From positions 1 through 56,659 of IMG/VR virus record IMGVR_UViG_3300010297_000006: a stretch of 56,659 bases of DNA; one strand, written 5' to 3'. The DNA comes from a virus. Shown piece by piece: positions 1-56,659 of the stretch. The first letter of the stretch is position 1. Each line of letters begins with the position of its first letter. Below the pieces are notes generated by a model. That model had not been told where the DNA came from. It ran no database searches and was given only the letters and a program-made list of their open reading frames with translations. A program made the translations under genes and the position numbers.

Positions 1-237
1 AGTTTTTACATCTTCGTTCAGTCTATCTGAACTTCCCCAGTATTCACGCCAATCGCTTTCTTTGTAGCCTCGACGTTTGTTCTTTTTGCCTTTTAGTGGT
101 GGCTTTGTAGTTTTAAACCTTGCTAGTTTTTTGCCTACATACTTTTGTTTTGTCTTTTTGTTTGTAATCAGATATACAAAGCCTTCGTATTCGTCAGGTA
201 TTGATTCAACCTTCTTGCCTTTGTATGTCCAACTCAT
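1..237 (-). CDS. GIY-YIG nuclease, SegE-like, partial at window edge
   Basis: This reading frame is read directly from the minus strand. It starts with ATG at 237 and stays open to the window edge, giving 79 residues. After about 18 residues comes a stretch reading GFVYLITN followed by KYVGKK. That matches the GIY-YIG nuclease core in the variant form found in SegE-type phage proteins, and a later YWGSS block is also typical of that group. Members cut DNA and in T4-like phages include homing endonucleases and related free-standing nucleases. The gene follows the minus-strand 82-residue gene with a 3-base gap and so probably ends the gp55-gp47-gp46 transcript. The C-terminal part is outside the window, so catalytic completeness cannot be judged. 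Confidence 0.7.
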   Translation of the reverse strand, partial: MSWTYKGKKVESIPDEYEGFVYLITNKKTKQKYVGKKLARFKTTKPPLKGKKNKRRGYKESDWREYWGSSDRLNEDVKT

Positions 238-240
238 ACA

Positions 241-489
241 TTAGTTATTTTTTGGATTTGCTTCACGTGCCTTTTTTGGATTATTCTTTGCTCTGCCGTC
301 TTTTACATGCCTAATATGTTCTTGTAGTATTTCTTCTCGCCTAATTCTGCACAACTTTGTTATTTCAATAAGTTTTTTCCTAACTTTTCTACGTTTTAAC
401 TCAGCAGGACGTTGTTGAAACTCTTCATTCAAGGCAAAATAATCAAGATATGCCTTTACAAGTTTATCATGTGTGTCATCTTCAATCAT
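241..489 (-). CDS. Small charged protein of unknown function, downstream of gp46
   Basis: The product has 82 residues, is rich in Lys, Arg and Glu, and is predicted to be mostly helical, with an unstructured basic tail (KKAREANPKNN). I recognise no catalytic motif. Its ATG overlaps the gp46 stop in an ATGA junction (486-489), which indicates translational coupling. Helical basic proteins of this size are common next to recombination genes in T4-like marine phages, but a function cannot be assigned. It may be a DNA- or protein-binding accessory factor; that is only a guess from charge and location. Confidence 0.75.
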   Translation of the reverse strand: MIEDDTHDKLVKAYLDYFALNEEFQQRPAELKRRKVRKKLIEITKLCRIRREEILQEHIRHVKDGRAKNNPKKAREANPKNN

Positions 490-2264
490 TCTATAATATC
501 AATGTCGTTTGCATAGCTGGTAAAGCCGTTTTCCTTAACAACTTTTAACACATTGTTAACTCTACCGACTAATTCGTCCTTATGACTAATCAAGAAAACG
601 TTTTTGTTACGCTCTCTAGTCATTTTCTTGAGTATGCCTATACTATTTTCCACACCAGCAGTGTCCATGCCGCTATCGATTAACTCATCTATAAACAACA
701 AGTTGATATTTTGGTACAATGACTCCCAAACGTCACGGAATGCAAACGAAAGTCCAAGTATTAGTCTGTTACGTTCGCCTCTTGACAAGTTATCAAAGTC
801 TAAGTCCTGACCAAGTTGTGTAATCTCAACATTTAAGTCGTTTTGGAACACCACTTGATGCGGTAAGCCTATTTTATCTAGGTAATATGTGAGCCTTGCG
901 TTTAAATATGCCAAGTTTTGGTCAATAATCTTCTTTCTAATGAAAGAATCTTTGTTAGTCAGGAGTTTTAGGAGAAACTCTTGGTGTTCTTTTAAGTTAT
1001 TAAGTTCGTTTACTGTAGACCAATCAACTTGTTGTAACGCTGTATTGGTTAAATCATCAACTTGTGCCTGATATGGATCTTCTTCTTGCTGTTTACTTAT
1101 CTTAGCTTGCTTTAAGTTATCTACGTTGTTTCTGTGTTCGTATGCTTCTTTAGCAGTTTCGTAGAAAGTATTAGGTTTTCCGTTAATATTACCAATATCG
1201 TTGAGATTTTTAACTACATCTTCGAGTTTATCAGCAACTTCTGTTTGATATGCCATAGAATCTTGGTAATCTTTGGTTTTAGTTGCAAGAATCTCCGCCT
1301 TTTTGTCTTCATGCAGTGCTTGACCGCATGTATAACAAGTAGCATCATCTAAATCTGCAATATCTTTGCTTGCTTTGTCAACACTTTTAGTTGCTCGCAT
1401 CAAAGCACTCTCTAAAGTAGATTTTTCTTTGTTAAAACTTGTTATTTTGTTATTAAGTTCAGTCCAATCCACCAACTTTTGGTGATTTTCTAACTCTTTA
1501 TCGATATCTAGTTGTTCTAATTCTGAAATAGCTTGATCTAATCGTTCAATGTCGCTTTTTTGTTTGCTTTTCCATGCTTTTTGTCTGTTGATTAACGAAT
1601 TAATGCTGTTTTGTATTTTTTCGTTGCTAGAATTGATAGCATCGATGCGTAATGTTTCTTCTGTAATGCGATCTTTCGTTTCTTTTACAATATCTTTTAA
1701 AGATGTTGCTTTATCACTTAAAATTGTTATGCCTAATAGCTGCTCGATAATAGCTCTTTGGTCATTTGTACGCATACTCAAGAAAGGCTCAGTATAGGTA
1801 TTAAGTGCAACAATATGTTTGAACATATCATGACTCATATTCAATAAATCGCCAATAGTTTCTTGTGTTTTACGACTATCACCTTGACTGTTATCGTCGA
1901 GTTCGTCAGTTTGTTCTTGATTGTTTACAAAAAACTTGAGTATATTAGGTGATCTACCACGTTCGATACGGTACTGAGTGTTATTTTTCTCAAAGTTTAG
2001 TGTAACTAACATACCTTTGCTATTAGTTTTGTTGATTAAGTTATTACGTTTAATGTTTGTTAGTGCTTGACCGTACAATGCATAGGATAGTGCATTAATA
2101 ATAGTTGTTTTACCTGTACCATTGCGTGATCCGGTGTCGTCACCGCCTTGATCTAGGTTCTCACCAAGTACAAGTGTCAACTGTTCTTCGTTAAAGTCAA
2201 CTGCTTGAGTAATATTACCCACGCTCATAAAGTTTTTTACTGTAAGATCTTTAAGTTTTATCAT
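486..2264 (-). CDS. 46: gp46, SbcC/Rad50-like recombination endonuclease subunit
   Basis: This is the ATPase subunit of the gp46-gp47 complex, which resects DNA ends for recombination-dependent replication and helps degrade host DNA in T4. The 592 residues compare with about 560 in T4. The P-loop sits near residues 45-54 (GSRNGTGKTT), preceded by an insertion after GEN, as in phage gp46 proteins. A long coiled-coil middle carries a zinc-hook CYTCG near residue 310. The C-terminal part has the ABC signature LSRGERN and a Walker B segment ending FIDELIDSG. The start overlaps the gp47 stop by four bases (ATGA), so the two subunits are translationally coupled. All motifs expected of a working SMC-type ATPase are present. 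Confidence 0.96.
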   Translation of the reverse strand: MIKLKDLTVKNFMSVGNITQAVDFNEEQLTLVLGENLDQGGDDTGSRNGTGKTTIINALSYALYGQALTNIKRNNLINKTNSKGMLVTLNFEKNNTQYRIERGRSPNILKFFVNNQEQTDELDDNSQGDSRKTQETIGDLLNMSHDMFKHIVALNTYTEPFLSMRTNDQRAIIEQLLGITILSDKATSLKDIVKETKDRITEETLRIDAINSSNEKIQNSINSLINRQKAWKSKQKSDIERLDQAISELEQLDIDKELENHQKLVDWTELNNKITSFNKEKSTLESALMRATKSVDKASKDIADLDDATCYTCGQALHEDKKAEILATKTKDYQDSMAYQTEVADKLEDVVKNLNDIGNINGKPNTFYETAKEAYEHRNNVDNLKQAKISKQQEEDPYQAQVDDLTNTALQQVDWSTVNELNNLKEHQEFLLKLLTNKDSFIRKKIIDQNLAYLNARLTYYLDKIGLPHQVVFQNDLNVEITQLGQDLDFDNLSRGERNRLILGLSFAFRDVWESLYQNINLLFIDELIDSGMDTAGVENSIGILKKMTRERNKNVFLISHKDELVGRVNNVLKVVKENGFTSYANDIDIIE

Positions 2265-3274
2265 TCTAACTCATTGTATATTTTTAAAAGTAATGATTTA
2301 TCAAAGTTATCGCTATCTATTGCTAAAATTTCATTACTTACTATTTGATCAACGCTTTCGAAGTGTTCAATATCTAATTCAGAACTCATTTCTTCTAAGT
2401 TTTTTTGTGGAATAAGCGTAATTTCTCTGCATTTATAATCTTTTATAAATGTTTCTTTAATAAAGTTAGCTTCTTCAAAACTAATAGGTAAATCAAGAGT
2501 TACTCTCAAGTACATATTTGGTTTGATCAAACTATCTTTCTCGTCAATCAACTGTGATAGTTTAACTGTACGGTACTTTGGACAGTTTGGCCAGTTGATA
2601 TATTCTGGTTCTTCTGCATTTTCACGGTCCAATATCATCATACCACGGTCATCATCCCAAGTATCTGCATAGTTGTGCGGAAAAGCATTACCAATGTAAT
2701 GTACATTCTTTTGATTTTGGCGTTTATGGAAGTGTCCACTGAATACATACTCAGGTTTACTCAAGTTTTCTGCTTTGAGTTCACCATGATCAGGCATTCT
2801 AACCATTGCATTCATTAAAAAGTTTGGCAACTCAAAATGTCCAAACATGTATTTGCAATCAATGGCAGCAACTTGTTTCCATTCATCATTTACCATCCAT
2901 GGAACTAATGCAACATCGTCTATTTGCAACATATTGTCAACAACTGTAATACCGGGTATGTGTTTTGCCCATTCTGTACTTTTAATATCTCGTTTGTCTT
3001 TGTAATATAAGTCATGATTGCCAGAAAACATATAAAACTTATCAAATGCAGCACCTAACTTTTCTAAACTGCGGATACCTGCATCCATAGTGGTTAAGTT
3101 AAGACTGTTCCTGTTGTGATTCCAATCTCCACAAAAAATACCAGTTTCGCAACCGTTTTGTTTTGCTGTTTCAATGTACCAATCTACAAAATCTTCGCAA
3201 TCTTGGTTATGGACACGACTATTGCCCTTCATACCAAAATGAATGTCAGTAAATACTGCTGCTTTTTTAAACAA
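2261..3274 (-). CDS. 47: gp47, SbcD/Mre11-like recombination endonuclease subunit
   Basis: This is the nuclease partner of gp46. The 337 residues are close to the 339 of T4 gp47. The metallophosphoesterase motifs occur in order: FTDIHFG near residue 8, GDWNHN near 50, SGNHD near 103, GHFELP near 170 and GHFHKR near 206. These supply the metal ligands of an Mre11-type active site. The gene lies directly upstream of gp46 and overlaps it by four bases. It has its own host-type promoter in the gap from gp55 (3298-3326), so it can be expressed independently of gp55. The N-terminal motif begins within ten residues of this ATG, which supports the chosen start. Confidence 0.96.
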   Translation of the reverse strand: MFKKAAVFTDIHFGMKGNSRVHNQDCEDFVDWYIETAKQNGCETGIFCGDWNHNRNSLNLTTMDAGIRSLEKLGAAFDKFYMFSGNHDLYYKDKRDIKSTEWAKHIPGITVVDNMLQIDDVALVPWMVNDEWKQVAAIDCKYMFGHFELPNFLMNAMVRMPDHGELKAENLSKPEYVFSGHFHKRQNQKNVHYIGNAFPHNYADTWDDDRGMMILDRENAEEPEYINWPNCPKYRTVKLSQLIDEKDSLIKPNMYLRVTLDLPISFEEANFIKETFIKDYKCREITLIPQKNLEEMSSELDIEHFESVDQIVSNEILAIDSDNFDKSLLLKIYNELE

Positions 3275-3297
3275 ACTTATACTCCGTGTTTAGTTAT

Positions 3298-3326
3298 ATT
3301 GTAAAACACTGATAAAACAAAGTCAA
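3298..3326 (-). promoter_or_regulatory. sigma70-type promoter upstream of gp47
   Basis: Read on the minus strand, TTGACT (3326-3321) and TACAAT (3303-3298) are separated by exactly 17 bases. The element lies 24 bases before the gp47 ATG. Two other promoters in this window share the same -35 hexamer and the same spacing. It should be read by the host housekeeping RNA polymerase before late genes are on. Confidence 0.75.
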
Positions 3327-3330
3327 CTGA

Positions 3331-4155
3331 TTATTTTCCTTCGTTTTCTCTTCGTTGAGCGGCTTCCCACTCGCCTGAATGTAATCTAGTATGACTTGGG
3401 TTAAGATTGTTCATTTCTAAAATGTCATCTCTTATGTTTTGATTGCGTTTTTCTAAGTTAATAACACGCACAAAACTGTTTGTTACTGCTGCTGTGTAAT
3501 ATGCAAATGGATTTTGTGACTTAGCTTCATCAAACTGCAATCCAATCTGTGAAAGTTGTAAGATTGCCTGACCTTTCATTTCGTCATTGTATGTGTAACC
3601 ACGTACATTTCCTCTTGTTGCATAACGATCTACAAGTTTTAACCACATCATTGCTAACTTATTAGTTGCTCGGCCTGAGTTTTTCTCAAAATGTCCATTT
3701 TCCATACCGCCTGTCCAATGACTTTTACCTACACAAACAAGTTCGTCGTTTTCATCAAACTTGTAGTGTTGGAACGGAGGAAAATTAAGTTTTGTTTTAT
3801 GATCTGCAACGGTTTTAGGGTTTTTCTTGCGTCCTGGTTCTTCTGGAACATGGTCAAACGTCATAACACGAAAAATTAAATCGTTTTTTTGTACTTTTTT
3901 ATAATCATATTCGCAATCTGCTAACTTTATTTTATTACCAAGTGATTTTTCGTATTCGTATTTTTTATTGGTTAACTGTTTTGCACGATTTTTCTTAGCT
4001 TCTGCAATAGTTCTAACGTTAATTTTATCTATATTTTGTACTATAATATCGTAGTTTGCGTATTCAGGTTCAACAAAACTGCAAAATGTATTTTTAGATT
4101 TGTGTATCTCTGTAAGCATGTCTTTATTGTTTAAATAATTTACTTTTCTAGCCAT
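3331..4155 (-). CDS. 55: gp55, late-transcription sigma factor
   Basis: gp55 directs host RNA polymerase to the short TATAAATA-type late promoters. The product has 274 residues, against 185 in T4. The conserved sigma region-2-like part lies in the C-terminal half (about residues 160-250) and includes the segments YNDEMKGQAILQLSQIGLQF and NPFAYYTAAVTNSFVRV. The N-terminal 100 or so residues form a lysine-rich extension of unknown role. The gene is the first on the minus strand, transcribed away from the tail genes it would activate. It has a near-consensus host promoter (4178-4206), as expected for a regulator made before late genes. The assignment rests on sequence pattern, context and the many late motifs in the window. 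Confidence 0.85.
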   Translation of the reverse strand: MARKVNYLNNKDMLTEIHKSKNTFCSFVEPEYANYDIIVQNIDKINVRTIAEAKKNRAKQLTNKKYEYEKSLGNKIKLADCEYDYKKVQKNDLIFRVMTFDHVPEEPGRKKNPKTVADHKTKLNFPPFQHYKFDENDELVCVGKSHWTGGMENGHFEKNSGRATNKLAMMWLKLVDRYATRGNVRGYTYNDEMKGQAILQLSQIGLQFDEAKSQNPFAYYTAAVTNSFVRVINLEKRNQNIRDDILEMNNLNPSHTRLHSGEWEAAQRRENEGK

Positions 4156-4177
4156 TTTTGCTCCTAAGACTATATTT

Positions 4178-4206
4178 ATTATAAACTACGTACTTAAAAA
4201 AGTCAA
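4178..4206 (-). promoter_or_regulatory. sigma70-type promoter upstream of gp55
   Basis: On the minus strand, TTGACT (4206-4201), a 17-base spacer and TATAAT (4183-4178) form a near-perfect housekeeping promoter 22 bases before the gp55 ATG. Its -35 end touches the late motif of the divergent gp48 gene, so one short gap holds an early promoter facing left and a late promoter facing right. Confidence 0.85.
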
Positions 4207-4213
4207 CTAAATA
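4207..4213 (+). promoter_or_regulatory. T4-type late promoter candidate upstream of gp48
   Basis: CTAAATA is a one-mismatch form of the late element (NATAAATA) and lies 16 bases before the gp48 ATG, ahead of the ribosome site AGGAG. It faces away from gp55. Its position at the head of the baseplate gene run supports a late promoter. Confidence 0.5.
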
Positions 4214-4229
4214 CTATAGGAGATATGCT

Positions 4230-5102
4230 ATGAGTTTTTGGAATTTTCTTGATACAGTTAAAGATGTTACAAACAAAGTTAGTGGAGTTATTGGCTCGGT
4301 AAACACAACTGTTGATAGAGTAAAAAATATAAAAAATACATTTGACGATTTTATTGACGATCCGTTTGGTTTAATATCAACTGTAAGGAGAGGAACTTTA
4401 CCACCTGGTGCAGAACCGTTGACTCCAGTGATTCAAAGTGCTAGTTTTTTAGCTGATAATGGCATTGGAGAAGATTGGCGTGTGAGGTTACATTTACCAG
4501 CAAATCCTCAAGGTATGTTTTCGTCTAGTATTTTTGCACCTTTAAGAAACAGTAACTCTAGTATGGTTTTTCCAACAACTCCTCAGATACTTGTTACACA
4601 TAGTGCAAACTATCAGATGCTGGCCCCTACACATACTAACTATCCGTACCCTGTTTATCAAAACAGTCAAGTTGAAGACATAACTATCACCGGCGAGTTT
4701 CCTGTAGAAAACGAAGCAGATGGAAGATACTGGATAGCTAGTGTTCATTTTTTAAGAACTATAACAAAAATGTTTTATGGCACTGGTAGTGCTAAAGGTG
4801 CCCCACCACCAAGAGTAGCACTGAGTGGATATGGAGATTTTGTTTTTCAAAGAACTCCAGTTATTGTTAAAATGTTTAGCGTAGATTTGCCAAGAGATGT
4901 TGATTATATAAAAGTTCCTATTGCACAAAGTGAAATTGGCGAACAATCTGCTGCTGGAACATATACTTATGTACCTGTACTAAGCACATTAAACATAACA
5001 GTCCAACCTGCATACAGCAGAGATATTACTAGACAGTTTAGTTTAGATAGTTTTGCTAATGGTGCATATATCACTGACCCATCTAGAGGAGGATTTATTT
5101 AA
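4230..5102 (+). CDS. 48: gp48-like baseplate tail tube cap / initiator
   Basis: This 290-residue protein opens the baseplate operon. It has an amphipathic N-terminal helix region (about residues 1-45). The C-terminal part (about residues 140-265) has the look of a tail-tube fold, with segments such as DITITGEFP, FLRTITKMFYG and GYGDFVFQRTPV. In T4-like phages gp48 and gp54 cap the baseplate hub and start tube polymerisation. Position just before gp53 and gp5 matches the gp48 place in marine T4-like genomes. gp54 is the alternative, and only a profile search would separate the two. The stop overlaps the next ATG in a TAATG junction. Ribosome site AGGAG lies 7 bases before the start. Confidence 0.65.
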   Translation: MSFWNFLDTVKDVTNKVSGVIGSVNTTVDRVKNIKNTFDDFIDDPFGLISTVRRGTLPPGAEPLTPVIQSASFLADNGIGEDWRVRLHLPANPQGMFSSSIFAPLRNSNSSMVFPTTPQILVTHSANYQMLAPTHTNYPYPVYQNSQVEDITITGEFPVENEADGRYWIASVHFLRTITKMFYGTGSAKGAPPPRVALSGYGDFVFQRTPVIVKMFSVDLPRDVDYIKVPIAQSEIGEQSAAGTYTYVPVLSTLNITVQPAYSRDITRQFSLDSFANGAYITDPSRGGFI

Positions 5103-5401
5103 TGGCACAATATCCTTCAACAAGTCCTTATCAGCTAACTAGAATAGGAAGAAATAGTCTTGAATATTACATTCATATTCCTATTGTTGGAGAAGATAAT
5201 GATATAAACTATGTTATACAACCTCAATATAACTTTAGACCAGATTTATTAGCTTATGACCTTTATCAAAACTCAAAACTTTGGTGGGTGTTTACAAATC
5301 GTAATATGGAAGTTCTCAAAGATCCTATATTTGATTTTATAGCAGGAACAGAAATAAAGTTACCAAAGAAAAGTTATCTTGATAGATTACTAGGAGCCTA
5401 A
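5102..5401 (+). CDS. 53: gp53-like baseplate wedge protein
   Basis: This 99-residue protein shows the signature of the gp53 wedge family. A segment reading FRPDLLAYDLYQNSKLWWVF is followed by NRNMEVLKDPIFDF, the LysM-like core that in T4 gp53 clamps neighbouring wedges together. It is shorter than T4 gp53 (196 residues), so only the core domain is retained, as in related marine phages. It is coupled to gp48 by TAATG and followed immediately by the hub gene with no gap. A structural role in the baseplate is inferred from family and position. Confidence 0.7.
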   Translation: MAQYPSTSPYQLTRIGRNSLEYYIHIPIVGEDNDINYVIQPQYNFRPDLLAYDLYQNSKLWWVFTNRNMEVLKDPIFDFIAGTEIKLPKKSYLDRLLGA

Positions 5402-7795
5402 ATGAGCATACCAAATCCTCTACATAGATTTGTTTCTTACAACTATCGCTGGAGACTTTCTGTATTATCTCAAGACGAGTTTAATACTGGTGATATAGGA
5501 TTTAACAGTGGTGTAGCTTTAATAGAAACTGGAGGATTTCCTGATAAAACTATTACAACTGCTGTAGAACAAGCACTAGGTGTAAATGTTGAATATTTTA
5601 TCGAAGATGTCAATGTAGAATACTTGCATCAACCTAATCCTGGTACTGGCTATGGTAATGTGATACAAGCAGATTTCACTATAACTGAGCCTTACAGTGT
5701 AGGATTGTTTTTTCAGTCTTTAGCAATCGCGGCTGCTCAAGTTAATCATACAAATTATTTAAATGCTCCATTTATGCTTGCTTGTGAATTCGTAGGATAC
5801 GATGATTCAGGATCAGTATCAGTTATTCCTGGATCGTGTATTTGTTTAAAACTAGTAGATATGAAGTTTTCAGTTGAAGCATCAGGTAGTGTGTATAATC
5901 TTAACGCCATTCCGTACAATCATGTAGCATTTACAGATACATTTCAAAACACTAGAACCACTACTACATTTTCTGGTGCTACAGTAGGTGAAGTTTTAAA
6001 TGGATTTGTAACAGAACTAAACAGACAAGAATACCAAAAATCTCAACAAGGACTTGTAGTTAGACCTGATGCATATAGAATAGAGTTTCCTTCTGATGTG
6101 TCTAATGTAACAGGTGGCGAAAATACTTACACAGCAGCAATACAATCAGGTGAAGATGCTCAAAGAGGAATAGACATACAACAACAAATTAATTCAGTTC
6201 GTAACAGCAGAGTGAGCGGATTGTCAACAGATGAAGAACTTAGAGAGTTTCATGAATCGATAGGAGGAGGATTTGCTAGATTTAGCTCATTGGATCCTAA
6301 TGAAAGACTTGCACAAGAACAAGAAATAGCTGCTCAAAGAACATCAAGAGCTCGTGCTGCATTTAATCCATCTCTAAATGAGATAGGAAATAGTGCTATT
6401 GTAAACAACTTTAATGATTTTGGTATTAATGATTTCGGCGATAATAGGATTATCTGGAATGAGGAGCGTAGAGTTTGGCAAAGGGGTGGAATGTCAATAA
6501 GCGAAACTGAAAGAAGATTTCAGTTTACTCCAGGAATGAAAATAGAAAGGATTATTGAAGAAGTAATATTAACAAGTGATTATGGTAAAAGTTTACTACA
6601 ACAAGTGCCTGTTAATGAAATGGTTAATTGGTTTAAAATATCTACAAAAACTTTTATAGCCGATGTACAAGAAGACCAAGTTTCTGGTAGACCTGCATAT
6701 GAACTTGTTTATGTAGTAACACCGTATAGAGTACATGCTAGTTCAGTATCTCAAATAACAACTGATTTTAACTATATTCATGCAATGGACAACGCTCAAA
6801 AAGCATATAGATATAGTTATACTGGAGACAATGCTGATATTTTAGATTTTACCTTTACTATTGATAACAGTTTTTATAAAGAACTTGCCACCACAGCAAA
6901 TGTTCCTACTAACGTGCAAGAAGGCGGTAGTATCACGAATCTTCAAAATAATAATCAATATACACCTACTGTTCAACCTTTGTCAAGTCCTACTAGTAGA
7001 ATAATGAGAGCAAATAGAGTTAACTTTATACCTTTAGATGCATCCGGCGGCGCTGGCATGGAGGATAACGCAGTTCGTGCTGCACGTATTTTTAATGCAA
7101 ATATTTTGAATAGTGATGTAGATAATATAGAACTGGAAATAAAAATTTGGGGAGATCCGTTTTACTTAAATGACAGCGATGCTAGAAATAGATCTGCAGA
7201 AGCAGGACCTGAAGGCGCTAATATTGACGGGACTGTAGATTTTCAAAGAGGCGAAGTTTTTATTTTAGTTGATTTCAAAAGTGCAGTAGATTATAATGGT
7301 AACCTTTTACACTTAGATCCAGTAAATCAGTTTAGTGGTATATACAAACTTGTTTCATATACAACTAACTTTTCAAACGGCTTGTACACTAATACACTTA
7401 GTTTACTACGTATGGCAAATCAGCCCTCTGCAAGTGTTTTACGTATTAGGAACATACTAAATGGAGTATCAAGCACTGTAAACAATAACTTGTTGTTAGA
7501 AGACATTGCAAATGTTGCAAACAATGAGTTTAGACCACTATTACAAAAAGCTCAACAGTTTCAAGAAGCCTACACGCATTTTCAAAATTTAAATATCGAA
7601 AGTTTAGCTAAAATCGCTCCAGGAAATCTAAATCAAGTTTTAAACAAGTTTGACAACTTGATTTCAGAAGCAAGGCAAATAGAATCTAATATTCAAAAAA
7701 CCTTAGCATTTGTAAGAGACCCTCTTGCAGGTATAAACGATTTAGCCAAAAACTTTAAAAACGATATAGATAACATATTCAAAGGATTAAAATGA
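5402..7795 (+). CDS. gp27-like baseplate hub protein
   Basis: This 797-residue protein sits directly before gp5 and overlaps it by an ATGA junction. In T4, gp27 forms a trimeric hub that carries the gp5 spike, so position suggests the hub. The N-terminal 200 residues and a region near 590-680 (FILVDFKSAVDYNGN, IYKLVSYTTNFSNG) look like the beta-rich domains of hub proteins. The middle (about 210-330) is Gln- and Arg-rich and predicted helical or disordered. The last 100 residues are helical. It is about twice the length of T4 gp27 (391 residues), with much of the extra length in the middle and at the C-terminus. No enzyme motif is seen. A diverged hub is the best reading. Confidence 0.6.
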   Translation: MSIPNPLHRFVSYNYRWRLSVLSQDEFNTGDIGFNSGVALIETGGFPDKTITTAVEQALGVNVEYFIEDVNVEYLHQPNPGTGYGNVIQADFTITEPYSVGLFFQSLAIAAAQVNHTNYLNAPFMLACEFVGYDDSGSVSVIPGSCICLKLVDMKFSVEASGSVYNLNAIPYNHVAFTDTFQNTRTTTTFSGATVGEVLNGFVTELNRQEYQKSQQGLVVRPDAYRIEFPSDVSNVTGGENTYTAAIQSGEDAQRGIDIQQQINSVRNSRVSGLSTDEELREFHESIGGGFARFSSLDPNERLAQEQEIAAQRTSRARAAFNPSLNEIGNSAIVNNFNDFGINDFGDNRIIWNEERRVWQRGGMSISETERRFQFTPGMKIERIIEEVILTSDYGKSLLQQVPVNEMVNWFKISTKTFIADVQEDQVSGRPAYELVYVVTPYRVHASSVSQITTDFNYIHAMDNAQKAYRYSYTGDNADILDFTFTIDNSFYKELATTANVPTNVQEGGSITNLQNNNQYTPTVQPLSSPTSRIMRANRVNFIPLDASGGAGMEDNAVRAARIFNANILNSDVDNIELEIKIWGDPFYLNDSDARNRSAEAGPEGANIDGTVDFQRGEVFILVDFKSAVDYNGNLLHLDPVNQFSGIYKLVSYTTNFSNGLYTNTLSLLRMANQPSASVLRIRNILNGVSSTVNNNLLLEDIANVANNEFRPLLQKAQQFQEAYTHFQNLNIESLAKIAPGNLNQVLNKFDNLISEARQIESNIQKTLAFVRDPLAGINDLAKNFKNDIDNIFKGLK

Positions 7796-10700
7796 GATCA
7801 CAAGAACGTAGAACAGCCAGGTCGTCGGATAGATCATACAATACTGGACCGTTTATAGGCAGGATTGTATCCCATCTTGATCAAAAGTTTATGGGTGCAT
7901 TACAAGTTCAGTTATTGTCCTATAATGATACTGGTGACGATTACCAAGCAACAAACGAAGTAGTTAGTTGTTTTTATGCTCCTCCTTTTTATGGCAGTAC
8001 ACCTAAAACAGGATTAAAAGCTGGAACTACCTATGCTGAAACAACACAAAGTTATGGCATGTGGTTTGTTCCTCCTGATGTGGGTTCAAAAGTTTTAGTA
8101 ATGCTCATAGAAGGTAGAAGAGATTTTGGATATTGGTTTGCATGTGTACCAGATGATTTTATGAACTTTATGATTCCTGATGGCAGGGCTAGTACACTTA
8201 ATACAGTTGGTAATGTTGATTTACAAAGTGAAATACCAGAAGTAGTAGCCGCTGCTGAAGGATTGAAAGTACCGGTTGGAGAATACAATAGAGCAACTAT
8301 TAATCCTTCAGGAGAAACTCAGCCAACTAACTATCCTAAACCAAGAAACGATTTATTCATTGAAACGTTAACCGAACAAGGTTTATTAGCTGATGATATT
8401 AGAGGAACTACAAGCACAAGTGCTAGAAGAGAAGTTCCTAGCATGGTTTTTGGTGTAAGCACACCTGGTCCTATGGACAAAAGACCAAACGCTCCTACTA
8501 CTAATATTGGCACTGTGCAAAATGAAATAAATGTTCCAAGTAGTAGATTAGGTGGCAGTAGCATTGTTATGGATGACGGCGACGACAAGTTTGTAAGAGT
8601 AGGTCCTGCCGACAGCACTCCATCTGAATATATTGATAGAGAATATGGTTCAACAACTGAAGGCGATGTAACAATACCTGCTAATGAATTGATTAGGATG
8701 CGTACTCGTACAGGACATCAAATATTATTACACAATAGTGAAGATTTGATTTATATAGGTAATGCCAGGGGAACAAGTTGGATTGAAATGACCAGCAATG
8801 GCAAGATTGACATTTATGCAAATGACAGTATAAGTGTGCATTCTGAAAACGACTTAAACTTCAGTGCGGATAGAGATATCAACTTTGAGTGTAGAAATAT
8901 GAATATGGTTATTGGCGGCACATATAAAAATAGCACATCAAAATCTCATAGCACTACATCAGGAGAGTTTTTTGCAGTCAAAGCCGGTGATAGTATAACA
9001 CACGATGCAGGTACATTTATTTCAGATACTGCTCAATCAGGCATTTCGCATAGTGCAAATTCAGGAAGCATTGGCATTACAGAAAGCGGCGAAATATGCA
9101 TTGATAGTGATAGAAATATTAATGTAAACAGTGCAAACAATTTTAATCTTACCACAGGATTGAACTTTAATCTAAAGAGTACTGGAGGTATTTTCTTAAC
9201 ATCAACTGACGCTGATTTACATTTGTTTAGCCAACAGCGTATGAATATTAACACAAATGCTGTAATGAACCTTAGATCAGAAAGCACAATGAATCTGCAT
9301 ACAAAAAGTAACATGAATACACAAGTTGATGGAAAGCATAAAAGCACAGCAGATCTTGGATTTGAGTTTTTTACTCCTATTGCATATAATGTTTGGGCCG
9401 AAGGCAATATGAACCTAAAATCATCGCAAGCTATTCGAATAAATCCTAATGGTGCATTAAGTTTATACTCAGATGGTAATACGGTTTATATTGATGGCTC
9501 AACTGATGTCCGTATAAACGAAGGCGGCAGTACAGCAGCAATACAAGCAGAAGAAGTAACTGTGTTTGCACCAGAAGCATATTTTGCTTCAGAAGCAACA
9601 CAGTGTGCTACACTTCCTCCGGTAAATCCTTTTGAAGCAGATTTGCTGGCTCGTAAGCCAATGCATGAGCCATGGGCACAACATGAAAATTTAAATCCGT
9701 TACTTTACACACCAGAAAGAACTGAAGCTGGACAACCATCGGAAGATAGTTTTAAAACTCCTATTGCTGATACATTTATCAATATTGGAAAAGATAGAGG
9801 CACAGCAGACACAACTGTTAGCACCACAACTAACAGAGCTATTGAGCCTTTAGACGAGGGAGGCGATATTGGAGACGATGTAGATTTAGACCTAGTTGGA
9901 TTAAGCGATAATGTTGAGTTTGCGTTTAACTATCTAAAACAACAACTAAATCTTACAGATGCTCAAGCCGCAGGTATTGTAGGAAATATACGAGTTGAAT
10001 CGTATCCAGAAATCAGACCACAAGCATACAATGGCGCTGGCGGAGGTTTAGGTGCTAGAGGTATTGTGCAATGGCGAGGAGATAGAATACGCAAGTTTAG
10101 AGAACGTTACAATAAAGATATTCTAGAAGCAAGTTTACAAGAGCAGTTAGATTACCTTATTTGGGAAATCACAGATCCTACATCTCCTGAAGCATGGGCA
10201 AAAACTTTGGAAAAACTAAGAGAAACAAGAACACCTGCAGAAGCAGCTAGAAGTTTTGAAGCTACATTTGAAAGATCGGGCGGACATAATCTAACTACTA
10301 GAGTTCGTTATGCTGAAGAAGTCTATCTTGCAGCACAAGATGCATTTGAACTTGTTGAAAGAACAGAACCTGGCTCACCGCCTCATCCAGATGTACGTAT
10401 CGAAAGAGGTGAAGTTGTGCCAGAAGGCGAATCCGATGTAGAAACAAATCCAAACGCAGAAAGTAGAAGTCTTTCAGGCGATGCTGGAGATATAGTTATA
10501 CAACAAAACCGTGCATGTAGTAGACGATTTGATATTTCTCCGCAGTTAGAAAGAATACTTAGACGTGCCGCCGCTGCCGCAGGTATTACAAAAATCTATA
10601 TTTCAAGTGCAGGTCAAGCACCAAAAGGACACCCTAATGCAGTGCAAGGAAGATATCCAAACGGAAATAGAGTGAGAAATAGTACAAGACACGACTGTGT

Positions 10701-11115
10701 TACATTTAATGGAGAAAGCGGATATGCTCATGCAGCAGATATTGATTTGTATCAAGGTAATACTATATTAGATGGTAGAAACTCTAGCCACCAAGCTATA
10801 CTAATAAGATTTTTACAAGTATGTGTTCAACAAGGTGTAAAAGGGTTTGGTTGGGATTCTGGATCTCGTGGGCAATCTAGATATTATATGGGTCCGTGTA
10901 GATTCCATGTTGATCTTTATGGATTTTTGTCATATTGTCCTGGACCGTGGAGCACATCTAGAGGAAGAGCAAATCCTCCAGGCAGAGTAAGTGAAGGCGC
11001 TATTGCAGTATGGGGAGATAATATGAGGACTGCACCTACTGCCTGCAGATGGGTAAGAAATGGAAACATAATCAGTCAAAGATATGATTGGTTCCCAAGA
11101 GCAGTTTTAAGTTAA
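7792..11115 (+). CDS. 5: gp5-like hub spike with lysozyme and M15-type peptidase modules
   Basis: This 1107-residue protein is nearly twice the length of T4 gp5 (575). Residues 1-140 form the OB-fold typical of gp5/VgrG spikes (GRIVSHLDQKFMGALQVQL). Residues of about 310-620 are short repeating beta units rich in Asn and Ser, expected to form the trimeric needle. Residues 700-835 match the phage tail lysozyme family, with Glu736 in NIRVES as the likely catalytic acid. Residues 905-1045 look like an M15-type zinc peptidase: His967 (STRHD), Asp983 and Asp985 (AADID) and His1039 (FHVD). It probably pierces and digests peptidoglycan during injection. In T4 the lysozyme lies before the needle; here both enzyme modules follow it. 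Confidence 0.85.
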   Translation: MRSQERRTARSSDRSYNTGPFIGRIVSHLDQKFMGALQVQLLSYNDTGDDYQATNEVVSCFYAPPFYGSTPKTGLKAGTTYAETTQSYGMWFVPPDVGSKVLVMLIEGRRDFGYWFACVPDDFMNFMIPDGRASTLNTVGNVDLQSEIPEVVAAAEGLKVPVGEYNRATINPSGETQPTNYPKPRNDLFIETLTEQGLLADDIRGTTSTSARREVPSMVFGVSTPGPMDKRPNAPTTNIGTVQNEINVPSSRLGGSSIVMDDGDDKFVRVGPADSTPSEYIDREYGSTTEGDVTIPANELIRMRTRTGHQILLHNSEDLIYIGNARGTSWIEMTSNGKIDIYANDSISVHSENDLNFSADRDINFECRNMNMVIGGTYKNSTSKSHSTTSGEFFAVKAGDSITHDAGTFISDTAQSGISHSANSGSIGITESGEICIDSDRNINVNSANNFNLTTGLNFNLKSTGGIFLTSTDADLHLFSQQRMNINTNAVMNLRSESTMNLHTKSNMNTQVDGKHKSTADLGFEFFTPIAYNVWAEGNMNLKSSQAIRINPNGALSLYSDGNTVYIDGSTDVRINEGGSTAAIQAEEVTVFAPEAYFASEATQCATLPPVNPFEADLLARKPMHEPWAQHENLNPLLYTPERTEAGQPSEDSFKTPIADTFINIGKDRGTADTTVSTTTNRAIEPLDEGGDIGDDVDLDLVGLSDNVEFAFNYLKQQLNLTDAQAAGIVGNIRVESYPEIRPQAYNGAGGGLGARGIVQWRGDRIRKFRERYNKDILEASLQEQLDYLIWEITDPTSPEAWAKTLEKLRETRTPAEAARSFEATFERSGGHNLTTRVRYAEEVYLAAQDAFELVERTEPGSPPHPDVRIERGEVVPEGESDVETNPNAESRSLSGDAGDIVIQQNRACSRRFDISPQLERILRRAAAAAGITKIYISSAGQAPKGHPNAVQGRYPNGNRVRNSTRHDCVTFNGESGYAHAADIDLYQGNTILDGRNSSHQAILIRFLQVCVQQGVKGFGWDSGSRGQSRYYMGPCRFHVDLYGFLSYCPGPWSTSRGRANPPGRVSEGAIAVWGDNMRTAPTACRWVRNGNIISQRYDWFPRAVLS

Positions 11116-11125
11116 GGAAGAATAC

Positions 11126-12202
11126 ATGGCACAAGACGATTCATTGATAACTGTTGTTGCTAATGCAGTAGATGATGTTGGTCAAACAACTAGAGACTTT
11201 ACGGTTAGAGCAAAAAATTCTATACAAAACGCAGATACAGTTTTTAATACTTTTGCAGAAAATATCGGAACAGAACTTGGATTATCACAAGTGGTAGAAA
11301 ATCTAAGAGCTGCTGCATTACCAGATTCTCCTGTACCTGCTTTTGAAAACTGTATCAATGTATTTGATAGAATAGAAGGACCAAGAATCAAAGAAGGACT
11401 TCCTACTGCTACTGACTTTGATGAAAACATTAGTGGATTTGAAATATTAGAAAAAAATCTGCAAAAAGCATTAGCATCAGATTGGCGAGTAAATGGAAAA
11501 AATAAAAACATACTAGATGCATTTGTACTAAGTGGCTATGATTATAGTAAGGATGGATACAAAGCAGAATACAACTGGAATGTTGCATTTGTAAACTATA
11601 TTCTAAGCAAAAGTGGAATAAGGTATTTGAGAACCTGTCAAGTTACACCTTATGAAAACTATGGTACTTCTATACCTTTTTCTAGATTTGATAAAGTTAG
11701 AAAAAATGATATATTAGTTTTTAAGACTATCGATTTTAAACAAGTTTTAGGTTTTGTACAATCTTATGATCCTGCTACAAGAACTTGTAGTGCTATTGTA
11801 GGCAATGCTAATAGAGATGTTAGACTTGTAAAAAATATTCCAGTATCCGGGACTAACCCTAAACTAAGATTAGTATCTGTTAGAAGAAACTGGGACATAC
11901 CTGAAAAGTTAGATAAACCTCTTTATAATGTAAAAAGTGCTAGGAATCCCAATAATGCATTAGATCAGTTTACAAATGGCCTTGAGTCTATTATTGATGC
12001 TGCATCTAACTTGGATATAAAACTTGATTTTGGTGTTGATTTTGAAAAGGATTTAAGAAATATTGCACAACAAATAGATAATGATTTAGGAAAAGCAGTT
12101 GAAGCAGTAGTACCAGGTATAACACAAACAGTAAAACAGGCAGAACAAGATTTAACTAGAGCAGACACAGCTTTAAGAAATAGGTTAAAATCTCTTCAGT
12201 AA
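11126..12202 (+). CDS. Baseplate-associated protein with inactivated NlpC/P60-like domain
   Basis: The 358 residues have helical ends flanking a central domain (about 130-260) that follows the order of NlpC/P60/CHAP-type amidases of the TIGR02594 kind: WNVAFVNYIL, YENYGTSI, NDILVFK, LGFV, VGNANRDV and RLVSVRR. The family's catalytic Cys, normally in WCAAFV, is replaced by Asn152. The His of HVGFV is absent (VLGFV). The fold therefore seems kept and the activity lost, pointing to a structural or glycan-binding role. The gene lies between gp5 and gp25 with a good ribosome site (AAGGAAG) ten bases after gp5. It is not a recognised T4 gene. The domain call is by pattern, not by a search. Confidence 0.6.
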   Translation: MAQDDSLITVVANAVDDVGQTTRDFTVRAKNSIQNADTVFNTFAENIGTELGLSQVVENLRAAALPDSPVPAFENCINVFDRIEGPRIKEGLPTATDFDENISGFEILEKNLQKALASDWRVNGKNKNILDAFVLSGYDYSKDGYKAEYNWNVAFVNYILSKSGIRYLRTCQVTPYENYGTSIPFSRFDKVRKNDILVFKTIDFKQVLGFVQSYDPATRTCSAIVGNANRDVRLVKNIPVSGTNPKLRLVSVRRNWDIPEKLDKPLYNVKSARNPNNALDQFTNGLESIIDAASNLDIKLDFGVDFEKDLRNIAQQIDNDLGKAVEAVVPGITQTVKQAEQDLTRADTALRNRLKSLQ

Positions 12203-12208
12203 TAGGAT

Positions 12209-12216
12209 AATAAATA
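12209..12216 (+). promoter_or_regulatory. Weak late promoter candidate upstream of gp25
   Basis: AATAAATA matches the late element at seven of eight positions, but it lies only four bases before the gp25 ATG. A transcript starting from it would have almost no leader. It may be chance in AT-rich DNA. Confidence 0.2.
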
Positions 12217-12220
12217 TAGT

Positions 12221-12664
12221 ATGAGCACTTTAGAACAAAATCTTTACAAAAACTTGCAAATCAACAATCCTAGATTTAAAAATAATCCTATTGTTGATAG
12301 AAGTTATAGAGGACTTAGTACAGTAAATCCAGATAGTAAGGATTTGGTGTTAAATGATATTGCTTTGATAAAACAAGACATTGTTAATCATTTTCATATT
12401 AGACTAGGTGAAAAACTAGAAAATCCTGAGTTTGGAACTATTATTTGGGATGTAATTTTTGAACCGTTAACTGATGCTCTAAAAAGTGCTATTGTAAAAA
12501 ATGTCACTACAATAATTAACTATGATCCTCGTGTAAATGCTAACAATATAACTGTTGATAGTTTTGAATATGGTATACAAGTTTATGCTGAATTAACTTT
12601 CTTAGACTACAATATAAGTGAAAACTTACGTTTTACTTTTGATCAAAGAAACAGTATCTTTTAA
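12221..12664 (+). CDS. 25: gp25 baseplate wedge protein
   Basis: This 147-residue protein belongs to the gp25/gpW family, a sheath-initiating wedge component whose fold resembles the handshake domain of sheath proteins. The conserved core is clear: LNDIALIKQDIVNHFHIRLG, then NPEFGTIIWDVIFEPL and NYDPRV near the C-terminus. T4 gp25 has 132 residues. It sits before gp6 as in most T4-like phages. The predicted start has a distant AGGA 13 bases upstream. gp25 binds gp6 and gp53 in the wedge, and both partners are encoded nearby. Confidence 0.9.
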   Translation: MSTLEQNLYKNLQINNPRFKNNPIVDRSYRGLSTVNPDSKDLVLNDIALIKQDIVNHFHIRLGEKLENPEFGTIIWDVIFEPLTDALKSAIVKNVTTIINYDPRVNANNITVDSFEYGIQVYAELTFLDYNISENLRFTFDQRNSIF

Positions 12665-12684
12665 TGTGCGCATATTATAAAATG

Positions 12685-12692
12685 CATAAATA
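12685..12692 (+). promoter_or_regulatory. T4-type late promoter upstream of gp6
   Basis: CATAAATA in the 51-base gap between gp25 and gp6 fits the NATAAATA late element. It ends 23 bases before the gp6 ATG and is followed by ribosome site TGAGG. Spacing and the presence of gp55 support a late promoter for gp6 and the giant gene. Confidence 0.65.
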
Positions 12693-12715
12693 TTGTATTA
12701 GCTGAGGATTGCAAA

Positions 12716-15700
12716 ATGTCATCAACCGATAGACAAAATAGACTTTTACTTGCCGAAGACTGGCAAAAAATATACCAAAGTTTCAAGTACGCAGATTTCA
12801 AAAGTTATGACTTTGAAAATCTTCGCAGAACTATGATCAACTACATAAGACAAAACTATCCAGAAGATTTTAATGATTATATTGAATCTAGTGAGTACCT
12901 TGCTCTTATTGATATGATTGCATTCTTAGGTCAAAACATCAGTTATCGTGTAGATTTAAATGCAAGAGAAAACTTTATAGAACTTGCTGAACGTAGAGAA
13001 AGTGTATTACGTATGGCTAGATTATTGAGTTATAATGTTACTCGAAATCAAGCTGCAAAAGGATTGTTAAAGATTACAAGTGTTAGCACTTCTGAAAATA
13101 TGTTAGATAGCAATGGCGTAAATCTAAGTGGTAAAACTGTAAAATGGAATGATAATGTAAACACTAACTGGTATGAACAGTTTATAAAAGTTATAAATGC
13201 AAGCTTCAATACTATTAATAGATTTGGAACTCCTACTAAGTTAGATATTGTTGGCGGAGTACCAACTGAAAAATATAAAATAAATGTTGCAAATAATATT
13301 TTACCAATATTTACATTTAACTCTACTGTAAATGGAGCAGATTTAGAGTTTGAGGTAGTAAGTGCGGATATAAGCAACGGTAGTGTGATTGAAGAACCAC
13401 CACTTCCGGGTAATACATTTGGTATATTATATAAAGACAACGGCCAAGGTCCAGGCAGTACACAAAGTGGATTTTTTCTTAACTTTGTTCAAGGTAGTTT
13501 ACAAAAAGGAGATTTTACTGTTAATCTACCAACGCCTAATCAAACAATTAATGTAAACGTAACAAATATTAATAACTCAGATGTTTGGTTATATTCTTTA
13601 AATGAAAATCAGTTAGAGTCTGATCTATGGACAAAAGTTGAGGCAGTTGAAGGTAATAATATAATCTATAATAGTATTAATAAAGGTGTTAGAAATATCT
13701 TTAGCGTACTAACAAGAACTGATGATAGGATCAGTCTTATCTTTAGCGACGGAACATTTGGAACCCTACCAAAAGGAACATTTAGATCATATTATAGAAG
13801 AAGCGCAAATAGAGACTATGATATTTTACCAGCAGATATTAAAAATGTAACTTTACGTGTTCCATACACAAGTTCACGTGGAAGAGTAGAAACTATGATA
13901 ATAGTTGCTGACCTTGCGTCTCCAGTCTATAATGCTAATAGTACAGAAACAACTGAAAGTATTAAAACAAATGCACCTAGCACATATTATACTCAAAACA
14001 GATTAATAACCGGTGAAGACTACAATGTAGGACCTCTTGGTGTAAGTCAAGAAATAATAAAAATTAAATCTATTAATAGAACAAGTAGTGGTATAAACAG
14101 ATATTATGATTTAACAGATGCTACTGGAAAATATAGTACAACAAATCTTTTTGCAAATGACGGTATATTATATAAAGAAAAACTTAATAATGTTGAAGGT
14201 TTTAGTTTTGTAACTAGAACTGATATTGAAAATACTATCAATAATAAAGTAACGTCTATATTAGCAAATAATAATGTGCGTAACTTTTATTTAAGTGAGT
14301 TTACAGAACAAAACTATACTGAACTCAATCTAAGTTGGTCTCAATATGCTGCTGATTCTGTATCAAGCTCTGGTTTTATAACTGATGGAGATATTAACTT
14401 TGCAGTATCTTCGGCAACAGAAGGTCCATTAAGATACTTAGAACCTGGTGCTTTAGTTAAGTTTTCTGCACCAACAGGATACTATTTTGATAAAGATAAT
14501 AAACTATTATTTGGTACTAAAAGTGTAATAGGTGATAAGTCTGAAATTTGGACAAAAGTTGTTAATGTTTTTAAAACAGGTCAAGAAGCAACTGCTGATG
14601 GTCTTGGAGGTATTTTATTTGATAATGTTATACCTACTGATGCATTGCTTACAAGTGTAAAGATAAAGTTTGTTAGAGATATTATTGATGATGTAAAAAG
14701 TCAGATGATTGATCAGATATTTGCTTATAGAACTTTTGGATTACGTTATGATCTTACTGACAGACAATGGAAAGTTATATTACAAGAAGATTTAAATATT
14801 TTAGGCGACTTTAGCTTAGGATTAGCAGGTGATACAACTGGACAAAAACTAGATGCTAGTTGGATAGTATTATTTGAAACAAATGGTGATACTTATACAA
14901 TAACTTATAGATCATCTAGATACATATTTGAAAGTAAGAATCAAACAAGATTTTATTTTGATAATAATAAAAAAATCTACGATAGTAAAACTGGAAAAAT
15001 TGTTAGAGATAAAGTTTCAGTTTTAAATGTTAATAGAGATTTATTTAGTACCGGAGGACTTTCACCCTTTACACAAGATTATGATTGGGCAATAAGTAGT
15101 GAATATAGAGACTTAAATGGCTATGTAGATAGCAAAAAAGTAGAAGTTGTGTTTTATGACGGCGACGACGACGGTATAGTAGACGATCCAGAACTATTTG
15201 AAAAGATTGTAAAACAAGATAGCAACGATTATATTTTTTTAAAGAAGTATGTATACTCTGATAGCGAGTTTTACCAGTATACAGATGAAGAAATATTAAT
15301 AGGAACTCCAAATGTAAGTGTTGATAAAACATGGTATGATCCTTCTACTGACGTATTTTACCAATCAAACAGTACCACTCGTAAACTTACAGAGCTTGTA
15401 GGTTACAAAGCATACAGAGGAAGAGATAATATAAAGTTTCAATATACTCATGCTAGTGACGAAAATGCAAGAATAGATCCTAGTAGTAGTAATATTATTG
15501 ACTTGTATGTTTTAACAAAAACTTATGATACTTTATATAGACAATATCTTTTAGGAACTATTGCTTCTCAACCGTTGCCCCAAAGCAGTGATAGTTTATA
15601 TAGAGATTATGGAGATGCAATAAATCAGATTAAAAGTATTAGCGATGAAGTAATATATCATCCAGTAAAATACAAAGTTTTATTCGGTAGTAAGGCAGAC

Positions 15701-16123
15701 AATCAGTTGAAAGCAACATTTAAAATAGTAAAATCAAAAGAACGTGTTACAAACGATAACGATATAAAATCACGAGTTATAGAAGCAATCAATCAATATT
15801 TTGCTCTAGAAAACTGGGATTTTGGTGAAACATTTTACTGGTCAGAACTTTCAACTTATATTATGAATAGTTTGTCTCCAGATATAACAAGTATTGTTAT
15901 TGTACCATCTGAAACATCAAGTTACTTTGGTAGTTTGTTTGAAGTAAACAGTGAAAGCGATGAACTGTTTATAAGTGGAGCCACTGTTTCTGATGTAGAA
16001 ATAATAACAGCAAACACCGCTGAAAAACTAAAAGCACAAGGTAGTATTATTACAGAAACTACTAATTCTAACGCAGGTATACAAAGCACATCTAGTAATA
16101 TTATAGTAGGTGGAGGATATTAA
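12716..16123 (+). CDS. 6: gp6 baseplate wedge protein
   Basis: gp6 forms the iris ring that joins the wedges of the baseplate and drives its expansion. The N-terminal 130 residues match the gp6/J family: DWQKIYQSFKYADFKSYDF, then SEYLALIDMIAFLGQNISY and RMARLLSYNVTRNQA. The 1135 residues far exceed the 660 of T4; extra beta-rich sequence lies in the middle (about 400-900). The C-terminal region (about 970-1090) carries the conserved YKVLFGSKADNQLKATFKIV, and a helical segment around AINQYFALENWDFGETFYWS that resembles gpJ-type ends. The stop overlaps the start of the giant gene by one base (TAATG). Confidence 0.9.
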   Translation: MSSTDRQNRLLLAEDWQKIYQSFKYADFKSYDFENLRRTMINYIRQNYPEDFNDYIESSEYLALIDMIAFLGQNISYRVDLNARENFIELAERRESVLRMARLLSYNVTRNQAAKGLLKITSVSTSENMLDSNGVNLSGKTVKWNDNVNTNWYEQFIKVINASFNTINRFGTPTKLDIVGGVPTEKYKINVANNILPIFTFNSTVNGADLEFEVVSADISNGSVIEEPPLPGNTFGILYKDNGQGPGSTQSGFFLNFVQGSLQKGDFTVNLPTPNQTINVNVTNINNSDVWLYSLNENQLESDLWTKVEAVEGNNIIYNSINKGVRNIFSVLTRTDDRISLIFSDGTFGTLPKGTFRSYYRRSANRDYDILPADIKNVTLRVPYTSSRGRVETMIIVADLASPVYNANSTETTESIKTNAPSTYYTQNRLITGEDYNVGPLGVSQEIIKIKSINRTSSGINRYYDLTDATGKYSTTNLFANDGILYKEKLNNVEGFSFVTRTDIENTINNKVTSILANNNVRNFYLSEFTEQNYTELNLSWSQYAADSVSSSGFITDGDINFAVSSATEGPLRYLEPGALVKFSAPTGYYFDKDNKLLFGTKSVIGDKSEIWTKVVNVFKTGQEATADGLGGILFDNVIPTDALLTSVKIKFVRDIIDDVKSQMIDQIFAYRTFGLRYDLTDRQWKVILQEDLNILGDFSLGLAGDTTGQKLDASWIVLFETNGDTYTITYRSSRYIFESKNQTRFYFDNNKKIYDSKTGKIVRDKVSVLNVNRDLFSTGGLSPFTQDYDWAISSEYRDLNGYVDSKKVEVVFYDGDDDGIVDDPELFEKIVKQDSNDYIFLKKYVYSDSEFYQYTDEEILIGTPNVSVDKTWYDPSTDVFYQSNSTTRKLTELVGYKAYRGRDNIKFQYTHASDENARIDPSSSNIIDLYVLTKTYDTLYRQYLLGTIASQPLPQSSDSLYRDYGDAINQIKSISDEVIYHPVKYKVLFGSKADNQLKATFKIVKSKERVTNDNDIKSRVIEAINQYFALENWDFGETFYWSELSTYIMNSLSPDITSIVIVPSETSSYFGSLFEVNSESDELFISGATVSDVEIITANTAEKLKAQGSIITETTNSNAGIQSTSSNIIVGGGY

Positions 16124-19100
16124 TGTCATACGATAAAAATCAAAGCCAATCGGCTCTGCCAACTGACGAAAACTACAAAAGAACTTCGAGTGATTTTTTA
16201 CCAAAATATTTTAGGACAGATACTAATAAAAAGTTTTTACAATCTAGTATAGATCAAATGATCAGTTCTGGAACATTAGAAAAACTTAATAGTTATGCTG
16301 GCAGAAGATATGCAAGAGCAACAAAGATTGATGACACTTTTTATCCAGATGTTTCAAAAGAAAGAGAACAGTATCAGTTTGAAAACAGTACTGTTGTAAA
16401 AGATACGTTAGATAATGTAACATTTTATGGTGACTATATTGATTATTTAGGTGCCTTAAAGTACAACGGTATTGATACAAAAAATCATAATATTTTAAAT
16501 AAGCAACAAAGTTATGCATTAGACAGTCATATAGATTGGGATAAGTTTACAAACTTTAGAGAATATTACTGGTTACCTTTAGGTCCTAAACGTATTACTG
16601 TTATTGGACAGAGCAAAAGTGTACAAAGCACATATAAAATAACTACATCTGATCAAGACAATAACACTACATATGTTTTTACTCCAAATGGATTTACTAA
16701 TAATCCAACCATTACATTGTACAAAGAACAGACTTATAGATTTGAAATAAACACACCAGGACATCCTTTTGCATTTACATATAATAGAAATGTTGAAGAT
16801 TTAAATCCTACAGAAGTTATAGAACAGAATAATCTTTCAAGAATATACACAAAAGGAATAACGAAATATGTTTACAATGAAGAAGGAAAACTTGTTCTAA
16901 CAGACAAGGACTATATTGAAAACGGAGTTATTGAATGGACAGTGCCTGTTGATGTACCAGAGGATTTGTATTATATTAGTAGTACAGATATTAATACAAG
17001 TGGTATTGTTTTAAATAAGGGCATTGAAGAAAATAGTGAAATAGATGTTGAAAAAGAAATATTAGGTAAAAAAACTTATACTACAAGCACAGGAATAACA
17101 TTATCAAATGGTATGAAAGTTAGATTTGCTGGAAATGTTACTCCAGCAACTTACAGCGAAGGTGAATGGTTTATTGAAGGGGTAGGTGATAGTATTAGGA
17201 TTATTAATCAACAAGACCTTGAAGTACCTGCTGTATTTACTGATGAAATAGAAGTTCCGTTTGATGCTTATAACTTTGATGATGTACCCTTTGAATACGC
17301 AGATAGTTATCCAGCAGACCAAGATTACATTGTGATTAACAGAGGAAGCGCAGACAGAAATCCTTGGAGTAGATATAATAGATGGTTTCATAGAGATGTA
17401 ATTATTGCATCTGCGTTAGAAAATAATGCTGATCCTGAGTTAGACGAAGAAGCTAGAGGAAAGCGTCCTATTATTGAGTTTTCTGCAGGATTAAAACTTT
17501 GGAAACATGGAAACGTAACAAAGAAAAATATTAACTTGGTTGATACTTTTACAAGTGACGTTTTTAGTACAATAGAGGGTAGTGTCGGTTACAGCATTGA
17601 TAATACTGAAATAACAAACGGCATGAGGGTTATGTTTACTGCTGATCCTGATCCATTTGTTAATGGAAAAATATATACTGTAAACTTTATTTTACACAAT
17701 GGTAGAACACAGATAAGTCTTGTTCCAACTGATGATTCAGATCCTATTGCAGGCGAAACAGTTCTTGTTACTAATGGTAATAGTTACAAAGGAAAAATGT
17801 TTTTTTATGACGGAGAGAAATGGAATCTTAGCCAAGATAAGTTAACTGTAAATCAGCCGCCTTTATTTGATTTATTTGATAAAGATGAAAATAACTTAAA
17901 TGATACTTTATATTATCCTACAAGTACGTTTAAAGGAAATAAAGTTTTTAGTTACGCAGTTGGATCTGGACCAAATGATAGTATTTTAGGATTTCCTATA
18001 AAATATAGAAACATCAATAATATAGGTGATATTGTATTTGATTATAATCTTTTGTCTGAAACAATATCATACCAAGACGAACTACAAAATGATTTTAGTG
18101 TTAACTCGGATGTTTTATTTTTGAAAAAATATAACTATCTTGGAGATAACTTTGAGTACAAAAATGCATGGGTAAAAACAAATAAAAAAACAATACAACC
18201 TGTAATACTTCAGTACAACAATATGTTGAATAACTTTCCTATAGATTGTTTTACTAATGCAGGAAACTTAGATGATTTATTTGTAAAAGTTTATATAGAT
18301 GGCAAAAAAACAAACTTGTTTAGTATTACAAAAAGAAACAGTCTTGCTTTTGTTACATTACCAAACGACTTAAATGCATATGCTTTAGTGGTTATAAAAT
18401 GTTATTCTAACTCTCCAAAAAACAACAACGGTACTTATGAGATTCCATTAAACTATGAAAGAAATCCATTAAATGAAAATATAACAACTTTTACTTTAGG
18501 TGAAATAACTGATCATGTAAAAACTATAACAGAGTTTCATCCAGATTTTGAAGGAGAATCGTTAGGTGTAAACAATCTTAGAGATTTAGGAGAGTTAAGC
18601 AGTTATGGTAGATTATTGTTACAGCACGAAGGACCATTAAACCTACCTTTGTATCATTTAGTTTCAAAAGAATATAATGCAATATCTGGTTTGAATCTTG
18701 CAAGAAAACAATACAATACTTTCAAACGAGCCTTTTTAAGAGAAGCAGAAAGTTCTGGGTTTTTTGGCTCAGTCAAAGATCATGTAGATTACATTATTAA
18801 AGTTATTAACAAAGATAAATCAACACAACAACCATTTTATACAAGTGACATGATTCCATTTTCTGGATTTACATTTGAAGAACATACTGTAGAGTTTACA
18901 GGACCTGATTATTTTGCGTTAAAAAACACATTTGATTTAACTACACCAAATTCAAAAGCAGTGTTAGTATACCTAAACGATGTTCAACTTTTACATGAAA
19001 TAGATTATACTTTTAGTAATGGCTTTGTTTACATAGATCGTGAACTACAAATAAACGATGTTGTAAAAATATATGAATATGAAAACACAAATGGTAGCTT

Positions 19101-22100
19101 TGTTCCACCTACTCCTGTAAAGTTAGGATTACTTCCAGCATATCAGCCTCAAATATTTGTAGACACAACGTACTTAACACCTCAAAAAGTAATCCAAGGA
19201 CACGATGGAAGTATTGTTGTTGCTTATGATGATTACAGAGACGATTTACTTTTAGAACTAGAAAAAAGAATATTCAACAATATTAAAGTAAAATACGATC
19301 CTACTATTTTAGATATTCACGATTTTATTCCATCGTCAGATAGAACAACATATTTTACTCAAAAAGACATTGATGCAGCAATGTTAAATGGATTTAGTGA
19401 ATGGTTATCTTTTGCAAACAACTACGATTACACAAAAAATAATGTTGTTGACGGAAATGGATTCACATACAACTATACCGGTACAAATGATTTTAATGGT
19501 AAAATATTACAAGGCTCTTGGAGAAATGTATACAAAACTTTCTACGACACAGATCGTCCTCATACAAATCCATGGGAAATGTTAGGTTTTTATATTAAAC
19601 CAAAATGGTGGGAAGAAGTTTATGGGCCAGCTCCTTATACCAGAGACAACTTAGTTTTATGGCAAGATTTAGAAAAAGGTATTATACGTGAACCAAATAA
19701 GCCTATTTCTGTTAATACAAAATATGTAAGAACTGATTTAACAAAACATATACCAGTAGATGAATATGGTAGATTAATAGATCCCACTACAAGTGGATTA
19801 GCAAATAATGTTTTAATACAAAATGTTAAAAATATTTTTACTTATGGAGATATTAGTCCTGCAGAAAATGCTTGGAGACGCAGTAGCGATTACGTGTTTA
19901 GTTTGTTAAAAGCATGGATGTTATTAAACCCTGCAACAGTATTTGGCTTAGGTTTTGATAGAAGTCGTATCACGAAAAACATAGTGGGTAATATTGTGTG
20001 GAAAGACACACAAAAATCTATAAAACTTACAGATATAGTTGTTCCTAAAATTAAAGATAATATTCAATATTACACTTCTGGTATTATAAACTATGTTGCA
20101 GCAAATATTAATTCTAGAATAGATGCAAACTTAACTGATTATCAAAACGAGTTATCCAATATTAAAAATCAGTTAAGTTTAAGACTTGGCGGTTTTGCAG
20201 ATAAAAGTAAAATAAAACTAGTGTTAGATAGTAGAAGTCCTTTGAATAAAACTAGTGTTTTTGTTCCAGATGAAAACTACAAAATATTTTTAAACAAAAG
20301 TTCAGTATTAGATTTATCTGTTATTTCTGGTATGATTATAGAACAGATAAAAAATGCAGACGGTGAATCAAAAGGATTTACAATAAGAGGTTATGATAAT
20401 GCTAATCCAGTATTTTATTCATATAAGCACATAGAACAGTTTAATGATCCAGGAATAACAGTCGGAGGTGTAAGTGAAACTTTTGTCAACTGGGGATCAA
20501 ATCAACTTTATACAAAAGGAACTGTAGTATTTTATAATAGTCAATATTATAGGGCATCGATTACTCATACAAGTGATGCAACTTTTAACAGTGAAAACTT
20601 TGTAAAACTAGCCAAACTTCCTGAAGTTGGAGGAAAAAGTGCAAAGATTAGACGTGTATTTGATTTTAACGATTTAACAAAAGTTTATTACGGAACATAT
20701 TTTGAGACAATACAAGATGTGGTTGATTTTATGTGCGGCTACGAAGCCTATCTAAAACAACAAGGATTTATTTTTGACAATGTAAGTGACACAGGTATTT
20801 TAGAAGATATGACATTGTGTATTAAAGAGTTTTTATTTTTTAACACACAAAACTGGGATAATGGTGCAGTGATTGCAACTAGTCCTGTTGCAAATGCACT
20901 CAAATATCAAAAAGATTATTTTGGTGTTGACAACCTATACGATCCTTTTTATAACTTTAGTTTATTATCAGCAGATGGAGAAAGTCTAAATCCTTCTGTG
21001 TTAAATCTTTATAGAGATAACCTTGATTTTAATGTTAAGACTATAACGGAAAGTATTTATCTAGCTAAGTTGCCATTAATACAAACAGAGCATATTATTT
21101 TAGTTGATAACGAAACTGTCTTTAATGATATAATATTTGATGTCATTCCAGGATATAGACAAGAAAGAATAAAAGTTGTAGGATACAAAACAGATTATTG
21201 GGATGGTACACTTAATGTTCCTGGCTTCTTTTATGACGAAGCAAAAGTTATTGAATGGTCTCCTAATACTGATTATAATATTGGTGATCTTGTAAAGTTC
21301 AAACAGTTTTATTATTCAAACACATCAGGGCATACAAGTGGAGCAACATTTGACAGTACAAAATGGATTTTGTTATCTCAAAAACCTCAAGATCAACTAT
21401 TTCCTAACTGGGATTATAAAGCAAAACAGTTTGGAGATTTTTACGATCTAGATACTGATAACTTTGATACTGAACAACAAAGATTAGCTCAACATTTGAT
21501 AGGATATCAAAAACGTGAATATTTAAATAATATTATAACTGATCCAACCAGCCAATACAAGTTTTATCAAGGGTTTATACAAGATAAAGGTACAAAAAAT
21601 GCTTTAACTAAACTTTTTGATCCGTTAAGCACAGCAAATACAGACAGTATAGAATTTTTTGAAGAATGGGCGCTTAGATTAGGACAGTATGGAAGTATTG
21701 ATAATATAGAAGAAGTTGAATATCAACTAAATGACAAATATTTTAAAACTGAACCTCAAATAGTTGAACTTGTTGACAATTTAAGTAAAAATCGTACTGA
21801 TTTGACATTTGAGATTGCAAACTATCAAACTTATGCAAAACCAACAGGTTATACACATACCCCATTTAACACTAGAACAGATAATGACATATACACTAGA
21901 GATGCAGGATATGTAAGAGATAAAGATGTTGAGTGGCAAGTGCATGTTTATGACGAGTTAGTAAATTTAGATATTGAGCAAGTAAAAATCGGAGACAATG
22001 TTTGGGTTCATCAACAAGGCCAAGTTTGGAATGTTTTGCAAAATGTTGAAACTGATTTATTAGTAAACAAGTTAGAAGTAAACAATGATATTTTACAAGG

Positions 22101-25100
22101 TGTTCCTGGTTACACTCTTACTGTAGATACTTATTCTCATAATATTAATAAAGATGAAGTTATAGGTATTTACAGCAGTGTACAGAGTGGTAGAGGATTT
22201 TTTAAAGTTATTGATGTAAATGGTGCTTCTATTACTGTTGAAACATCAACTGATGTGGATGTTACAGCATTTAATGACAGCAGTATACCTGGAATATCTA
22301 GATTTGTTACTAGTCGTTTCACTACAGTAGATGATTGGATAACTAGTATTCGTGATCCTAAATCTTATACTAATACAAAAGTTTGGCTTGATACAGACAG
22401 CAACGGAGATTGGTCTGTCTATAAAAATACTAAAAACTGGAACTTGCAAGAAGAAGTAAACAGCACCTATGAAACAGATGTTGAGTTTTTAAGTGCCTTT
22501 GCAGTTAATGATAATAATACATTGTTAGCAGTGGGGGCACCTAGTTATCAAAACCCTAGTAATGTGGGCTCAGTAAAAATATGGTCTAGACCAAACGAAT
22601 CATTTGAAAAAACATCTGTATACGATTTAACACCAGATACTACTTACCACGATGACGATGCTAACTTTGGAGCAAGTATAGCAATCAGCCCAGATGGAAA
22701 ATATATAGCTGTTGGTGCACCTGATGCAAGCAATGTAAAAACAAAGTTTGTTGGAGACTTGTATAGCGCAGATAGTGCAAACATTTTATACAATGATATT
22801 GTAGCTGACAGAGGTATTTTATGGAAAGCCAACAAAAATATTGATGACATAGATTATAAAGTTGGCCAAGACGGCAGTACAATAAACAGTTTAAATGAAG
22901 ATTTTTCTCCTGTTTATATGATACCTGCAGATAACTTTGGAACAGCAAGCGGACTAAACAATCAAGGTGTTGTTTACATATTTAAAAAAGGTGACACACA
23001 ACTTTACGAATTAGATACTATTATAACAAGTCCAAATCCTACAGCAAATGAAGAGTTTGGCTACAAACTACATTTTAGAAATAACCCTACATCTGGATTA
23101 AAGTTGTTTATAGGTGCGCCTGGAAACGCTGCTGGTAAAATATATTTTGTAAACTATGATGATATAAATGGATGGGAATATACTGTTGACAGAGATTATA
23201 AAGGACAGTATAGTAACACATATGCTTATAATACAAATGATGTTGTACTATACGATTATGCATTTTATAAAGCACTAGATAACTTGACGCCTGGACAAGC
23301 AGATCCAACTGATGCTACAAAATGGGAGTTACTTACAGGTGAGGATACATGGAAAGAACATACAGGGTATGTTCCAAACTTTGCAGAAAGTTTAAATCCA
23401 AACAGTCAAAATATTTTTGTTAATGGAGCAAGAATAGGTGAAAACTTTGACGTAAACAAACACGGTGATGTTTTAGTTTTCACTAGCATCAACACTGTTA
23501 ATACAAAAGAAAGAAAAGTAGGAATATATGCTGCTCCGTATTTCCGTTGGCAATATGTACAAACATTAGAAAATGAGTTTGAAAACTTATTTGGTAGGAA
23601 TGTATCAATAAATGATAACGGAGATAAAGTTGCAGTAAGTGCTCAATATTATGATGGCTCTAGCACAGATAGTGGCGCTGTTTACGTTTATAAACAAACA
23701 GGAATGGGCATTACTGAATATGCGTTCCAACAACTAGTTGAAAATCCATTTAAAGGTGGACATAAACTTTTTGGCCAAAACATGAAGTTTAGTGGTAATA
23801 AACTTGCAGTAGTTGGAAAAAATATTGACACAATATATAAAACATCGTTTGACAACGACGAAACAATATTTGATGCAGGTAACACAAGTTTTGGTTACGT
23901 TGAGGAAAATACTGGCGGAATACAAATATTTGAAGAGATTGCTGATAAATTTGTATATGCTGAAACTTTAAAATATTTAAGAGATACAAGTACATACGAT
24001 TATGATTATTTTAACTTTGTAGACAATCATATATATGTTGCATTTGCAGACATGATTCCAGCAACAGAAAACAAAGTTGATGACCTACTCTACTTAGATA
24101 GTACATATACAAATCTCGGTGTTATTGCAGATTTTAGGATTAACAAATCTACTGACAGTTGGCAGGTTTTAGTTAATCAAGAAGAAAAAGTTAATATTTC
24201 AAACATCAATCGTGTTTTCATATATGACAAAAAGACAAAAGATATTATTACCAACTTGGATTTTATTGATCCTCGTTTAGGAAAAATACCTGGTCCTGCT
24301 GAACAAGAAATATATTATAAAACAACTTATGATCCTGCTGTTTATACAACAAGTGATTCTAGTAATGTTACTGTTGATGCAGGACTTAACTGGACCGATA
24401 CACAAGTAGGTAGACTTTGGTGGAATGTTAGTAAAGCAGCTTGGTACAATCCATATCAAGATAGCAACACATATAGAACATCTTACTTTAATAAACTTGT
24501 TTCAGGTTTTGAGATTGAAGTATGTGAATGGGTAGGCACAAGTTTACTTCCAAGTGAATGGAATAATATTGCAAATACAGCACAAGGCTTTGCCAATGGA
24601 ATAACTGGTACTGCATTATATGATGATAATACATTTAGCACTAGACCTATATTTGATGAGGTAAAACAGTCGTTTACAAACTATTACTTTTATTGGGTAA
24701 AAAATAAACTTGATGTGCCTGAAGATGGTGTTAGAAAACTTAGTGCAGACGATGTTGCAAAGATAATCACAGCGCCGCAAGATTATGGATATAGATTTAT
24801 TACACCATTAAGTTCGAATAGTTTTGCATTATATAATATTAAATCATATGTAAGTGGCACTGATTCAATTTTACATATTAGTTTTAATAAAAACCAAGAA
24901 AATAAAAATAATATTCATTATGAATATCAGTTATTAAGCGAAGGATATGCAACTACACCTATTGATTCTGAGATAGAAAGAAAATGGATAGATAGTTTAG
25001 TAGGATATGATGAAAATGTTAAACCAGTTCCAGATAAAGATATTCCAGCAAGTCAAAAAATAGGCGTTTTAAACTTTCCTAGACAGGGTATGTTTATTAA

Positions 25101-28100
25101 TAGACTCGAAGCTGTAAAACAGTTTGTTGAAAGGGTAAACAGTGTATTTACAACTATTCCTATAGTAGATAACTATGTTATTACAAAGTTACTTGACAAA
25201 GATGAAGTACCATTGGCTTCGAGTGGGTTGTTTGATACAACTGCTGATTCAGCAAGTCTTTTAAGATTTGTAGAAGTTTCTAAAGTACAAACTGCTTCTT
25301 TAACACCTATTGTAGAAAATGGTAGAATAACTGGTGCTAATATAATAAATCCAGGCCGCGGATATAAAAATGCTCCTTTAGTTAAAATAACATCAGCCAA
25401 TGGCAAAAACGCATATTTAAAAACATCTATAGACAGTGTTGGTAAAGTTGTTAGTGTTACAGTAGTAACGCAAGGGTTTGATTATGATAGTAATACACAG
25501 CTATCGATTAGAGACTTTTCTGTATTAGTAGAAAACGACGATACAGTAGGAGGTAGATGGGCAATCTACAGCTATCAAAATAAAGAATGGGTAAGAACAA
25601 ATAACCAAAACTATGATACAACAAAATATTGGGATTATGCAGATTGGTATGCTACTGGATACAATAGTAATACTGCAATAAATCATATTGCTAGTTATAC
25701 ATATGATTTGTTTGCTCTTGATGCAAATATCAACGATATTGTTAAAATTGAAAATGTTGGTTCAGGAGGTTGGTTATTATTAAAGAAAATAGATAATCAA
25801 CTAGTCGAAGATTATACTGTAAACTACGAAACTATTGGTAGACAAAATGGAACTATAAGTTTAAGCACAAGATTGTATGATTATAGTTTTGTAACAAGCG
25901 GATATGACGCTTCAATATATGATAGTGGTTTTTATGATAGAGAACCTATTCAAGAACTACGTAATATTTTAACTGCAATAAAAGATGATATATTTGTAGC
26001 AGATTTATCTATTGAATATAATAAGCTATTTTTTGCATCATTAAGATATGTGTTTTCTGAACAATCTAATGTTGACTGGGCATTTAAAACAAGTTTTGTA
26101 AAAGCAAAACATAATGTATCTGAGTTAGAACAAAAAATAAGTTATCAAAATGATAACCTAGAAAGTTACCAAGATTATGTAAATGAAGTAAAACCATATA
26201 AGACAAAAGTTAGAGAATATGTAAGTTCTTATACAAAAGTAGATCCAACTGGATCTTTAGTCACTGATTTTGATTTACCTCCAAGTCATAATAGTATTAC
26301 CAAGGAAATAGAAACAAGTAAAGCTGTTTTACAAAATAATAATATAGAGTTTCTTGATTCCAAATATGAACAATATCCTTTTAAAAGTTGGGTAGATAAC
26401 AACACATATGATGTTGTGTCTATAAAAGTTGCAGATGGTGGTAGCGGTTATTTGTCAGCGCCTCAAGTTTTTATATCAGGAGACAACGGTACAACTGCTG
26501 AAGCATTTTTATCAAGAGGTAGCGTAAAAGAAATACAAATAACAAACAAGGGCGGAAAATATTATACTGCTCCTGTTGTGACTCTTGAAGGCAACTTAGC
26601 AGATGACGGAACACCAGCAAGAGCGTCTGCAATATTAGGTAACGCTAATATCAGAAGCACTCATATGATAATGAAGTTTGATAGAGTATCTGGAAAAACT
26701 TATATTGCAAACATAGATACTAGTGAAACATTTACAGGAACTGGTGCTAAAAATAAGTTCCAACTTGAATGGCCAATGAACTTAAATATTAACACTTTTG
26801 AAGTTACTGTGGACAACAAAAAGTTGTTATCGAGTGAATATTTGTTTGGTAATGAAAGCAATAATAAAAAAACCTACGAAAGAAAACAAGGTTATATAAA
26901 CATTATTGATGCACCAGCTATAGATGCAGTAATATCTATTACTTACAAAAAAGATGTATCTATGCTAAGTGCCGCTGATAGAACAACATTGTATTATTCT
27001 CCAACTGCTGGTATGCCTGGAAATGATTTATCACAACTTATGTCAGGTGTTGAATATGAAGGTGCTATATATGATAGTATTGATTTTGGTACAGAAACAG
27101 GGTTTGATATTGGTGGATTTGCAGGAACTGGTTTTGATACATTTGTAAATACATTTGAAGATGAAATCTTTGAAATAACTTCAGATAGTACTTTAGTAGA
27201 AACATATATTTTATCTCAAGCATTAGAAACAGGTTACGAGTATAATGTATATGTAAAAGTAGCTGGAGAAACTCAAGAAGATGATTGGAAGATATACAGA
27301 TTAGATGATCCAGCATATGATGGAACAACTATTCTTGAAAATATATATGCTCAAATGTTACCAATACAAGGCGATGATAGCACTATTGAAGTAACAATAG
27401 ATTTAACAGATATTTCAACAGCACCTGGTGATAAAGTTATTATTAGTAAAAGTACAAGTGATGGAAGTTTCACACCTGTTGCAACAACATATGATACTGC
27501 TTTAAGTGGCGGTGATTTAGGATATACAACTGCAACAGGAATCGAAGCAGGAGATATTACAGTAGATGGCGATGGATTCTATACTTTAAATACTTCTAAA
27601 GGACCAGAAGAAATGGTCCCAGGCAAAGTTATTGACACATTAGATATACAAGTTTATACAAGAGCAAGCGATGGTGTTGCAAACATTACAGTTGCAAACT
27701 ATAGAATCGAAAATGATAGCACTGATGTATATGCATTGCCTGGTTTACCGCAATCAAATGATGCTGTGATTGTTAAGTTGGATGACGAAATATTGTCGAG
27801 TGATAGATACTCTATTGATTGGATCAATAAAACACTTTTGTTTGATGATAGTACAAGTAGTATCGGTAATACATTAAGTATTATAAGTTATGGTACTAAT
27901 GGTACAGGTTTACTAGATACAGATACAACAATATTTGACGGTAGTACTACTGGAATCGTGACATCAGTGTCTTGGGATAACGAGAGAAGTGCTTTAGTCA
28001 CTGTAAATGGTAAAGTTCAAACACAAAACAATCAATACACGTTGGTTGAAAGTAGCGCAGATGAACCATATCCACAACGAGTAAAAATACAGTTTGAGCC

Positions 28101-29904
28101 TGGTATACTTGTTGATGGTGATCATATACAATATTCTATTTACAATTCTATTGCAACTACTTACAGTCAGATTATTATAGATAATACTTTTGAATCAAAT
28201 GGAGAAAACTATTATCATAAGTTTACAGGAGATATACCTGTTCCATTTAATGCTGTACCTCTTTCTCATAGATTACTAGTAAAATCAAATAACAAAATAT
28301 TAAATCCAGGATACAGCATACAGTTTGCAGTTACAGAAGAAAGAACATATTATTTAGATGCATGGAACTTTGCTGATACTACAGCAATAGAACAACAAGA
28401 TGTACTAGTTTTTGAAGGCATGACACAACTTACAGACGATGCTTGGACATATGATCCAGTAAACTGCACTATTGATTTATTGCGCACAGATGTAGTATTA
28501 CCAGGATCTCAACTTTCTGTTTATGTCATAAAAGAAGCTGAATATTATATGGTAGATACAGAAGTTCAATTTGAAAGTATTGATAGTACAGCCTTAGATA
28601 TGACAGAGTTTGTACAACAAGGTGATACATTAACTTTACTTGCATCAGATAGTACTGAGTATTCAGGTATTGTTGAAAAAATTGTAGATAACTGTATTAC
28701 ATTTAGATCAATACAAAAAGACATAAAAGATGCTTTCCAAACCGATAATGAATTTATAGTGAGTGTTGCTGGAGAAGACAGTACACAGGTTAAAGTCTCA
28801 GGTGTTGAATATATTTTAAGTAATAATCTTACATTTGCTACTCCGCCTAGTAGCGGCGAAAATATTGAAATATATCAGTTTAGTAATCATGACGTAAATG
28901 ATTTTAACAGATACACGTATAATGTCACTTCTACCAGCGTAAGCCCAACAAGCGATACTTATGTAAGACGTAATCTTTTAAGTGCAGGCGTAATACAACT
29001 ACAAGATCCTATAATAGGAACAGCGTATGCATGGGTATCTAAAAACGGAGTACTTCTATCTCCAATAAAAGATTATATTGTTAGCGACGATGCTAAAGCA
29101 GTTAGGTTAAGAGAACTTCCGCAAGACAATGATGTTATAGACGTTTTACAATTTGGAAATCTACCAGTAACACCTAAGTTTGGATTTAGAATATTCAAAG
29201 ATATGCTTGGTAGAACTCATTACAAGCGTTTAAATCAAGAAAACAGTTATGTATTACAAAGTCCTTTAAACTACTATGATAATACAATATATTTAGAAAG
29301 TGTCGAAGGTTTATATATTCCTAATAGATCTAAAAATCTACCTGGTGTATTATTTATAGAAGGTGAGCGTGTTGAATATTTTGAAATCAAAAACAATACA
29401 GTTACTCAACTTAGAAGAGGCACATTAGGTACCGGCGTAAAAAATGTTTATGAAGAAGGCACCAGGATGTATGGACAAAGTTCAAACGAAACAATCGACT
29501 ACCAAGATACAACTATTGTTCAAACGATTAAAGCAGTTTCGCTAGATAGCACTCAACATATTTTAAATGATATTGTAACAGATATTAATGAAATAGATGT
29601 ATATGTAGCTGGTAAAAAGTTAGTTAAAACTCAGTTATCAGTGTTTAATCCTGCAAATGCGCTAGATAGTAGTGAAGGTGATACAATACTTGAACCTGAC
29701 TTTAGTTTAGAAACACGTATTAGCAGCGATGGTAGTACACAAGAAACAGTTTTACATTTAAGAGACGATCCTGTAGAAGGAACTGAAATAAAAATTGTAA
29801 GACAAACAGGAAAAGTATGGAATGATCCGGGAAAAAGTTTAGGTGACTCGGATAATGCTATATCAAAATTCATCCGTAGAGCAACTATTAGCTTACCTAA
29901 ATAA
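16123..29904 (+). CDS. Giant baseplate/tail structural protein (4593 residues) in the gp7 position
   Basis: One uninterrupted frame of 13.8 kb. It follows gp6 by a one-base overlap, where T4 has gp7 (1032 residues). Visible blocks: an N-terminal region with NFREYYWLPLGP near residue 150; AENAWRRSSDYVFSLLKAW near 1245; EEWALRLGQYGS near 1845; at least four FG-GAP-like beta-propeller blades between about 2120 and 2580 (such as LLAVGAPS, SPDGKYIAVGAPD, LFIGAPGNAAGKIYF, SGAVYVYKQTG); two copies of a GxGY...AP beta motif near 3070 and 3440; GMPGNDLSQLMSGVEY near 3635; and RRGTLGTG near 4430. No enzyme motif or membrane segment is evident. A role in the baseplate wedge or a peripheral host-contact structure is inferred from position and composition. 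The gp7 name is not proven. Confidence 0.7.
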   Translation: MSYDKNQSQSALPTDENYKRTSSDFLPKYFRTDTNKKFLQSSIDQMISSGTLEKLNSYAGRRYARATKIDDTFYPDVSKEREQYQFENSTVVKDTLDNVTFYGDYIDYLGALKYNGIDTKNHNILNKQQSYALDSHIDWDKFTNFREYYWLPLGPKRITVIGQSKSVQSTYKITTSDQDNNTTYVFTPNGFTNNPTITLYKEQTYRFEINTPGHPFAFTYNRNVEDLNPTEVIEQNNLSRIYTKGITKYVYNEEGKLVLTDKDYIENGVIEWTVPVDVPEDLYYISSTDINTSGIVLNKGIEENSEIDVEKEILGKKTYTTSTGITLSNGMKVRFAGNVTPATYSEGEWFIEGVGDSIRIINQQDLEVPAVFTDEIEVPFDAYNFDDVPFEYADSYPADQDYIVINRGSADRNPWSRYNRWFHRDVIIASALENNADPELDEEARGKRPIIEFSAGLKLWKHGNVTKKNINLVDTFTSDVFSTIEGSVGYSIDNTEITNGMRVMFTADPDPFVNGKIYTVNFILHNGRTQISLVPTDDSDPIAGETVLVTNGNSYKGKMFFYDGEKWNLSQDKLTVNQPPLFDLFDKDENNLNDTLYYPTSTFKGNKVFSYAVGSGPNDSILGFPIKYRNINNIGDIVFDYNLLSETISYQDELQNDFSVNSDVLFLKKYNYLGDNFEYKNAWVKTNKKTIQPVILQYNNMLNNFPIDCFTNAGNLDDLFVKVYIDGKKTNLFSITKRNSLAFVTLPNDLNAYALVVIKCYSNSPKNNNGTYEIPLNYERNPLNENITTFTLGEITDHVKTITEFHPDFEGESLGVNNLRDLGELSSYGRLLLQHEGPLNLPLYHLVSKEYNAISGLNLARKQYNTFKRAFLREAESSGFFGSVKDHVDYIIKVINKDKSTQQPFYTSDMIPFSGFTFEEHTVEFTGPDYFALKNTFDLTTPNSKAVLVYLNDVQLLHEIDYTFSNGFVYIDRELQINDVVKIYEYENTNGSFVPPTPVKLGLLPAYQPQIFVDTTYLTPQKVIQGHDGSIVVAYDDYRDDLLLELEKRIFNNIKVKYDPTILDIHDFIPSSDRTTYFTQKDIDAAMLNGFSEWLSFANNYDYTKNNVVDGNGFTYNYTGTNDFNGKILQGSWRNVYKTFYDTDRPHTNPWEMLGFYIKPKWWEEVYGPAPYTRDNLVLWQDLEKGIIREPNKPISVNTKYVRTDLTKHIPVDEYGRLIDPTTSGLANNVLIQNVKNIFTYGDISPAENAWRRSSDYVFSLLKAWMLLNPATVFGLGFDRSRITKNIVGNIVWKDTQKSIKLTDIVVPKIKDNIQYYTSGIINYVAANINSRIDANLTDYQNELSNIKNQLSLRLGGFADKSKIKLVLDSRSPLNKTSVFVPDENYKIFLNKSSVLDLSVISGMIIEQIKNADGESKGFTIRGYDNANPVFYSYKHIEQFNDPGITVGGVSETFVNWGSNQLYTKGTVVFYNSQYYRASITHTSDATFNSENFVKLAKLPEVGGKSAKIRRVFDFNDLTKVYYGTYFETIQDVVDFMCGYEAYLKQQGFIFDNVSDTGILEDMTLCIKEFLFFNTQNWDNGAVIATSPVANALKYQKDYFGVDNLYDPFYNFSLLSADGESLNPSVLNLYRDNLDFNVKTITESIYLAKLPLIQTEHIILVDNETVFNDIIFDVIPGYRQERIKVVGYKTDYWDGTLNVPGFFYDEAKVIEWSPNTDYNIGDLVKFKQFYYSNTSGHTSGATFDSTKWILLSQKPQDQLFPNWDYKAKQFGDFYDLDTDNFDTEQQRLAQHLIGYQKREYLNNIITDPTSQYKFYQGFIQDKGTKNALTKLFDPLSTANTDSIEFFEEWALRLGQYGSIDNIEEVEYQLNDKYFKTEPQIVELVDNLSKNRTDLTFEIANYQTYAKPTGYTHTPFNTRTDNDIYTRDAGYVRDKDVEWQVHVYDELVNLDIEQVKIGDNVWVHQQGQVWNVLQNVETDLLVNKLEVNNDILQGVPGYTLTVDTYSHNINKDEVIGIYSSVQSGRGFFKVIDVNGASITVETSTDVDVTAFNDSSIPGISRFVTSRFTTVDDWITSIRDPKSYTNTKVWLDTDSNGDWSVYKNTKNWNLQEEVNSTYETDVEFLSAFAVNDNNTLLAVGAPSYQNPSNVGSVKIWSRPNESFEKTSVYDLTPDTTYHDDDANFGASIAISPDGKYIAVGAPDASNVKTKFVGDLYSADSANILYNDIVADRGILWKANKNIDDIDYKVGQDGSTINSLNEDFSPVYMIPADNFGTASGLNNQGVVYIFKKGDTQLYELDTIITSPNPTANEEFGYKLHFRNNPTSGLKLFIGAPGNAAGKIYFVNYDDINGWEYTVDRDYKGQYSNTYAYNTNDVVLYDYAFYKALDNLTPGQADPTDATKWELLTGEDTWKEHTGYVPNFAESLNPNSQNIFVNGARIGENFDVNKHGDVLVFTSINTVNTKERKVGIYAAPYFRWQYVQTLENEFENLFGRNVSINDNGDKVAVSAQYYDGSSTDSGAVYVYKQTGMGITEYAFQQLVENPFKGGHKLFGQNMKFSGNKLAVVGKNIDTIYKTSFDNDETIFDAGNTSFGYVEENTGGIQIFEEIADKFVYAETLKYLRDTSTYDYDYFNFVDNHIYVAFADMIPATENKVDDLLYLDSTYTNLGVIADFRINKSTDSWQVLVNQEEKVNISNINRVFIYDKKTKDIITNLDFIDPRLGKIPGPAEQEIYYKTTYDPAVYTTSDSSNVTVDAGLNWTDTQVGRLWWNVSKAAWYNPYQDSNTYRTSYFNKLVSGFEIEVCEWVGTSLLPSEWNNIANTAQGFANGITGTALYDDNTFSTRPIFDEVKQSFTNYYFYWVKNKLDVPEDGVRKLSADDVAKIITAPQDYGYRFITPLSSNSFALYNIKSYVSGTDSILHISFNKNQENKNNIHYEYQLLSEGYATTPIDSEIERKWIDSLVGYDENVKPVPDKDIPASQKIGVLNFPRQGMFINRLEAVKQFVERVNSVFTTIPIVDNYVITKLLDKDEVPLASSGLFDTTADSASLLRFVEVSKVQTASLTPIVENGRITGANIINPGRGYKNAPLVKITSANGKNAYLKTSIDSVGKVVSVTVVTQGFDYDSNTQLSIRDFSVLVENDDTVGGRWAIYSYQNKEWVRTNNQNYDTTKYWDYADWYATGYNSNTAINHIASYTYDLFALDANINDIVKIENVGSGGWLLLKKIDNQLVEDYTVNYETIGRQNGTISLSTRLYDYSFVTSGYDASIYDSGFYDREPIQELRNILTAIKDDIFVADLSIEYNKLFFASLRYVFSEQSNVDWAFKTSFVKAKHNVSELEQKISYQNDNLESYQDYVNEVKPYKTKVREYVSSYTKVDPTGSLVTDFDLPPSHNSITKEIETSKAVLQNNNIEFLDSKYEQYPFKSWVDNNTYDVVSIKVADGGSGYLSAPQVFISGDNGTTAEAFLSRGSVKEIQITNKGGKYYTAPVVTLEGNLADDGTPARASAILGNANIRSTHMIMKFDRVSGKTYIANIDTSETFTGTGAKNKFQLEWPMNLNINTFEVTVDNKKLLSSEYLFGNESNNKKTYERKQGYINIIDAPAIDAVISITYKKDVSMLSAADRTTLYYSPTAGMPGNDLSQLMSGVEYEGAIYDSIDFGTETGFDIGGFAGTGFDTFVNTFEDEIFEITSDSTLVETYILSQALETGYEYNVYVKVAGETQEDDWKIYRLDDPAYDGTTILENIYAQMLPIQGDDSTIEVTIDLTDISTAPGDKVIISKSTSDGSFTPVATTYDTALSGGDLGYTTATGIEAGDITVDGDGFYTLNTSKGPEEMVPGKVIDTLDIQVYTRASDGVANITVANYRIENDSTDVYALPGLPQSNDAVIVKLDDEILSSDRYSIDWINKTLLFDDSTSSIGNTLSIISYGTNGTGLLDTDTTIFDGSTTGIVTSVSWDNERSALVTVNGKVQTQNNQYTLVESSADEPYPQRVKIQFEPGILVDGDHIQYSIYNSIATTYSQIIIDNTFESNGENYYHKFTGDIPVPFNAVPLSHRLLVKSNNKILNPGYSIQFAVTEERTYYLDAWNFADTTAIEQQDVLVFEGMTQLTDDAWTYDPVNCTIDLLRTDVVLPGSQLSVYVIKEAEYYMVDTEVQFESIDSTALDMTEFVQQGDTLTLLASDSTEYSGIVEKIVDNCITFRSIQKDIKDAFQTDNEFIVSVAGEDSTQVKVSGVEYILSNNLTFATPPSSGENIEIYQFSNHDVNDFNRYTYNVTSTSVSPTSDTYVRRNLLSAGVIQLQDPIIGTAYAWVSKNGVLLSPIKDYIVSDDAKAVRLRELPQDNDVIDVLQFGNLPVTPKFGFRIFKDMLGRTHYKRLNQENSYVLQSPLNYYDNTIYLESVEGLYIPNRSKNLPGVLFIEGERVEYFEIKNNTVTQLRRGTLGTGVKNVYEEGTRMYGQSSNETIDYQDTTIVQTIKAVSLDSTQHILNDIVTDINEIDVYVAGKKLVKTQLSVFNPANALDSSEGDTILEPDFSLETRISSDGSTQETVLHLRDDPVEGTEIKIVRQTGKVWNDPGKSLGDSDNAISKFIRRATISLPK

Positions 29905-29907
29905 ATA
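29900..29907 (+). promoter_or_regulatory. T4-type late promoter upstream of the 203-residue structural gene
   Basis: AATAAATA, within CTAAATAAATAC, overlaps the giant gene's stop and lies 19 bases before the ATG at 29927. The ribosome site AAGG follows. This would allow fibre genes to be transcribed without reading through the 13.8 kb gene. Confidence 0.55.
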
Positions 29908-29926
29908 CAGTATAAGGTACAAACAA

Positions 29927-30538
29927 ATGACAGATTTAAAAGATTTAAATGGTATACACGTTGAAGGTCATATTAAAATTCATGATCCTATATCAGGCGA
30001 TGTTTTAGTGAATAAAAGAAATGCTATTCATTATGAAAACATGAGTATAGCATTAGCGGAAAGTTTAGCCAATCAAGGACAGGGTTTTATTAATAGTATG
30101 AGTTTTGGTAATGGCGGTACAAGTGTTGATCCAACTGGTATCATTACTTATTTGACTCCTAACAGCACTGGAACAAATGCAACTTTGTATAATCAAACAT
30201 TTGATAAAGTTGTAGATGACAGAAGTGTTAACAATACCGATCCAACTAGAAATAAAACAGAAATTAGACACGTATCTGGTACTAACTATACTGACATTTT
30301 AGTAACATGTTTATTAGATTACGGAGAGCCTGAAGGACAAGATGCATTTGATACTTCTGCTAACCAAGATGGAATATATGTTTTTGATGAGTTAGGATTA
30401 AAAAGTTATAGCACAAGCGGAACTGGTAGATTAATCACTCATGTTATTTTTCACCCTGTACAAAAAAGTTTGAATAGACTTATTCAAATAGATTACACTG
30501 TAAGAGTGCAAAGTTTAAGCGGATTTAGTGAGGGGTAA
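29927..30538 (+). CDS. Conserved tail or baseplate structural protein, 203 residues
   Basis: I chose ATG 29927 (MTDLKDLNG) because it follows a late motif and an AAGG ribosome site. A frame open from 29843 would instead overlap the giant gene by 62 bases. The protein is beta-rich, with segments such as GHIKIHDPISGDVLVNKRNAI, SMSFGNGGT and LIQIDYTVRVQSLSGF. No enzyme motif is seen. Proteins of this size and style sit between the wedge genes and fibres in marine T4-like phages and are treated as virion proteins. It may connect fibres to the baseplate, but that is inferred from position only. It is followed by the collar-type fibre gene after a two-base gap. Confidence 0.6.
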   Translation: MTDLKDLNGIHVEGHIKIHDPISGDVLVNKRNAIHYENMSIALAESLANQGQGFINSMSFGNGGTSVDPTGIITYLTPNSTGTNATLYNQTFDKVVDDRSVNNTDPTRNKTEIRHVSGTNYTDILVTCLLDYGEPEGQDAFDTSANQDGIYVFDELGLKSYSTSGTGRLITHVIFHPVQKSLNRLIQIDYTVRVQSLSGFSEG

Positions 30539-30540
30539 AA

Positions 30541-32607
30541 ATGGCAGGTTATGAAGTAAGATTTACAGACTTTACAAATAAAGGCGCTATAACTGTTGAT
30601 GATGGTGCTACAAATAGCAGTGAAACCAGTATTACTTTAATAGGTAGAAACTATAATGATTTTGGTGAACTATTAAACACAAATCTTCTTCAAATGTTAG
30701 AAAACTTTGCCTCTGCAACAAGTCCGTCTAATCCAGTTGAAGGACAGTTATGGTACGATAATACAACTGGAGTAGACCAACTTAAAGTTTATGATGGTTC
30801 GCAATGGGTAAGTGCAAGCGGATTAAAAAAAGCAGCAAGTGAACCTCAAGCAAGTGCAAGTACAATTGGTGATATTTGGGTAGATACTGCAAATAGTCAA
30901 GTTTATGTTTATACAGGAAGTGGATATATTTTAGTTGGACCAGATTATAGTGAAGGTGCTAGTACCGGATCAAGATTTGAAGAAGTAATAAACAGCACAA
31001 ATACCACGGAAAATGTTATAATAGATAGAGTAAATAATGTTCCGGTTAGTATAACTGCACAAACTGAGTTTTCTCTTAAAAAAGCAGAAACTGGATTCTC
31101 AGTAGCAACTGTGTTAAAAAAGGGTATTACTCTAGCAAGCGATGCAAAGTTATATGGTACAGCAACTTCTGCAGAAAACTTAGTTATTTCTAACACAAAT
31201 ATTGCAGCGTCAACTTTTGCTAGAAAAGATGTAACCAATAACTTTAGTAAAGCACAAAACATTATTGACAATACCGGATTGGCTATTGGTGAAAATGGAT
31301 TATTGCGTTTAAGTATTACTGGAAGTACAGCACAGATTAGGCATACTGCGACAGACGGTAACCTAGACTTTAAAATAAACGATGCTGGTACAGTAAAAAC
31401 CGCAATACGTGTTACACCTGACAGGAAAATAGGTATTGCAAACGAAGCCCCACAAGAAGCGTTAGATGTAACAGGAAATGCTGTAGTAAGTGGAAATGTT
31501 AATATTAACGGAGGTTTAGGTAGTACAAGTTTTAGTACTGGTAGTTTAGTTGTTTCAGGCGGCGTAGGTATAAGTCAAAACATGTATCTAGGCGGCGATC
31601 TTGATGTTGCTGAAAATATTGTTGCAAAAAACTTAACACCAAAAACAAATCTAAGTTACAACCTTGGCACCAGTACATTACAGTATAATACTGTATATGC
31701 AAATAACTTTGTAGGAAACCTAACAGGTACTGTTACTGGAAATATTTCAGGTACATCGGCTTCTGCTGGTAAACTTGCAAGTCCTACAACTTTTAGAATG
31801 TCAGGTCATGTTACAGCACCTGAGTTTACATTTGATGGTAGCGGTACAAGTATAAAAGAGTTTGTTACAACAGTAAGCGATGCTTTTATCACAGGTCAAA
31901 CATTATCTACCACTATCGAAGGTACTGATGAGATTTTGATTGCTAGAGGTACCGACATACGTAGAGTTAAACAGTCGGTATTAGTAGGCACAGTACCTAC
32001 ATTCTTTTTAGGTATGATAATGCCATACGCAGGCGAAACATTACCTGTAGATCAAACAGATTGGGTATTGTGTCATGGACAAGAACTTGTAAAAGCTAAC
32101 TATATTTCTTTATATTCGTTGATTGGAGACTTATATGGTGTTCCATCAAGTACCTTGTATTTTAAAGTACCAGATTTAAGAGGTAGACATGTGCTAGGTT
32201 ATGTGCCTAATGATGTTTCGTACACTGATACAAATCGTATATATGATAAAGCAAGTCCATCAGACACATGGGGATCAACCAGTGTACTAGGTACTACATC
32301 AGGTAGAGAAGAAGATTGGATAACAAAAGATAACCTACCAAATCATGAACACAGTTTAGAAGGGGATGCATCAAATCAATACCTAGCATTAACAAATGCA
32401 GGTGACGGTTCAGATACAGGCGCAACAGCAAATAACCTTGTAGGAAATACAGCAGGATATGGAATAGATAAAACAGGCGGTGTTGATGGAGTGTCATTTA
32501 CAACACAAAATATTGATAATATTAATCAAGAAGTTGGTGAAAAGTTTAGCGTAACCAGCCCTAGTGTTGTAATGAACTACATCATGTACATTGGACCATC
32601 TACATAA
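30541..32607 (+). CDS. Short-tail-fibre-like protein with C-terminal collar domain
   Basis: The 688 residues comprise three parts. Residues 1-150 are a module shared with the next two genes (SITLIGRNYNDFGELLNTN, then GQLWYDN and LKVYDGSQW, then GDIWVDT). Residues 150-490 are a beta-rich shaft with repeats such as GSLVVSGGVGISQNMYLGG. Residues 495-688 match the phage tail collar domain: GMIMPYAGETLPVDQTDWVL, HGQEL, FKVPDLRGRHVLGY, NLPNHEHS and a terminal VMNYIMYIG. T4 gp12, the short tail fibre, ends in this kind of domain and binds the host surface irreversibly. A receptor-binding fibre is likely. A GGGG-type ribosome site (GAGGGG) precedes the ATG. Confidence 0.8.
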   Translation: MAGYEVRFTDFTNKGAITVDDGATNSSETSITLIGRNYNDFGELLNTNLLQMLENFASATSPSNPVEGQLWYDNTTGVDQLKVYDGSQWVSASGLKKAASEPQASASTIGDIWVDTANSQVYVYTGSGYILVGPDYSEGASTGSRFEEVINSTNTTENVIIDRVNNVPVSITAQTEFSLKKAETGFSVATVLKKGITLASDAKLYGTATSAENLVISNTNIAASTFARKDVTNNFSKAQNIIDNTGLAIGENGLLRLSITGSTAQIRHTATDGNLDFKINDAGTVKTAIRVTPDRKIGIANEAPQEALDVTGNAVVSGNVNINGGLGSTSFSTGSLVVSGGVGISQNMYLGGDLDVAENIVAKNLTPKTNLSYNLGTSTLQYNTVYANNFVGNLTGTVTGNISGTSASAGKLASPTTFRMSGHVTAPEFTFDGSGTSIKEFVTTVSDAFITGQTLSTTIEGTDEILIARGTDIRRVKQSVLVGTVPTFFLGMIMPYAGETLPVDQTDWVLCHGQELVKANYISLYSLIGDLYGVPSSTLYFKVPDLRGRHVLGYVPNDVSYTDTNRIYDKASPSDTWGSTSVLGTTSGREEDWITKDNLPNHEHSLEGDASNQYLALTNAGDGSDTGATANNLVGNTAGYGIDKTGGVDGVSFTTQNIDNINQEVGEKFSVTSPSVVMNYIMYIGPST

Positions 32608-32619
32608 GCAGGAGTAAAT

Positions 32620-34464
32620 ATGGCGTATAAAATAAACAAAACAGATGGTACACTATTAGTTGATCTTGTAGATGGCAAGATTGATTCAGAAACTATTGAC
32701 GTAACGTTGATTGGTAGAAATACAACAAGTTATGGCGAGGTAATGAATGAAAACTTTGTCAAAATACTAGAAAACTTTGCGAACTCTGCAGAACCTGACA
32801 ATCCGTTGAGAGGACAAATTTGGTACGATACAAGCGATGGCAGGTTAAAAGTATACGATGGCACACAGTTTAGAAATACAGATACAACTGTTGTAAGTGC
32901 AACACAGCCTTCGATGTTAGCCGGTGATATATGGATTGACAGTGTTAATCAACAAATGTATTTTAGCGACGGTGTAGATGTTATTTTAGCTGGTCCTCAG
33001 TTTAATAGCACTCAAGGATATACCGGAGTACAACCTGTAACATTGATTGATAGATACGGGCAGCGTAAAACTGTAACAATATACAAAATTGGTAATCAAC
33101 CTGCTATGCTTATTAGCAGAGAAGCATTTACTGCTGCAACTACAACCGATAACTTAACTAAACTAACAGGATTTTCTCTAGTAGTCAAAGCGGGTATTAC
33201 TATTGCAACAGAACTTCAAAGTGACTTTAGTTTCTATGGTAATGCTAACAGTACAAGTAACCTATATGATGGTAGTACATTGTATTCACCAAATGATTTT
33301 TTAATAAAAGCTGGAACAACCACGCAAGAAGTAAGTGCTAGATTACAAGTTACTAACGTAGAAGGATTAAAAATAGGTCCTAACCTTGAAATATTACTCA
33401 AAGCAGAAACAGGAAAAGTAGTAGCACGCTCTACATCTAATACTGATGATTTTGCAATACAGGTTACAAGATCTGGAACTCCAACGGATGTTATTTTTAT
33501 TGATAATGATGTTTATAGAATTGGTTTTAAAAATAGTGCTCCTACCACCGATTTTGATTTTACAGGTGATATGCGAGTTTCGGGAAGTCTTACAGTTTTA
33601 GGCCCAACTACTTATTTGTCTACAAATACTTTACAGTTAGAAGACCATCAGATTGAACTAGCAGTTGCAGACGACAGTAGCACATATCCGGACAGTGCAG
33701 ATATTGACGATGCAGGGCTTGTTATTAGAGGAGGCCCAGAAGGGTACGAAAGTAATTCAAAGTCATGGACATGGAAGTTTGCTACTGATGCTTGGACACC
33801 ACATTCGTATATTGATGTTCCTGCTGGTTATCATTATAAAATAGGCGGAAATGAAGTATTATCTGCAACTGCTTTAGCACCTAGTGTTACAAATGCATTA
33901 GGACTTACACAAATAGGCACATTAACTGAACTTTCAGTAGACAACTTTACTTTAAACAGTAGTACTTTAACAGTTTCAACTGCAATGACATTAACAGTAG
34001 GTGGTGATATTACACTTACAAATAACAATAAGATATTAAATGTTGGGACACCAGAAGTTAGTGACGATCCAAATACTGCTGCAACAAAAGGATATGTAGA
34101 TGCGGCAACACTAGATAGAGACGAAGCACTTGCATTAGATATTACAGGATTGTCTAACAGTGATATTGCATTAGTAATAGAAGATTTATTTCCTGCTATT
34201 ACAAAAAATCCAGGAGTATATTGTAGAGTACATGGCACTACACAAACAGGAACATACAACTATGATGCTACTGATGGATTGTCTAAAAGTTTCGTTACTG
34301 TTGACAAAAACGGTACAGAAAACCAAAGTGTTTTACAAGACATTGCTTTCACTGCACAGAACAATCAAGGTATTACATTAACTGTTGTTCGAAGTTTAAA
34401 ACGTTTTGTTGTTAACGGATCGCAGCAATGGCAGTTTGACACTGATTTAGTTTCCAGCGTTTAA
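32620..34464 (+). CDS. Tail fibre protein, second copy with shared N-terminal module
   Basis: The 614 residues begin with the same module as the genes on both sides (VTLIGRNTTSYGEVMNENF, GQIWYDT, LKVYDGTQF, GDIWIDS). This suggests that all three dock to the same site or assemble together. The middle includes a LEDHQIELAVADD block near residue 345, a chaperone- or shaft-type element often seen in phage fibres. The C-terminus (after about 480: TAATKGYVDAATLDRDEALA, then a beta-rich end) is unlike the collar of the previous gene. No enzyme motif is visible. Ribosome site AGGAG lies seven bases before the ATG. Host-binding or shaft function is inferred. Confidence 0.7.
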   Translation: MAYKINKTDGTLLVDLVDGKIDSETIDVTLIGRNTTSYGEVMNENFVKILENFANSAEPDNPLRGQIWYDTSDGRLKVYDGTQFRNTDTTVVSATQPSMLAGDIWIDSVNQQMYFSDGVDVILAGPQFNSTQGYTGVQPVTLIDRYGQRKTVTIYKIGNQPAMLISREAFTAATTTDNLTKLTGFSLVVKAGITIATELQSDFSFYGNANSTSNLYDGSTLYSPNDFLIKAGTTTQEVSARLQVTNVEGLKIGPNLEILLKAETGKVVARSTSNTDDFAIQVTRSGTPTDVIFIDNDVYRIGFKNSAPTTDFDFTGDMRVSGSLTVLGPTTYLSTNTLQLEDHQIELAVADDSSTYPDSADIDDAGLVIRGGPEGYESNSKSWTWKFATDAWTPHSYIDVPAGYHYKIGGNEVLSATALAPSVTNALGLTQIGTLTELSVDNFTLNSSTLTVSTAMTLTVGGDITLTNNNKILNVGTPEVSDDPNTAATKGYVDAATLDRDEALALDITGLSNSDIALVIEDLFPAITKNPGVYCRVHGTTQTGTYNYDATDGLSKSFVTVDKNGTENQSVLQDIAFTAQNNQGITLTVVRSLKRFVVNGSQQWQFDTDLVSSV

Positions 34465-34466
34465 CT

Positions 34467-34474
34467 GGTAAATA
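34467..34474 (+). promoter_or_regulatory. Late promoter candidate upstream of third fibre gene
   Basis: GGTAAATA differs from the late consensus at two positions and lies 26 bases before the ATG at 34501, inside the 36-base gap. The AAGG ribosome site follows. It is weaker than the exact TATAAATA upstream of 36091. Confidence 0.35.
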
Positions 34475-34500
34475 CATTAACATAACAAGGTTAGATAACT

Positions 34501-36069
34501 ATGGCATATACAATAAATAGATTCAACGGAACTGTTCTAACAAGTGTAGAAGACGGAACAGTTGATCAAACAACAGACTTAAAACTGATAGGTAAAAACT
34601 ATTCAGGTTACGGTGAAGCACAAAATGAAAACTTTTTATTTTTGTTAGAAAACTTTTCTGGAACTGCTGCACCTACAAAACCTATTACTGGTCAACTTTG
34701 GTTTGACAATAGTGGAAATAGACTTAAAGTTTATGATGGCACACAATGGAAAGGCACAGGCGGTGCTGAAGTATCTGGTGCAACTCCTACTAGTAGAGCA
34801 GAAGGCGATCTATGGTGGAATACAGCAACAGATCAGTTGTATGGTTTAAATGAAAACAATGCATGGATACTAATAGGACCACAAAAAGCAGGTACTGGTA
34901 CAACATCTATGCAAAGTTTTACCTTGTTTGAAAATGTTACTGGTATATCTAAACCAGTTATTGCTGCCGTAGTTGACAATAAAATAGTTGCAATATTTAA
35001 TCACAATGCAGATTTTGTGCCTGCAGTGAATAGTTTACAAACAGAAGTTCCAACTGAAATAAAAACCGAAACTGGTGAACTTCAAACCGTAGGTGTATTT
35101 TCTACCATTAAACAAGGCATAACAGTATATGGGGCAGATGCTAATGGTAATAGTTCTGGAAACAGTCATTATTATTGGGGTACTGCTGCTAGTGCAAAAG
35201 GATTAATAGATGGGTCTGGTGTCTATCATGCAGAAAATGAATATGTAAAAACAACATCATTGGATTTTAGTGCTGGTGCAACAACTGCTCAGTTTGCAGA
35301 CGAAGGATTTACAGTAGGTACCGACAATGCTGACATAACAGTAAGAATTAGAAATGGTAGTGATCCTAGTGGTGACGGAGTTGCAGGAGATACACCTGTT
35401 ATAGAACTAGATCACAACATGCTTGAATTTTTAAGTAGTAGCGCAAGTGCAACAATAGCTACATTAACTAGCACACATTTTTATCCATTTGGAAATGGAA
35501 CATATACATTGGGTAAAACCACAAACAAGTTTGCTAATGTTCATGCAACTACATTTACTGGACAAGCAACCGCTGCTGATACACTATCGGTAGGAGGCAC
35601 TAATAGAACTGCTGCCACTGCTGCCACACCAAATACAATAGCAGCTAGAGATGCTGCTGGAAATATTACTGCAAATATTTTCACTGGTACTGCAACAAAA
35701 GCTCGTTACGCAGACCTTGCTGAAAAGTATACTGTTGAAGAAGGCGTAGAGCATCCTGTTGGAACAGTAATGATGGTAGGAAAAAACAGCAAGTTTGAAA
35801 TAGAACCTTATCAAATAGGCGGAGTTGCTGTTGGTGTTATAAGCGATAAACCTGCTTATCTAATGAATGAAGATTGTGATGGACAAGCTATAGCTTTAAA
35901 AGGTCGTGTTCCTGTTAAAGTGGTATTTCCAGTAGGTAAGGGACAAAAACTTTATGGTTGGTCAGATGGTACTGCATCTACTATTCCAACTGATACAGTT
36001 GTTGGAGTAGCTCTTGAAACAAATACTAACGAAGAAGAAAAATTAGTTGAGGTATTACTACAGGTATAA
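34501..36069 (+). CDS. Tail fibre protein, third copy, with self-processing-like C-terminal domain
   Basis: The 522 residues share the fibre N-terminal module (LKLIGKNYSGYGEAQNENF, GQLWFDN, LKVYDGTQW, GDLWWNT). After a variable middle, residues of about 395-522 (RYADLAEKYTV, then GVAVGVISDKPAYLMN, ALKGRVPVKV, and a terminal VVGVALETN) resemble the C-terminal domains of phage fibres related to Peptidase_G2, an intramolecular chaperone that can cleave itself. The likeness is by pattern and the catalytic residues are not assigned. It probably trimerises the fibre or caps it. It is followed by an exact late promoter that overlaps its stop codon. Confidence 0.65.
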   Translation: MAYTINRFNGTVLTSVEDGTVDQTTDLKLIGKNYSGYGEAQNENFLFLLENFSGTAAPTKPITGQLWFDNSGNRLKVYDGTQWKGTGGAEVSGATPTSRAEGDLWWNTATDQLYGLNENNAWILIGPQKAGTGTTSMQSFTLFENVTGISKPVIAAVVDNKIVAIFNHNADFVPAVNSLQTEVPTEIKTETGELQTVGVFSTIKQGITVYGADANGNSSGNSHYYWGTAASAKGLIDGSGVYHAENEYVKTTSLDFSAGATTAQFADEGFTVGTDNADITVRIRNGSDPSGDGVAGDTPVIELDHNMLEFLSSSASATIATLTSTHFYPFGNGTYTLGKTTNKFANVHATTFTGQATAADTLSVGGTNRTAATAATPNTIAARDAAGNITANIFTGTATKARYADLAEKYTVEEGVEHPVGTVMMVGKNSKFEIEPYQIGGVAVGVISDKPAYLMNEDCDGQAIALKGRVPVKVVFPVGKGQKLYGWSDGTASTIPTDTVVGVALETNTNEEEKLVEVLLQV

Positions 36070-36072
36070 ATA
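36065..36072 (+). promoter_or_regulatory. Exact T4-type late promoter upstream of virion protein gene
   Basis: TATAAATA is a full match to the late consensus and contains the stop codon of the preceding fibre gene. It ends 18 bases before the ATG at 36091, with ribosome site AAAGGAAAG between. Confidence 0.7.
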
Positions 36073-36090
36073 CCCGAGTAAAGGAAAGAT

Positions 36091-36978
36091 ATGGCAGTTG
36101 GAGAAATAATCACAGTAACTAGATACAACCAAATGCAAGCAAAGGTTGCTCTAGTTTATGGAAATGGGTCAGGTACTTATGGATATGGTCAAACATTAAA
36201 TAGTTCAGCAGTATCTACCAGTGATACTGTAAATGCATTTCACATGACAAATTTAAAAACAGACATGATAAATGCAAGGGTACACCAAACGGGTGCATCT
36301 CCTACACTATCAAATGTTATTTCTCAAGAAGATATTACTGATGCAGTTTATGTTCAATACGAATCTGCATCAACAAGTATACTGAATGATGCTGCTGTAA
36401 TATTTGCAACTACACAAGCATCAACGGAACCTAAGTTAACAAGTGATAGATCAACGTCATGGGGTGGTACTTCAGAAGTACAAAGTGTAGAACATCATTT
36501 TACAGTTACATTTAACTCTGAAGATCATAGAAGACATTTTTTTAACAGCGGCGGCGAAATAAGGTTAGCAGCAAGTCTAACAGGCGGTACCGGATCCAAA
36601 TATACAGAATGGAATGGTATGTTATCTGCATTAGGCACTATTAAGATTACGTCTAATAATACTACAGCAGATAGCGGAACAAGTTCTGGATTAGGTAACT
36701 TCGATTTAACAACATCATATCAAACATTATTAATAAAAACAGGCAGCGGCGTTTATGTAGACAATGATTATACATTAAAAGCAAAAGCCAATGGAAGCGT
36801 TATTACTATTAAAGCAGAGTTTAACGATGATGCAGCAGGTAGCGGAGCAGGCGGACACGGTCCAATAGATGAATCTGTAACAGGTACACTTACAAGTTCT
36901 GTATCCCAACTTAGAGCAACAGGTTCGTATGTAGAGGTGGCAACACCAATTTATGTTACAACAACAACTTTAGCTTGA
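36091..36978 (+). CDS. Virion structural protein, first of a paralogous pair
   Basis: The 295 residues are beta-rich and Ser/Thr/Gly-rich. Blocks shared with the next gene include YGQTLNSSAV near 30, VHQTGA near 67, WGGTSEVQSVEHHFTVTF near 125, FFNSGGEIRLAASLTG near 150, and VTGTLTSSV near 265. No enzyme motif, signal peptide or membrane segment is visible. Such pairs occur next to fibre genes in marine T4-like phages and are considered virion surface proteins. A fibre tip, whisker or capsid-decoration role is possible. An exact late promoter and a strong ribosome site precede it. Confidence 0.65.
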   Translation: MAVGEIITVTRYNQMQAKVALVYGNGSGTYGYGQTLNSSAVSTSDTVNAFHMTNLKTDMINARVHQTGASPTLSNVISQEDITDAVYVQYESASTSILNDAAVIFATTQASTEPKLTSDRSTSWGGTSEVQSVEHHFTVTFNSEDHRRHFFNSGGEIRLAASLTGGTGSKYTEWNGMLSALGTIKITSNNTTADSGTSSGLGNFDLTTSYQTLLIKTGSGVYVDNDYTLKAKANGSVITIKAEFNDDAAGSGAGGHGPIDESVTGTLTSSVSQLRATGSYVEVATPIYVTTTTLA

Positions 36979-37022
36979 CAAAACTGTTTTTTTATGTTAG
37001 GTATATATAAAGGAGAATAGTT

Positions 37023-38039
37023 TTGGTAGCTACAGGAGATAAGATTCAAGATACTGATTACAATGGTATGCGTACCAATGTAAGTTCTATTGTTGTTTCT
37101 TATTGGGGCCAGACATTGAATAGTAGTGCAGTTACCCAGCAGGTTGATTCAGTCACTGAAGATCAACTATTCGATTTATACATTGATATACAAAAAGCAT
37201 CTGTACATCAAACAGGAGCACTAAACACTAGTTTAGCAACAGTAACAGCAGGAAATACAATAGGTGCAGATACCAGTTTTGGTTATAATCAAGCAACTGG
37301 AACCAAAACAGCAGTTACAGATGGAACACTTATGGGGTTCAATGACTATACTAGTGCTATAACAACTATACAAAACTTTGATGACGAAACAACTGGATAT
37401 CCTCCAAGTAACTTTGATTTAAGCCCAGCAGAAACCAGCTCACGTACTACACAATGGGGCGGCGCATCAGAAGTGCAAAGCGTTTATCATGTTGTTACAG
37501 TTACTTTTGCAAGCACGACTCAACGTAACTATTTTTTTAATAGTGGAGGATCTGTTAGATTTGATGCTAGTTTAACAGGATCTTCTGGTGCAAAAGGCAC
37601 AGATTGGGCAGCTATGCTATCTGCTATGTCTACTATTACATTTAACAAATACGAAACAACAGCATCTAGCGGAACTCCTGCTTTGAATAGCGGATATGTA
37701 GATCTTACAGCAAGTTATCAAGTTATTTTTACAAAGATAGGTAGCGGTGTTTACGCAGATAATGATTACAGTATTTCAGCAAGATTAGATGGTAATGCTG
37801 TTAGATTTAGGATAGAGTTCAACGACGGTGATGTTGGCGAAGGCGGTCAAGGTATCGGCGGTGTACTTGATCCTATTGACGAAACAGTTACCGGCACACT
37901 TACTAGTAATGTTAGATCGAGTACAGCTAATAGTAGTTTTACAGTAAACTCTGTGTCTTATACAGCTTGTAGTTTAACAGCACCAACTATTGCTACTACA
38001 ACAAATGTTTCACAAGATTTAAGTACTCCTCCCACTTAA
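37023..38039 (+). CDS. Virion structural protein, second of a paralogous pair, TTG start
   Basis: The 338 residues repeat the block order of the preceding gene (WGQTLNSSAV, VHQTGA, WGGASEVQSVYHVVTVTF, FFNSGGSVRFDASLTG, VTGTLTSNV), with an insertion of about 30 residues near 85-120. The start is TTG at 37023, placed correctly after a strong AAAGGAG; no ATG lies near enough to serve. The weaker start may lower its yield relative to its partner. The 44-base gap upstream has TTGACA overlapping the previous stop but no matching -10 at normal spacing, so the pair is probably cotranscribed. Tandem duplication followed by divergence is the simplest origin. Confidence 0.65.
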   Translation: MVATGDKIQDTDYNGMRTNVSSIVVSYWGQTLNSSAVTQQVDSVTEDQLFDLYIDIQKASVHQTGALNTSLATVTAGNTIGADTSFGYNQATGTKTAVTDGTLMGFNDYTSAITTIQNFDDETTGYPPSNFDLSPAETSSRTTQWGGASEVQSVYHVVTVTFASTTQRNYFFNSGGSVRFDASLTGSSGAKGTDWAAMLSAMSTITFNKYETTASSGTPALNSGYVDLTASYQVIFTKIGSGVYADNDYSISARLDGNAVRFRIEFNDGDVGEGGQGIGGVLDPIDETVTGTLTSNVRSSTANSSFTVNSVSYTACSLTAPTIATTTNVSQDLSTPPT

Positions 38040-38042
38040 TAC

Positions 38043-38071
38043 TTGACTTTTTGCATAACACAATATATAAT
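38043..38071 (+). promoter_or_regulatory. sigma70-type promoter at the head of the accessory island
   Basis: TTGACT (38043-38048), a 17-base spacer and TATAAT (38066-38071) form a near-consensus host promoter just after the last structural gene. It is followed by AAGGAG eight bases before the ATG at 38092. The -35 and spacing match the promoters of gp55 and gp47. The island is therefore likely to be switched on by host polymerase, earlier than the tail genes. Confidence 0.85.
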
Positions 38072-38091
38072 ATTTTAAAAGGAGTTCTCCA

Positions 38092-38439
38092 ATGGATGAA
38101 AGACTAGAAAAAGCTCTTGACTTTAGTAACTATATGATTACTTTAGATAATACAAAAAGAGTTTTGAAAGAACAATACCAAGATGATTTATTATATTTTT
38201 GCAATGGAGGACAGTTTACAGTTAATCCAGGACTAGTTAGTTTTTGTCAAAGTTTGTTAGCATTAGGACAAGAGGAAACTGTACTTATTGATGATAACGA
38301 TATTCCAATACAGGTTGAAGATTTAAAAGTTTTTGCAAGTGAAATGGTTAACGTGTACTCAAAAGCAGCAAATAAATATATCACTGAATATAATAAACTA
38401 AAAACAAATAGAACTGTTAAGGGCATCATTGAAGTATGA
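38092..38439 (+). CDS. Conserved small phage protein of unknown function, first gene of island operon
   Basis: The 115 residues are acidic and mostly helical at both ends (LEKALDFSNYMITLDNTKRV; FASEMVNVYSKAANKYITEY), with a short beta-like centre (YFCNGGQFTVNPGLVSF, VLIDDNDIPIQVEDL). No catalytic motif is recognised. A strong host-type promoter and ribosome site precede it, and its stop overlaps the next ATG (ATGA). Proteins of this appearance occur in other marine T4-like phages, so it may belong to the phage core rather than to the biosynthetic set. Function is not assigned. Confidence 0.7.
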   Translation: MDERLEKALDFSNYMITLDNTKRVLKEQYQDDLLYFCNGGQFTVNPGLVSFCQSLLALGQEETVLIDDNDIPIQVEDLKVFASEMVNVYSKAANKYITEYNKLKTNRTVKGIIEV

Positions 38440-39281
38440 ATCAAGGTGTTGTTTTAATAGCTCGAAATAATACTGAAATAGATTATATAAAGCAAGCAAT
38501 TTTTCTTGCAAAACGTGTGCGCAAGTATTTAGACTTGCCCACTTCTTTAGTTACTGATAATGTTGATTACTTGTATAACACATACAAAAATAGTGTAGAT
38601 GTCTTTGATAAAATAATACAAGTTGATAATGACAAAAAATATAGCTATAAAAAATATTATGATGGTATATTTGCAAAAAAACAACTAGAGTTTAAAAACA
38701 GTAATCGAAGTAGTGTTTATGATTTGTCTCCTTACGACGAAACCTTGTTACTAGATACAGATTTTGTTGTTAGTAATGACATTTTAAATGAGTGTTTTGT
38801 ACAGCAAAAAGATCTTTTGCTATACAAAGATGCATTTGATTTATCAGGATGGAGAGATAAAAATGAGTTTACATTTATAAGTGAAATTGGGCCTACATTT
38901 TACTGGGCAACTTGTATATTTTTTAGAAAAACAGAACTTAACAAAACTTTTTTTGATCTAGTATCGCATATACAAGAATATTATCCACATTACCGTAACC
39001 TTTATAAACTAAACACAAATGTATTTAGAAATGATCATGCATTTAGTATTGCTATACATATTATGAATGGATACACAAACAATAACTTTGCAGGAACAAT
39101 GCCAGGTACAATGTATTATTGTACAGACAAAGATGTTTTAATAGATTTAAAAGATGATAACTTTTTATTTTTAATACAAAAAAGAAATGAAAGTAATGAG
39201 TATACACCTTTAAGAATAAAAGGAAGCAACGTACATGTGATTAACAAATACAGTTTGAATAGGATTATTGATAATGGCTAA
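38436..39281 (+). CDS. GT-A-type glycosyltransferase-like protein with DTD motif
   Basis: The 281 residues have the outline of a nucleotide-sugar transferase of GT8-like type. An N-terminal strand and helix (VVLIARNNTEIDYIKQAIFL) is followed by a DxD motif, Asp107-Thr-Asp109, in YDETLLLDTDFVV. A later FRNDHAFSIAIHIMNG block resembles the acceptor-side His/Asp region. The DxD pair usually binds the metal and sugar nucleotide. The gene is coupled to its neighbours by overlaps on both sides. The next gene has the same plan, so the two are probably tandem paralogues. Donor and acceptor are unknown. Confidence 0.6.
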   Translation: MNQGVVLIARNNTEIDYIKQAIFLAKRVRKYLDLPTSLVTDNVDYLYNTYKNSVDVFDKIIQVDNDKKYSYKKYYDGIFAKKQLEFKNSNRSSVYDLSPYDETLLLDTDFVVSNDILNECFVQQKDLLLYKDAFDLSGWRDKNEFTFISEIGPTFYWATCIFFRKTELNKTFFDLVSHIQEYYPHYRNLYKLNTNVFRNDHAFSIAIHIMNGYTNNNFAGTMPGTMYYCTDKDVLIDLKDDNFLFLIQKRNESNEYTPLRIKGSNVHVINKYSLNRIIDNG

Positions 39282-40104
39282 TTTTACATTATTAGCAGAA
39301 AATAAAAATCACGATTATATACAGCAAGCATACTTAGCTGCTTGCAGTATTAAAAAATATAACAAAAATGCAAATGTATGTTTAATTACTAACGACGAGA
39401 TAACACCTAAACAAAAAAGTGTATTTGATGATATTGTAGAAATACCATGGTATGAACAAAAAGAATCTAGATTCTCTGCAGAACATAGATGGAAAGTTTA
39501 TCATGCAACACCTTTTGATAAAACATTTGTATTAGATACAGATGTATTAGTATTAGAAAATATTGAACATTGGTGGAAGTTTTTAGATAAAAAAGATCTG
39601 TTTTTTACTTCTAATATTAAAACATATAGAGGTACAACATACAATACAGATTACTATAGACATTCATTTAAAACACATCAGTTACCAAATATATATTGTG
39701 CATTGTATTATTTTAAAAAATGTGATGATACACACACCTTTTTCAAGTTGCTAGAACTTGTAATGAATAACTGGGAATTATTTTATGGTCAGTTTGCTGG
39801 TGGTAAATACTTTCAGAAGTTTCCAAGTATGGATGTAAGTTGTGCTATCGCAGTAAAACTTTTAAATATTGAAAAACAAGTTACTAGCAACACAAGTTTT
39901 CCTCATTTGACACACATGAAGTTACATGGGCAAGATTGGTGGGATATTAAAACAGAGTCGTGGCAAGATAAGGTTGGTGTATATTTAGATGCCGATTGTG
40001 ATTTGTTTATAGGCAACTATAAGCAATCTGGAGTTTTTCATTATACTGAAAAAAACTTTGTAACACAAGAAATGATTGAAACATTTGAAAAAGGAATATT
40101 ATGA
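39274..40104 (+). CDS. GT-A-type glycosyltransferase-like protein with DTD motif, second copy
   Basis: I chose ATG 39274 (MANFTLLAENK); a TTG two codons earlier is also in frame. The 276 residues show the same plan as the preceding gene. The N-terminus is ENKNHDYIQQAYLAACSIKKY, then comes Asp88-Thr-Asp90 in FVLDTDVLVLENI, then a helical region and THMKLHGQDWW near 220. The reading is a metal-dependent sugar transferase with unknown donor and acceptor. It overlaps the upstream gene by eight bases and the downstream gene by ATGA, so all three proteins are made together. Confidence 0.6.
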   Translation: MANFTLLAENKNHDYIQQAYLAACSIKKYNKNANVCLITNDEITPKQKSVFDDIVEIPWYEQKESRFSAEHRWKVYHATPFDKTFVLDTDVLVLENIEHWWKFLDKKDLFFTSNIKTYRGTTYNTDYYRHSFKTHQLPNIYCALYYFKKCDDTHTFFKLLELVMNNWELFYGQFAGGKYFQKFPSMDVSCAIAVKLLNIEKQVTSNTSFPHLTHMKLHGQDWWDIKTESWQDKVGVYLDADCDLFIGNYKQSGVFHYTEKNFVTQEMIETFEKGIL

Positions 40105-40673
40105 GTGTATTTGTGAATGTAGACAAATATGTAACTTTTGACGAACATGGTAATCTTTTAGGAGTTTATAATAGAGTTCCTGATGATGCTAACTTTATTA
40201 AAGTTGATCCAAGTGATGTAGAAAATTTGATAACTGGTAAAGAACAGTTTAAAAACTATCTTGTGGTATTTGATAGCAAAGTAAAAATGCATGTGTTAAA
40301 ACATATATACAATGAAGATACTTATATGCAAAATATAAACGATCAAATATACAAGTTACCTACAATCTCAGATAATCCAGATTTAACAGTAACACAAGAT
40401 ACAAAAAATAAAAAATGGATTTTTACAGTTGATAAAAAAATACAACAAAATTTTAAACAAAATAAACTAAACTTTAATCAAGTTATGGGATTTAGTGTAA
40501 CTAAAAAAAATAATCCAAATCATTTACATAGATTTTTTGTAGTTGATATTTCTACAGTTATAAATGATGCACACACAATTGATTTTAACAGTGATTTAGA
40601 ACTTGACCCAGACGCATTTAGCGTGTATACTTCAAAGAGACTTGAAAGTTATTATCATGAGGTACTAGTATGA
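40101..40673 (+). CDS. Protein of unknown function within the glycosyltransferase operon
   Basis: The 190 residues have no motif I recognise. The N-terminal 30 residues (VDKYVTFDEHGNLLGVYNRV) look like a small beta hairpin. The middle is Lys/Asn-rich (KNKKWIFTVDKKIQQNFKQN), and the rest is predicted beta (HRFFVVDISTVINDAHTIDF). ATGA overlaps on both sides tie it to the two glycosyltransferase-like genes. It could be an accessory subunit or the protein that receives the modification. Neither is shown by the sequence. Confidence 0.6.
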   Translation: MSVFVNVDKYVTFDEHGNLLGVYNRVPDDANFIKVDPSDVENLITGKEQFKNYLVVFDSKVKMHVLKHIYNEDTYMQNINDQIYKLPTISDNPDLTVTQDTKNKKWIFTVDKKIQQNFKQNKLNFNQVMGFSVTKKNNPNHLHRFFVVDISTVINDAHTIDFNSDLELDPDAFSVYTSKRLESYYHEVLV

Positions 40674-41593
40674 CAGAGTTTAGGGTTTTAGACTACGATA
40701 TCATTTATCTTAGCTATGATGAACCAAACGCAGAAAAAAACTATGCAGATTTGTGCAAAAAAATTCCGTGGGCAAAACGTGTACACGGTGTAGAAGGTAG
40801 TGATGCTGCGCATAAAGCCTGTGCAGAATTAAGCGAAACTGATAGGTTTATTACAGTAGATGGTGATAACATTATTAATCCTTCTTTTCTTACAAAAAGT
40901 TTTAACTTAGATGACCATGAAGATGGACACTGGAATAGAAATGTAAGTTTAGAGGAGTGTGTGATTAGTTGGAGTGCCAAAAATACAATCAACGGTCTTG
41001 AATATGGTAACGGTGGAATCAAATGCTGGCCAAAGAAAAAAGTCTTAGAAATGCGCACCCATGAAAATGCAGATCCTAATAATCCACATGCACAAGTAGA
41101 TTTTTGTTGGGATATTGAATATATACAAATGAACGGTTGTTATTCAGAAATAATGAATAACGCTACTCCACAGCAAGCATGGCGTGCTGGATTCCGTGAG
41201 GGTGTAAAGATGGCACTTGACAGAGGAATGAAACCAAGTTTAGATGATTTTCATAAAAATCATTGGAAAAATCTACATAGATTGTATGTTTGGTTAATGG
41301 TAGGCGCCGATGTTGAAAACGGTGAATGGGCTATTTATGGTGCTAGAGAAGGCTTGTACAAAACAATGTGTACAGACTGGGATTTTGTTAATGTTCGTGA
41401 TTTTAAATGGCTTAATGAATATTGGAATAGCAAACAAATGAATGATGACGAAATGGAAGATAATACATTATCGCTTGGTTATAGTTTGATTGAAGAACTT
41501 GACTTGCCTATTGCAGCTCAGCCGTTTAATGGAAATCAAAGTCAGTTCTTCAAAACAGTGTACACAAATCCACCAAGAACTGCAAAGAGATAA
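40670..41593 (+). CDS. GT-A-like family protein with DGD motif
   Basis: The 307 residues begin with DIIYLSYDEPNAEKNYADL, followed by WAKRVHGVEGSDAAHKACAE and FITVDGDNII, in which Asp64-Gly-Asp66 takes the place of a DxD. This beginning is characteristic of a glycosyltransferase-like family common in marine phages and bacteria. The remaining part, with VSWSAKN-like and HWKNLHRLYVWLMVGADVENG segments, is helical and aromatic. It overlaps the preceding gene by ATGA and lies one base before the radical SAM block. The substrate is unknown. Confidence 0.6.
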   Translation: MTEFRVLDYDIIYLSYDEPNAEKNYADLCKKIPWAKRVHGVEGSDAAHKACAELSETDRFITVDGDNIINPSFLTKSFNLDDHEDGHWNRNVSLEECVISWSAKNTINGLEYGNGGIKCWPKKKVLEMRTHENADPNNPHAQVDFCWDIEYIQMNGCYSEIMNNATPQQAWRAGFREGVKMALDRGMKPSLDDFHKNHWKNLHRLYVWLMVGADVENGEWAIYGAREGLYKTMCTDWDFVNVRDFKWLNEYWNSKQMNDDEMEDNTLSLGYSLIEELDLPIAAQPFNGNQSQFFKTVYTNPPRTAKR

Positions 41594-41594
41594 T

Positions 41595-42977
41595 ATGTCA
41601 GAAAATACAGATAAACTTAAAAGTATTAATGCTATTACAACAAGGCATTTTTCTCCTACATTTTGTTTTGCAAAATGGTACCATACAACTATCTACTTGC
41701 AAACAGGTGAAACACACAGTTGTTATCACCCTGCTCCTCATCAAATTGATGTTGACGAGCTCCTAACCAATCCTAGTGCGTTGCATAATACAAAACAAAA
41801 GAAACAAGAACGCAGAGAGATGTTAGAAGGCAAACAATGTGTCGGATGTAACTATTGCTGGAATATTGAAAACATGGGAGACGATTATATTAGTGACCGT
41901 CATATTCGTAGTGGTAGTATTTACAGTGAAGAAAGATTGCAAGAAGTAAAGTTCAATCCTTGGGATTTTAATGTTAACCCTGAGTATATTGAAATTTCAT
42001 TTGGTAATGAATGCAACTTCCGTTGCGGATATTGTCATCCAAAAGCAAGTAGTAGATATTACAATGAAATCCGTCAACACGGTCCATATAACATGGTTAA
42101 AAATCATAGAAACGATATCGATTGGTTTCGTATATACGAAGAAGATAAAAATCCTTACTTACGTGCTTGGTGGAAATGGTGGCCTGAAGTTAGCAAGACA
42201 CTAAACATTTTACGTGTTACTGGCGGAGAGCCTACAATACAAAAAAGCACATATAGACTGTTTGAAGAACTTGAAAAAGATCCAAAGCCACATCTTGAAC
42301 TAAATGTGAACAGTAATCTTGGCGGCAAAGAAAAACAACTAGAAAAGTTTACTGATAGTGTAAACAGTTTGTTAAGTCAAAATAAAATTAAACAGTTTAA
42401 GTTATTCAGCAGCATTGATACTTGGGGGCCTCGTGCAGAATATATTAGAGACGGTTTAGACTTAGAAGTGTTTGAACGTAACTTAGATTACTTTATGCGT
42501 AATACCACTGCGCCTGTAACATTTATGATTACGTTTAGTTTGTTTAGTGTAACTACGTTTGAAACTTTACTAGAAAAAATGCTAGAATGGCGCCGTAAGT
42601 ATAATGATGTAAACAGTGGCAGATGGCAACGTATTCATTTTGATACACCATATCTAAAAGAGCCGTTGCAATATGATATAAATATTTTGCCTAAAGAGCA
42701 GTACCTGCCCTATATGGAAAAACATTTACAGTTTATTAGAGAAAATGTACAAGAAGGTAGTAAAAATCATTTTAGTGAATTAGAGTACGAAAAGTTTCGT
42801 CGTGTAGTTGATTACATGAGGTCTACAGAATATACTCCTGATAGAGTTAGAGAAGGTCGTCGAGATTTTTGGAACTTTTTTAAAGAACAAGATCGTAGAC
42901 GTAACGTAGATTTTGAATCTACCTTTCCTGAAATGAATGATTTCTTTGACCTATGTAAGGAAGCAAATGGATTTTGA
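41595..42977 (+). CDS. Radical SAM enzyme with N-terminal SPASM-like cysteine module (1)
   Basis: I chose ATG 41595 (MSENTDKL), just after the previous stop; an open frame from 41490 would overlap the upstream gene by 104 bases. The 460 residues carry the 4Fe-4S/SAM motif Cys140-Cys144-Cys147 (CNFRCGYC) and VTGGEP near 215. Before the core lies a cysteine module: FCFAKWYH near 23, SCYHP near 42, and CVGCNYCW near 82. That resembles an auxiliary-cluster (SPASM or twitch) region placed at the N-terminus. The C-terminus has RAEYIRDG near 282 and DFESTFPEM near the end, both shared with the two genes that follow. Such enzymes modify peptides or small molecules by radical chemistry. Confidence 0.85.
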   Translation: MSENTDKLKSINAITTRHFSPTFCFAKWYHTTIYLQTGETHSCYHPAPHQIDVDELLTNPSALHNTKQKKQERREMLEGKQCVGCNYCWNIENMGDDYISDRHIRSGSIYSEERLQEVKFNPWDFNVNPEYIEISFGNECNFRCGYCHPKASSRYYNEIRQHGPYNMVKNHRNDIDWFRIYEEDKNPYLRAWWKWWPEVSKTLNILRVTGGEPTIQKSTYRLFEELEKDPKPHLELNVNSNLGGKEKQLEKFTDSVNSLLSQNKIKQFKLFSSIDTWGPRAEYIRDGLDLEVFERNLDYFMRNTTAPVTFMITFSLFSVTTFETLLEKMLEWRRKYNDVNSGRWQRIHFDTPYLKEPLQYDINILPKEQYLPYMEKHLQFIRENVQEGSKNHFSELEYEKFRRVVDYMRSTEYTPDRVREGRRDFWNFFKEQDRRRNVDFESTFPEMNDFFDLCKEANGF

Positions 42978-44196
42978 CAAAGAAAAGTTATTAAATAGTA
43001 AAACATTTTGCATGTTTCCGTGGATACATTTAAACGTTACCCCAAAGGGTGATGTTTATCCCTGTTGTAGCAGTGATTATACTGATCCTTTTGATAATGT
43101 AAAAAACAAACCTTTGTCTGAAATATTTAATGATAAACTTATGCGTGAACTACGCTTGAGAATGCTTAATGATGAAAAAAGCAGTATTTGTGAATATTGT
43201 TACAAACATGAAAAAAGCAGTCCTTTTAGTTTTAGAACATATAGTTTAGAAAACTTTAGTAAATATTTTGACGAAGTAGTTCCAACTACTGAAGACGATG
43301 GAACTGTTGCAGATTTCAAAATGCGTTACTTTGATGTTAGATTTAGTAATATTTGCAACTTTAAATGTAGGACCTGCGGTGCAGAGTTTAGTAGTCAATG
43401 GGCGCAAGAAATGAAACAGCATGATCATGTTCCGCCTAACTATAGAATAATCAATCACGCCGATTCATCTGGTAAACTTTTAGAAGAAATAAAATCTCAA
43501 GTATGTCATATGGACATGGCATATTTTGCCGGTGGCGAACCGTTGATTACAGACGAACATTATCAAATACTTGAAGAAATGATACAAGGTGGATATAATA
43601 AACAAATCACTTTGCGATATAATACTAACATGAGCAACTTCAAATATAAAAAATATGATATATTAGATTTATGGAGTAGATTTAAAAAAGTAGAAATAAG
43701 TGCTAGTTTAGATCACTATGGAAAACGTGCTGAATATTTGAGGCATGGAACAGATTGGGCTGTTGTTGAAGAAAACTTAAAAAGTATTAGGAATTTAGAT
43801 TACATTGATTACCAGTTTAACACAGTACTAAGTGTATTTAATTATAGAACTTTGGCTGATTTTTTTACATACTTAATGAACAAAGATTTATTTAGACATA
43901 AAGATAGTATTAGTATATATAGAGCAATAACACCTTCTTATTTTTGTGCTCATGCATTGCCAGTAAGTCTAAAAGAAATTGGTAATAGTAACAATCAAAA
44001 ACTTTACGACTTTATGAGTAAAGATGGATGGTGGCCATCTCTACACGTTAAGGATGCAATGAATTTTGCAAATGAACAAGACACTTGGGACAATGAAAAA
44101 CAACAGTTTCAACATCATATACAAAGACGTGACGAGATAAGAAATGAAGACTTTTGTCAAACTTTTCCAGAACTTGCGGAGATGATGGATGGATAA
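42967..44196 (+). CDS. Radical SAM enzyme with N-terminal SPASM-like cysteine module (2)
   Basis: The start ATG 42967 overlaps the upstream stop by 11 bases. The 409 residues open with FCMFPWIHLNVTPKGDVYPC followed by a second Cys, and CEYCYKHE near 75, the N-terminal auxiliary-cluster-like module. The radical SAM triad is Cys130-Cys134-Cys137 (CNFKCRTC), with FAGGEPL near 185. Later come ASLDHYGKRAEYLRHGTDW near 245 and DFCQTFPEL near the C-terminus. The triad positions are identical to those in the next gene, so the two are close tandem paralogues. The reaction is unknown; radical modification of a peptide or carbohydrate is the likely class. Confidence 0.88.
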   Translation: MDFDKEKLLNSKTFCMFPWIHLNVTPKGDVYPCCSSDYTDPFDNVKNKPLSEIFNDKLMRELRLRMLNDEKSSICEYCYKHEKSSPFSFRTYSLENFSKYFDEVVPTTEDDGTVADFKMRYFDVRFSNICNFKCRTCGAEFSSQWAQEMKQHDHVPPNYRIINHADSSGKLLEEIKSQVCHMDMAYFAGGEPLITDEHYQILEEMIQGGYNKQITLRYNTNMSNFKYKKYDILDLWSRFKKVEISASLDHYGKRAEYLRHGTDWAVVEENLKSIRNLDYIDYQFNTVLSVFNYRTLADFFTYLMNKDLFRHKDSISIYRAITPSYFCAHALPVSLKEIGNSNNQKLYDFMSKDGWWPSLHVKDAMNFANEQDTWDNEKQQFQHHIQRRDEIRNEDFCQTFPELAEMMDG

Positions 44197-45472
44197 AGAA
44201 CATTTATTAAAAGAAAACAAAGCATTTTGCATTTTACCATGGATTCATATGCATGCCTGGCCTGATGGCAGAGTTATGCCTTGTTGTATTGCAGACAGCG
44301 ATCAGCCTTTTGCTAACTTAAAACAAAGTAGTATCGAAGAAGCGTGGAACAGTGATAGATATAAAGAACTGCGTCTTGCTATGCTAAATGGAGAAAGACT
44401 TGATTGTTGTAGACGTTGTTACGAGTTAGAAGATAGGACCTATGTGTGGACTCTTCGTAAAAATCACAATCATTGGTATGGAGATAAACATTTTGATTTA
44501 GTGCGGCAAACTAACAACGATGGTAGTATCGACGAAATGCGTATGGTATATTTAGATGTAAGATTTAGTAATATTTGTAACATGAAGTGTCGTAGTTGTG
44601 GTCCTGAACTTAGCAGTCTACATGCTAAAGAACACGGTGAACTATATGGTAAACATGAAGTTGCAAATATACTTAATAATGATGGCGAGATTATTATTAA
44701 TATTGCAAAAAAGAATAACTTTTGGGAAGATTTACAAAAATACTTGCCGGATTGCGAAGAAGTTTATTTTGCAGGCGGCGAAGCACTTATTACCGAAGAA
44801 CATTATAAGATATTAGATAAATGGTTAGAAACTAATAAAACTGATGTAGCATTACGTTACACTACAAACTTCAGTAATTTTAAGTACAAACGTAAAAGTA
44901 TTCTTGAATATTGGAAGCAGTTTAACGATATACATGTTAGTGCAAGTTTAGATTGCAACGGCGCACGAGCAGAATATAGTCGTCATGGAACAGATTGGGG
45001 TCAGATTGAACGTAATCGTTTACAGATGATTGAAGAAGTACCACATGTGCATTTCGAATTAACACCAACTATAAGTTTGTACAATGTTTGGAACTGGCCA
45101 GACTTTCACATGGACTGGGTTGAGCGTGGTTTAGTTGATATTGAAAATTGCAGACTTAACATGTTAACTGGTCCAGATTTTATGCGAGTTGATTATATAC
45201 CTGAGCATTATAAACAAGAACTAAGAAGTAAATATATTGATTACAAGGCATGGGCATTTGATAAAATTAAAGATCGAGCAATGGCTAAGCCTGAGATAAT
45301 CAAAGATGTTATTGGAAAGATTGATAGTGTTATTCAGTTCTTCAACGCTGGAACTTTAAATGAATCAAAACTAAAGCAGTTTTTTGACAATAATCATAGA
45401 TTAGATCAATATCGTGGAGAAGATTTTTGGAGCACATTTCCTGAAATGGAATGGTTAAGAAACTATGTCTAA
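44189..45472 (+). CDS. Radical SAM enzyme with N-terminal SPASM-like cysteine module (3)
   Basis: The 427 residues closely follow the previous gene: FCILPWIHMHAWPDGRVMPC plus a second Cys near 14-34, CRRCYELE near 75, the triad Cys130-Cys134-Cys137 (CNMKCRSC), FAGGEAL near 195, ASLDCNGARAEYSRHGTDW near 255, and DFWSTFPEM at the end. In the GGE motif the usual Pro is Ala (GGEAL). It overlaps the neighbours on both sides by eight bases. It may be a sequential enzyme acting on the same substrate as its paralogues. No precursor peptide gene is visible nearby. Confidence 0.88.
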   Translation: MDKEHLLKENKAFCILPWIHMHAWPDGRVMPCCIADSDQPFANLKQSSIEEAWNSDRYKELRLAMLNGERLDCCRRCYELEDRTYVWTLRKNHNHWYGDKHFDLVRQTNNDGSIDEMRMVYLDVRFSNICNMKCRSCGPELSSLHAKEHGELYGKHEVANILNNDGEIIINIAKKNNFWEDLQKYLPDCEEVYFAGGEALITEEHYKILDKWLETNKTDVALRYTTNFSNFKYKRKSILEYWKQFNDIHVSASLDCNGARAEYSRHGTDWGQIERNRLQMIEEVPHVHFELTPTISLYNVWNWPDFHMDWVERGLVDIENCRLNMLTGPDFMRVDYIPEHYKQELRSKYIDYKAWAFDKIKDRAMAKPEIIKDVIGKIDSVIQFFNAGTLNESKLKQFFDNNHRLDQYRGEDFWSTFPEMEWLRNYV

Positions 45473-46427
45473 GTTACTAAAAATTACACCTATGGCAGAA
45501 CCGTATGCTTGTATTACTTGGCAAGTAAACAACTTTTGTAACTTTCAGTGTACTTATTGCAATCCAGGTAACTGGGCAGGAGATGTTAGAAATAATGGTA
45601 ACCTAGATCAATATATTGAAAATGTAACAAAGATTTTTAAAACTTACCAAGACAAAGGATACAAATATTTTAAAATATTCTACAGCGGAGGAGAACCAAC
45701 ACATTGGGAAAACTTTATTCCTCTTACAGAATACCTAAAAGATTGGTTAGGTGATAGTTTAACAGTTAGTGTAAACACAAATCTTAGTAGACCAAAAAAA
45801 TATTGGGAGCAACATTATCATTTGTTTAATGACATTGTTGCAAGTTTTCATGTAGAGTTTAGTAAGAAAGAAAGGTATATTGAAAACGCAAAGTTTTTGT
45901 GCGACAAAGTAAACTATTTGTGTACAAAAATGCTGATGCACGAAGAACGCTTTTGGGAGATTGTTGAGTTTGGAAATCGGGTAAGAGAAGAAGTACCAAA
46001 CTATAACTTAGAATGGACACCTCTGTTTGATGAAATGAGTGTGAATGCAGGACCTTGGGAGTACAGTGATCCTGAAAAAGTAAAGTTTTTAGAAGAAGCA
46101 CAGTTTGAAACTGTTGAAAAACTTCCCAAGCCTTACAATCCAAACAAAGCTGTAAGCATGGCACATTATACTGATACTATTGAACCTATTAACAGTAACA
46201 AGATTATTGCTGCCCGACAAAACTTTTTTAAAGGCTGGAAATGTTTTGTAGATGATGCTCTTTTTATTAATCCAAGAGGAGAAATATCAAGTGCAAGTTG
46301 CGGTGTTGGAAGAAATCATGGAAATATTTTAGATAAAGACTTGCAATTTACTACAAGACCTGTTATATGTAGTAAAGAGCATTGTCATTGCGGAACTGAT
46401 ATTATTATACCAAAAGAACGATTATGA
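45465..46427 (+). CDS. Radical SAM enzyme with C-terminal cysteine cluster (4)
   Basis: The 320 residues have the radical SAM triad near the N-terminus, Cys25-Cys29-Cys32 (CNFQCTYC), and FYSGGEPTHW near 73. Unlike the three upstream enzymes, its extra cysteines lie at the C-terminus: KCFVDDALFINPRGEISSAS followed by Cys near 262-282, then CSKEHCHCG near 306. That is the usual SPASM or twitch order, with an auxiliary iron-sulfur cluster. It overlaps the upstream gene by eight bases and the downstream gene by ATGA. The reaction is not known. It probably acts in the same pathway, because all four radical SAM genes are in one transcript. Confidence 0.85.
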   Translation: MSKLLKITPMAEPYACITWQVNNFCNFQCTYCNPGNWAGDVRNNGNLDQYIENVTKIFKTYQDKGYKYFKIFYSGGEPTHWENFIPLTEYLKDWLGDSLTVSVNTNLSRPKKYWEQHYHLFNDIVASFHVEFSKKERYIENAKFLCDKVNYLCTKMLMHEERFWEIVEFGNRVREEVPNYNLEWTPLFDEMSVNAGPWEYSDPEKVKFLEEAQFETVEKLPKPYNPNKAVSMAHYTDTIEPINSNKIIAARQNFFKGWKCFVDDALFINPRGEISSASCGVGRNHGNILDKDLQFTTRPVICSKEHCHCGTDIIIPKERL

Positions 46428-47074
46428 ATATAGAAGAATGGCAAATATTTTATAAGTATCAAAACAGAGGAATGGTACGTCCTAACATTGTTTATGTTCC
46501 TCGCATTAGTCCAAATAAAAGCATATTTTGTATGCAATATCAATATGATCGCAGATACTTTTTTGATAGAGCAGGATATACCCAAGCACATATCGATTTC
46601 TTTTTTGAAAATGAATGCAAATGGCTAGAGCATGTTCAAAAAGAAAAGTTTGCTCCAGAGATTATTGATATCGATAAAAAGAAACAACTGATATTTTTCA
46701 AATGGTATGATACAAGTTTAAATCATTTAATAGAAAAAGCCAAATGGAAGAATGATTACACAAATAAAGTAAATGATGTTCTCGATGCATTAGAAAAACA
46801 TAATATGATTAAAATGAACTTTTATCCTCATAATGCATATTTAGATGATAATGATAATGTACGCATACATGATTTTTATGCATGTGCTAGTTTAAACTCT
46901 CCTTATATCCACATGGATAAAATTGAAGTTATTTTAGGTAATATCAACAAGTTTTATTATGAAAGACATACAACTGACGGATTAGTAAATCTCAAAGATA
47001 TGTATATTGAAGTTATTAAAAATAATAGAGGAGAATGGCCAGTTTGTCTGACTACAAATTTACAAACATATTAA
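46424..47074 (+). CDS. Degenerate kinase-fold protein
   Basis: The 216 residues resemble a small kinase or phosphotransferase of the LPS-kinase or aminoglycoside-kinase kind. NECKWLEHVQKEKFAPEIID near 65 is followed by LIFFKWYDTSLNHLI, typical of the hinge region. NFYPHNAYLDDNDNVRIHDF near 131-150 corresponds to the catalytic loop and metal-binding Asp. The usual HGD of the loop reads NFY here, but the Asn of PHN and the Asp of HDF are kept. The catalytic Asp therefore seems lost, making it either a pseudokinase or a diverged phosphotransferase. ATGA links it to the radical SAM gene upstream. Confidence 0.45.
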   Translation: MNIEEWQIFYKYQNRGMVRPNIVYVPRISPNKSIFCMQYQYDRRYFFDRAGYTQAHIDFFFENECKWLEHVQKEKFAPEIIDIDKKKQLIFFKWYDTSLNHLIEKAKWKNDYTNKVNDVLDALEKHNMIKMNFYPHNAYLDDNDNVRIHDFYACASLNSPYIHMDKIEVILGNINKFYYERHTTDGLVNLKDMYIEVIKNNRGEWPVCLTTNLQTY

Positions 47075-47793
47075 TCAATGGTTGTAGTCATGCAGCCGGA
47101 AGTGAAATTTTTAGAAGTGGATTAGGAGACCATCCTGAAAACAGAAAACGATCTTTTGGTGCTAAACTAGCAAATAGATTAGGTGTAGATAAAACAGATT
47201 TAAGTGTACCTGGTGCTAGTAATGATTACATAGCTAGAACAACTTTATTTTATATACTAGATAATCCTCGACGTGCAAAAAATACCTTGTTTTTAATACA
47301 TTGGACAGGTGAACATAGAACAGAAATGTTTTATGATACACCTGATGATAGTTTAAATGATGTATACGATTTTGTAGATTATGTTCCAGATAAACAGGCT
47401 GGACATGTACATCATGATCATTCTAGTAAACTGTTTCCAAAAAAGTTTGATAATAATCAAAAGGTATTAAGGAAACATTTATTTTACAGTAGTACTCATT
47501 GGTATGTAAAAAGATATTTAAATATTATACAAACACAAACTATTATCAAAAATATAGAAGCGCCCTTTATTTTTGCAAATGCATTTCAAGCATGTAAAAA
47601 CGGAGGTAGATATCAGTTTTACAGAAATAAAATAGATAGAAATAGGTTTAAAAACTTTGATAACCCAGAAGAAAGTTTTTGGGAACATTGTAAAGATAAA
47701 GGCTTTGATATATCTGGACAAAAATTTTGGCATCATAAAGAAGATGCACACGAATATTGGGCAGATAAACTATTCAATGATTATTTCACCTAG
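47035..47793 (+). CDS. SGNH-hydrolase-like protein (first of three)
   Basis: The 252 residues have block I INGCSHAAG with Ser18, a GASNDYI block near 60, and a C-terminal KEDAHEYWADKLF that could hold the Asp/His pair. This is the order of SGNH hydrolases, which act as esterases or sugar O-acetyl enzymes. The ATG at 47035 overlaps the upstream gene by 40 bases and is only one base after GGAG. The TTG at 47044, nine bases after GGAG, is a plausible alternative start. The 3' end overlaps the minus-strand gene by 24 bases. Its role is probably removal or transfer of an acyl group on a glycan. Confidence 0.6.
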   Translation: MASLSDYKFTNILINGCSHAAGSEIFRSGLGDHPENRKRSFGAKLANRLGVDKTDLSVPGASNDYIARTTLFYILDNPRRAKNTLFLIHWTGEHRTEMFYDTPDDSLNDVYDFVDYVPDKQAGHVHHDHSSKLFPKKFDNNQKVLRKHLFYSSTHWYVKRYLNIIQTQTIIKNIEAPFIFANAFQACKNGGRYQFYRNKIDRNRFKNFDNPEESFWEHCKDKGFDISGQKFWHHKEDAHEYWADKLFNDYFT

Positions 47794-49101
47794 TTGTTCA
47801 TTTATTTTAACATAAAAGTTTGGTATTGACTTTATGTTGTTATGATTGTGTATAAGGATCTCTTCCATGTCTTGATACATTAGTTTCATTTCTTCTATTG
47901 TAAAACTATCAATGTATTCTATTATTTCGCAAATACGTGCAAGTCTATCTTTATTTGATATTATATCGTCATAATCTTCTGGCCAGTATTTGTCAAATGT
48001 TTTAAAGCCCATGTCTTTTAGCATTTGTAAAACACCAGGTGCTCCACAAAGTAAAAACGGTCTATAACTTTTTATTGCGTTTAGAGTTTTTTCGCTAATG
48101 TTAGGCCACGGTTGTGTAACTCTGCTTTCTTGAACAATAGCACAAAAACTTTCAAAATAGGTATCTGTTGGATCGTGCGTAGTTCTTGCGTTTAAGCCAC
48201 TATCCTCAGGCTCAATACTATCATTTGCTCCTTTTTTAGCAGGATTGTTAACTGCAAAACTTAAAGGAACTTTTTCTTGTAAAATTGTATTACCTTCGAG
48301 TAAAATATTAGACAGTGCAGGATGTCGTAACTCAAACTCTTTCCAAGGAAACCACATTCTTCTTTTCATATCCTCGTTTGACATGCCATAATAAAAACTA
48401 ACATGATTTGTATCTAGCATATTTTTGCCTGCTAAAAATGCTGTGATAAAATGTCTGCTTGGATCATATCTCCATGCTCCACTCCAAAACTTTTTTACTA
48501 TTTTTTCAGGAAAAAACTCCGGAGGCATTTCTTCTCGATTTTGTATAAAGTTTTTTCTATCTCTTAACTTAACATGACATGTCCACCATTCTACAAATAA
48601 GTCCATAGATAGTAGTTTTATATTAGGATATTTAGGTTGATAATACTCCCAACATTTGTAATCTGTACAATAAACATTTACGTTGTTAAAATTGTGTTTA
48701 GTTGCCCATTCGTTTAGACTATCTAGTTCATATGCTCTAATGTCTTTAAGTTCTTCGGGTGCGTTATCTATTTTTAAAATGTGTGGTTGTTTATGTCCAT
48801 TAGGATTATATTTGTAATGTGTCAAAGGTTCATAAAAATAAAATCCGATTGTTTTTTCTTGCAAAATCTTTTTGTGTTGTTCTGAAATCAATAAACTATC
48901 TAAATGATCTATAGTATGAGTGCCATTAAACACTGCAATAGGATGAGTAGAATCAGTAATATTAGATTCTCTGATTAAATCAACAAGTTGATCTATGGTA
49001 CTGATATCTGTCATAGGTCTTCTTGTGCCTGTTTCTGATATAAGTTCGGGTAAAAGATTATTTTTTGGTCTAAAATAGATGCCCATAAACCAGTTTGTCA
49101 A
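47770..49101 (-). CDS. Glycosyltransferase-like protein with 'SEK...PF..G.P' C-terminal module, TTG start
   Basis: The 443 residues are read from a TTG at 49101 that follows AAAGGA at good spacing. The next in-frame ATG (five codons later) has no ribosome site. Near residues 336-356 a block NISEKTLNAIKSYRPFLLCG and then LKDMGFKTFDKYW resembles the C-terminal motif of exostosin-like or GT10-like sugar transferases, where the Glu-Lys pair contacts the nucleotide donor. Genes at 52327 and 54280 share this block. The N-terminal half is unlike any family I recognise. It is on the opposite strand to its neighbours and ends inside the SGNH-like gene. Confidence 0.55.
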   Translation of the reverse strand: MTNWFMGIYFRPKNNLLPELISETGTRRPMTDISTIDQLVDLIRESNITDSTHPIAVFNGTHTIDHLDSLLISEQHKKILQEKTIGFYFYEPLTHYKYNPNGHKQPHILKIDNAPEELKDIRAYELDSLNEWATKHNFNNVNVYCTDYKCWEYYQPKYPNIKLLSMDLFVEWWTCHVKLRDRKNFIQNREEMPPEFFPEKIVKKFWSGAWRYDPSRHFITAFLAGKNMLDTNHVSFYYGMSNEDMKRRMWFPWKEFELRHPALSNILLEGNTILQEKVPLSFAVNNPAKKGANDSIEPEDSGLNARTTHDPTDTYFESFCAIVQESRVTQPWPNISEKTLNAIKSYRPFLLCGAPGVLQMLKDMGFKTFDKYWPEDYDDIISNKDRLARICEIIEYIDSFTIEEMKLMYQDMEEILIHNHNNIKSIPNFYVKINEQLGEIIIE

Positions 49102-49134
49102 AATATAAAGTCCTTTAACATTAAATATATTAGA

Positions 49135-49142
49135 TATTTATA
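49135..49142 (-). promoter_or_regulatory. Exact T4-type late promoter on the minus strand
   Basis: TATAAATA on the minus strand lies 33 bases before the TTG start of the 443-residue gene, in the 51-base divergent gap. The AAAGGA ribosome site lies between. It suggests late expression for this minus-strand cassette, unlike the host-type promoter at the head of the island. Confidence 0.65.
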
Positions 49143-49152
49143 GGAACATCAA

Positions 49153-49941
49153 ATGGAGTTACACGATAACGGTTTACTTATTAATCCAGAAAGAATAAAC
49201 AAAACTATGAAGTTTATGTCTCAACGAGAACAAGACGATTATTACAGAGAATGTAAACGAAATCCTAGTTGGGAATGGGCTGGTGTAAATATTGAATATA
49301 AATTTAACGAATATGGACACAGAACAAAATCGGTTGCCGATTTGTCTCATGATTTTGTTTTAACATTTGGATGTAGTTATACCGAAGGTGTAGGATTACA
49401 CCACGATCAAACTTGGTCTTGGAAAATATCAAAATATTTAGAAACCGATGTGTATAATGCAGCAAATCAAGGTACCGGTTGTGATATTCAGTGCTATCAA
49501 GCATCACAATGGATTAAAAATAACTTTCCTATTCCTAAAATTGTTATAGTACAATGGCCAGCACATACACGCAAAAGTTTTATCTATCACAATAACAATG
49601 ATTATCGGTTCACTGATCGTGCAGAATCGAGAGATATAGACGGAACTTGGTATAGAAAAAGATATATCATGGACTACGGTGAGCTACATTTTGCTAATAG
49701 ATTATGGTTTGATCATTTTAACTTATTGTGGAAAAGCATGAATGTTCCTGTTTTAAATTTTTCATGGGAAATGGATCATGAACGTATATTAAATAGTCCA
49801 TATAGATTATGGGTTATTAGATGTAAAAATGGATCTATGAAAGCAAGAGACATGATGCATGACGGAAAAGAATGGCATCAAGAAACTGTAGAAAAGTTAA
49901 AAGGCTTGCTTTCGTTACCCGATTTCACGCATAAGATCTAG
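49153..49941 (+). CDS. SGNH-hydrolase-like protein (second of three)
   Basis: The 262 residues carry block I LTFGCSYTEGVGLHHDQTW with Ser75 as the predicted nucleophile, an AANQGTGCDI block near 97, and near the C-terminus DMMHDGKEWH, where Asp233 and His236 fit the DxxH pair. The N-terminal 65 residues are an extra region (FMSQREQDDYYRECKRNPSW). The 3' end overlaps the minus-strand amidinotransferase by 27 bases. An esterase or acyl-transfer role on a carbohydrate is inferred from family, not from substrate evidence. Confidence 0.6.
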   Translation: MELHDNGLLINPERINKTMKFMSQREQDDYYRECKRNPSWEWAGVNIEYKFNEYGHRTKSVADLSHDFVLTFGCSYTEGVGLHHDQTWSWKISKYLETDVYNAANQGTGCDIQCYQASQWIKNNFPIPKIVIVQWPAHTRKSFIYHNNNDYRFTDRAESRDIDGTWYRKRYIMDYGELHFANRLWFDHFNLLWKSMNVPVLNFSWEMDHERILNSPYRLWVIRCKNGSMKARDMMHDGKEWHQETVEKLKGLLSLPDFTHKI

Positions 49942-50922
49942 TGTGCAGCAATGGAAACAACCGCCTAATGTACGTGCGTGACGCAATGGCAACATAGCAC
50001 ACTCAATACCGTGTGCTTCTAGTGCTTTACGTGTAGGATCTTGATGTTCTTCTAATACAACTAGATTAGGATTAACACTAAACAAGTTTACATTCCAAGT
50101 CCAAATACTACTGTTGCATAGCCCTGGATAATGTCCTGCATCAACAGGATCCGGCGCCCAAATAATATCCCAATCCTTGAACGGACCAGGCAAAACATCT
50201 TTACTTTTAATTCTACTTGGATTAGCTAGTAATAGTCCTTCACGTAAAAATGCAATAGTGCTATCAATGTGCATATAACTGTAAACATTTTCAAGTGTAT
50301 GTACTTTTTTATCACCCCATTCTTGAAAATCATATCTAGGCTTATTGAGCCATTGATCTAAATAGGCAGCACCTGCTTTGTTTCCGCTATTACTTACTAG
50401 ATACAAAATGTCATCATTTGCACGAATAGCATTAGCAGCATCAAAGCAAGGCGCTACTTCAGTAAGTGCTAGTCGATCAGGATCGCCAACACAAGTTTCA
50501 TCGTAGAGGTCGTCATTATTATATTGAGGGCTTAGTTCTACGCCTCCAATGTGGGGTAGCATATGATGAAACTCTCTCCTTCTTGCTCGCAAACTCATCG
50601 GCGTTGCAAGAAATCCTTTTTTATGAACAAATACAGTATCACGAGGACAATAGTTGTAGTATTCAACATCAGGTGTACGTTTAGGTCTAACAACTTCAAC
50701 GCCTTCGCCTTCGAGAAAAGCAACAAACTTATCTAAATCTTCGTTGCTTTCTTCAACAACTTGATCAGGATATAGACCAGCCTTTACATCACTTACATCC
50801 TGTCTATCTGCATAGTTTATACAACGTAGACTTTTGTCCATTTCAGGAATACGGCAGTAGTCTGCAACGCCAACTAAAACCTTCTTTAATGGATCCCATT
50901 CATTTGAGCTATAAATATTCAT
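49915..50922 (-). CDS. Amidinotransferase (AGAT/StrB-like)
   Basis: The 335 residues match the amidinotransferase branch of the guanidino-modifying superfamily, close in length to StrB (about 347). Key residues are in place: PRDTVFV near 93, Asp161 in FDAANAIRA, His218 and Asp220 in YMHIDST, and the catalytic Cys325 in GGCFHCCT. These enzymes move the amidino group of arginine to an amine, giving guanidino compounds such as guanidinoacetate or guanidino-inositols. The acceptor here could be an amino sugar made by the neighbouring aminotransferase; that link is inference. The gene is a minus-strand insert between two SGNH-like genes and overlaps the 3' end of one of them. Confidence 0.85.
   Translation of the reverse strand: MNIYSSNEWDPLKKVLVGVADYCRIPEMDKSLRCINYADRQDVSDVKAGLYPDQVVEESNEDLDKFVAFLEGEGVEVVRPKRTPDVEYYNYCPRDTVFVHKKGFLATPMSLRARRREFHHMLPHIGGVELSPQYNNDDLYDETCVGDPDRLALTEVAPCFDAANAIRANDDILYLVSNSGNKAGAAYLDQWLNKPRYDFQEWGDKKVHTLENVYSYMHIDSTIAFLREGLLLANPSRIKSKDVLPGPFKDWDIIWAPDPVDAGHYPGLCNSSIWTWNVNLFSVNPNLVVLEEHQDPTRKALEAHGIECAMLPLRHARTLGGCFHCCTLDLMREIG
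50910..50917 (+). promoter_or_regulatory. Exact T4-type late promoter inside the amidinotransferase start
   Basis: TATAAATA on the plus strand lies 25 bases before the ATG at 50943 and within the first codons of the divergent amidinotransferase gene. A TAAGG ribosome site follows. It would drive the third SGNH-like gene. Confidence 0.65.
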
Positions 50923-50942
50923 ACTATATTTAAGGACATTAT

Positions 50943-51752
50943 ATGAGTAGATTATTCACTTTTGGTTGTAGTTTTACAAGTTACATGTGGCCAACATGGG
51001 CAAACATTATTGCATATGATAAAGAGTTAGAACTTTACAATTTTGGTTTAGCAGGCTTAGGTAATGTAGGAATACAACACAGAATACTCGAAGCTGATAT
51101 AAAACACAAGTTTACACCAGACGATAAAATAATGATATTGTGGAGTAGTTTTAGTCGTGAGGATAGATTTGACAATGGAATGTGGAAAGCTCATGGAAGT
51201 GTTTTTAACACAGGTAGTCCTTACAATAATAGAACATGGCTAACAAATCATTGGAGTATGCAAAACGATTTAGTTAAAAATATGACGTCAATTATATATG
51301 TAAATAAACTGTATAAAGATAATATTATATGGCAAGGACACAGCTTTACACCTTATACAAATGAGGCAGCTATATTTTTTGATCATTCTGAACAATGGGA
51401 CATGTTAAAGCATTTTTATGAAAAAGAACTTCCAGAAATCAGTTGGCATATGTTTGAAACTAACTTACCGTTTGGAAAATTACAAGATAGTCATCCTGAT
51501 ATAAAAGGCCATATGCAAAAAGTCAAAGATTGGATTTATCCGTCACTGGGATGGAAAATAAGAGAAAAAACACTTGACAGATTTACTTTATTTTCAAACA
51601 TGATTGAAGATTTTGTTATAGAAAATGATATAGTAACAAATCTTGACCCAGTTTATAATTATATACATAACAACTTGTATTTGAGATCTGACTTCAAAGA
51701 TTTAAAAAAATATTCAAGAAACAGGTATATCCTTGAAGATATAGTTATTTGA
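50943..51752 (+). CDS. SGNH-hydrolase-like protein (third of three)
   Basis: The 269 residues begin almost at once with block I, FTFGCSFTSYMWPTWANII, Ser10 being the predicted nucleophile. An NFGLAGLGNVGI block follows near 33, and a DSHPDIKGH block near 182 fits the Asp-His pair. The family acts on ester-linked groups. An exact late promoter and ribosome site precede it. Its last 39 bases overlap the 3' end of the minus-strand aminotransferase. It is clearly related in plan to the genes at 47035 and 49153 but diverged outside the catalytic blocks. Confidence 0.6.
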   Translation: MSRLFTFGCSFTSYMWPTWANIIAYDKELELYNFGLAGLGNVGIQHRILEADIKHKFTPDDKIMILWSSFSREDRFDNGMWKAHGSVFNTGSPYNNRTWLTNHWSMQNDLVKNMTSIIYVNKLYKDNIIWQGHSFTPYTNEAAIFFDHSEQWDMLKHFYEKELPEISWHMFETNLPFGKLQDSHPDIKGHMQKVKDWIYPSLGWKIREKTLDRFTLFSNMIEDFVIENDIVTNLDPVYNYIHNNLYLRSDFKDLKKYSRNRYILEDIVI

Positions 51753-52316
51753 TATATCAGGATAATCTTTCCAAGACCAAATTTTTGGAGTACGTTGTAT
51801 AGCATCTGGCAGTTTGTCTAACCCAAGTTGTGCAGTTTCTGGAGTTAAGTAGTAATGGTATCCCATACTAGTTATTTTTTGTTCAGGCCAAGGAGCATTT
51901 CTGTGTCTACCGTCATATCCCATTTTTAATAAGTTCGCACAATCTACTACATTATCGCATAATATCATGCCTGCTCTACCTAAACTTAAATGTTTTTTGT
52001 ATTGAAAACTTATACACATAAGTGTGCCAGGAATATAACTATTTTGCCTCCAAAGTGTAGCAGCATCAATAATATTAGTGTTTGATAGTTTATAATACTC
52101 AGTCCATTGCTCTCTGTTAAAACTAAAACTTATATCTAGTTTTTTAAGAGTTAAAGGAATACTTAGGTATGTATGGTTTGGAACAGTGGTTTTTTTGATT
52201 TTTTTATACCGTAAACATAACTCTATAGCATGAGTACAACAGTCTGTGCTTACTGCACACGGCGCTCCAAAAAAGTCTGCAATCGCATTTTCAAACTCAT
52301 TAACTATTTCAAACAT
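51714..52316 (-). CDS. Shortened DegT/DnrJ/EryC1-type aminotransferase
   Basis: This PLP-dependent sugar aminotransferase family normally has about 370 residues, but the gene gives only 200. The conserved blocks remain in order: FENAIADFFGAPCAVSTDCC, then VPNHTYLSIPLTL, Asp84 in IIDAATLW (PLP ring contact), SFQYKKHLSLGRAGM with Lys108 as the probable Schiff-base lysine, and GYHYYLTPETAQLGLDKLP near 165. The small C-terminal domain and part of the middle are missing. Such enzymes put an amino group on keto-sugars. Whether this short form is active is uncertain. It overlaps the SGNH-like gene tail to tail. Confidence 0.65.
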   Translation of the reverse strand: MFEIVNEFENAIADFFGAPCAVSTDCCTHAIELCLRYKKIKKTTVPNHTYLSIPLTLKKLDISFSFNREQWTEYYKLSNTNIIDAATLWRQNSYIPGTLMCISFQYKKHLSLGRAGMILCDNVVDCANLLKMGYDGRHRNAPWPEQKITSMGYHYYLTPETAQLGLDKLPDAIQRTPKIWSWKDYPDISNNYIFKDIPVS

Positions 52317-52321
52317 AAGTA

Positions 52322-52329
52322 TATTTATG
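52322..52329 (-). promoter_or_regulatory. Late-like motif before the aminotransferase
   Basis: CATAAATA on the minus strand lies only five bases before the aminotransferase ATG, so a transcript would be nearly leaderless. It also contains the ATG of the divergent gene on the other strand. Low weight. Confidence 0.2.
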
Positions 52330-53388
52330 TATGAGTTAAAATACCATCAAAATAATGGAACACATGTTTTTTATGCTTGGGGACCTAATACACCTGAACA
52401 AGTAATGAAATGTATTGATAATCCACAAACAAAAGAAATTATTATTATTGCTCCTGAAGAATGGGAACCTGTTCTTTTAGGAGGCTCTTCGTCGGCAGTT
52501 TACAAAACATTAGAGTATGCAAAACTAAAAAATATAAAAGTTACATCTTACTATGGAGCATGTACTGATAAACGTTTAAACTTTAGATATAAACACATTG
52601 ATTTTGATATAAAACATTGGGAGAATTATTTTGCACATAGACTTGCATTTAGAAACAAGCATGGTGTATATCCTATCAAACCTGATCCAACAAAACTTGA
52701 TAAACATTTTGTAAGCCTAAACGGCAGACCTCATTGGTGGAGGAGTATGTTTATAGACAAGTTGTATGGTGAAGGTTTATTTGACTATGGTTATATAAGT
52801 TGGCATGAGTTTGATTATGAAGATTACCAATCTTTATGGGATTTTAAATATTGGGAGCCAAAAAATCTTAATTTTGACAAAAAGTTTCATCAAAGTAACG
52901 GAATGTGTGATATATTTGTACCGCCTAATGAGTTTGCTAATAGTGTTTTCAGTGTTATCAGTGAAAGCAATTTAGACTGTTTGTTTATAACTGAAAAAAC
53001 TTATAAAGCAATATACCATCAACGGCCTTTTTTAATATGGGGAGCACCATATTCTAATATGTATTTAAACAATATAGGATTTAAACTTTTTGATAATATT
53101 ATTGATTATAAGTTTGATAAAGAAATACACGATGAAAAAAGATGTGATATGTTTATAAAACAAGTACGTGATCTTTGTTTGATAGATAAACACGAATTAT
53201 ATAATGTTACTAAAGATATTGCTGAGTATAACTTTGAAGTTTATTTAGACCATTTAAAAACTAAACGGTTTGTTCCAGAAGGCTTTGAAAGTTTTTGTAA
53301 AAATAATACAGATGTTCACAAACAGTTGCAAACTTATTTGGAATGTGTAAATAGTTATGAACCACTAATGGAGTTTTTAAAAAGTTAA
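52327..53388 (+). CDS. Glycosyltransferase-like protein with 'TEK...PF..G.P' C-terminal module
   Basis: I chose ATG 52327 (MYELKYHQNN), which leaves the divergent gene free; upstream frame from 52246 would run antisense through it. The 353 residues include FVSLNGRPHWWRSMF near 125 and, near 220-241, FITEKTYKAIYHQRPFLIWG followed by NIGFKLFDNIIDY. This is the same C-terminal block as in the genes at 47770 and 54280, and resembles exostosin-like or GT10-like sugar transferases. No signal peptide is seen, so it acts in the cytoplasm. Donor and acceptor are unknown. The epimerase follows after one base. Confidence 0.55.
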   Translation: MYELKYHQNNGTHVFYAWGPNTPEQVMKCIDNPQTKEIIIIAPEEWEPVLLGGSSSAVYKTLEYAKLKNIKVTSYYGACTDKRLNFRYKHIDFDIKHWENYFAHRLAFRNKHGVYPIKPDPTKLDKHFVSLNGRPHWWRSMFIDKLYGEGLFDYGYISWHEFDYEDYQSLWDFKYWEPKNLNFDKKFHQSNGMCDIFVPPNEFANSVFSVISESNLDCLFITEKTYKAIYHQRPFLIWGAPYSNMYLNNIGFKLFDNIIDYKFDKEIHDEKRCDMFIKQVRDLCLIDKHELYNVTKDIAEYNFEVYLDHLKTKRFVPEGFESFCKNNTDVHKQLQTYLECVNSYEPLMEFLKS

Positions 53389-53389
53389 C

Positions 53390-54301
53390 ATGAGAATATT
53401 ATTGACAGGATCGAGCGGATTTATCGGACAACATTTACTACCAAGACTTAAAACAATAGGTGAAGTATTTGAACTGAAAAGTGATTTAACACATCACACA
53501 GGTGTACAACAAGAAGTTAAAGAAATCAAACCTGATATTGTTGTTCACTTGGCTGCAAGAACCGAAGTGCAAAAAAGTTTTTATGAACAGGTAAGTTTCA
53601 GCGAAGTAAACTATGTAGGAACAGTAAATCTTATTGAAGCCTGTAGAGCAGTTGATCCTATGCCGTACTTTGTGTTTGCAAGCACAATGGAAGTCTATGG
53701 TTGGCAACCTATTAGTGACGAAGTAGAAGTAACAGGTACATATGTAAATAGTGTAGCATTTGATGAGAATACTATTCCTCATCCTAATGCTCCATATGCA
53801 GTTGCAAAATATGGTTGTGAAAAATACTTAGAGTATGCAGAACGAGCATACGGGTTGAACTGGGCAAGTTTTAGACAAACAAATGCGTATGGTCGTAAAG
53901 ATAACGACTTTTTTGTAACTGAACAGATTATTAGTCAAATGCTTAAAGGTGATACTTGCAACCTAGGTTATAGTGAACCTTATAGAAACTTTATCTATAT
54001 TGAAGATTTGCTTGATGCATGGATGGCAGTTATTACTAATGGCGATAAAGTTAAAGGAAATATATTTACTATTGGGCCAGACGATCCCCGCAAAATTAGA
54101 CATTGTGCAGAATATATTGCTGAAAAACTTGATTGGAATGGACAAATCAACTGGGATACAAAAGATCCACGACATGGAGAGATTTGGTGGCTAAACAGTA
54201 ACCACAATAAAATCACCGAAGTTACAGGATGGGCACCTAAAATTACCTATGAAGAAGGAATAGATAGGACCATTCACCATTGGAAACAAATAATAAAATA
54301 A
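53390..54301 (+). CDS. NAD-dependent epimerase/dehydratase (extended SDR)
   Basis: The 303 residues form a typical sugar-nucleotide epimerase or dehydratase. The NAD-binding GSSGFIG lies near residue 7, VHLAARTEV near 54, FASTMEVYG near 103 with the catalytic Ser/Thr, and YAVAK near 136 with Tyr136 and Lys140 as the catalytic pair. RQTNAYGRKDN follows near 163. It probably changes a UDP- or GDP-linked sugar, supplying donors to the nearby transferases. Family cannot be narrowed by eye. It follows the glycosyltransferase-like gene by one base and overlaps the next by 22. Confidence 0.88.
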   Translation: MRILLTGSSGFIGQHLLPRLKTIGEVFELKSDLTHHTGVQQEVKEIKPDIVVHLAARTEVQKSFYEQVSFSEVNYVGTVNLIEACRAVDPMPYFVFASTMEVYGWQPISDEVEVTGTYVNSVAFDENTIPHPNAPYAVAKYGCEKYLEYAERAYGLNWASFRQTNAYGRKDNDFFVTEQIISQMLKGDTCNLGYSEPYRNFIYIEDLLDAWMAVITNGDKVKGNIFTIGPDDPRKIRHCAEYIAEKLDWNGQINWDTKDPRHGEIWWLNSNHNKITEVTGWAPKITYEEGIDRTIHHWKQIIK

Positions 54302-55410
54302 ACTATTGCGATGTAAAACACACAAGATACATTGAACCGTTTAACTTACACACCAAAAAATATAGTGAGTGGTTAGCTAATCCTAGTGGCAAATATTTTT
54401 TTATAGTTCCTATTGCAAATATATTCAACTGTGAAGATAAAATACAAGAAGCAAAAAACAATAAAGATGTTTATGTATTGTTTTCTGATGTTTTAGAAGG
54501 ATATGCACTAAGATATTTTCCAGATCTTTATGAATGCACACAAAAATACGATTGTATAAACAAAATATATTTTGCTACAGGATTATATCAAGCAGAAGCT
54601 GAATATAATCGTTGGTTACGTGAAAAAAAACTTAAAAAAACATTTCAAGTATTTTATTATCCCGAATGGTATCATAGAGTATACGACAACTATTATGATC
54701 AGCCATTAGATAATATACCTTATACAAAAGACTATGTATATTGTTGTTTAAACAATCGTCCTCGAGCGCATCGTATGCAAACTGTTGCTTATCTAAATCA
54801 CTTAAACTTGTTACGACCTAACATAGGTAAGGTAAGCTGTTTAGATAATCATTATGAAAAAGATACAAACAAACTTACACCTGAACAACTATTGTTTCCT
54901 TATAGTCATAACTATTCAGACAAACATAAACAGATTTTAAAAACACAACAAACAGAGTTATGGAAAAAACTACCTTTAAATATCGATACAGAGGATTTTT
55001 CAGCAGGTTGTAGACCTCATGATTATAATCCAGGAATATATAACGATTGTTTTTTTAATATAGTTACTGAAACTCATTATCATACTGTACATCAAAAACA
55101 TTATCATATATTCCTTAGTGAAAAAATGTGGAAACCTATAGTATGCAAACAAGCATTTATAGTAATAGGTCCAAAAAATACACTTCAATACCTAAAAAAA
55201 CTTGGCTTTAAAACATTTTCGTGTATAATAAACGAAAGCTATGATTCAGAAGATGAAAGCACTCGATTGTTTAGTGCAATCGATGCATTAAATGAAGCAC
55301 AACAAAAATATAGTGTTGCAGAAATGAATAGTATGACTAAACAAATAAGAAAACACAATCTAAAACACTTTATCAAGATACAAAAAAGTATGGTTAAAAC
55401 ATGCTGGTAG
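54280..55410 (+). CDS. Glycosyltransferase-like protein with 'SEK...' C-terminal module, TTG start
   Basis: The 376 residues start at TTG 54280, ten bases after AGGA, inside the epimerase gene; no near ATG is available. A block near residue 278, FLSEKMWKPIVCKQAFIVIG, followed by YLKKLGFKTFSCIINESYD, is the same module as in the genes at 47770 and 52327. CCLNNRPRAHRMQTVAYL near 155 may be another conserved part (NxRxHR-type). A cytoplasmic sugar transferase is inferred. It overlaps the methyltransferase-like gene by ten bases. Confidence 0.55.
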   Translation: METNNKINYCDVKHTRYIEPFNLHTKKYSEWLANPSGKYFFIVPIANIFNCEDKIQEAKNNKDVYVLFSDVLEGYALRYFPDLYECTQKYDCINKIYFATGLYQAEAEYNRWLREKKLKKTFQVFYYPEWYHRVYDNYYDQPLDNIPYTKDYVYCCLNNRPRAHRMQTVAYLNHLNLLRPNIGKVSCLDNHYEKDTNKLTPEQLLFPYSHNYSDKHKQILKTQQTELWKKLPLNIDTEDFSAGCRPHDYNPGIYNDCFFNIVTETHYHTVHQKHYHIFLSEKMWKPIVCKQAFIVIGPKNTLQYLKKLGFKTFSCIINESYDSEDESTRLFSAIDALNEAQQKYSVAEMNSMTKQIRKHNLKHFIKIQKSMVKTCW

Positions 55411-56006
55411 ATTTAGATGATGTAGCATTTTGGATGGATGCAATACGCAACAGTGAAAATCACTTTGGTGTACTTGAAAGTTTTTGGAAAGGACAACTCA
55501 AAAGCAAAGTATGGCTTGTAAACCAGTTATCTAAACATGTACCCGACAAACCTCTCAATATAGTAATACATGGCGGCTGGAATGGCGTGCTTGCAAGTTT
55601 GTTATTTAACAGCAATATGAAAATAAATGACATTCGCAGTGTAGACATTGATTCAAGTTGCGTAGAAACTGCAAATATGATTTGTAAAAGACAAGAAATG
55701 TTAGGCAAGTTTAATGCTATTACTGCTGATATGTGTGAATATGAATATGAGTTTGATCCTGATGTTGTTATCAATACAAGCACAGAACATATTAGTCAAG
55801 AACAGTATGATAAATGGTTATCTAAAGTGCCTTCGACTAGTTTAATAGTTCTACAAAGCAATAACTATTATGACTTGCCTGAACACATTAGATGCTTTGC
55901 CAATGTAGTAGATTTTTATGAACATAGTAAACTTAGATATATAAAACAGCATGACACTTTAGAACTGCCTTTATACAATCGATTCCTTTTGATTGGAGAA
56001 AAATGA
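55401..56006 (+). CDS. SAM-dependent methyltransferase-like protein
   Basis: The 201 residues resemble a class I methyltransferase: LNIVIHGGWNGVLASLLF near 52 for SAM binding, IRSVDIDSSCVETANM near 75, AITADMCEYEYEFDP near 103 and VVINTSTEHI near 121. The glycine loop is G-G-W-N-G rather than the classic GxGxG, as in a family found in marine phages. It lies between a glycosyltransferase-like gene (ten-base overlap) and a radical SAM gene (ATGA). It may methylate a sugar or protein; the substrate is unknown. Confidence 0.55.
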   Translation: MLVDLDDVAFWMDAIRNSENHFGVLESFWKGQLKSKVWLVNQLSKHVPDKPLNIVIHGGWNGVLASLLFNSNMKINDIRSVDIDSSCVETANMICKRQEMLGKFNAITADMCEYEYEFDPDVVINTSTEHISQEQYDKWLSKVPSTSLIVLQSNNYYDLPEHIRCFANVVDFYEHSKLRYIKQHDTLELPLYNRFLLIGEK

Positions 56007-56659
56007 ACAAAGACTTGATTGCAATGGTGCAAAACACTATTGCTGAAAAAACCACTCCAACATTTTGTGCATTGCCGTGGATACACATGGCAACAAGACC
56101 CAACGGAGACATGCGATTGTGTTGCAGTGCTAATGCTAGTGGTGCAGGTTCAGATCACACGGTAGGATTAGTCAAACAGCAAAACGGTGATCCTATCAAC
56201 TTCAATACTGTTACTCCTATGCAAGCGTGGAACAGCGATTATATGAAAAGTGTACGCACAACCATGATGGAAGGTGCAGTACCAGCAAGTTGTACCAAGT
56301 GCTTTGCAGAAGAGTCACAAGGTGTTGTTAGCAAACGCTTGTGGGAAACAGGCACATGGATGGAGCGTGGACTTGATGTAGAAGAACTGCTGAACAACAC
56401 ACATCAAGATGGTACATACAAAAATGAACTGCAATACTTGGATTTGAGATTAGGACACACTTGTAATATCAAGTGTGTAATGTGTTCTCCGCATGATAGC
56501 AGCAAGTGGGTAAAAGACTGGAAAGTGCTAGAGCCGCAACTGGAAGATCCTGAAGTAAAGCGACAAATGCAATGGGACAAAGCTGCTTTCAACAACAAGT
56601 GGCATGAAAATGAAATATTCTGGGAACAGTTGTACAAGCAAATACCCAACTTGAAGGAA
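56003..56659 (+). CDS. Radical SAM enzyme with N-terminal SPASM-like cysteine module (5), partial at window edge
   Basis: The open frame gives 219 residues and runs off the end. It has FCALPWIHMATRPNGDMRLC plus a second Cys near 21-41, CTKCFAEE near 95, and the triad Cys154-Cys158-Cys161 (CNIKCVMC). It is the fourth enzyme of the same N-terminal-module type, 10.5 kb after the first three, and its insert between the cysteine blocks is longer. An ATGA junction ties it to the methyltransferase-like gene. The GGE motif and C-terminal part are outside the window. Confidence 0.85.
   Translation, partial: MNKDLIAMVQNTIAEKTTPTFCALPWIHMATRPNGDMRLCCSANASGAGSDHTVGLVKQQNGDPINFNTVTPMQAWNSDYMKSVRTTMMEGAVPASCTKCFAEESQGVVSKRLWETGTWMERGLDVEELLNNTHQDGTYKNELQYLDLRLGHTCNIKCVMCSPHDSSKWVKDWKVLEPQLEDPEVKRQMQWDKAAFNNKWHENEIFWEQLYKQIPNLKE

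Follow-up and report, generated by a model that had tools for sequence, protein, structure and literature searches.

What a phage might build with a long run of radical SAM and sugar-modifying genes set behind its tail genes, and onto what, is the question raised by the window analysed here, a 56,659-nucleotide stretch of viral DNA (IMG/VR record IMGVR_UViG_3300010297_000006). A tentative answer, offered as one joint proposal, is that the window comes from an uncultured T4-like jumbo phage, that its tail module includes this region as a glycan-building section, and that a glycan core there is complemented by a guanidino sugar made by genes P, N, and L, with the virion—specifically its tail fibres—as the favoured acceptor. 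The gene list of the first-pass annotation was largely borne out (Table 1), and so was the idea of an island that builds glycans beside the tail module and plausibly guanidinylates a sugar, but as to the acceptor, virion or host surface, the sequence cannot tell. The island consists of three layers that differ in distribution, namely the core A–E, the tandem radical SAM genes, and the minus-strand P-N-L cassette. What was observed directly is protein-family membership, conserved active sites, the order and linkage of the genes, and late-promoter motifs; from these we infer substrates, reaction order, acceptor, timing, and the role of the radical SAM enzymes.

Table 1. Promoters and genes of the island, with window coordinates and supporting evidence (nr, non-redundant)
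Feature	Coordinates	Strand	Evidence
T4-type late promoter motif TATAAATA before tf5	36065..36072	+	26 nt before ATG
Sigma-70-like promoter before A	38043..38071	+	TTGACT-17-TATAAT, 11/12 consensus matches
A, 115-aa protein, tail-linked core	38092..38439	+	44/45 nr E loci
B, DTD-motif glycosyltransferase-like	38436..39281	+	44/45 nr E loci; motif level only
C, GT8-like glycosyltransferase	39274..40104	+	glycogenin profile match 9e-6; 44/45 nr E loci
D, core protein	40101..40673	+	40/45 nr E loci
E, GT-A-fold glycosyltransferase-like	40670..41593	+	predicted model, Foldseek, VIA
F, N-Twitch radical SAM	41592..42977	+	NF033640 305.9 bits
G, N-Twitch radical SAM	42967..44196	+	NF033640 363.6 bits; SPASM
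H, N-Twitch radical SAM	44189..45472	+	NF033640 379.5 bits
I, short radical SAM protein	45465..46427	+	at the Pfam Radical_SAM cut-off of 29.5 (29.0 bits in one scan; 30, scored as above it, in another)
J, possible small kinase/phosphotransferase	46424..47074	+	weak PHROG kinase match 0.0056
K, DUF6071 / SGNH-like	47035..47793	+	Pfam DUF6071 3.7e-12
L, GT-B-fold transferase, EK family	47770..49101	-	predicted model, VIA
Late promoter motif TATAAATA before L	49135..49142	-	41 nt upstream of start
M, SGNH-like protein	49153..49941	+	GCSxTxG and RDxxH invariant in 14
N, StrB1-like amidinotransferase	49915..50922	-	PDB 1bwd 2.3e-55
Late promoter motif TATAAATA before O	50910..50917	+	33 nt upstream of ATG
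O, SGNH-like protein	50943..51752	+	GCSxT and DxH invariant in 16
P, miniature DegT aminotransferase	51714..52316	-	Pfam 8.7e-11; perosamine synthetase profile 1.8e-12
Q, EK-family transferase	52327..53388	+	alignment A3; profile-homologous to L
R, nucleotide-sugar SDR, STMEVYG active-site variant	53390..54301	+	PDB UDP-glucose 4-epimerase 2.7e-28
S, EK-family transferase	54280..55410	+	profile-homologous to L, 5e-31
T, methyltransferase-like	55401..56006	+	sub-threshold Pfam match 0.021
U, N-Twitch radical SAM	56003..56659 (window end cuts gene)	+	NF033640 179.1 bits

The island had been described as following the virion genes, which matches support for three of the six genes preceding it: one with a tail-collar domain (2.1e-14), one matching a tail-fibre PHROG (1.2e-15), and one with virion-protein matches. 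Of the others, one matches a PHROG of no known function and the final two, 42% identical to one another, gave no matches. No family match was found for tf5, which is fifth in the tail block. Among 45 nr loci retrieved with E, tail-block genes accompany E in 43, and A, B, and C each lie upstream of it in all but one, with variable gene content downstream. Three DxD/DGD transferase-like genes had been claimed, and C and E support this, whereas B stands at the motif level, with D107, D109, H267, N270, and K271 invariant in 19 sequences and a profile search giving no PDB match. The AlphaFold2 model of E (pLDDT 86.7, pTM 0.86) best matched the peptide S-glycosyltransferase SunS/ThuS in Foldseek (7e-5), and a VIA comparison covered 135 residues in its N-terminal half (Z 9.5, rmsd 3.4).

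The claimed aminotransferase, P, belongs to DegT by Pfam (42.1 bits, cut-off 19.8), with only 200 aa. Perosamine synthetases are the closest solved relatives of its profile, ahead of inosose aminotransferase (5.9e-7), and the presumed PLP lysine K108 and Asp motif D84 occur in 21/21 sequences. The family is 194–234 aa long (median 199 for 128 ORFs that score above 280 bits, without de-duplication), shorter than the about 360–390 aa of full-length DegT/perosamine synthases, and P is classed as a DegT-related mini form rather than a standard member. N, likewise correctly called an amidinotransferase, aligns with StrB1 over nearly its full length (residues 6–332 of 335), ahead of HsvA (3.7e-35) and AGAT (about 5e-26). 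Its residues D161, H218, and C325, which we take to be the catalytic Asp, His, and Cys of StrB1/AGAT amidinotransferases, are conserved in 17/17 sequences. For L, the AlphaFold2 model (pLDDT 84.3, pTM 0.87) predicts a GT-B fold, with VIA matches to T4 beta-glucosyltransferase (BGT; Z 11.2, rmsd 4.9, 271 aligned), a fucosyltransferase (Z 10.5, rmsd 4.8, 260 aligned), and TarM (Z 10.5). Foldseek gave nothing under 1e-3 (best 4.8e-3), and a check for GT10 fucosyltransferase membership found no Pfam GT match and no credible PDB profile match. The EK residues E337 and K338 are invariant in 16 sequences. The fold matches of L and E by themselves demonstrate no function.

In the proposed pathway, B, C, and E, in the block fixed behind the tail genes, would build a glycan. 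P would aminate a nucleotide-linked 4-keto-6-deoxy sugar, the best guess being conversion of GDP-4-keto-6-deoxymannose to GDP-perosamine; N would move an amidino group from arginine onto the amine made by P; and L would pass the resulting guanidino sugar, probably a guanidinylated 4-amino-6-deoxy sugar, to the acceptor. Variation or extension of this glycan, or of what carries it, may fall to Q, S, R, the SGNH-like proteins K, M, and O, and the radical SAM set. Streptomycin synthesis includes the StsC aminotransferase and StrB1 amidinotransferase steps, and O-antigen synthesis the GMD and perosamine synthase steps. The phage genes resemble these in pairing an aminotransferase with an amidinotransferase, or an SDR with a DegT aminotransferase, but differ in that P has only around half of the normal length and its two partners, N and a GMD-type SDR, were not found together within 5 kb. 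Of 68 nr P-centred loci, 26 have N within that distance, 27 have a GMD-type dehydratase, none has both, and 15 have neither of them; the single GMD-type SDR searched matches GDP-mannose 4,6-dehydratase (1.7e-92). In the window-type records searched, no GMD partner was found above weak R-type matches, and the keto sugar would therefore have to be supplied by the host or by R.

P and N overlap or almost abut (-19 to +3 nt) in 17/80 nr P genes, a set mixing N-centred and P-centred loci, and nine of these 17 have L next in line, at most 3 kb away and on the same strand (seven within 1.5 kb). P is absent within 5 kb in 6/20 nr close N loci (4/15 with full flanks), and is present in only 1/11 distant ones. 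The genes of the island had been read as working together, and conserved co-occurrence in other marine T4-like genomes was a proposed check. The tail-linked core is indeed conserved and widespread, but among 50 contigs that bear the core, many of which are fragments, N was found in only two and P in one, and P-N, often plus L, stands as a separate cassette in other phages. Thus, P-N is an accessory module rather than part of one fixed pathway.

A host-type promoter had been said to open the whole stretch. The promoter-like site before A is present, but it cannot open all of it, because three genes, L, N, and P, are encoded on the minus strand and interspersed among plus-strand ones. In 4/4 close relatives, a TTGACA box and a -10-like box (four to six of six), spaced by 17 nt, were read by eye before A, and a similar site occurs in 1/3 distant relatives; such sites overall are not enriched over shuffles (98 observed vs 100.9, sd 11.7). 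The T4-type late motif, [TC]ATAAATA, recurs before tf5 in 4/4 relatives, at -31 or -34, and also stands ahead of the baseplate wedge gene, both in the window and in 2/2 relatives. Across 13 loci of the window's group, it precedes 12/19 O, 5/13 L, 4/13 P, and 1/14 Q genes, against 0.008 per gene expected from its overall density. It is missing upstream of most of the virion genes examined in relatives (s1–s3, hub, s6, big, tf1–tf3, tf6) and, in loci of the window's group, upstream of N, K, M, R–U, J, D, E, and every radical SAM gene, so that the term "late" rests on few genes. Part of the island is thus probably expressed late, and for this reason the virion, most likely its tail fibres, would be the first-choice, putative acceptor.

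That the same sugar pathway instead modifies the LPS or capsule of the host envelope, blocking superinfecting phages or hiding the infected cell, is a substantial possibility, if a doubtful one. Such envelope decoration is what the covered parts of the literature propose for comparable cyanophage and pelagimyophage clusters (PMC7824862, PMC7029224), and the content downstream of E is variable. Two bacterial relatives of N also lie near glycan genes. In one, from a Lentisphaerae MAG, N directly adjoins a DegT ORF of full length, and a C-methyltransferase gene lies roughly 1 kb further along; in the other, from a betaproteobacterial MAG, the neighbours are a GT2, a radical SAM gene, and three genes resembling NodZ, of which one exceeds the cut-off. 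These neighbourhoods count for the favoured reading as well. Against this, A, B, C, and E are near-invariant behind the tail block, unlike the sporadic published clusters, and the late motifs before O, L, and P fit the time of virion assembly.

Improbable, though less so than the two readings below, is that P and N act like StsC and StrB1, giving a guanidino-cyclitol as a free, antibiotic-like, or glycan-attached product. StrB1 is the best match of N, inosose aminotransferases also match the P profile, and a cyanophage homologue is annotated as an inosamine amidinotransferase; yet perosamine synthetases outscore the inosose aminotransferases, P is paired with GMD-type SDRs elsewhere, and a Pfam scan of the 20 island genes A–T found no inositol dehydrogenase or phosphatase. 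Hypermodification of phage DNA by the transferases and radical SAM enzymes is very improbable: BGT is the top fold match of L, and phage glycosyltransferases acting on DNA are known (through a reference cited in the part of PMC12619734 covered), but other GT-B folds score similarly, the tail linkage and late motifs argue otherwise, and no base-hydroxymethylating gene was found among the 20 island genes to which the scan extended.

The five radical SAM genes were confirmed, with CX3CX2C read by eye in all of them. Four—F, G, H, and U, of which only part lies in the window—reach the curated cut-off of N_Twi_rSAM (NCBIfam NF033640; 170 bits), whereas I, at 43 bits, does not. The full ORF of U in L007 has 460 aa, and the island runs on there beyond the window end with three further radical SAM-like ORFs. 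SPASM enzymes often act on peptides, which together with the N-terminal SPASM/Twitch layout and the peptide S-glycosyltransferase match of E would suit maturation of a RiPP-like peptide beside a separate sugar unit; this is highly unlikely, with no precursor peptide identified (small ORFs were not systematically covered) and the radical SAM genes lying within the same conserved gene order in close relatives.

Of the remaining genes, Q and S are homologous to L by profile, as the call of three EK transferases implied, and R is an epimerase-type SDR as claimed (Pfam 1.6e-38). The STMEVYG variant of R, found in 49/50 close R ORFs (not de-duplicated), lacks the acid residue usual in 4,6-dehydratases, a point against the proposed pathway. 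Three SGNH-like genes had been named, a label with less behind it than was stated; under SGNH hydrolase criteria of blocks I, II, III, and V plus fold, GCS and D/H motifs are present and K matches DUF6071, with GCSH, H233, and H239 invariant in seven sequences, but no SGNH structure came up in profile searches with either M or O. The methyltransferase-like label of T is likewise weaker than stated, coming from a sub-threshold match.

The combination had been thought to have no described counterpart in phages. It is not unprecedented: clusters of five radical SAM genes with an amidinotransferase were published in 2010 for the T4-like Campylobacter phages CP220 and CPt10 (covered part of PMC2853527), and the island has about five and an amidinotransferase in one stretch as well. 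The CP220 amidinotransferase has the AGAT/StrB1 fold (N profile 6.7e-43), and two genes of the same stretch are noted as nucleotide-diphospho-sugar transferases. Unlike in the island, the profiles (E 1e-3, best family per ORF; the CP220 region only) found there only N and three I-type radical SAM matches, with no P, L, E, or R. Synechococcus phage S-SCSM2R (PQ898602) joins a mini-DegT (195 aa, 52%), an "inosamine amidinotransferase" (65%), a radical SAM gene, and several glycosyltransferases, but on one strand and with 2OG-Fe(II) oxygenases, the island profiles finding only N, P, and a weak I-type match. Large islands of glycosyltransferases and sugar enzymes also form the pelagimyophage host-recognition cluster, defined as between VrlC and gp14 (PMC7029224), and the cyanophage/jumbo capsular polysaccharide clusters (PMC7824862); the pelagimyophage island is variable and, like that of the window, lies in the structural region with radical SAM cassettes (PMC7029224). 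In the parts of these sources covered, no amidinotransferase is mentioned, and the window core differs in being near-invariant and tail-anchored.

Clusters of this kind have been described since 2010, and the parts of the literature covered propose no product. In its most specific form, a minimal pathway of a 200-aa perosamine-synthase-like enzyme, a StrB1-like enzyme, and a GT-B transferase would put a 4-guanidino-4,6-dideoxy sugar on the phage's own tail fibres, within a tail-anchored glycosylation core shared by a large group of aquatic phages, which is unlikely as worded. If true, the proposal would give such clusters a concrete, testable product requiring one nucleotide sugar and three enzymes, among which the half-length DegT enzyme is of enzymological interest. 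It would also point to virion glycosylation as a conserved trait of many uncultured phages, and a virion coated in cationic sugar would present a surface chemistry new to viruses.

The 56,659-base virus record was found by family searches to encode a late sigma factor, an SbcCD-like protein, and baseplate and other virion proteins. The closest relatives of the baseplate wedge protein (~35%) are those of Atu_ph07, SCTP-2, RaK2, and PA5oct-like jumbo phages. The first-pass annotation had placed the biosynthetic island, genes A to U, after the virion genes, and virion or tail matches were indeed obtained for three of the six genes of the preceding tail block (tf1–tf6), but not for tf1, tf5, or tf6. 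A near-identical contig, L007 (99.9% over 16.7 kb), completes U (460 aa) and continues with three further radical SAM-like ORFs.

Tail block and associated features, with positions in the window
Feature	Position	Description
4593-aa open frame	16123-29904	between baseplate wedge and tail block; matches PHROG of virion structural proteins
Tail block tf1-tf6	29843-38039	six genes, then A to U (21 genes)
tf1		family of unknown function
tf2		tail-collar domain
tf3		virion-protein matches
tf4		tail-fibre match
tf5, tf6	36091-38036	paralogues, 42% identical to each other, without family matches; directly before island
Genes K to Q	47035-53388	strand switches at every gene (+ - + - + - +); kept in several close relatives

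By distribution, the island separates into three layers: the A–E core, the radical SAM genes, and the P-N-L cassette. The tail block is followed by A, B, C, D, E, F, and onward in identical order in all four relatives with fetched flanks (G003–G006), with small downstream differences, and in the distant record G009 the tail block, A, B, C, E, M, F, L, P, N, E, T, and U are recognizable at 24–65% identity, partly rearranged. In an E-centred scan covering the best 80 loci of at least 600 matches (56 non-redundant; not a sample of all relatives), A, B, and C each occurred in 44 of the 45 non-redundant loci with at least 5 kb upstream, D in 40, and tail-block genes in 43. Non-redundant sets were defined by shared 3-mers, with cut-offs of 0.6 or 0.7. 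Downstream of E, radical SAM genes of the F type occurred in 15/36 and of the G/H/U types in 25/36 of the best-80 loci with 8 kb of sequence. E-profile matches also lie in long ORFs of 990 to 2199 aa in L045 (17994-20963), L051, L163, and L166, the L045 frame showing repeated E-like units by eye; in L051, a single 1039-aa ORF (3973-7089) appears by eye to fuse an S-type EK transferase to parts resembling a nucleotide-sugar 6-dehydrogenase and a methyltransferase.

The amidinotransferase and aminotransferase genes recognized at first pass were both borne out. N belongs to the StrB1-type amidinotransferases (1bwd at 2.3e-55, HsvA second at 3.7e-35), and its Asp, His, and Cys, which we take to be the catalytic residues, are kept in 17/17 sequences. 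P is a DegT aminotransferase reduced to ~200 aa (194–234 aa in 128 ORFs, not de-duplicated), with the lysine and aspartate present in 21/21. R is a nucleotide-sugar SDR (a dehydrogenase/reductase-type family), and 49 of 50 close R ORFs share its unusual active-site string. Among the transferase-like genes, the EK assignment held, L having a confident predicted GT-B model and Q and S being homologues of L, and the DxD assignment held for C (GT8-like by profile) and E (confident predicted model, its N-terminal half matching GT-A folds), but B stayed at motif level. The SGNH-like K, M, and O and methyltransferase-like T are likewise supported by motifs or weak matches, and the profiles of L, M, B, and O gave no credible match to solved structures. 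Of the five proposed radical SAM genes, F, G, H, and the end-cut U pass the N_Twi_rSAM cut-off; I falls below it. Twelve N-carrying contigs, scanned whole, hold 5 to 21 matches to this family each at E 1e-3, some of them under the cut-off, and the jumbo contigs of L066, L062, L069, and L075 (306–353 kb) hold 12 to 19 each. A search of 50,697 phage records returned no relatives of E or B at 1e-5; N matched one record, P seven, and H four Vibrio phages (22–25%).

P and N overlap or lie at most 3 nt apart in 17 of 80 non-redundant P genes, a mix of N- and P-centred loci; in 9 of these 17, L lies downstream, co-oriented and no more than 3 kb away. In the window, P, N, and L retain this order and strand while interleaved with the opposite-strand SGNH-like O, M, and K; in many distant relatives P, N, and L all run in one direction, unlike the alternation seen here. 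Conserved co-occurrence, the check suggested at first pass, is seen for A, B, and C, but the cassette is rare among core-bearing contigs: N was found in 2/50 and P in 1/50 contigs from the best-80 E set, many of them fragmentary. These are 50 of the 56 non-redundant contigs, with L211, L212, L217, L240, L244, and L249 (all ~10 kb or less) left out and L268 (7.0 kb) kept. The P and N zeros of the E-locus scan itself are uninformative, since E and N are 8.3 kb apart in the window and that scan ended 8 kb downstream. P is absent within 5 kb of N in 6 of 20 close non-redundant N loci and in 10 of 11 distant ones.

A P-centred scan, covering the best 80 of at least 600 matches rather than a sample of all relatives, gave among the matches listed 68 non-redundant loci, of which 26 had N and 27 a GMD-type SDR no more than 5 kb from P; no locus had both, and 15 had neither. 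The single GMD-type SDR searched is a clear GDP-mannose 4,6-dehydratase (1.7e-92), and the P profile is topped by perosamine synthetases, with other sugar aminotransferases close behind. GDP-perosamine is known to be made by GMD together with a DegT enzyme. Taken together, these observations suggest that P probably aminates a GDP-4-keto-6-deoxy sugar, the new amine of which would then be guanidinylated by N. In a TIGR01472 (GMD) search of 18 records, 8 records had matches at 1e-10, including two strong scores (379.6 and 370.1 bits), both under the curated 415. In window-type records, it found weak R-type matches (~38–44 bits) or none, which counts against this proposal for P and N, as do the N loci without a nearby P. 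In a tree of 88 P proteins, N-linked and GMD-linked forms cluster, but neither makes up one clade (8 and 4 changes, with unsettled bootstrap support). Mutual exclusion of N and GMD as a law was rejected: relatedness among the loci makes the Fisher value of 1.6e-8 look stronger than it is, and the 21 kb of L048 contain N and a GMD ~9 kb from each other, and no P. In L123, L137, L150, and L165, the mini-DegT gene touches a GMD-type dehydratase gene, a pair likely to represent a two-gene perosamine operon in many uncultured phages. Fourteen bacterial loci with N were found and the neighbours read in two: in a Lentisphaerae MAG, N abuts a full-length DegT ORF, and in a betaproteobacterial MAG, its neighbourhood includes a GT2 gene, a radical SAM gene, and three genes resembling NodZ, one of which scores above cut-off. 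L101, a Chloroflexi MAG contig that may be a binned phage contig, carries a distant N adjoining several N-Twitch-type radical SAM genes.

As for expression timing, sites comparable to the sigma-70-like one before A were read by eye in 4/4 close and 1/3 distant relatives. The baseplate wedge gene is preceded by a T4-type late motif, 31–32 nt away, in the window and the two relatives read, as is tf5, at 26–34 nt, in the window and four relatives. None of the other virion genes tested in relatives has the motif upstream, except that CATAAATG occurs at -5 of tf4 in 2/4. Across 13 loci of the window's group, hand-chosen from L007–L031 and including the near-identical L007, 35 sites occur in 546 kb of strand, and the 5′ windows of 22 island genes contain the motif: O in 12/19, L in 5/13, P in 4/13, and Q in 1/14, with 0 in all other island families. 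Sites at +21 (two in O) and +12 (one in P) point to start calls that are too early in some ORFs, and the -12/-13 positions before P leave little room for a promoter. From these counts and positions, late expression is predicted as likely for O and L and possible for P.

Tentatively, the best explanation is an island-encoded glycan that would include a guanidino sugar made by P, N, and L, with the virion, in particular the tail fibres, as first-choice acceptor. The fully specified version, in which a 4-guanidino-4,6-dideoxy sugar is placed on the phage's own tail fibres within the conserved tail-anchored core, is unlikely. That the same pathway instead decorates the host envelope is a serious possibility, though short of an even chance; phage sugar clusters have been interpreted as host-envelope modifiers in one report (PMC7824862). 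Because virion or tail matches cover only half of the tail block and most virion genes lack the late motif, virion decoration was weighted lower and envelope decoration higher.

The first-pass statement that no described phage system has this combination does not stand: CP220 and CPt10 were reported in 2010 to carry clusters in which five radical SAM genes accompany a putative glycine amidinotransferase (PMC2853527). Like the window, CP220 has N (profile 6.7e-43), but a profile search of the CP220 stretch found no P, L, E, or R. The annotation of S-SCSM2R, a phage whose host strain is named, resembles the window in its small DegT gene, radical SAM gene, GTs, and inosamine amidinotransferase. 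Other papers describe 12 radical SAM genes in one marine T4-like genome (PMC5332604) and structural-region islands with GTs and radical SAM cassettes (PMC7029224). Among the matches listed, the open-access literature contained no proposal of a phage guanidino sugar, no mini-DegT/amidinotransferase cassette, and no tail-anchored A–E core. Overall, this kind of island is already known, and what is added here is a testable hypothesis for its product.
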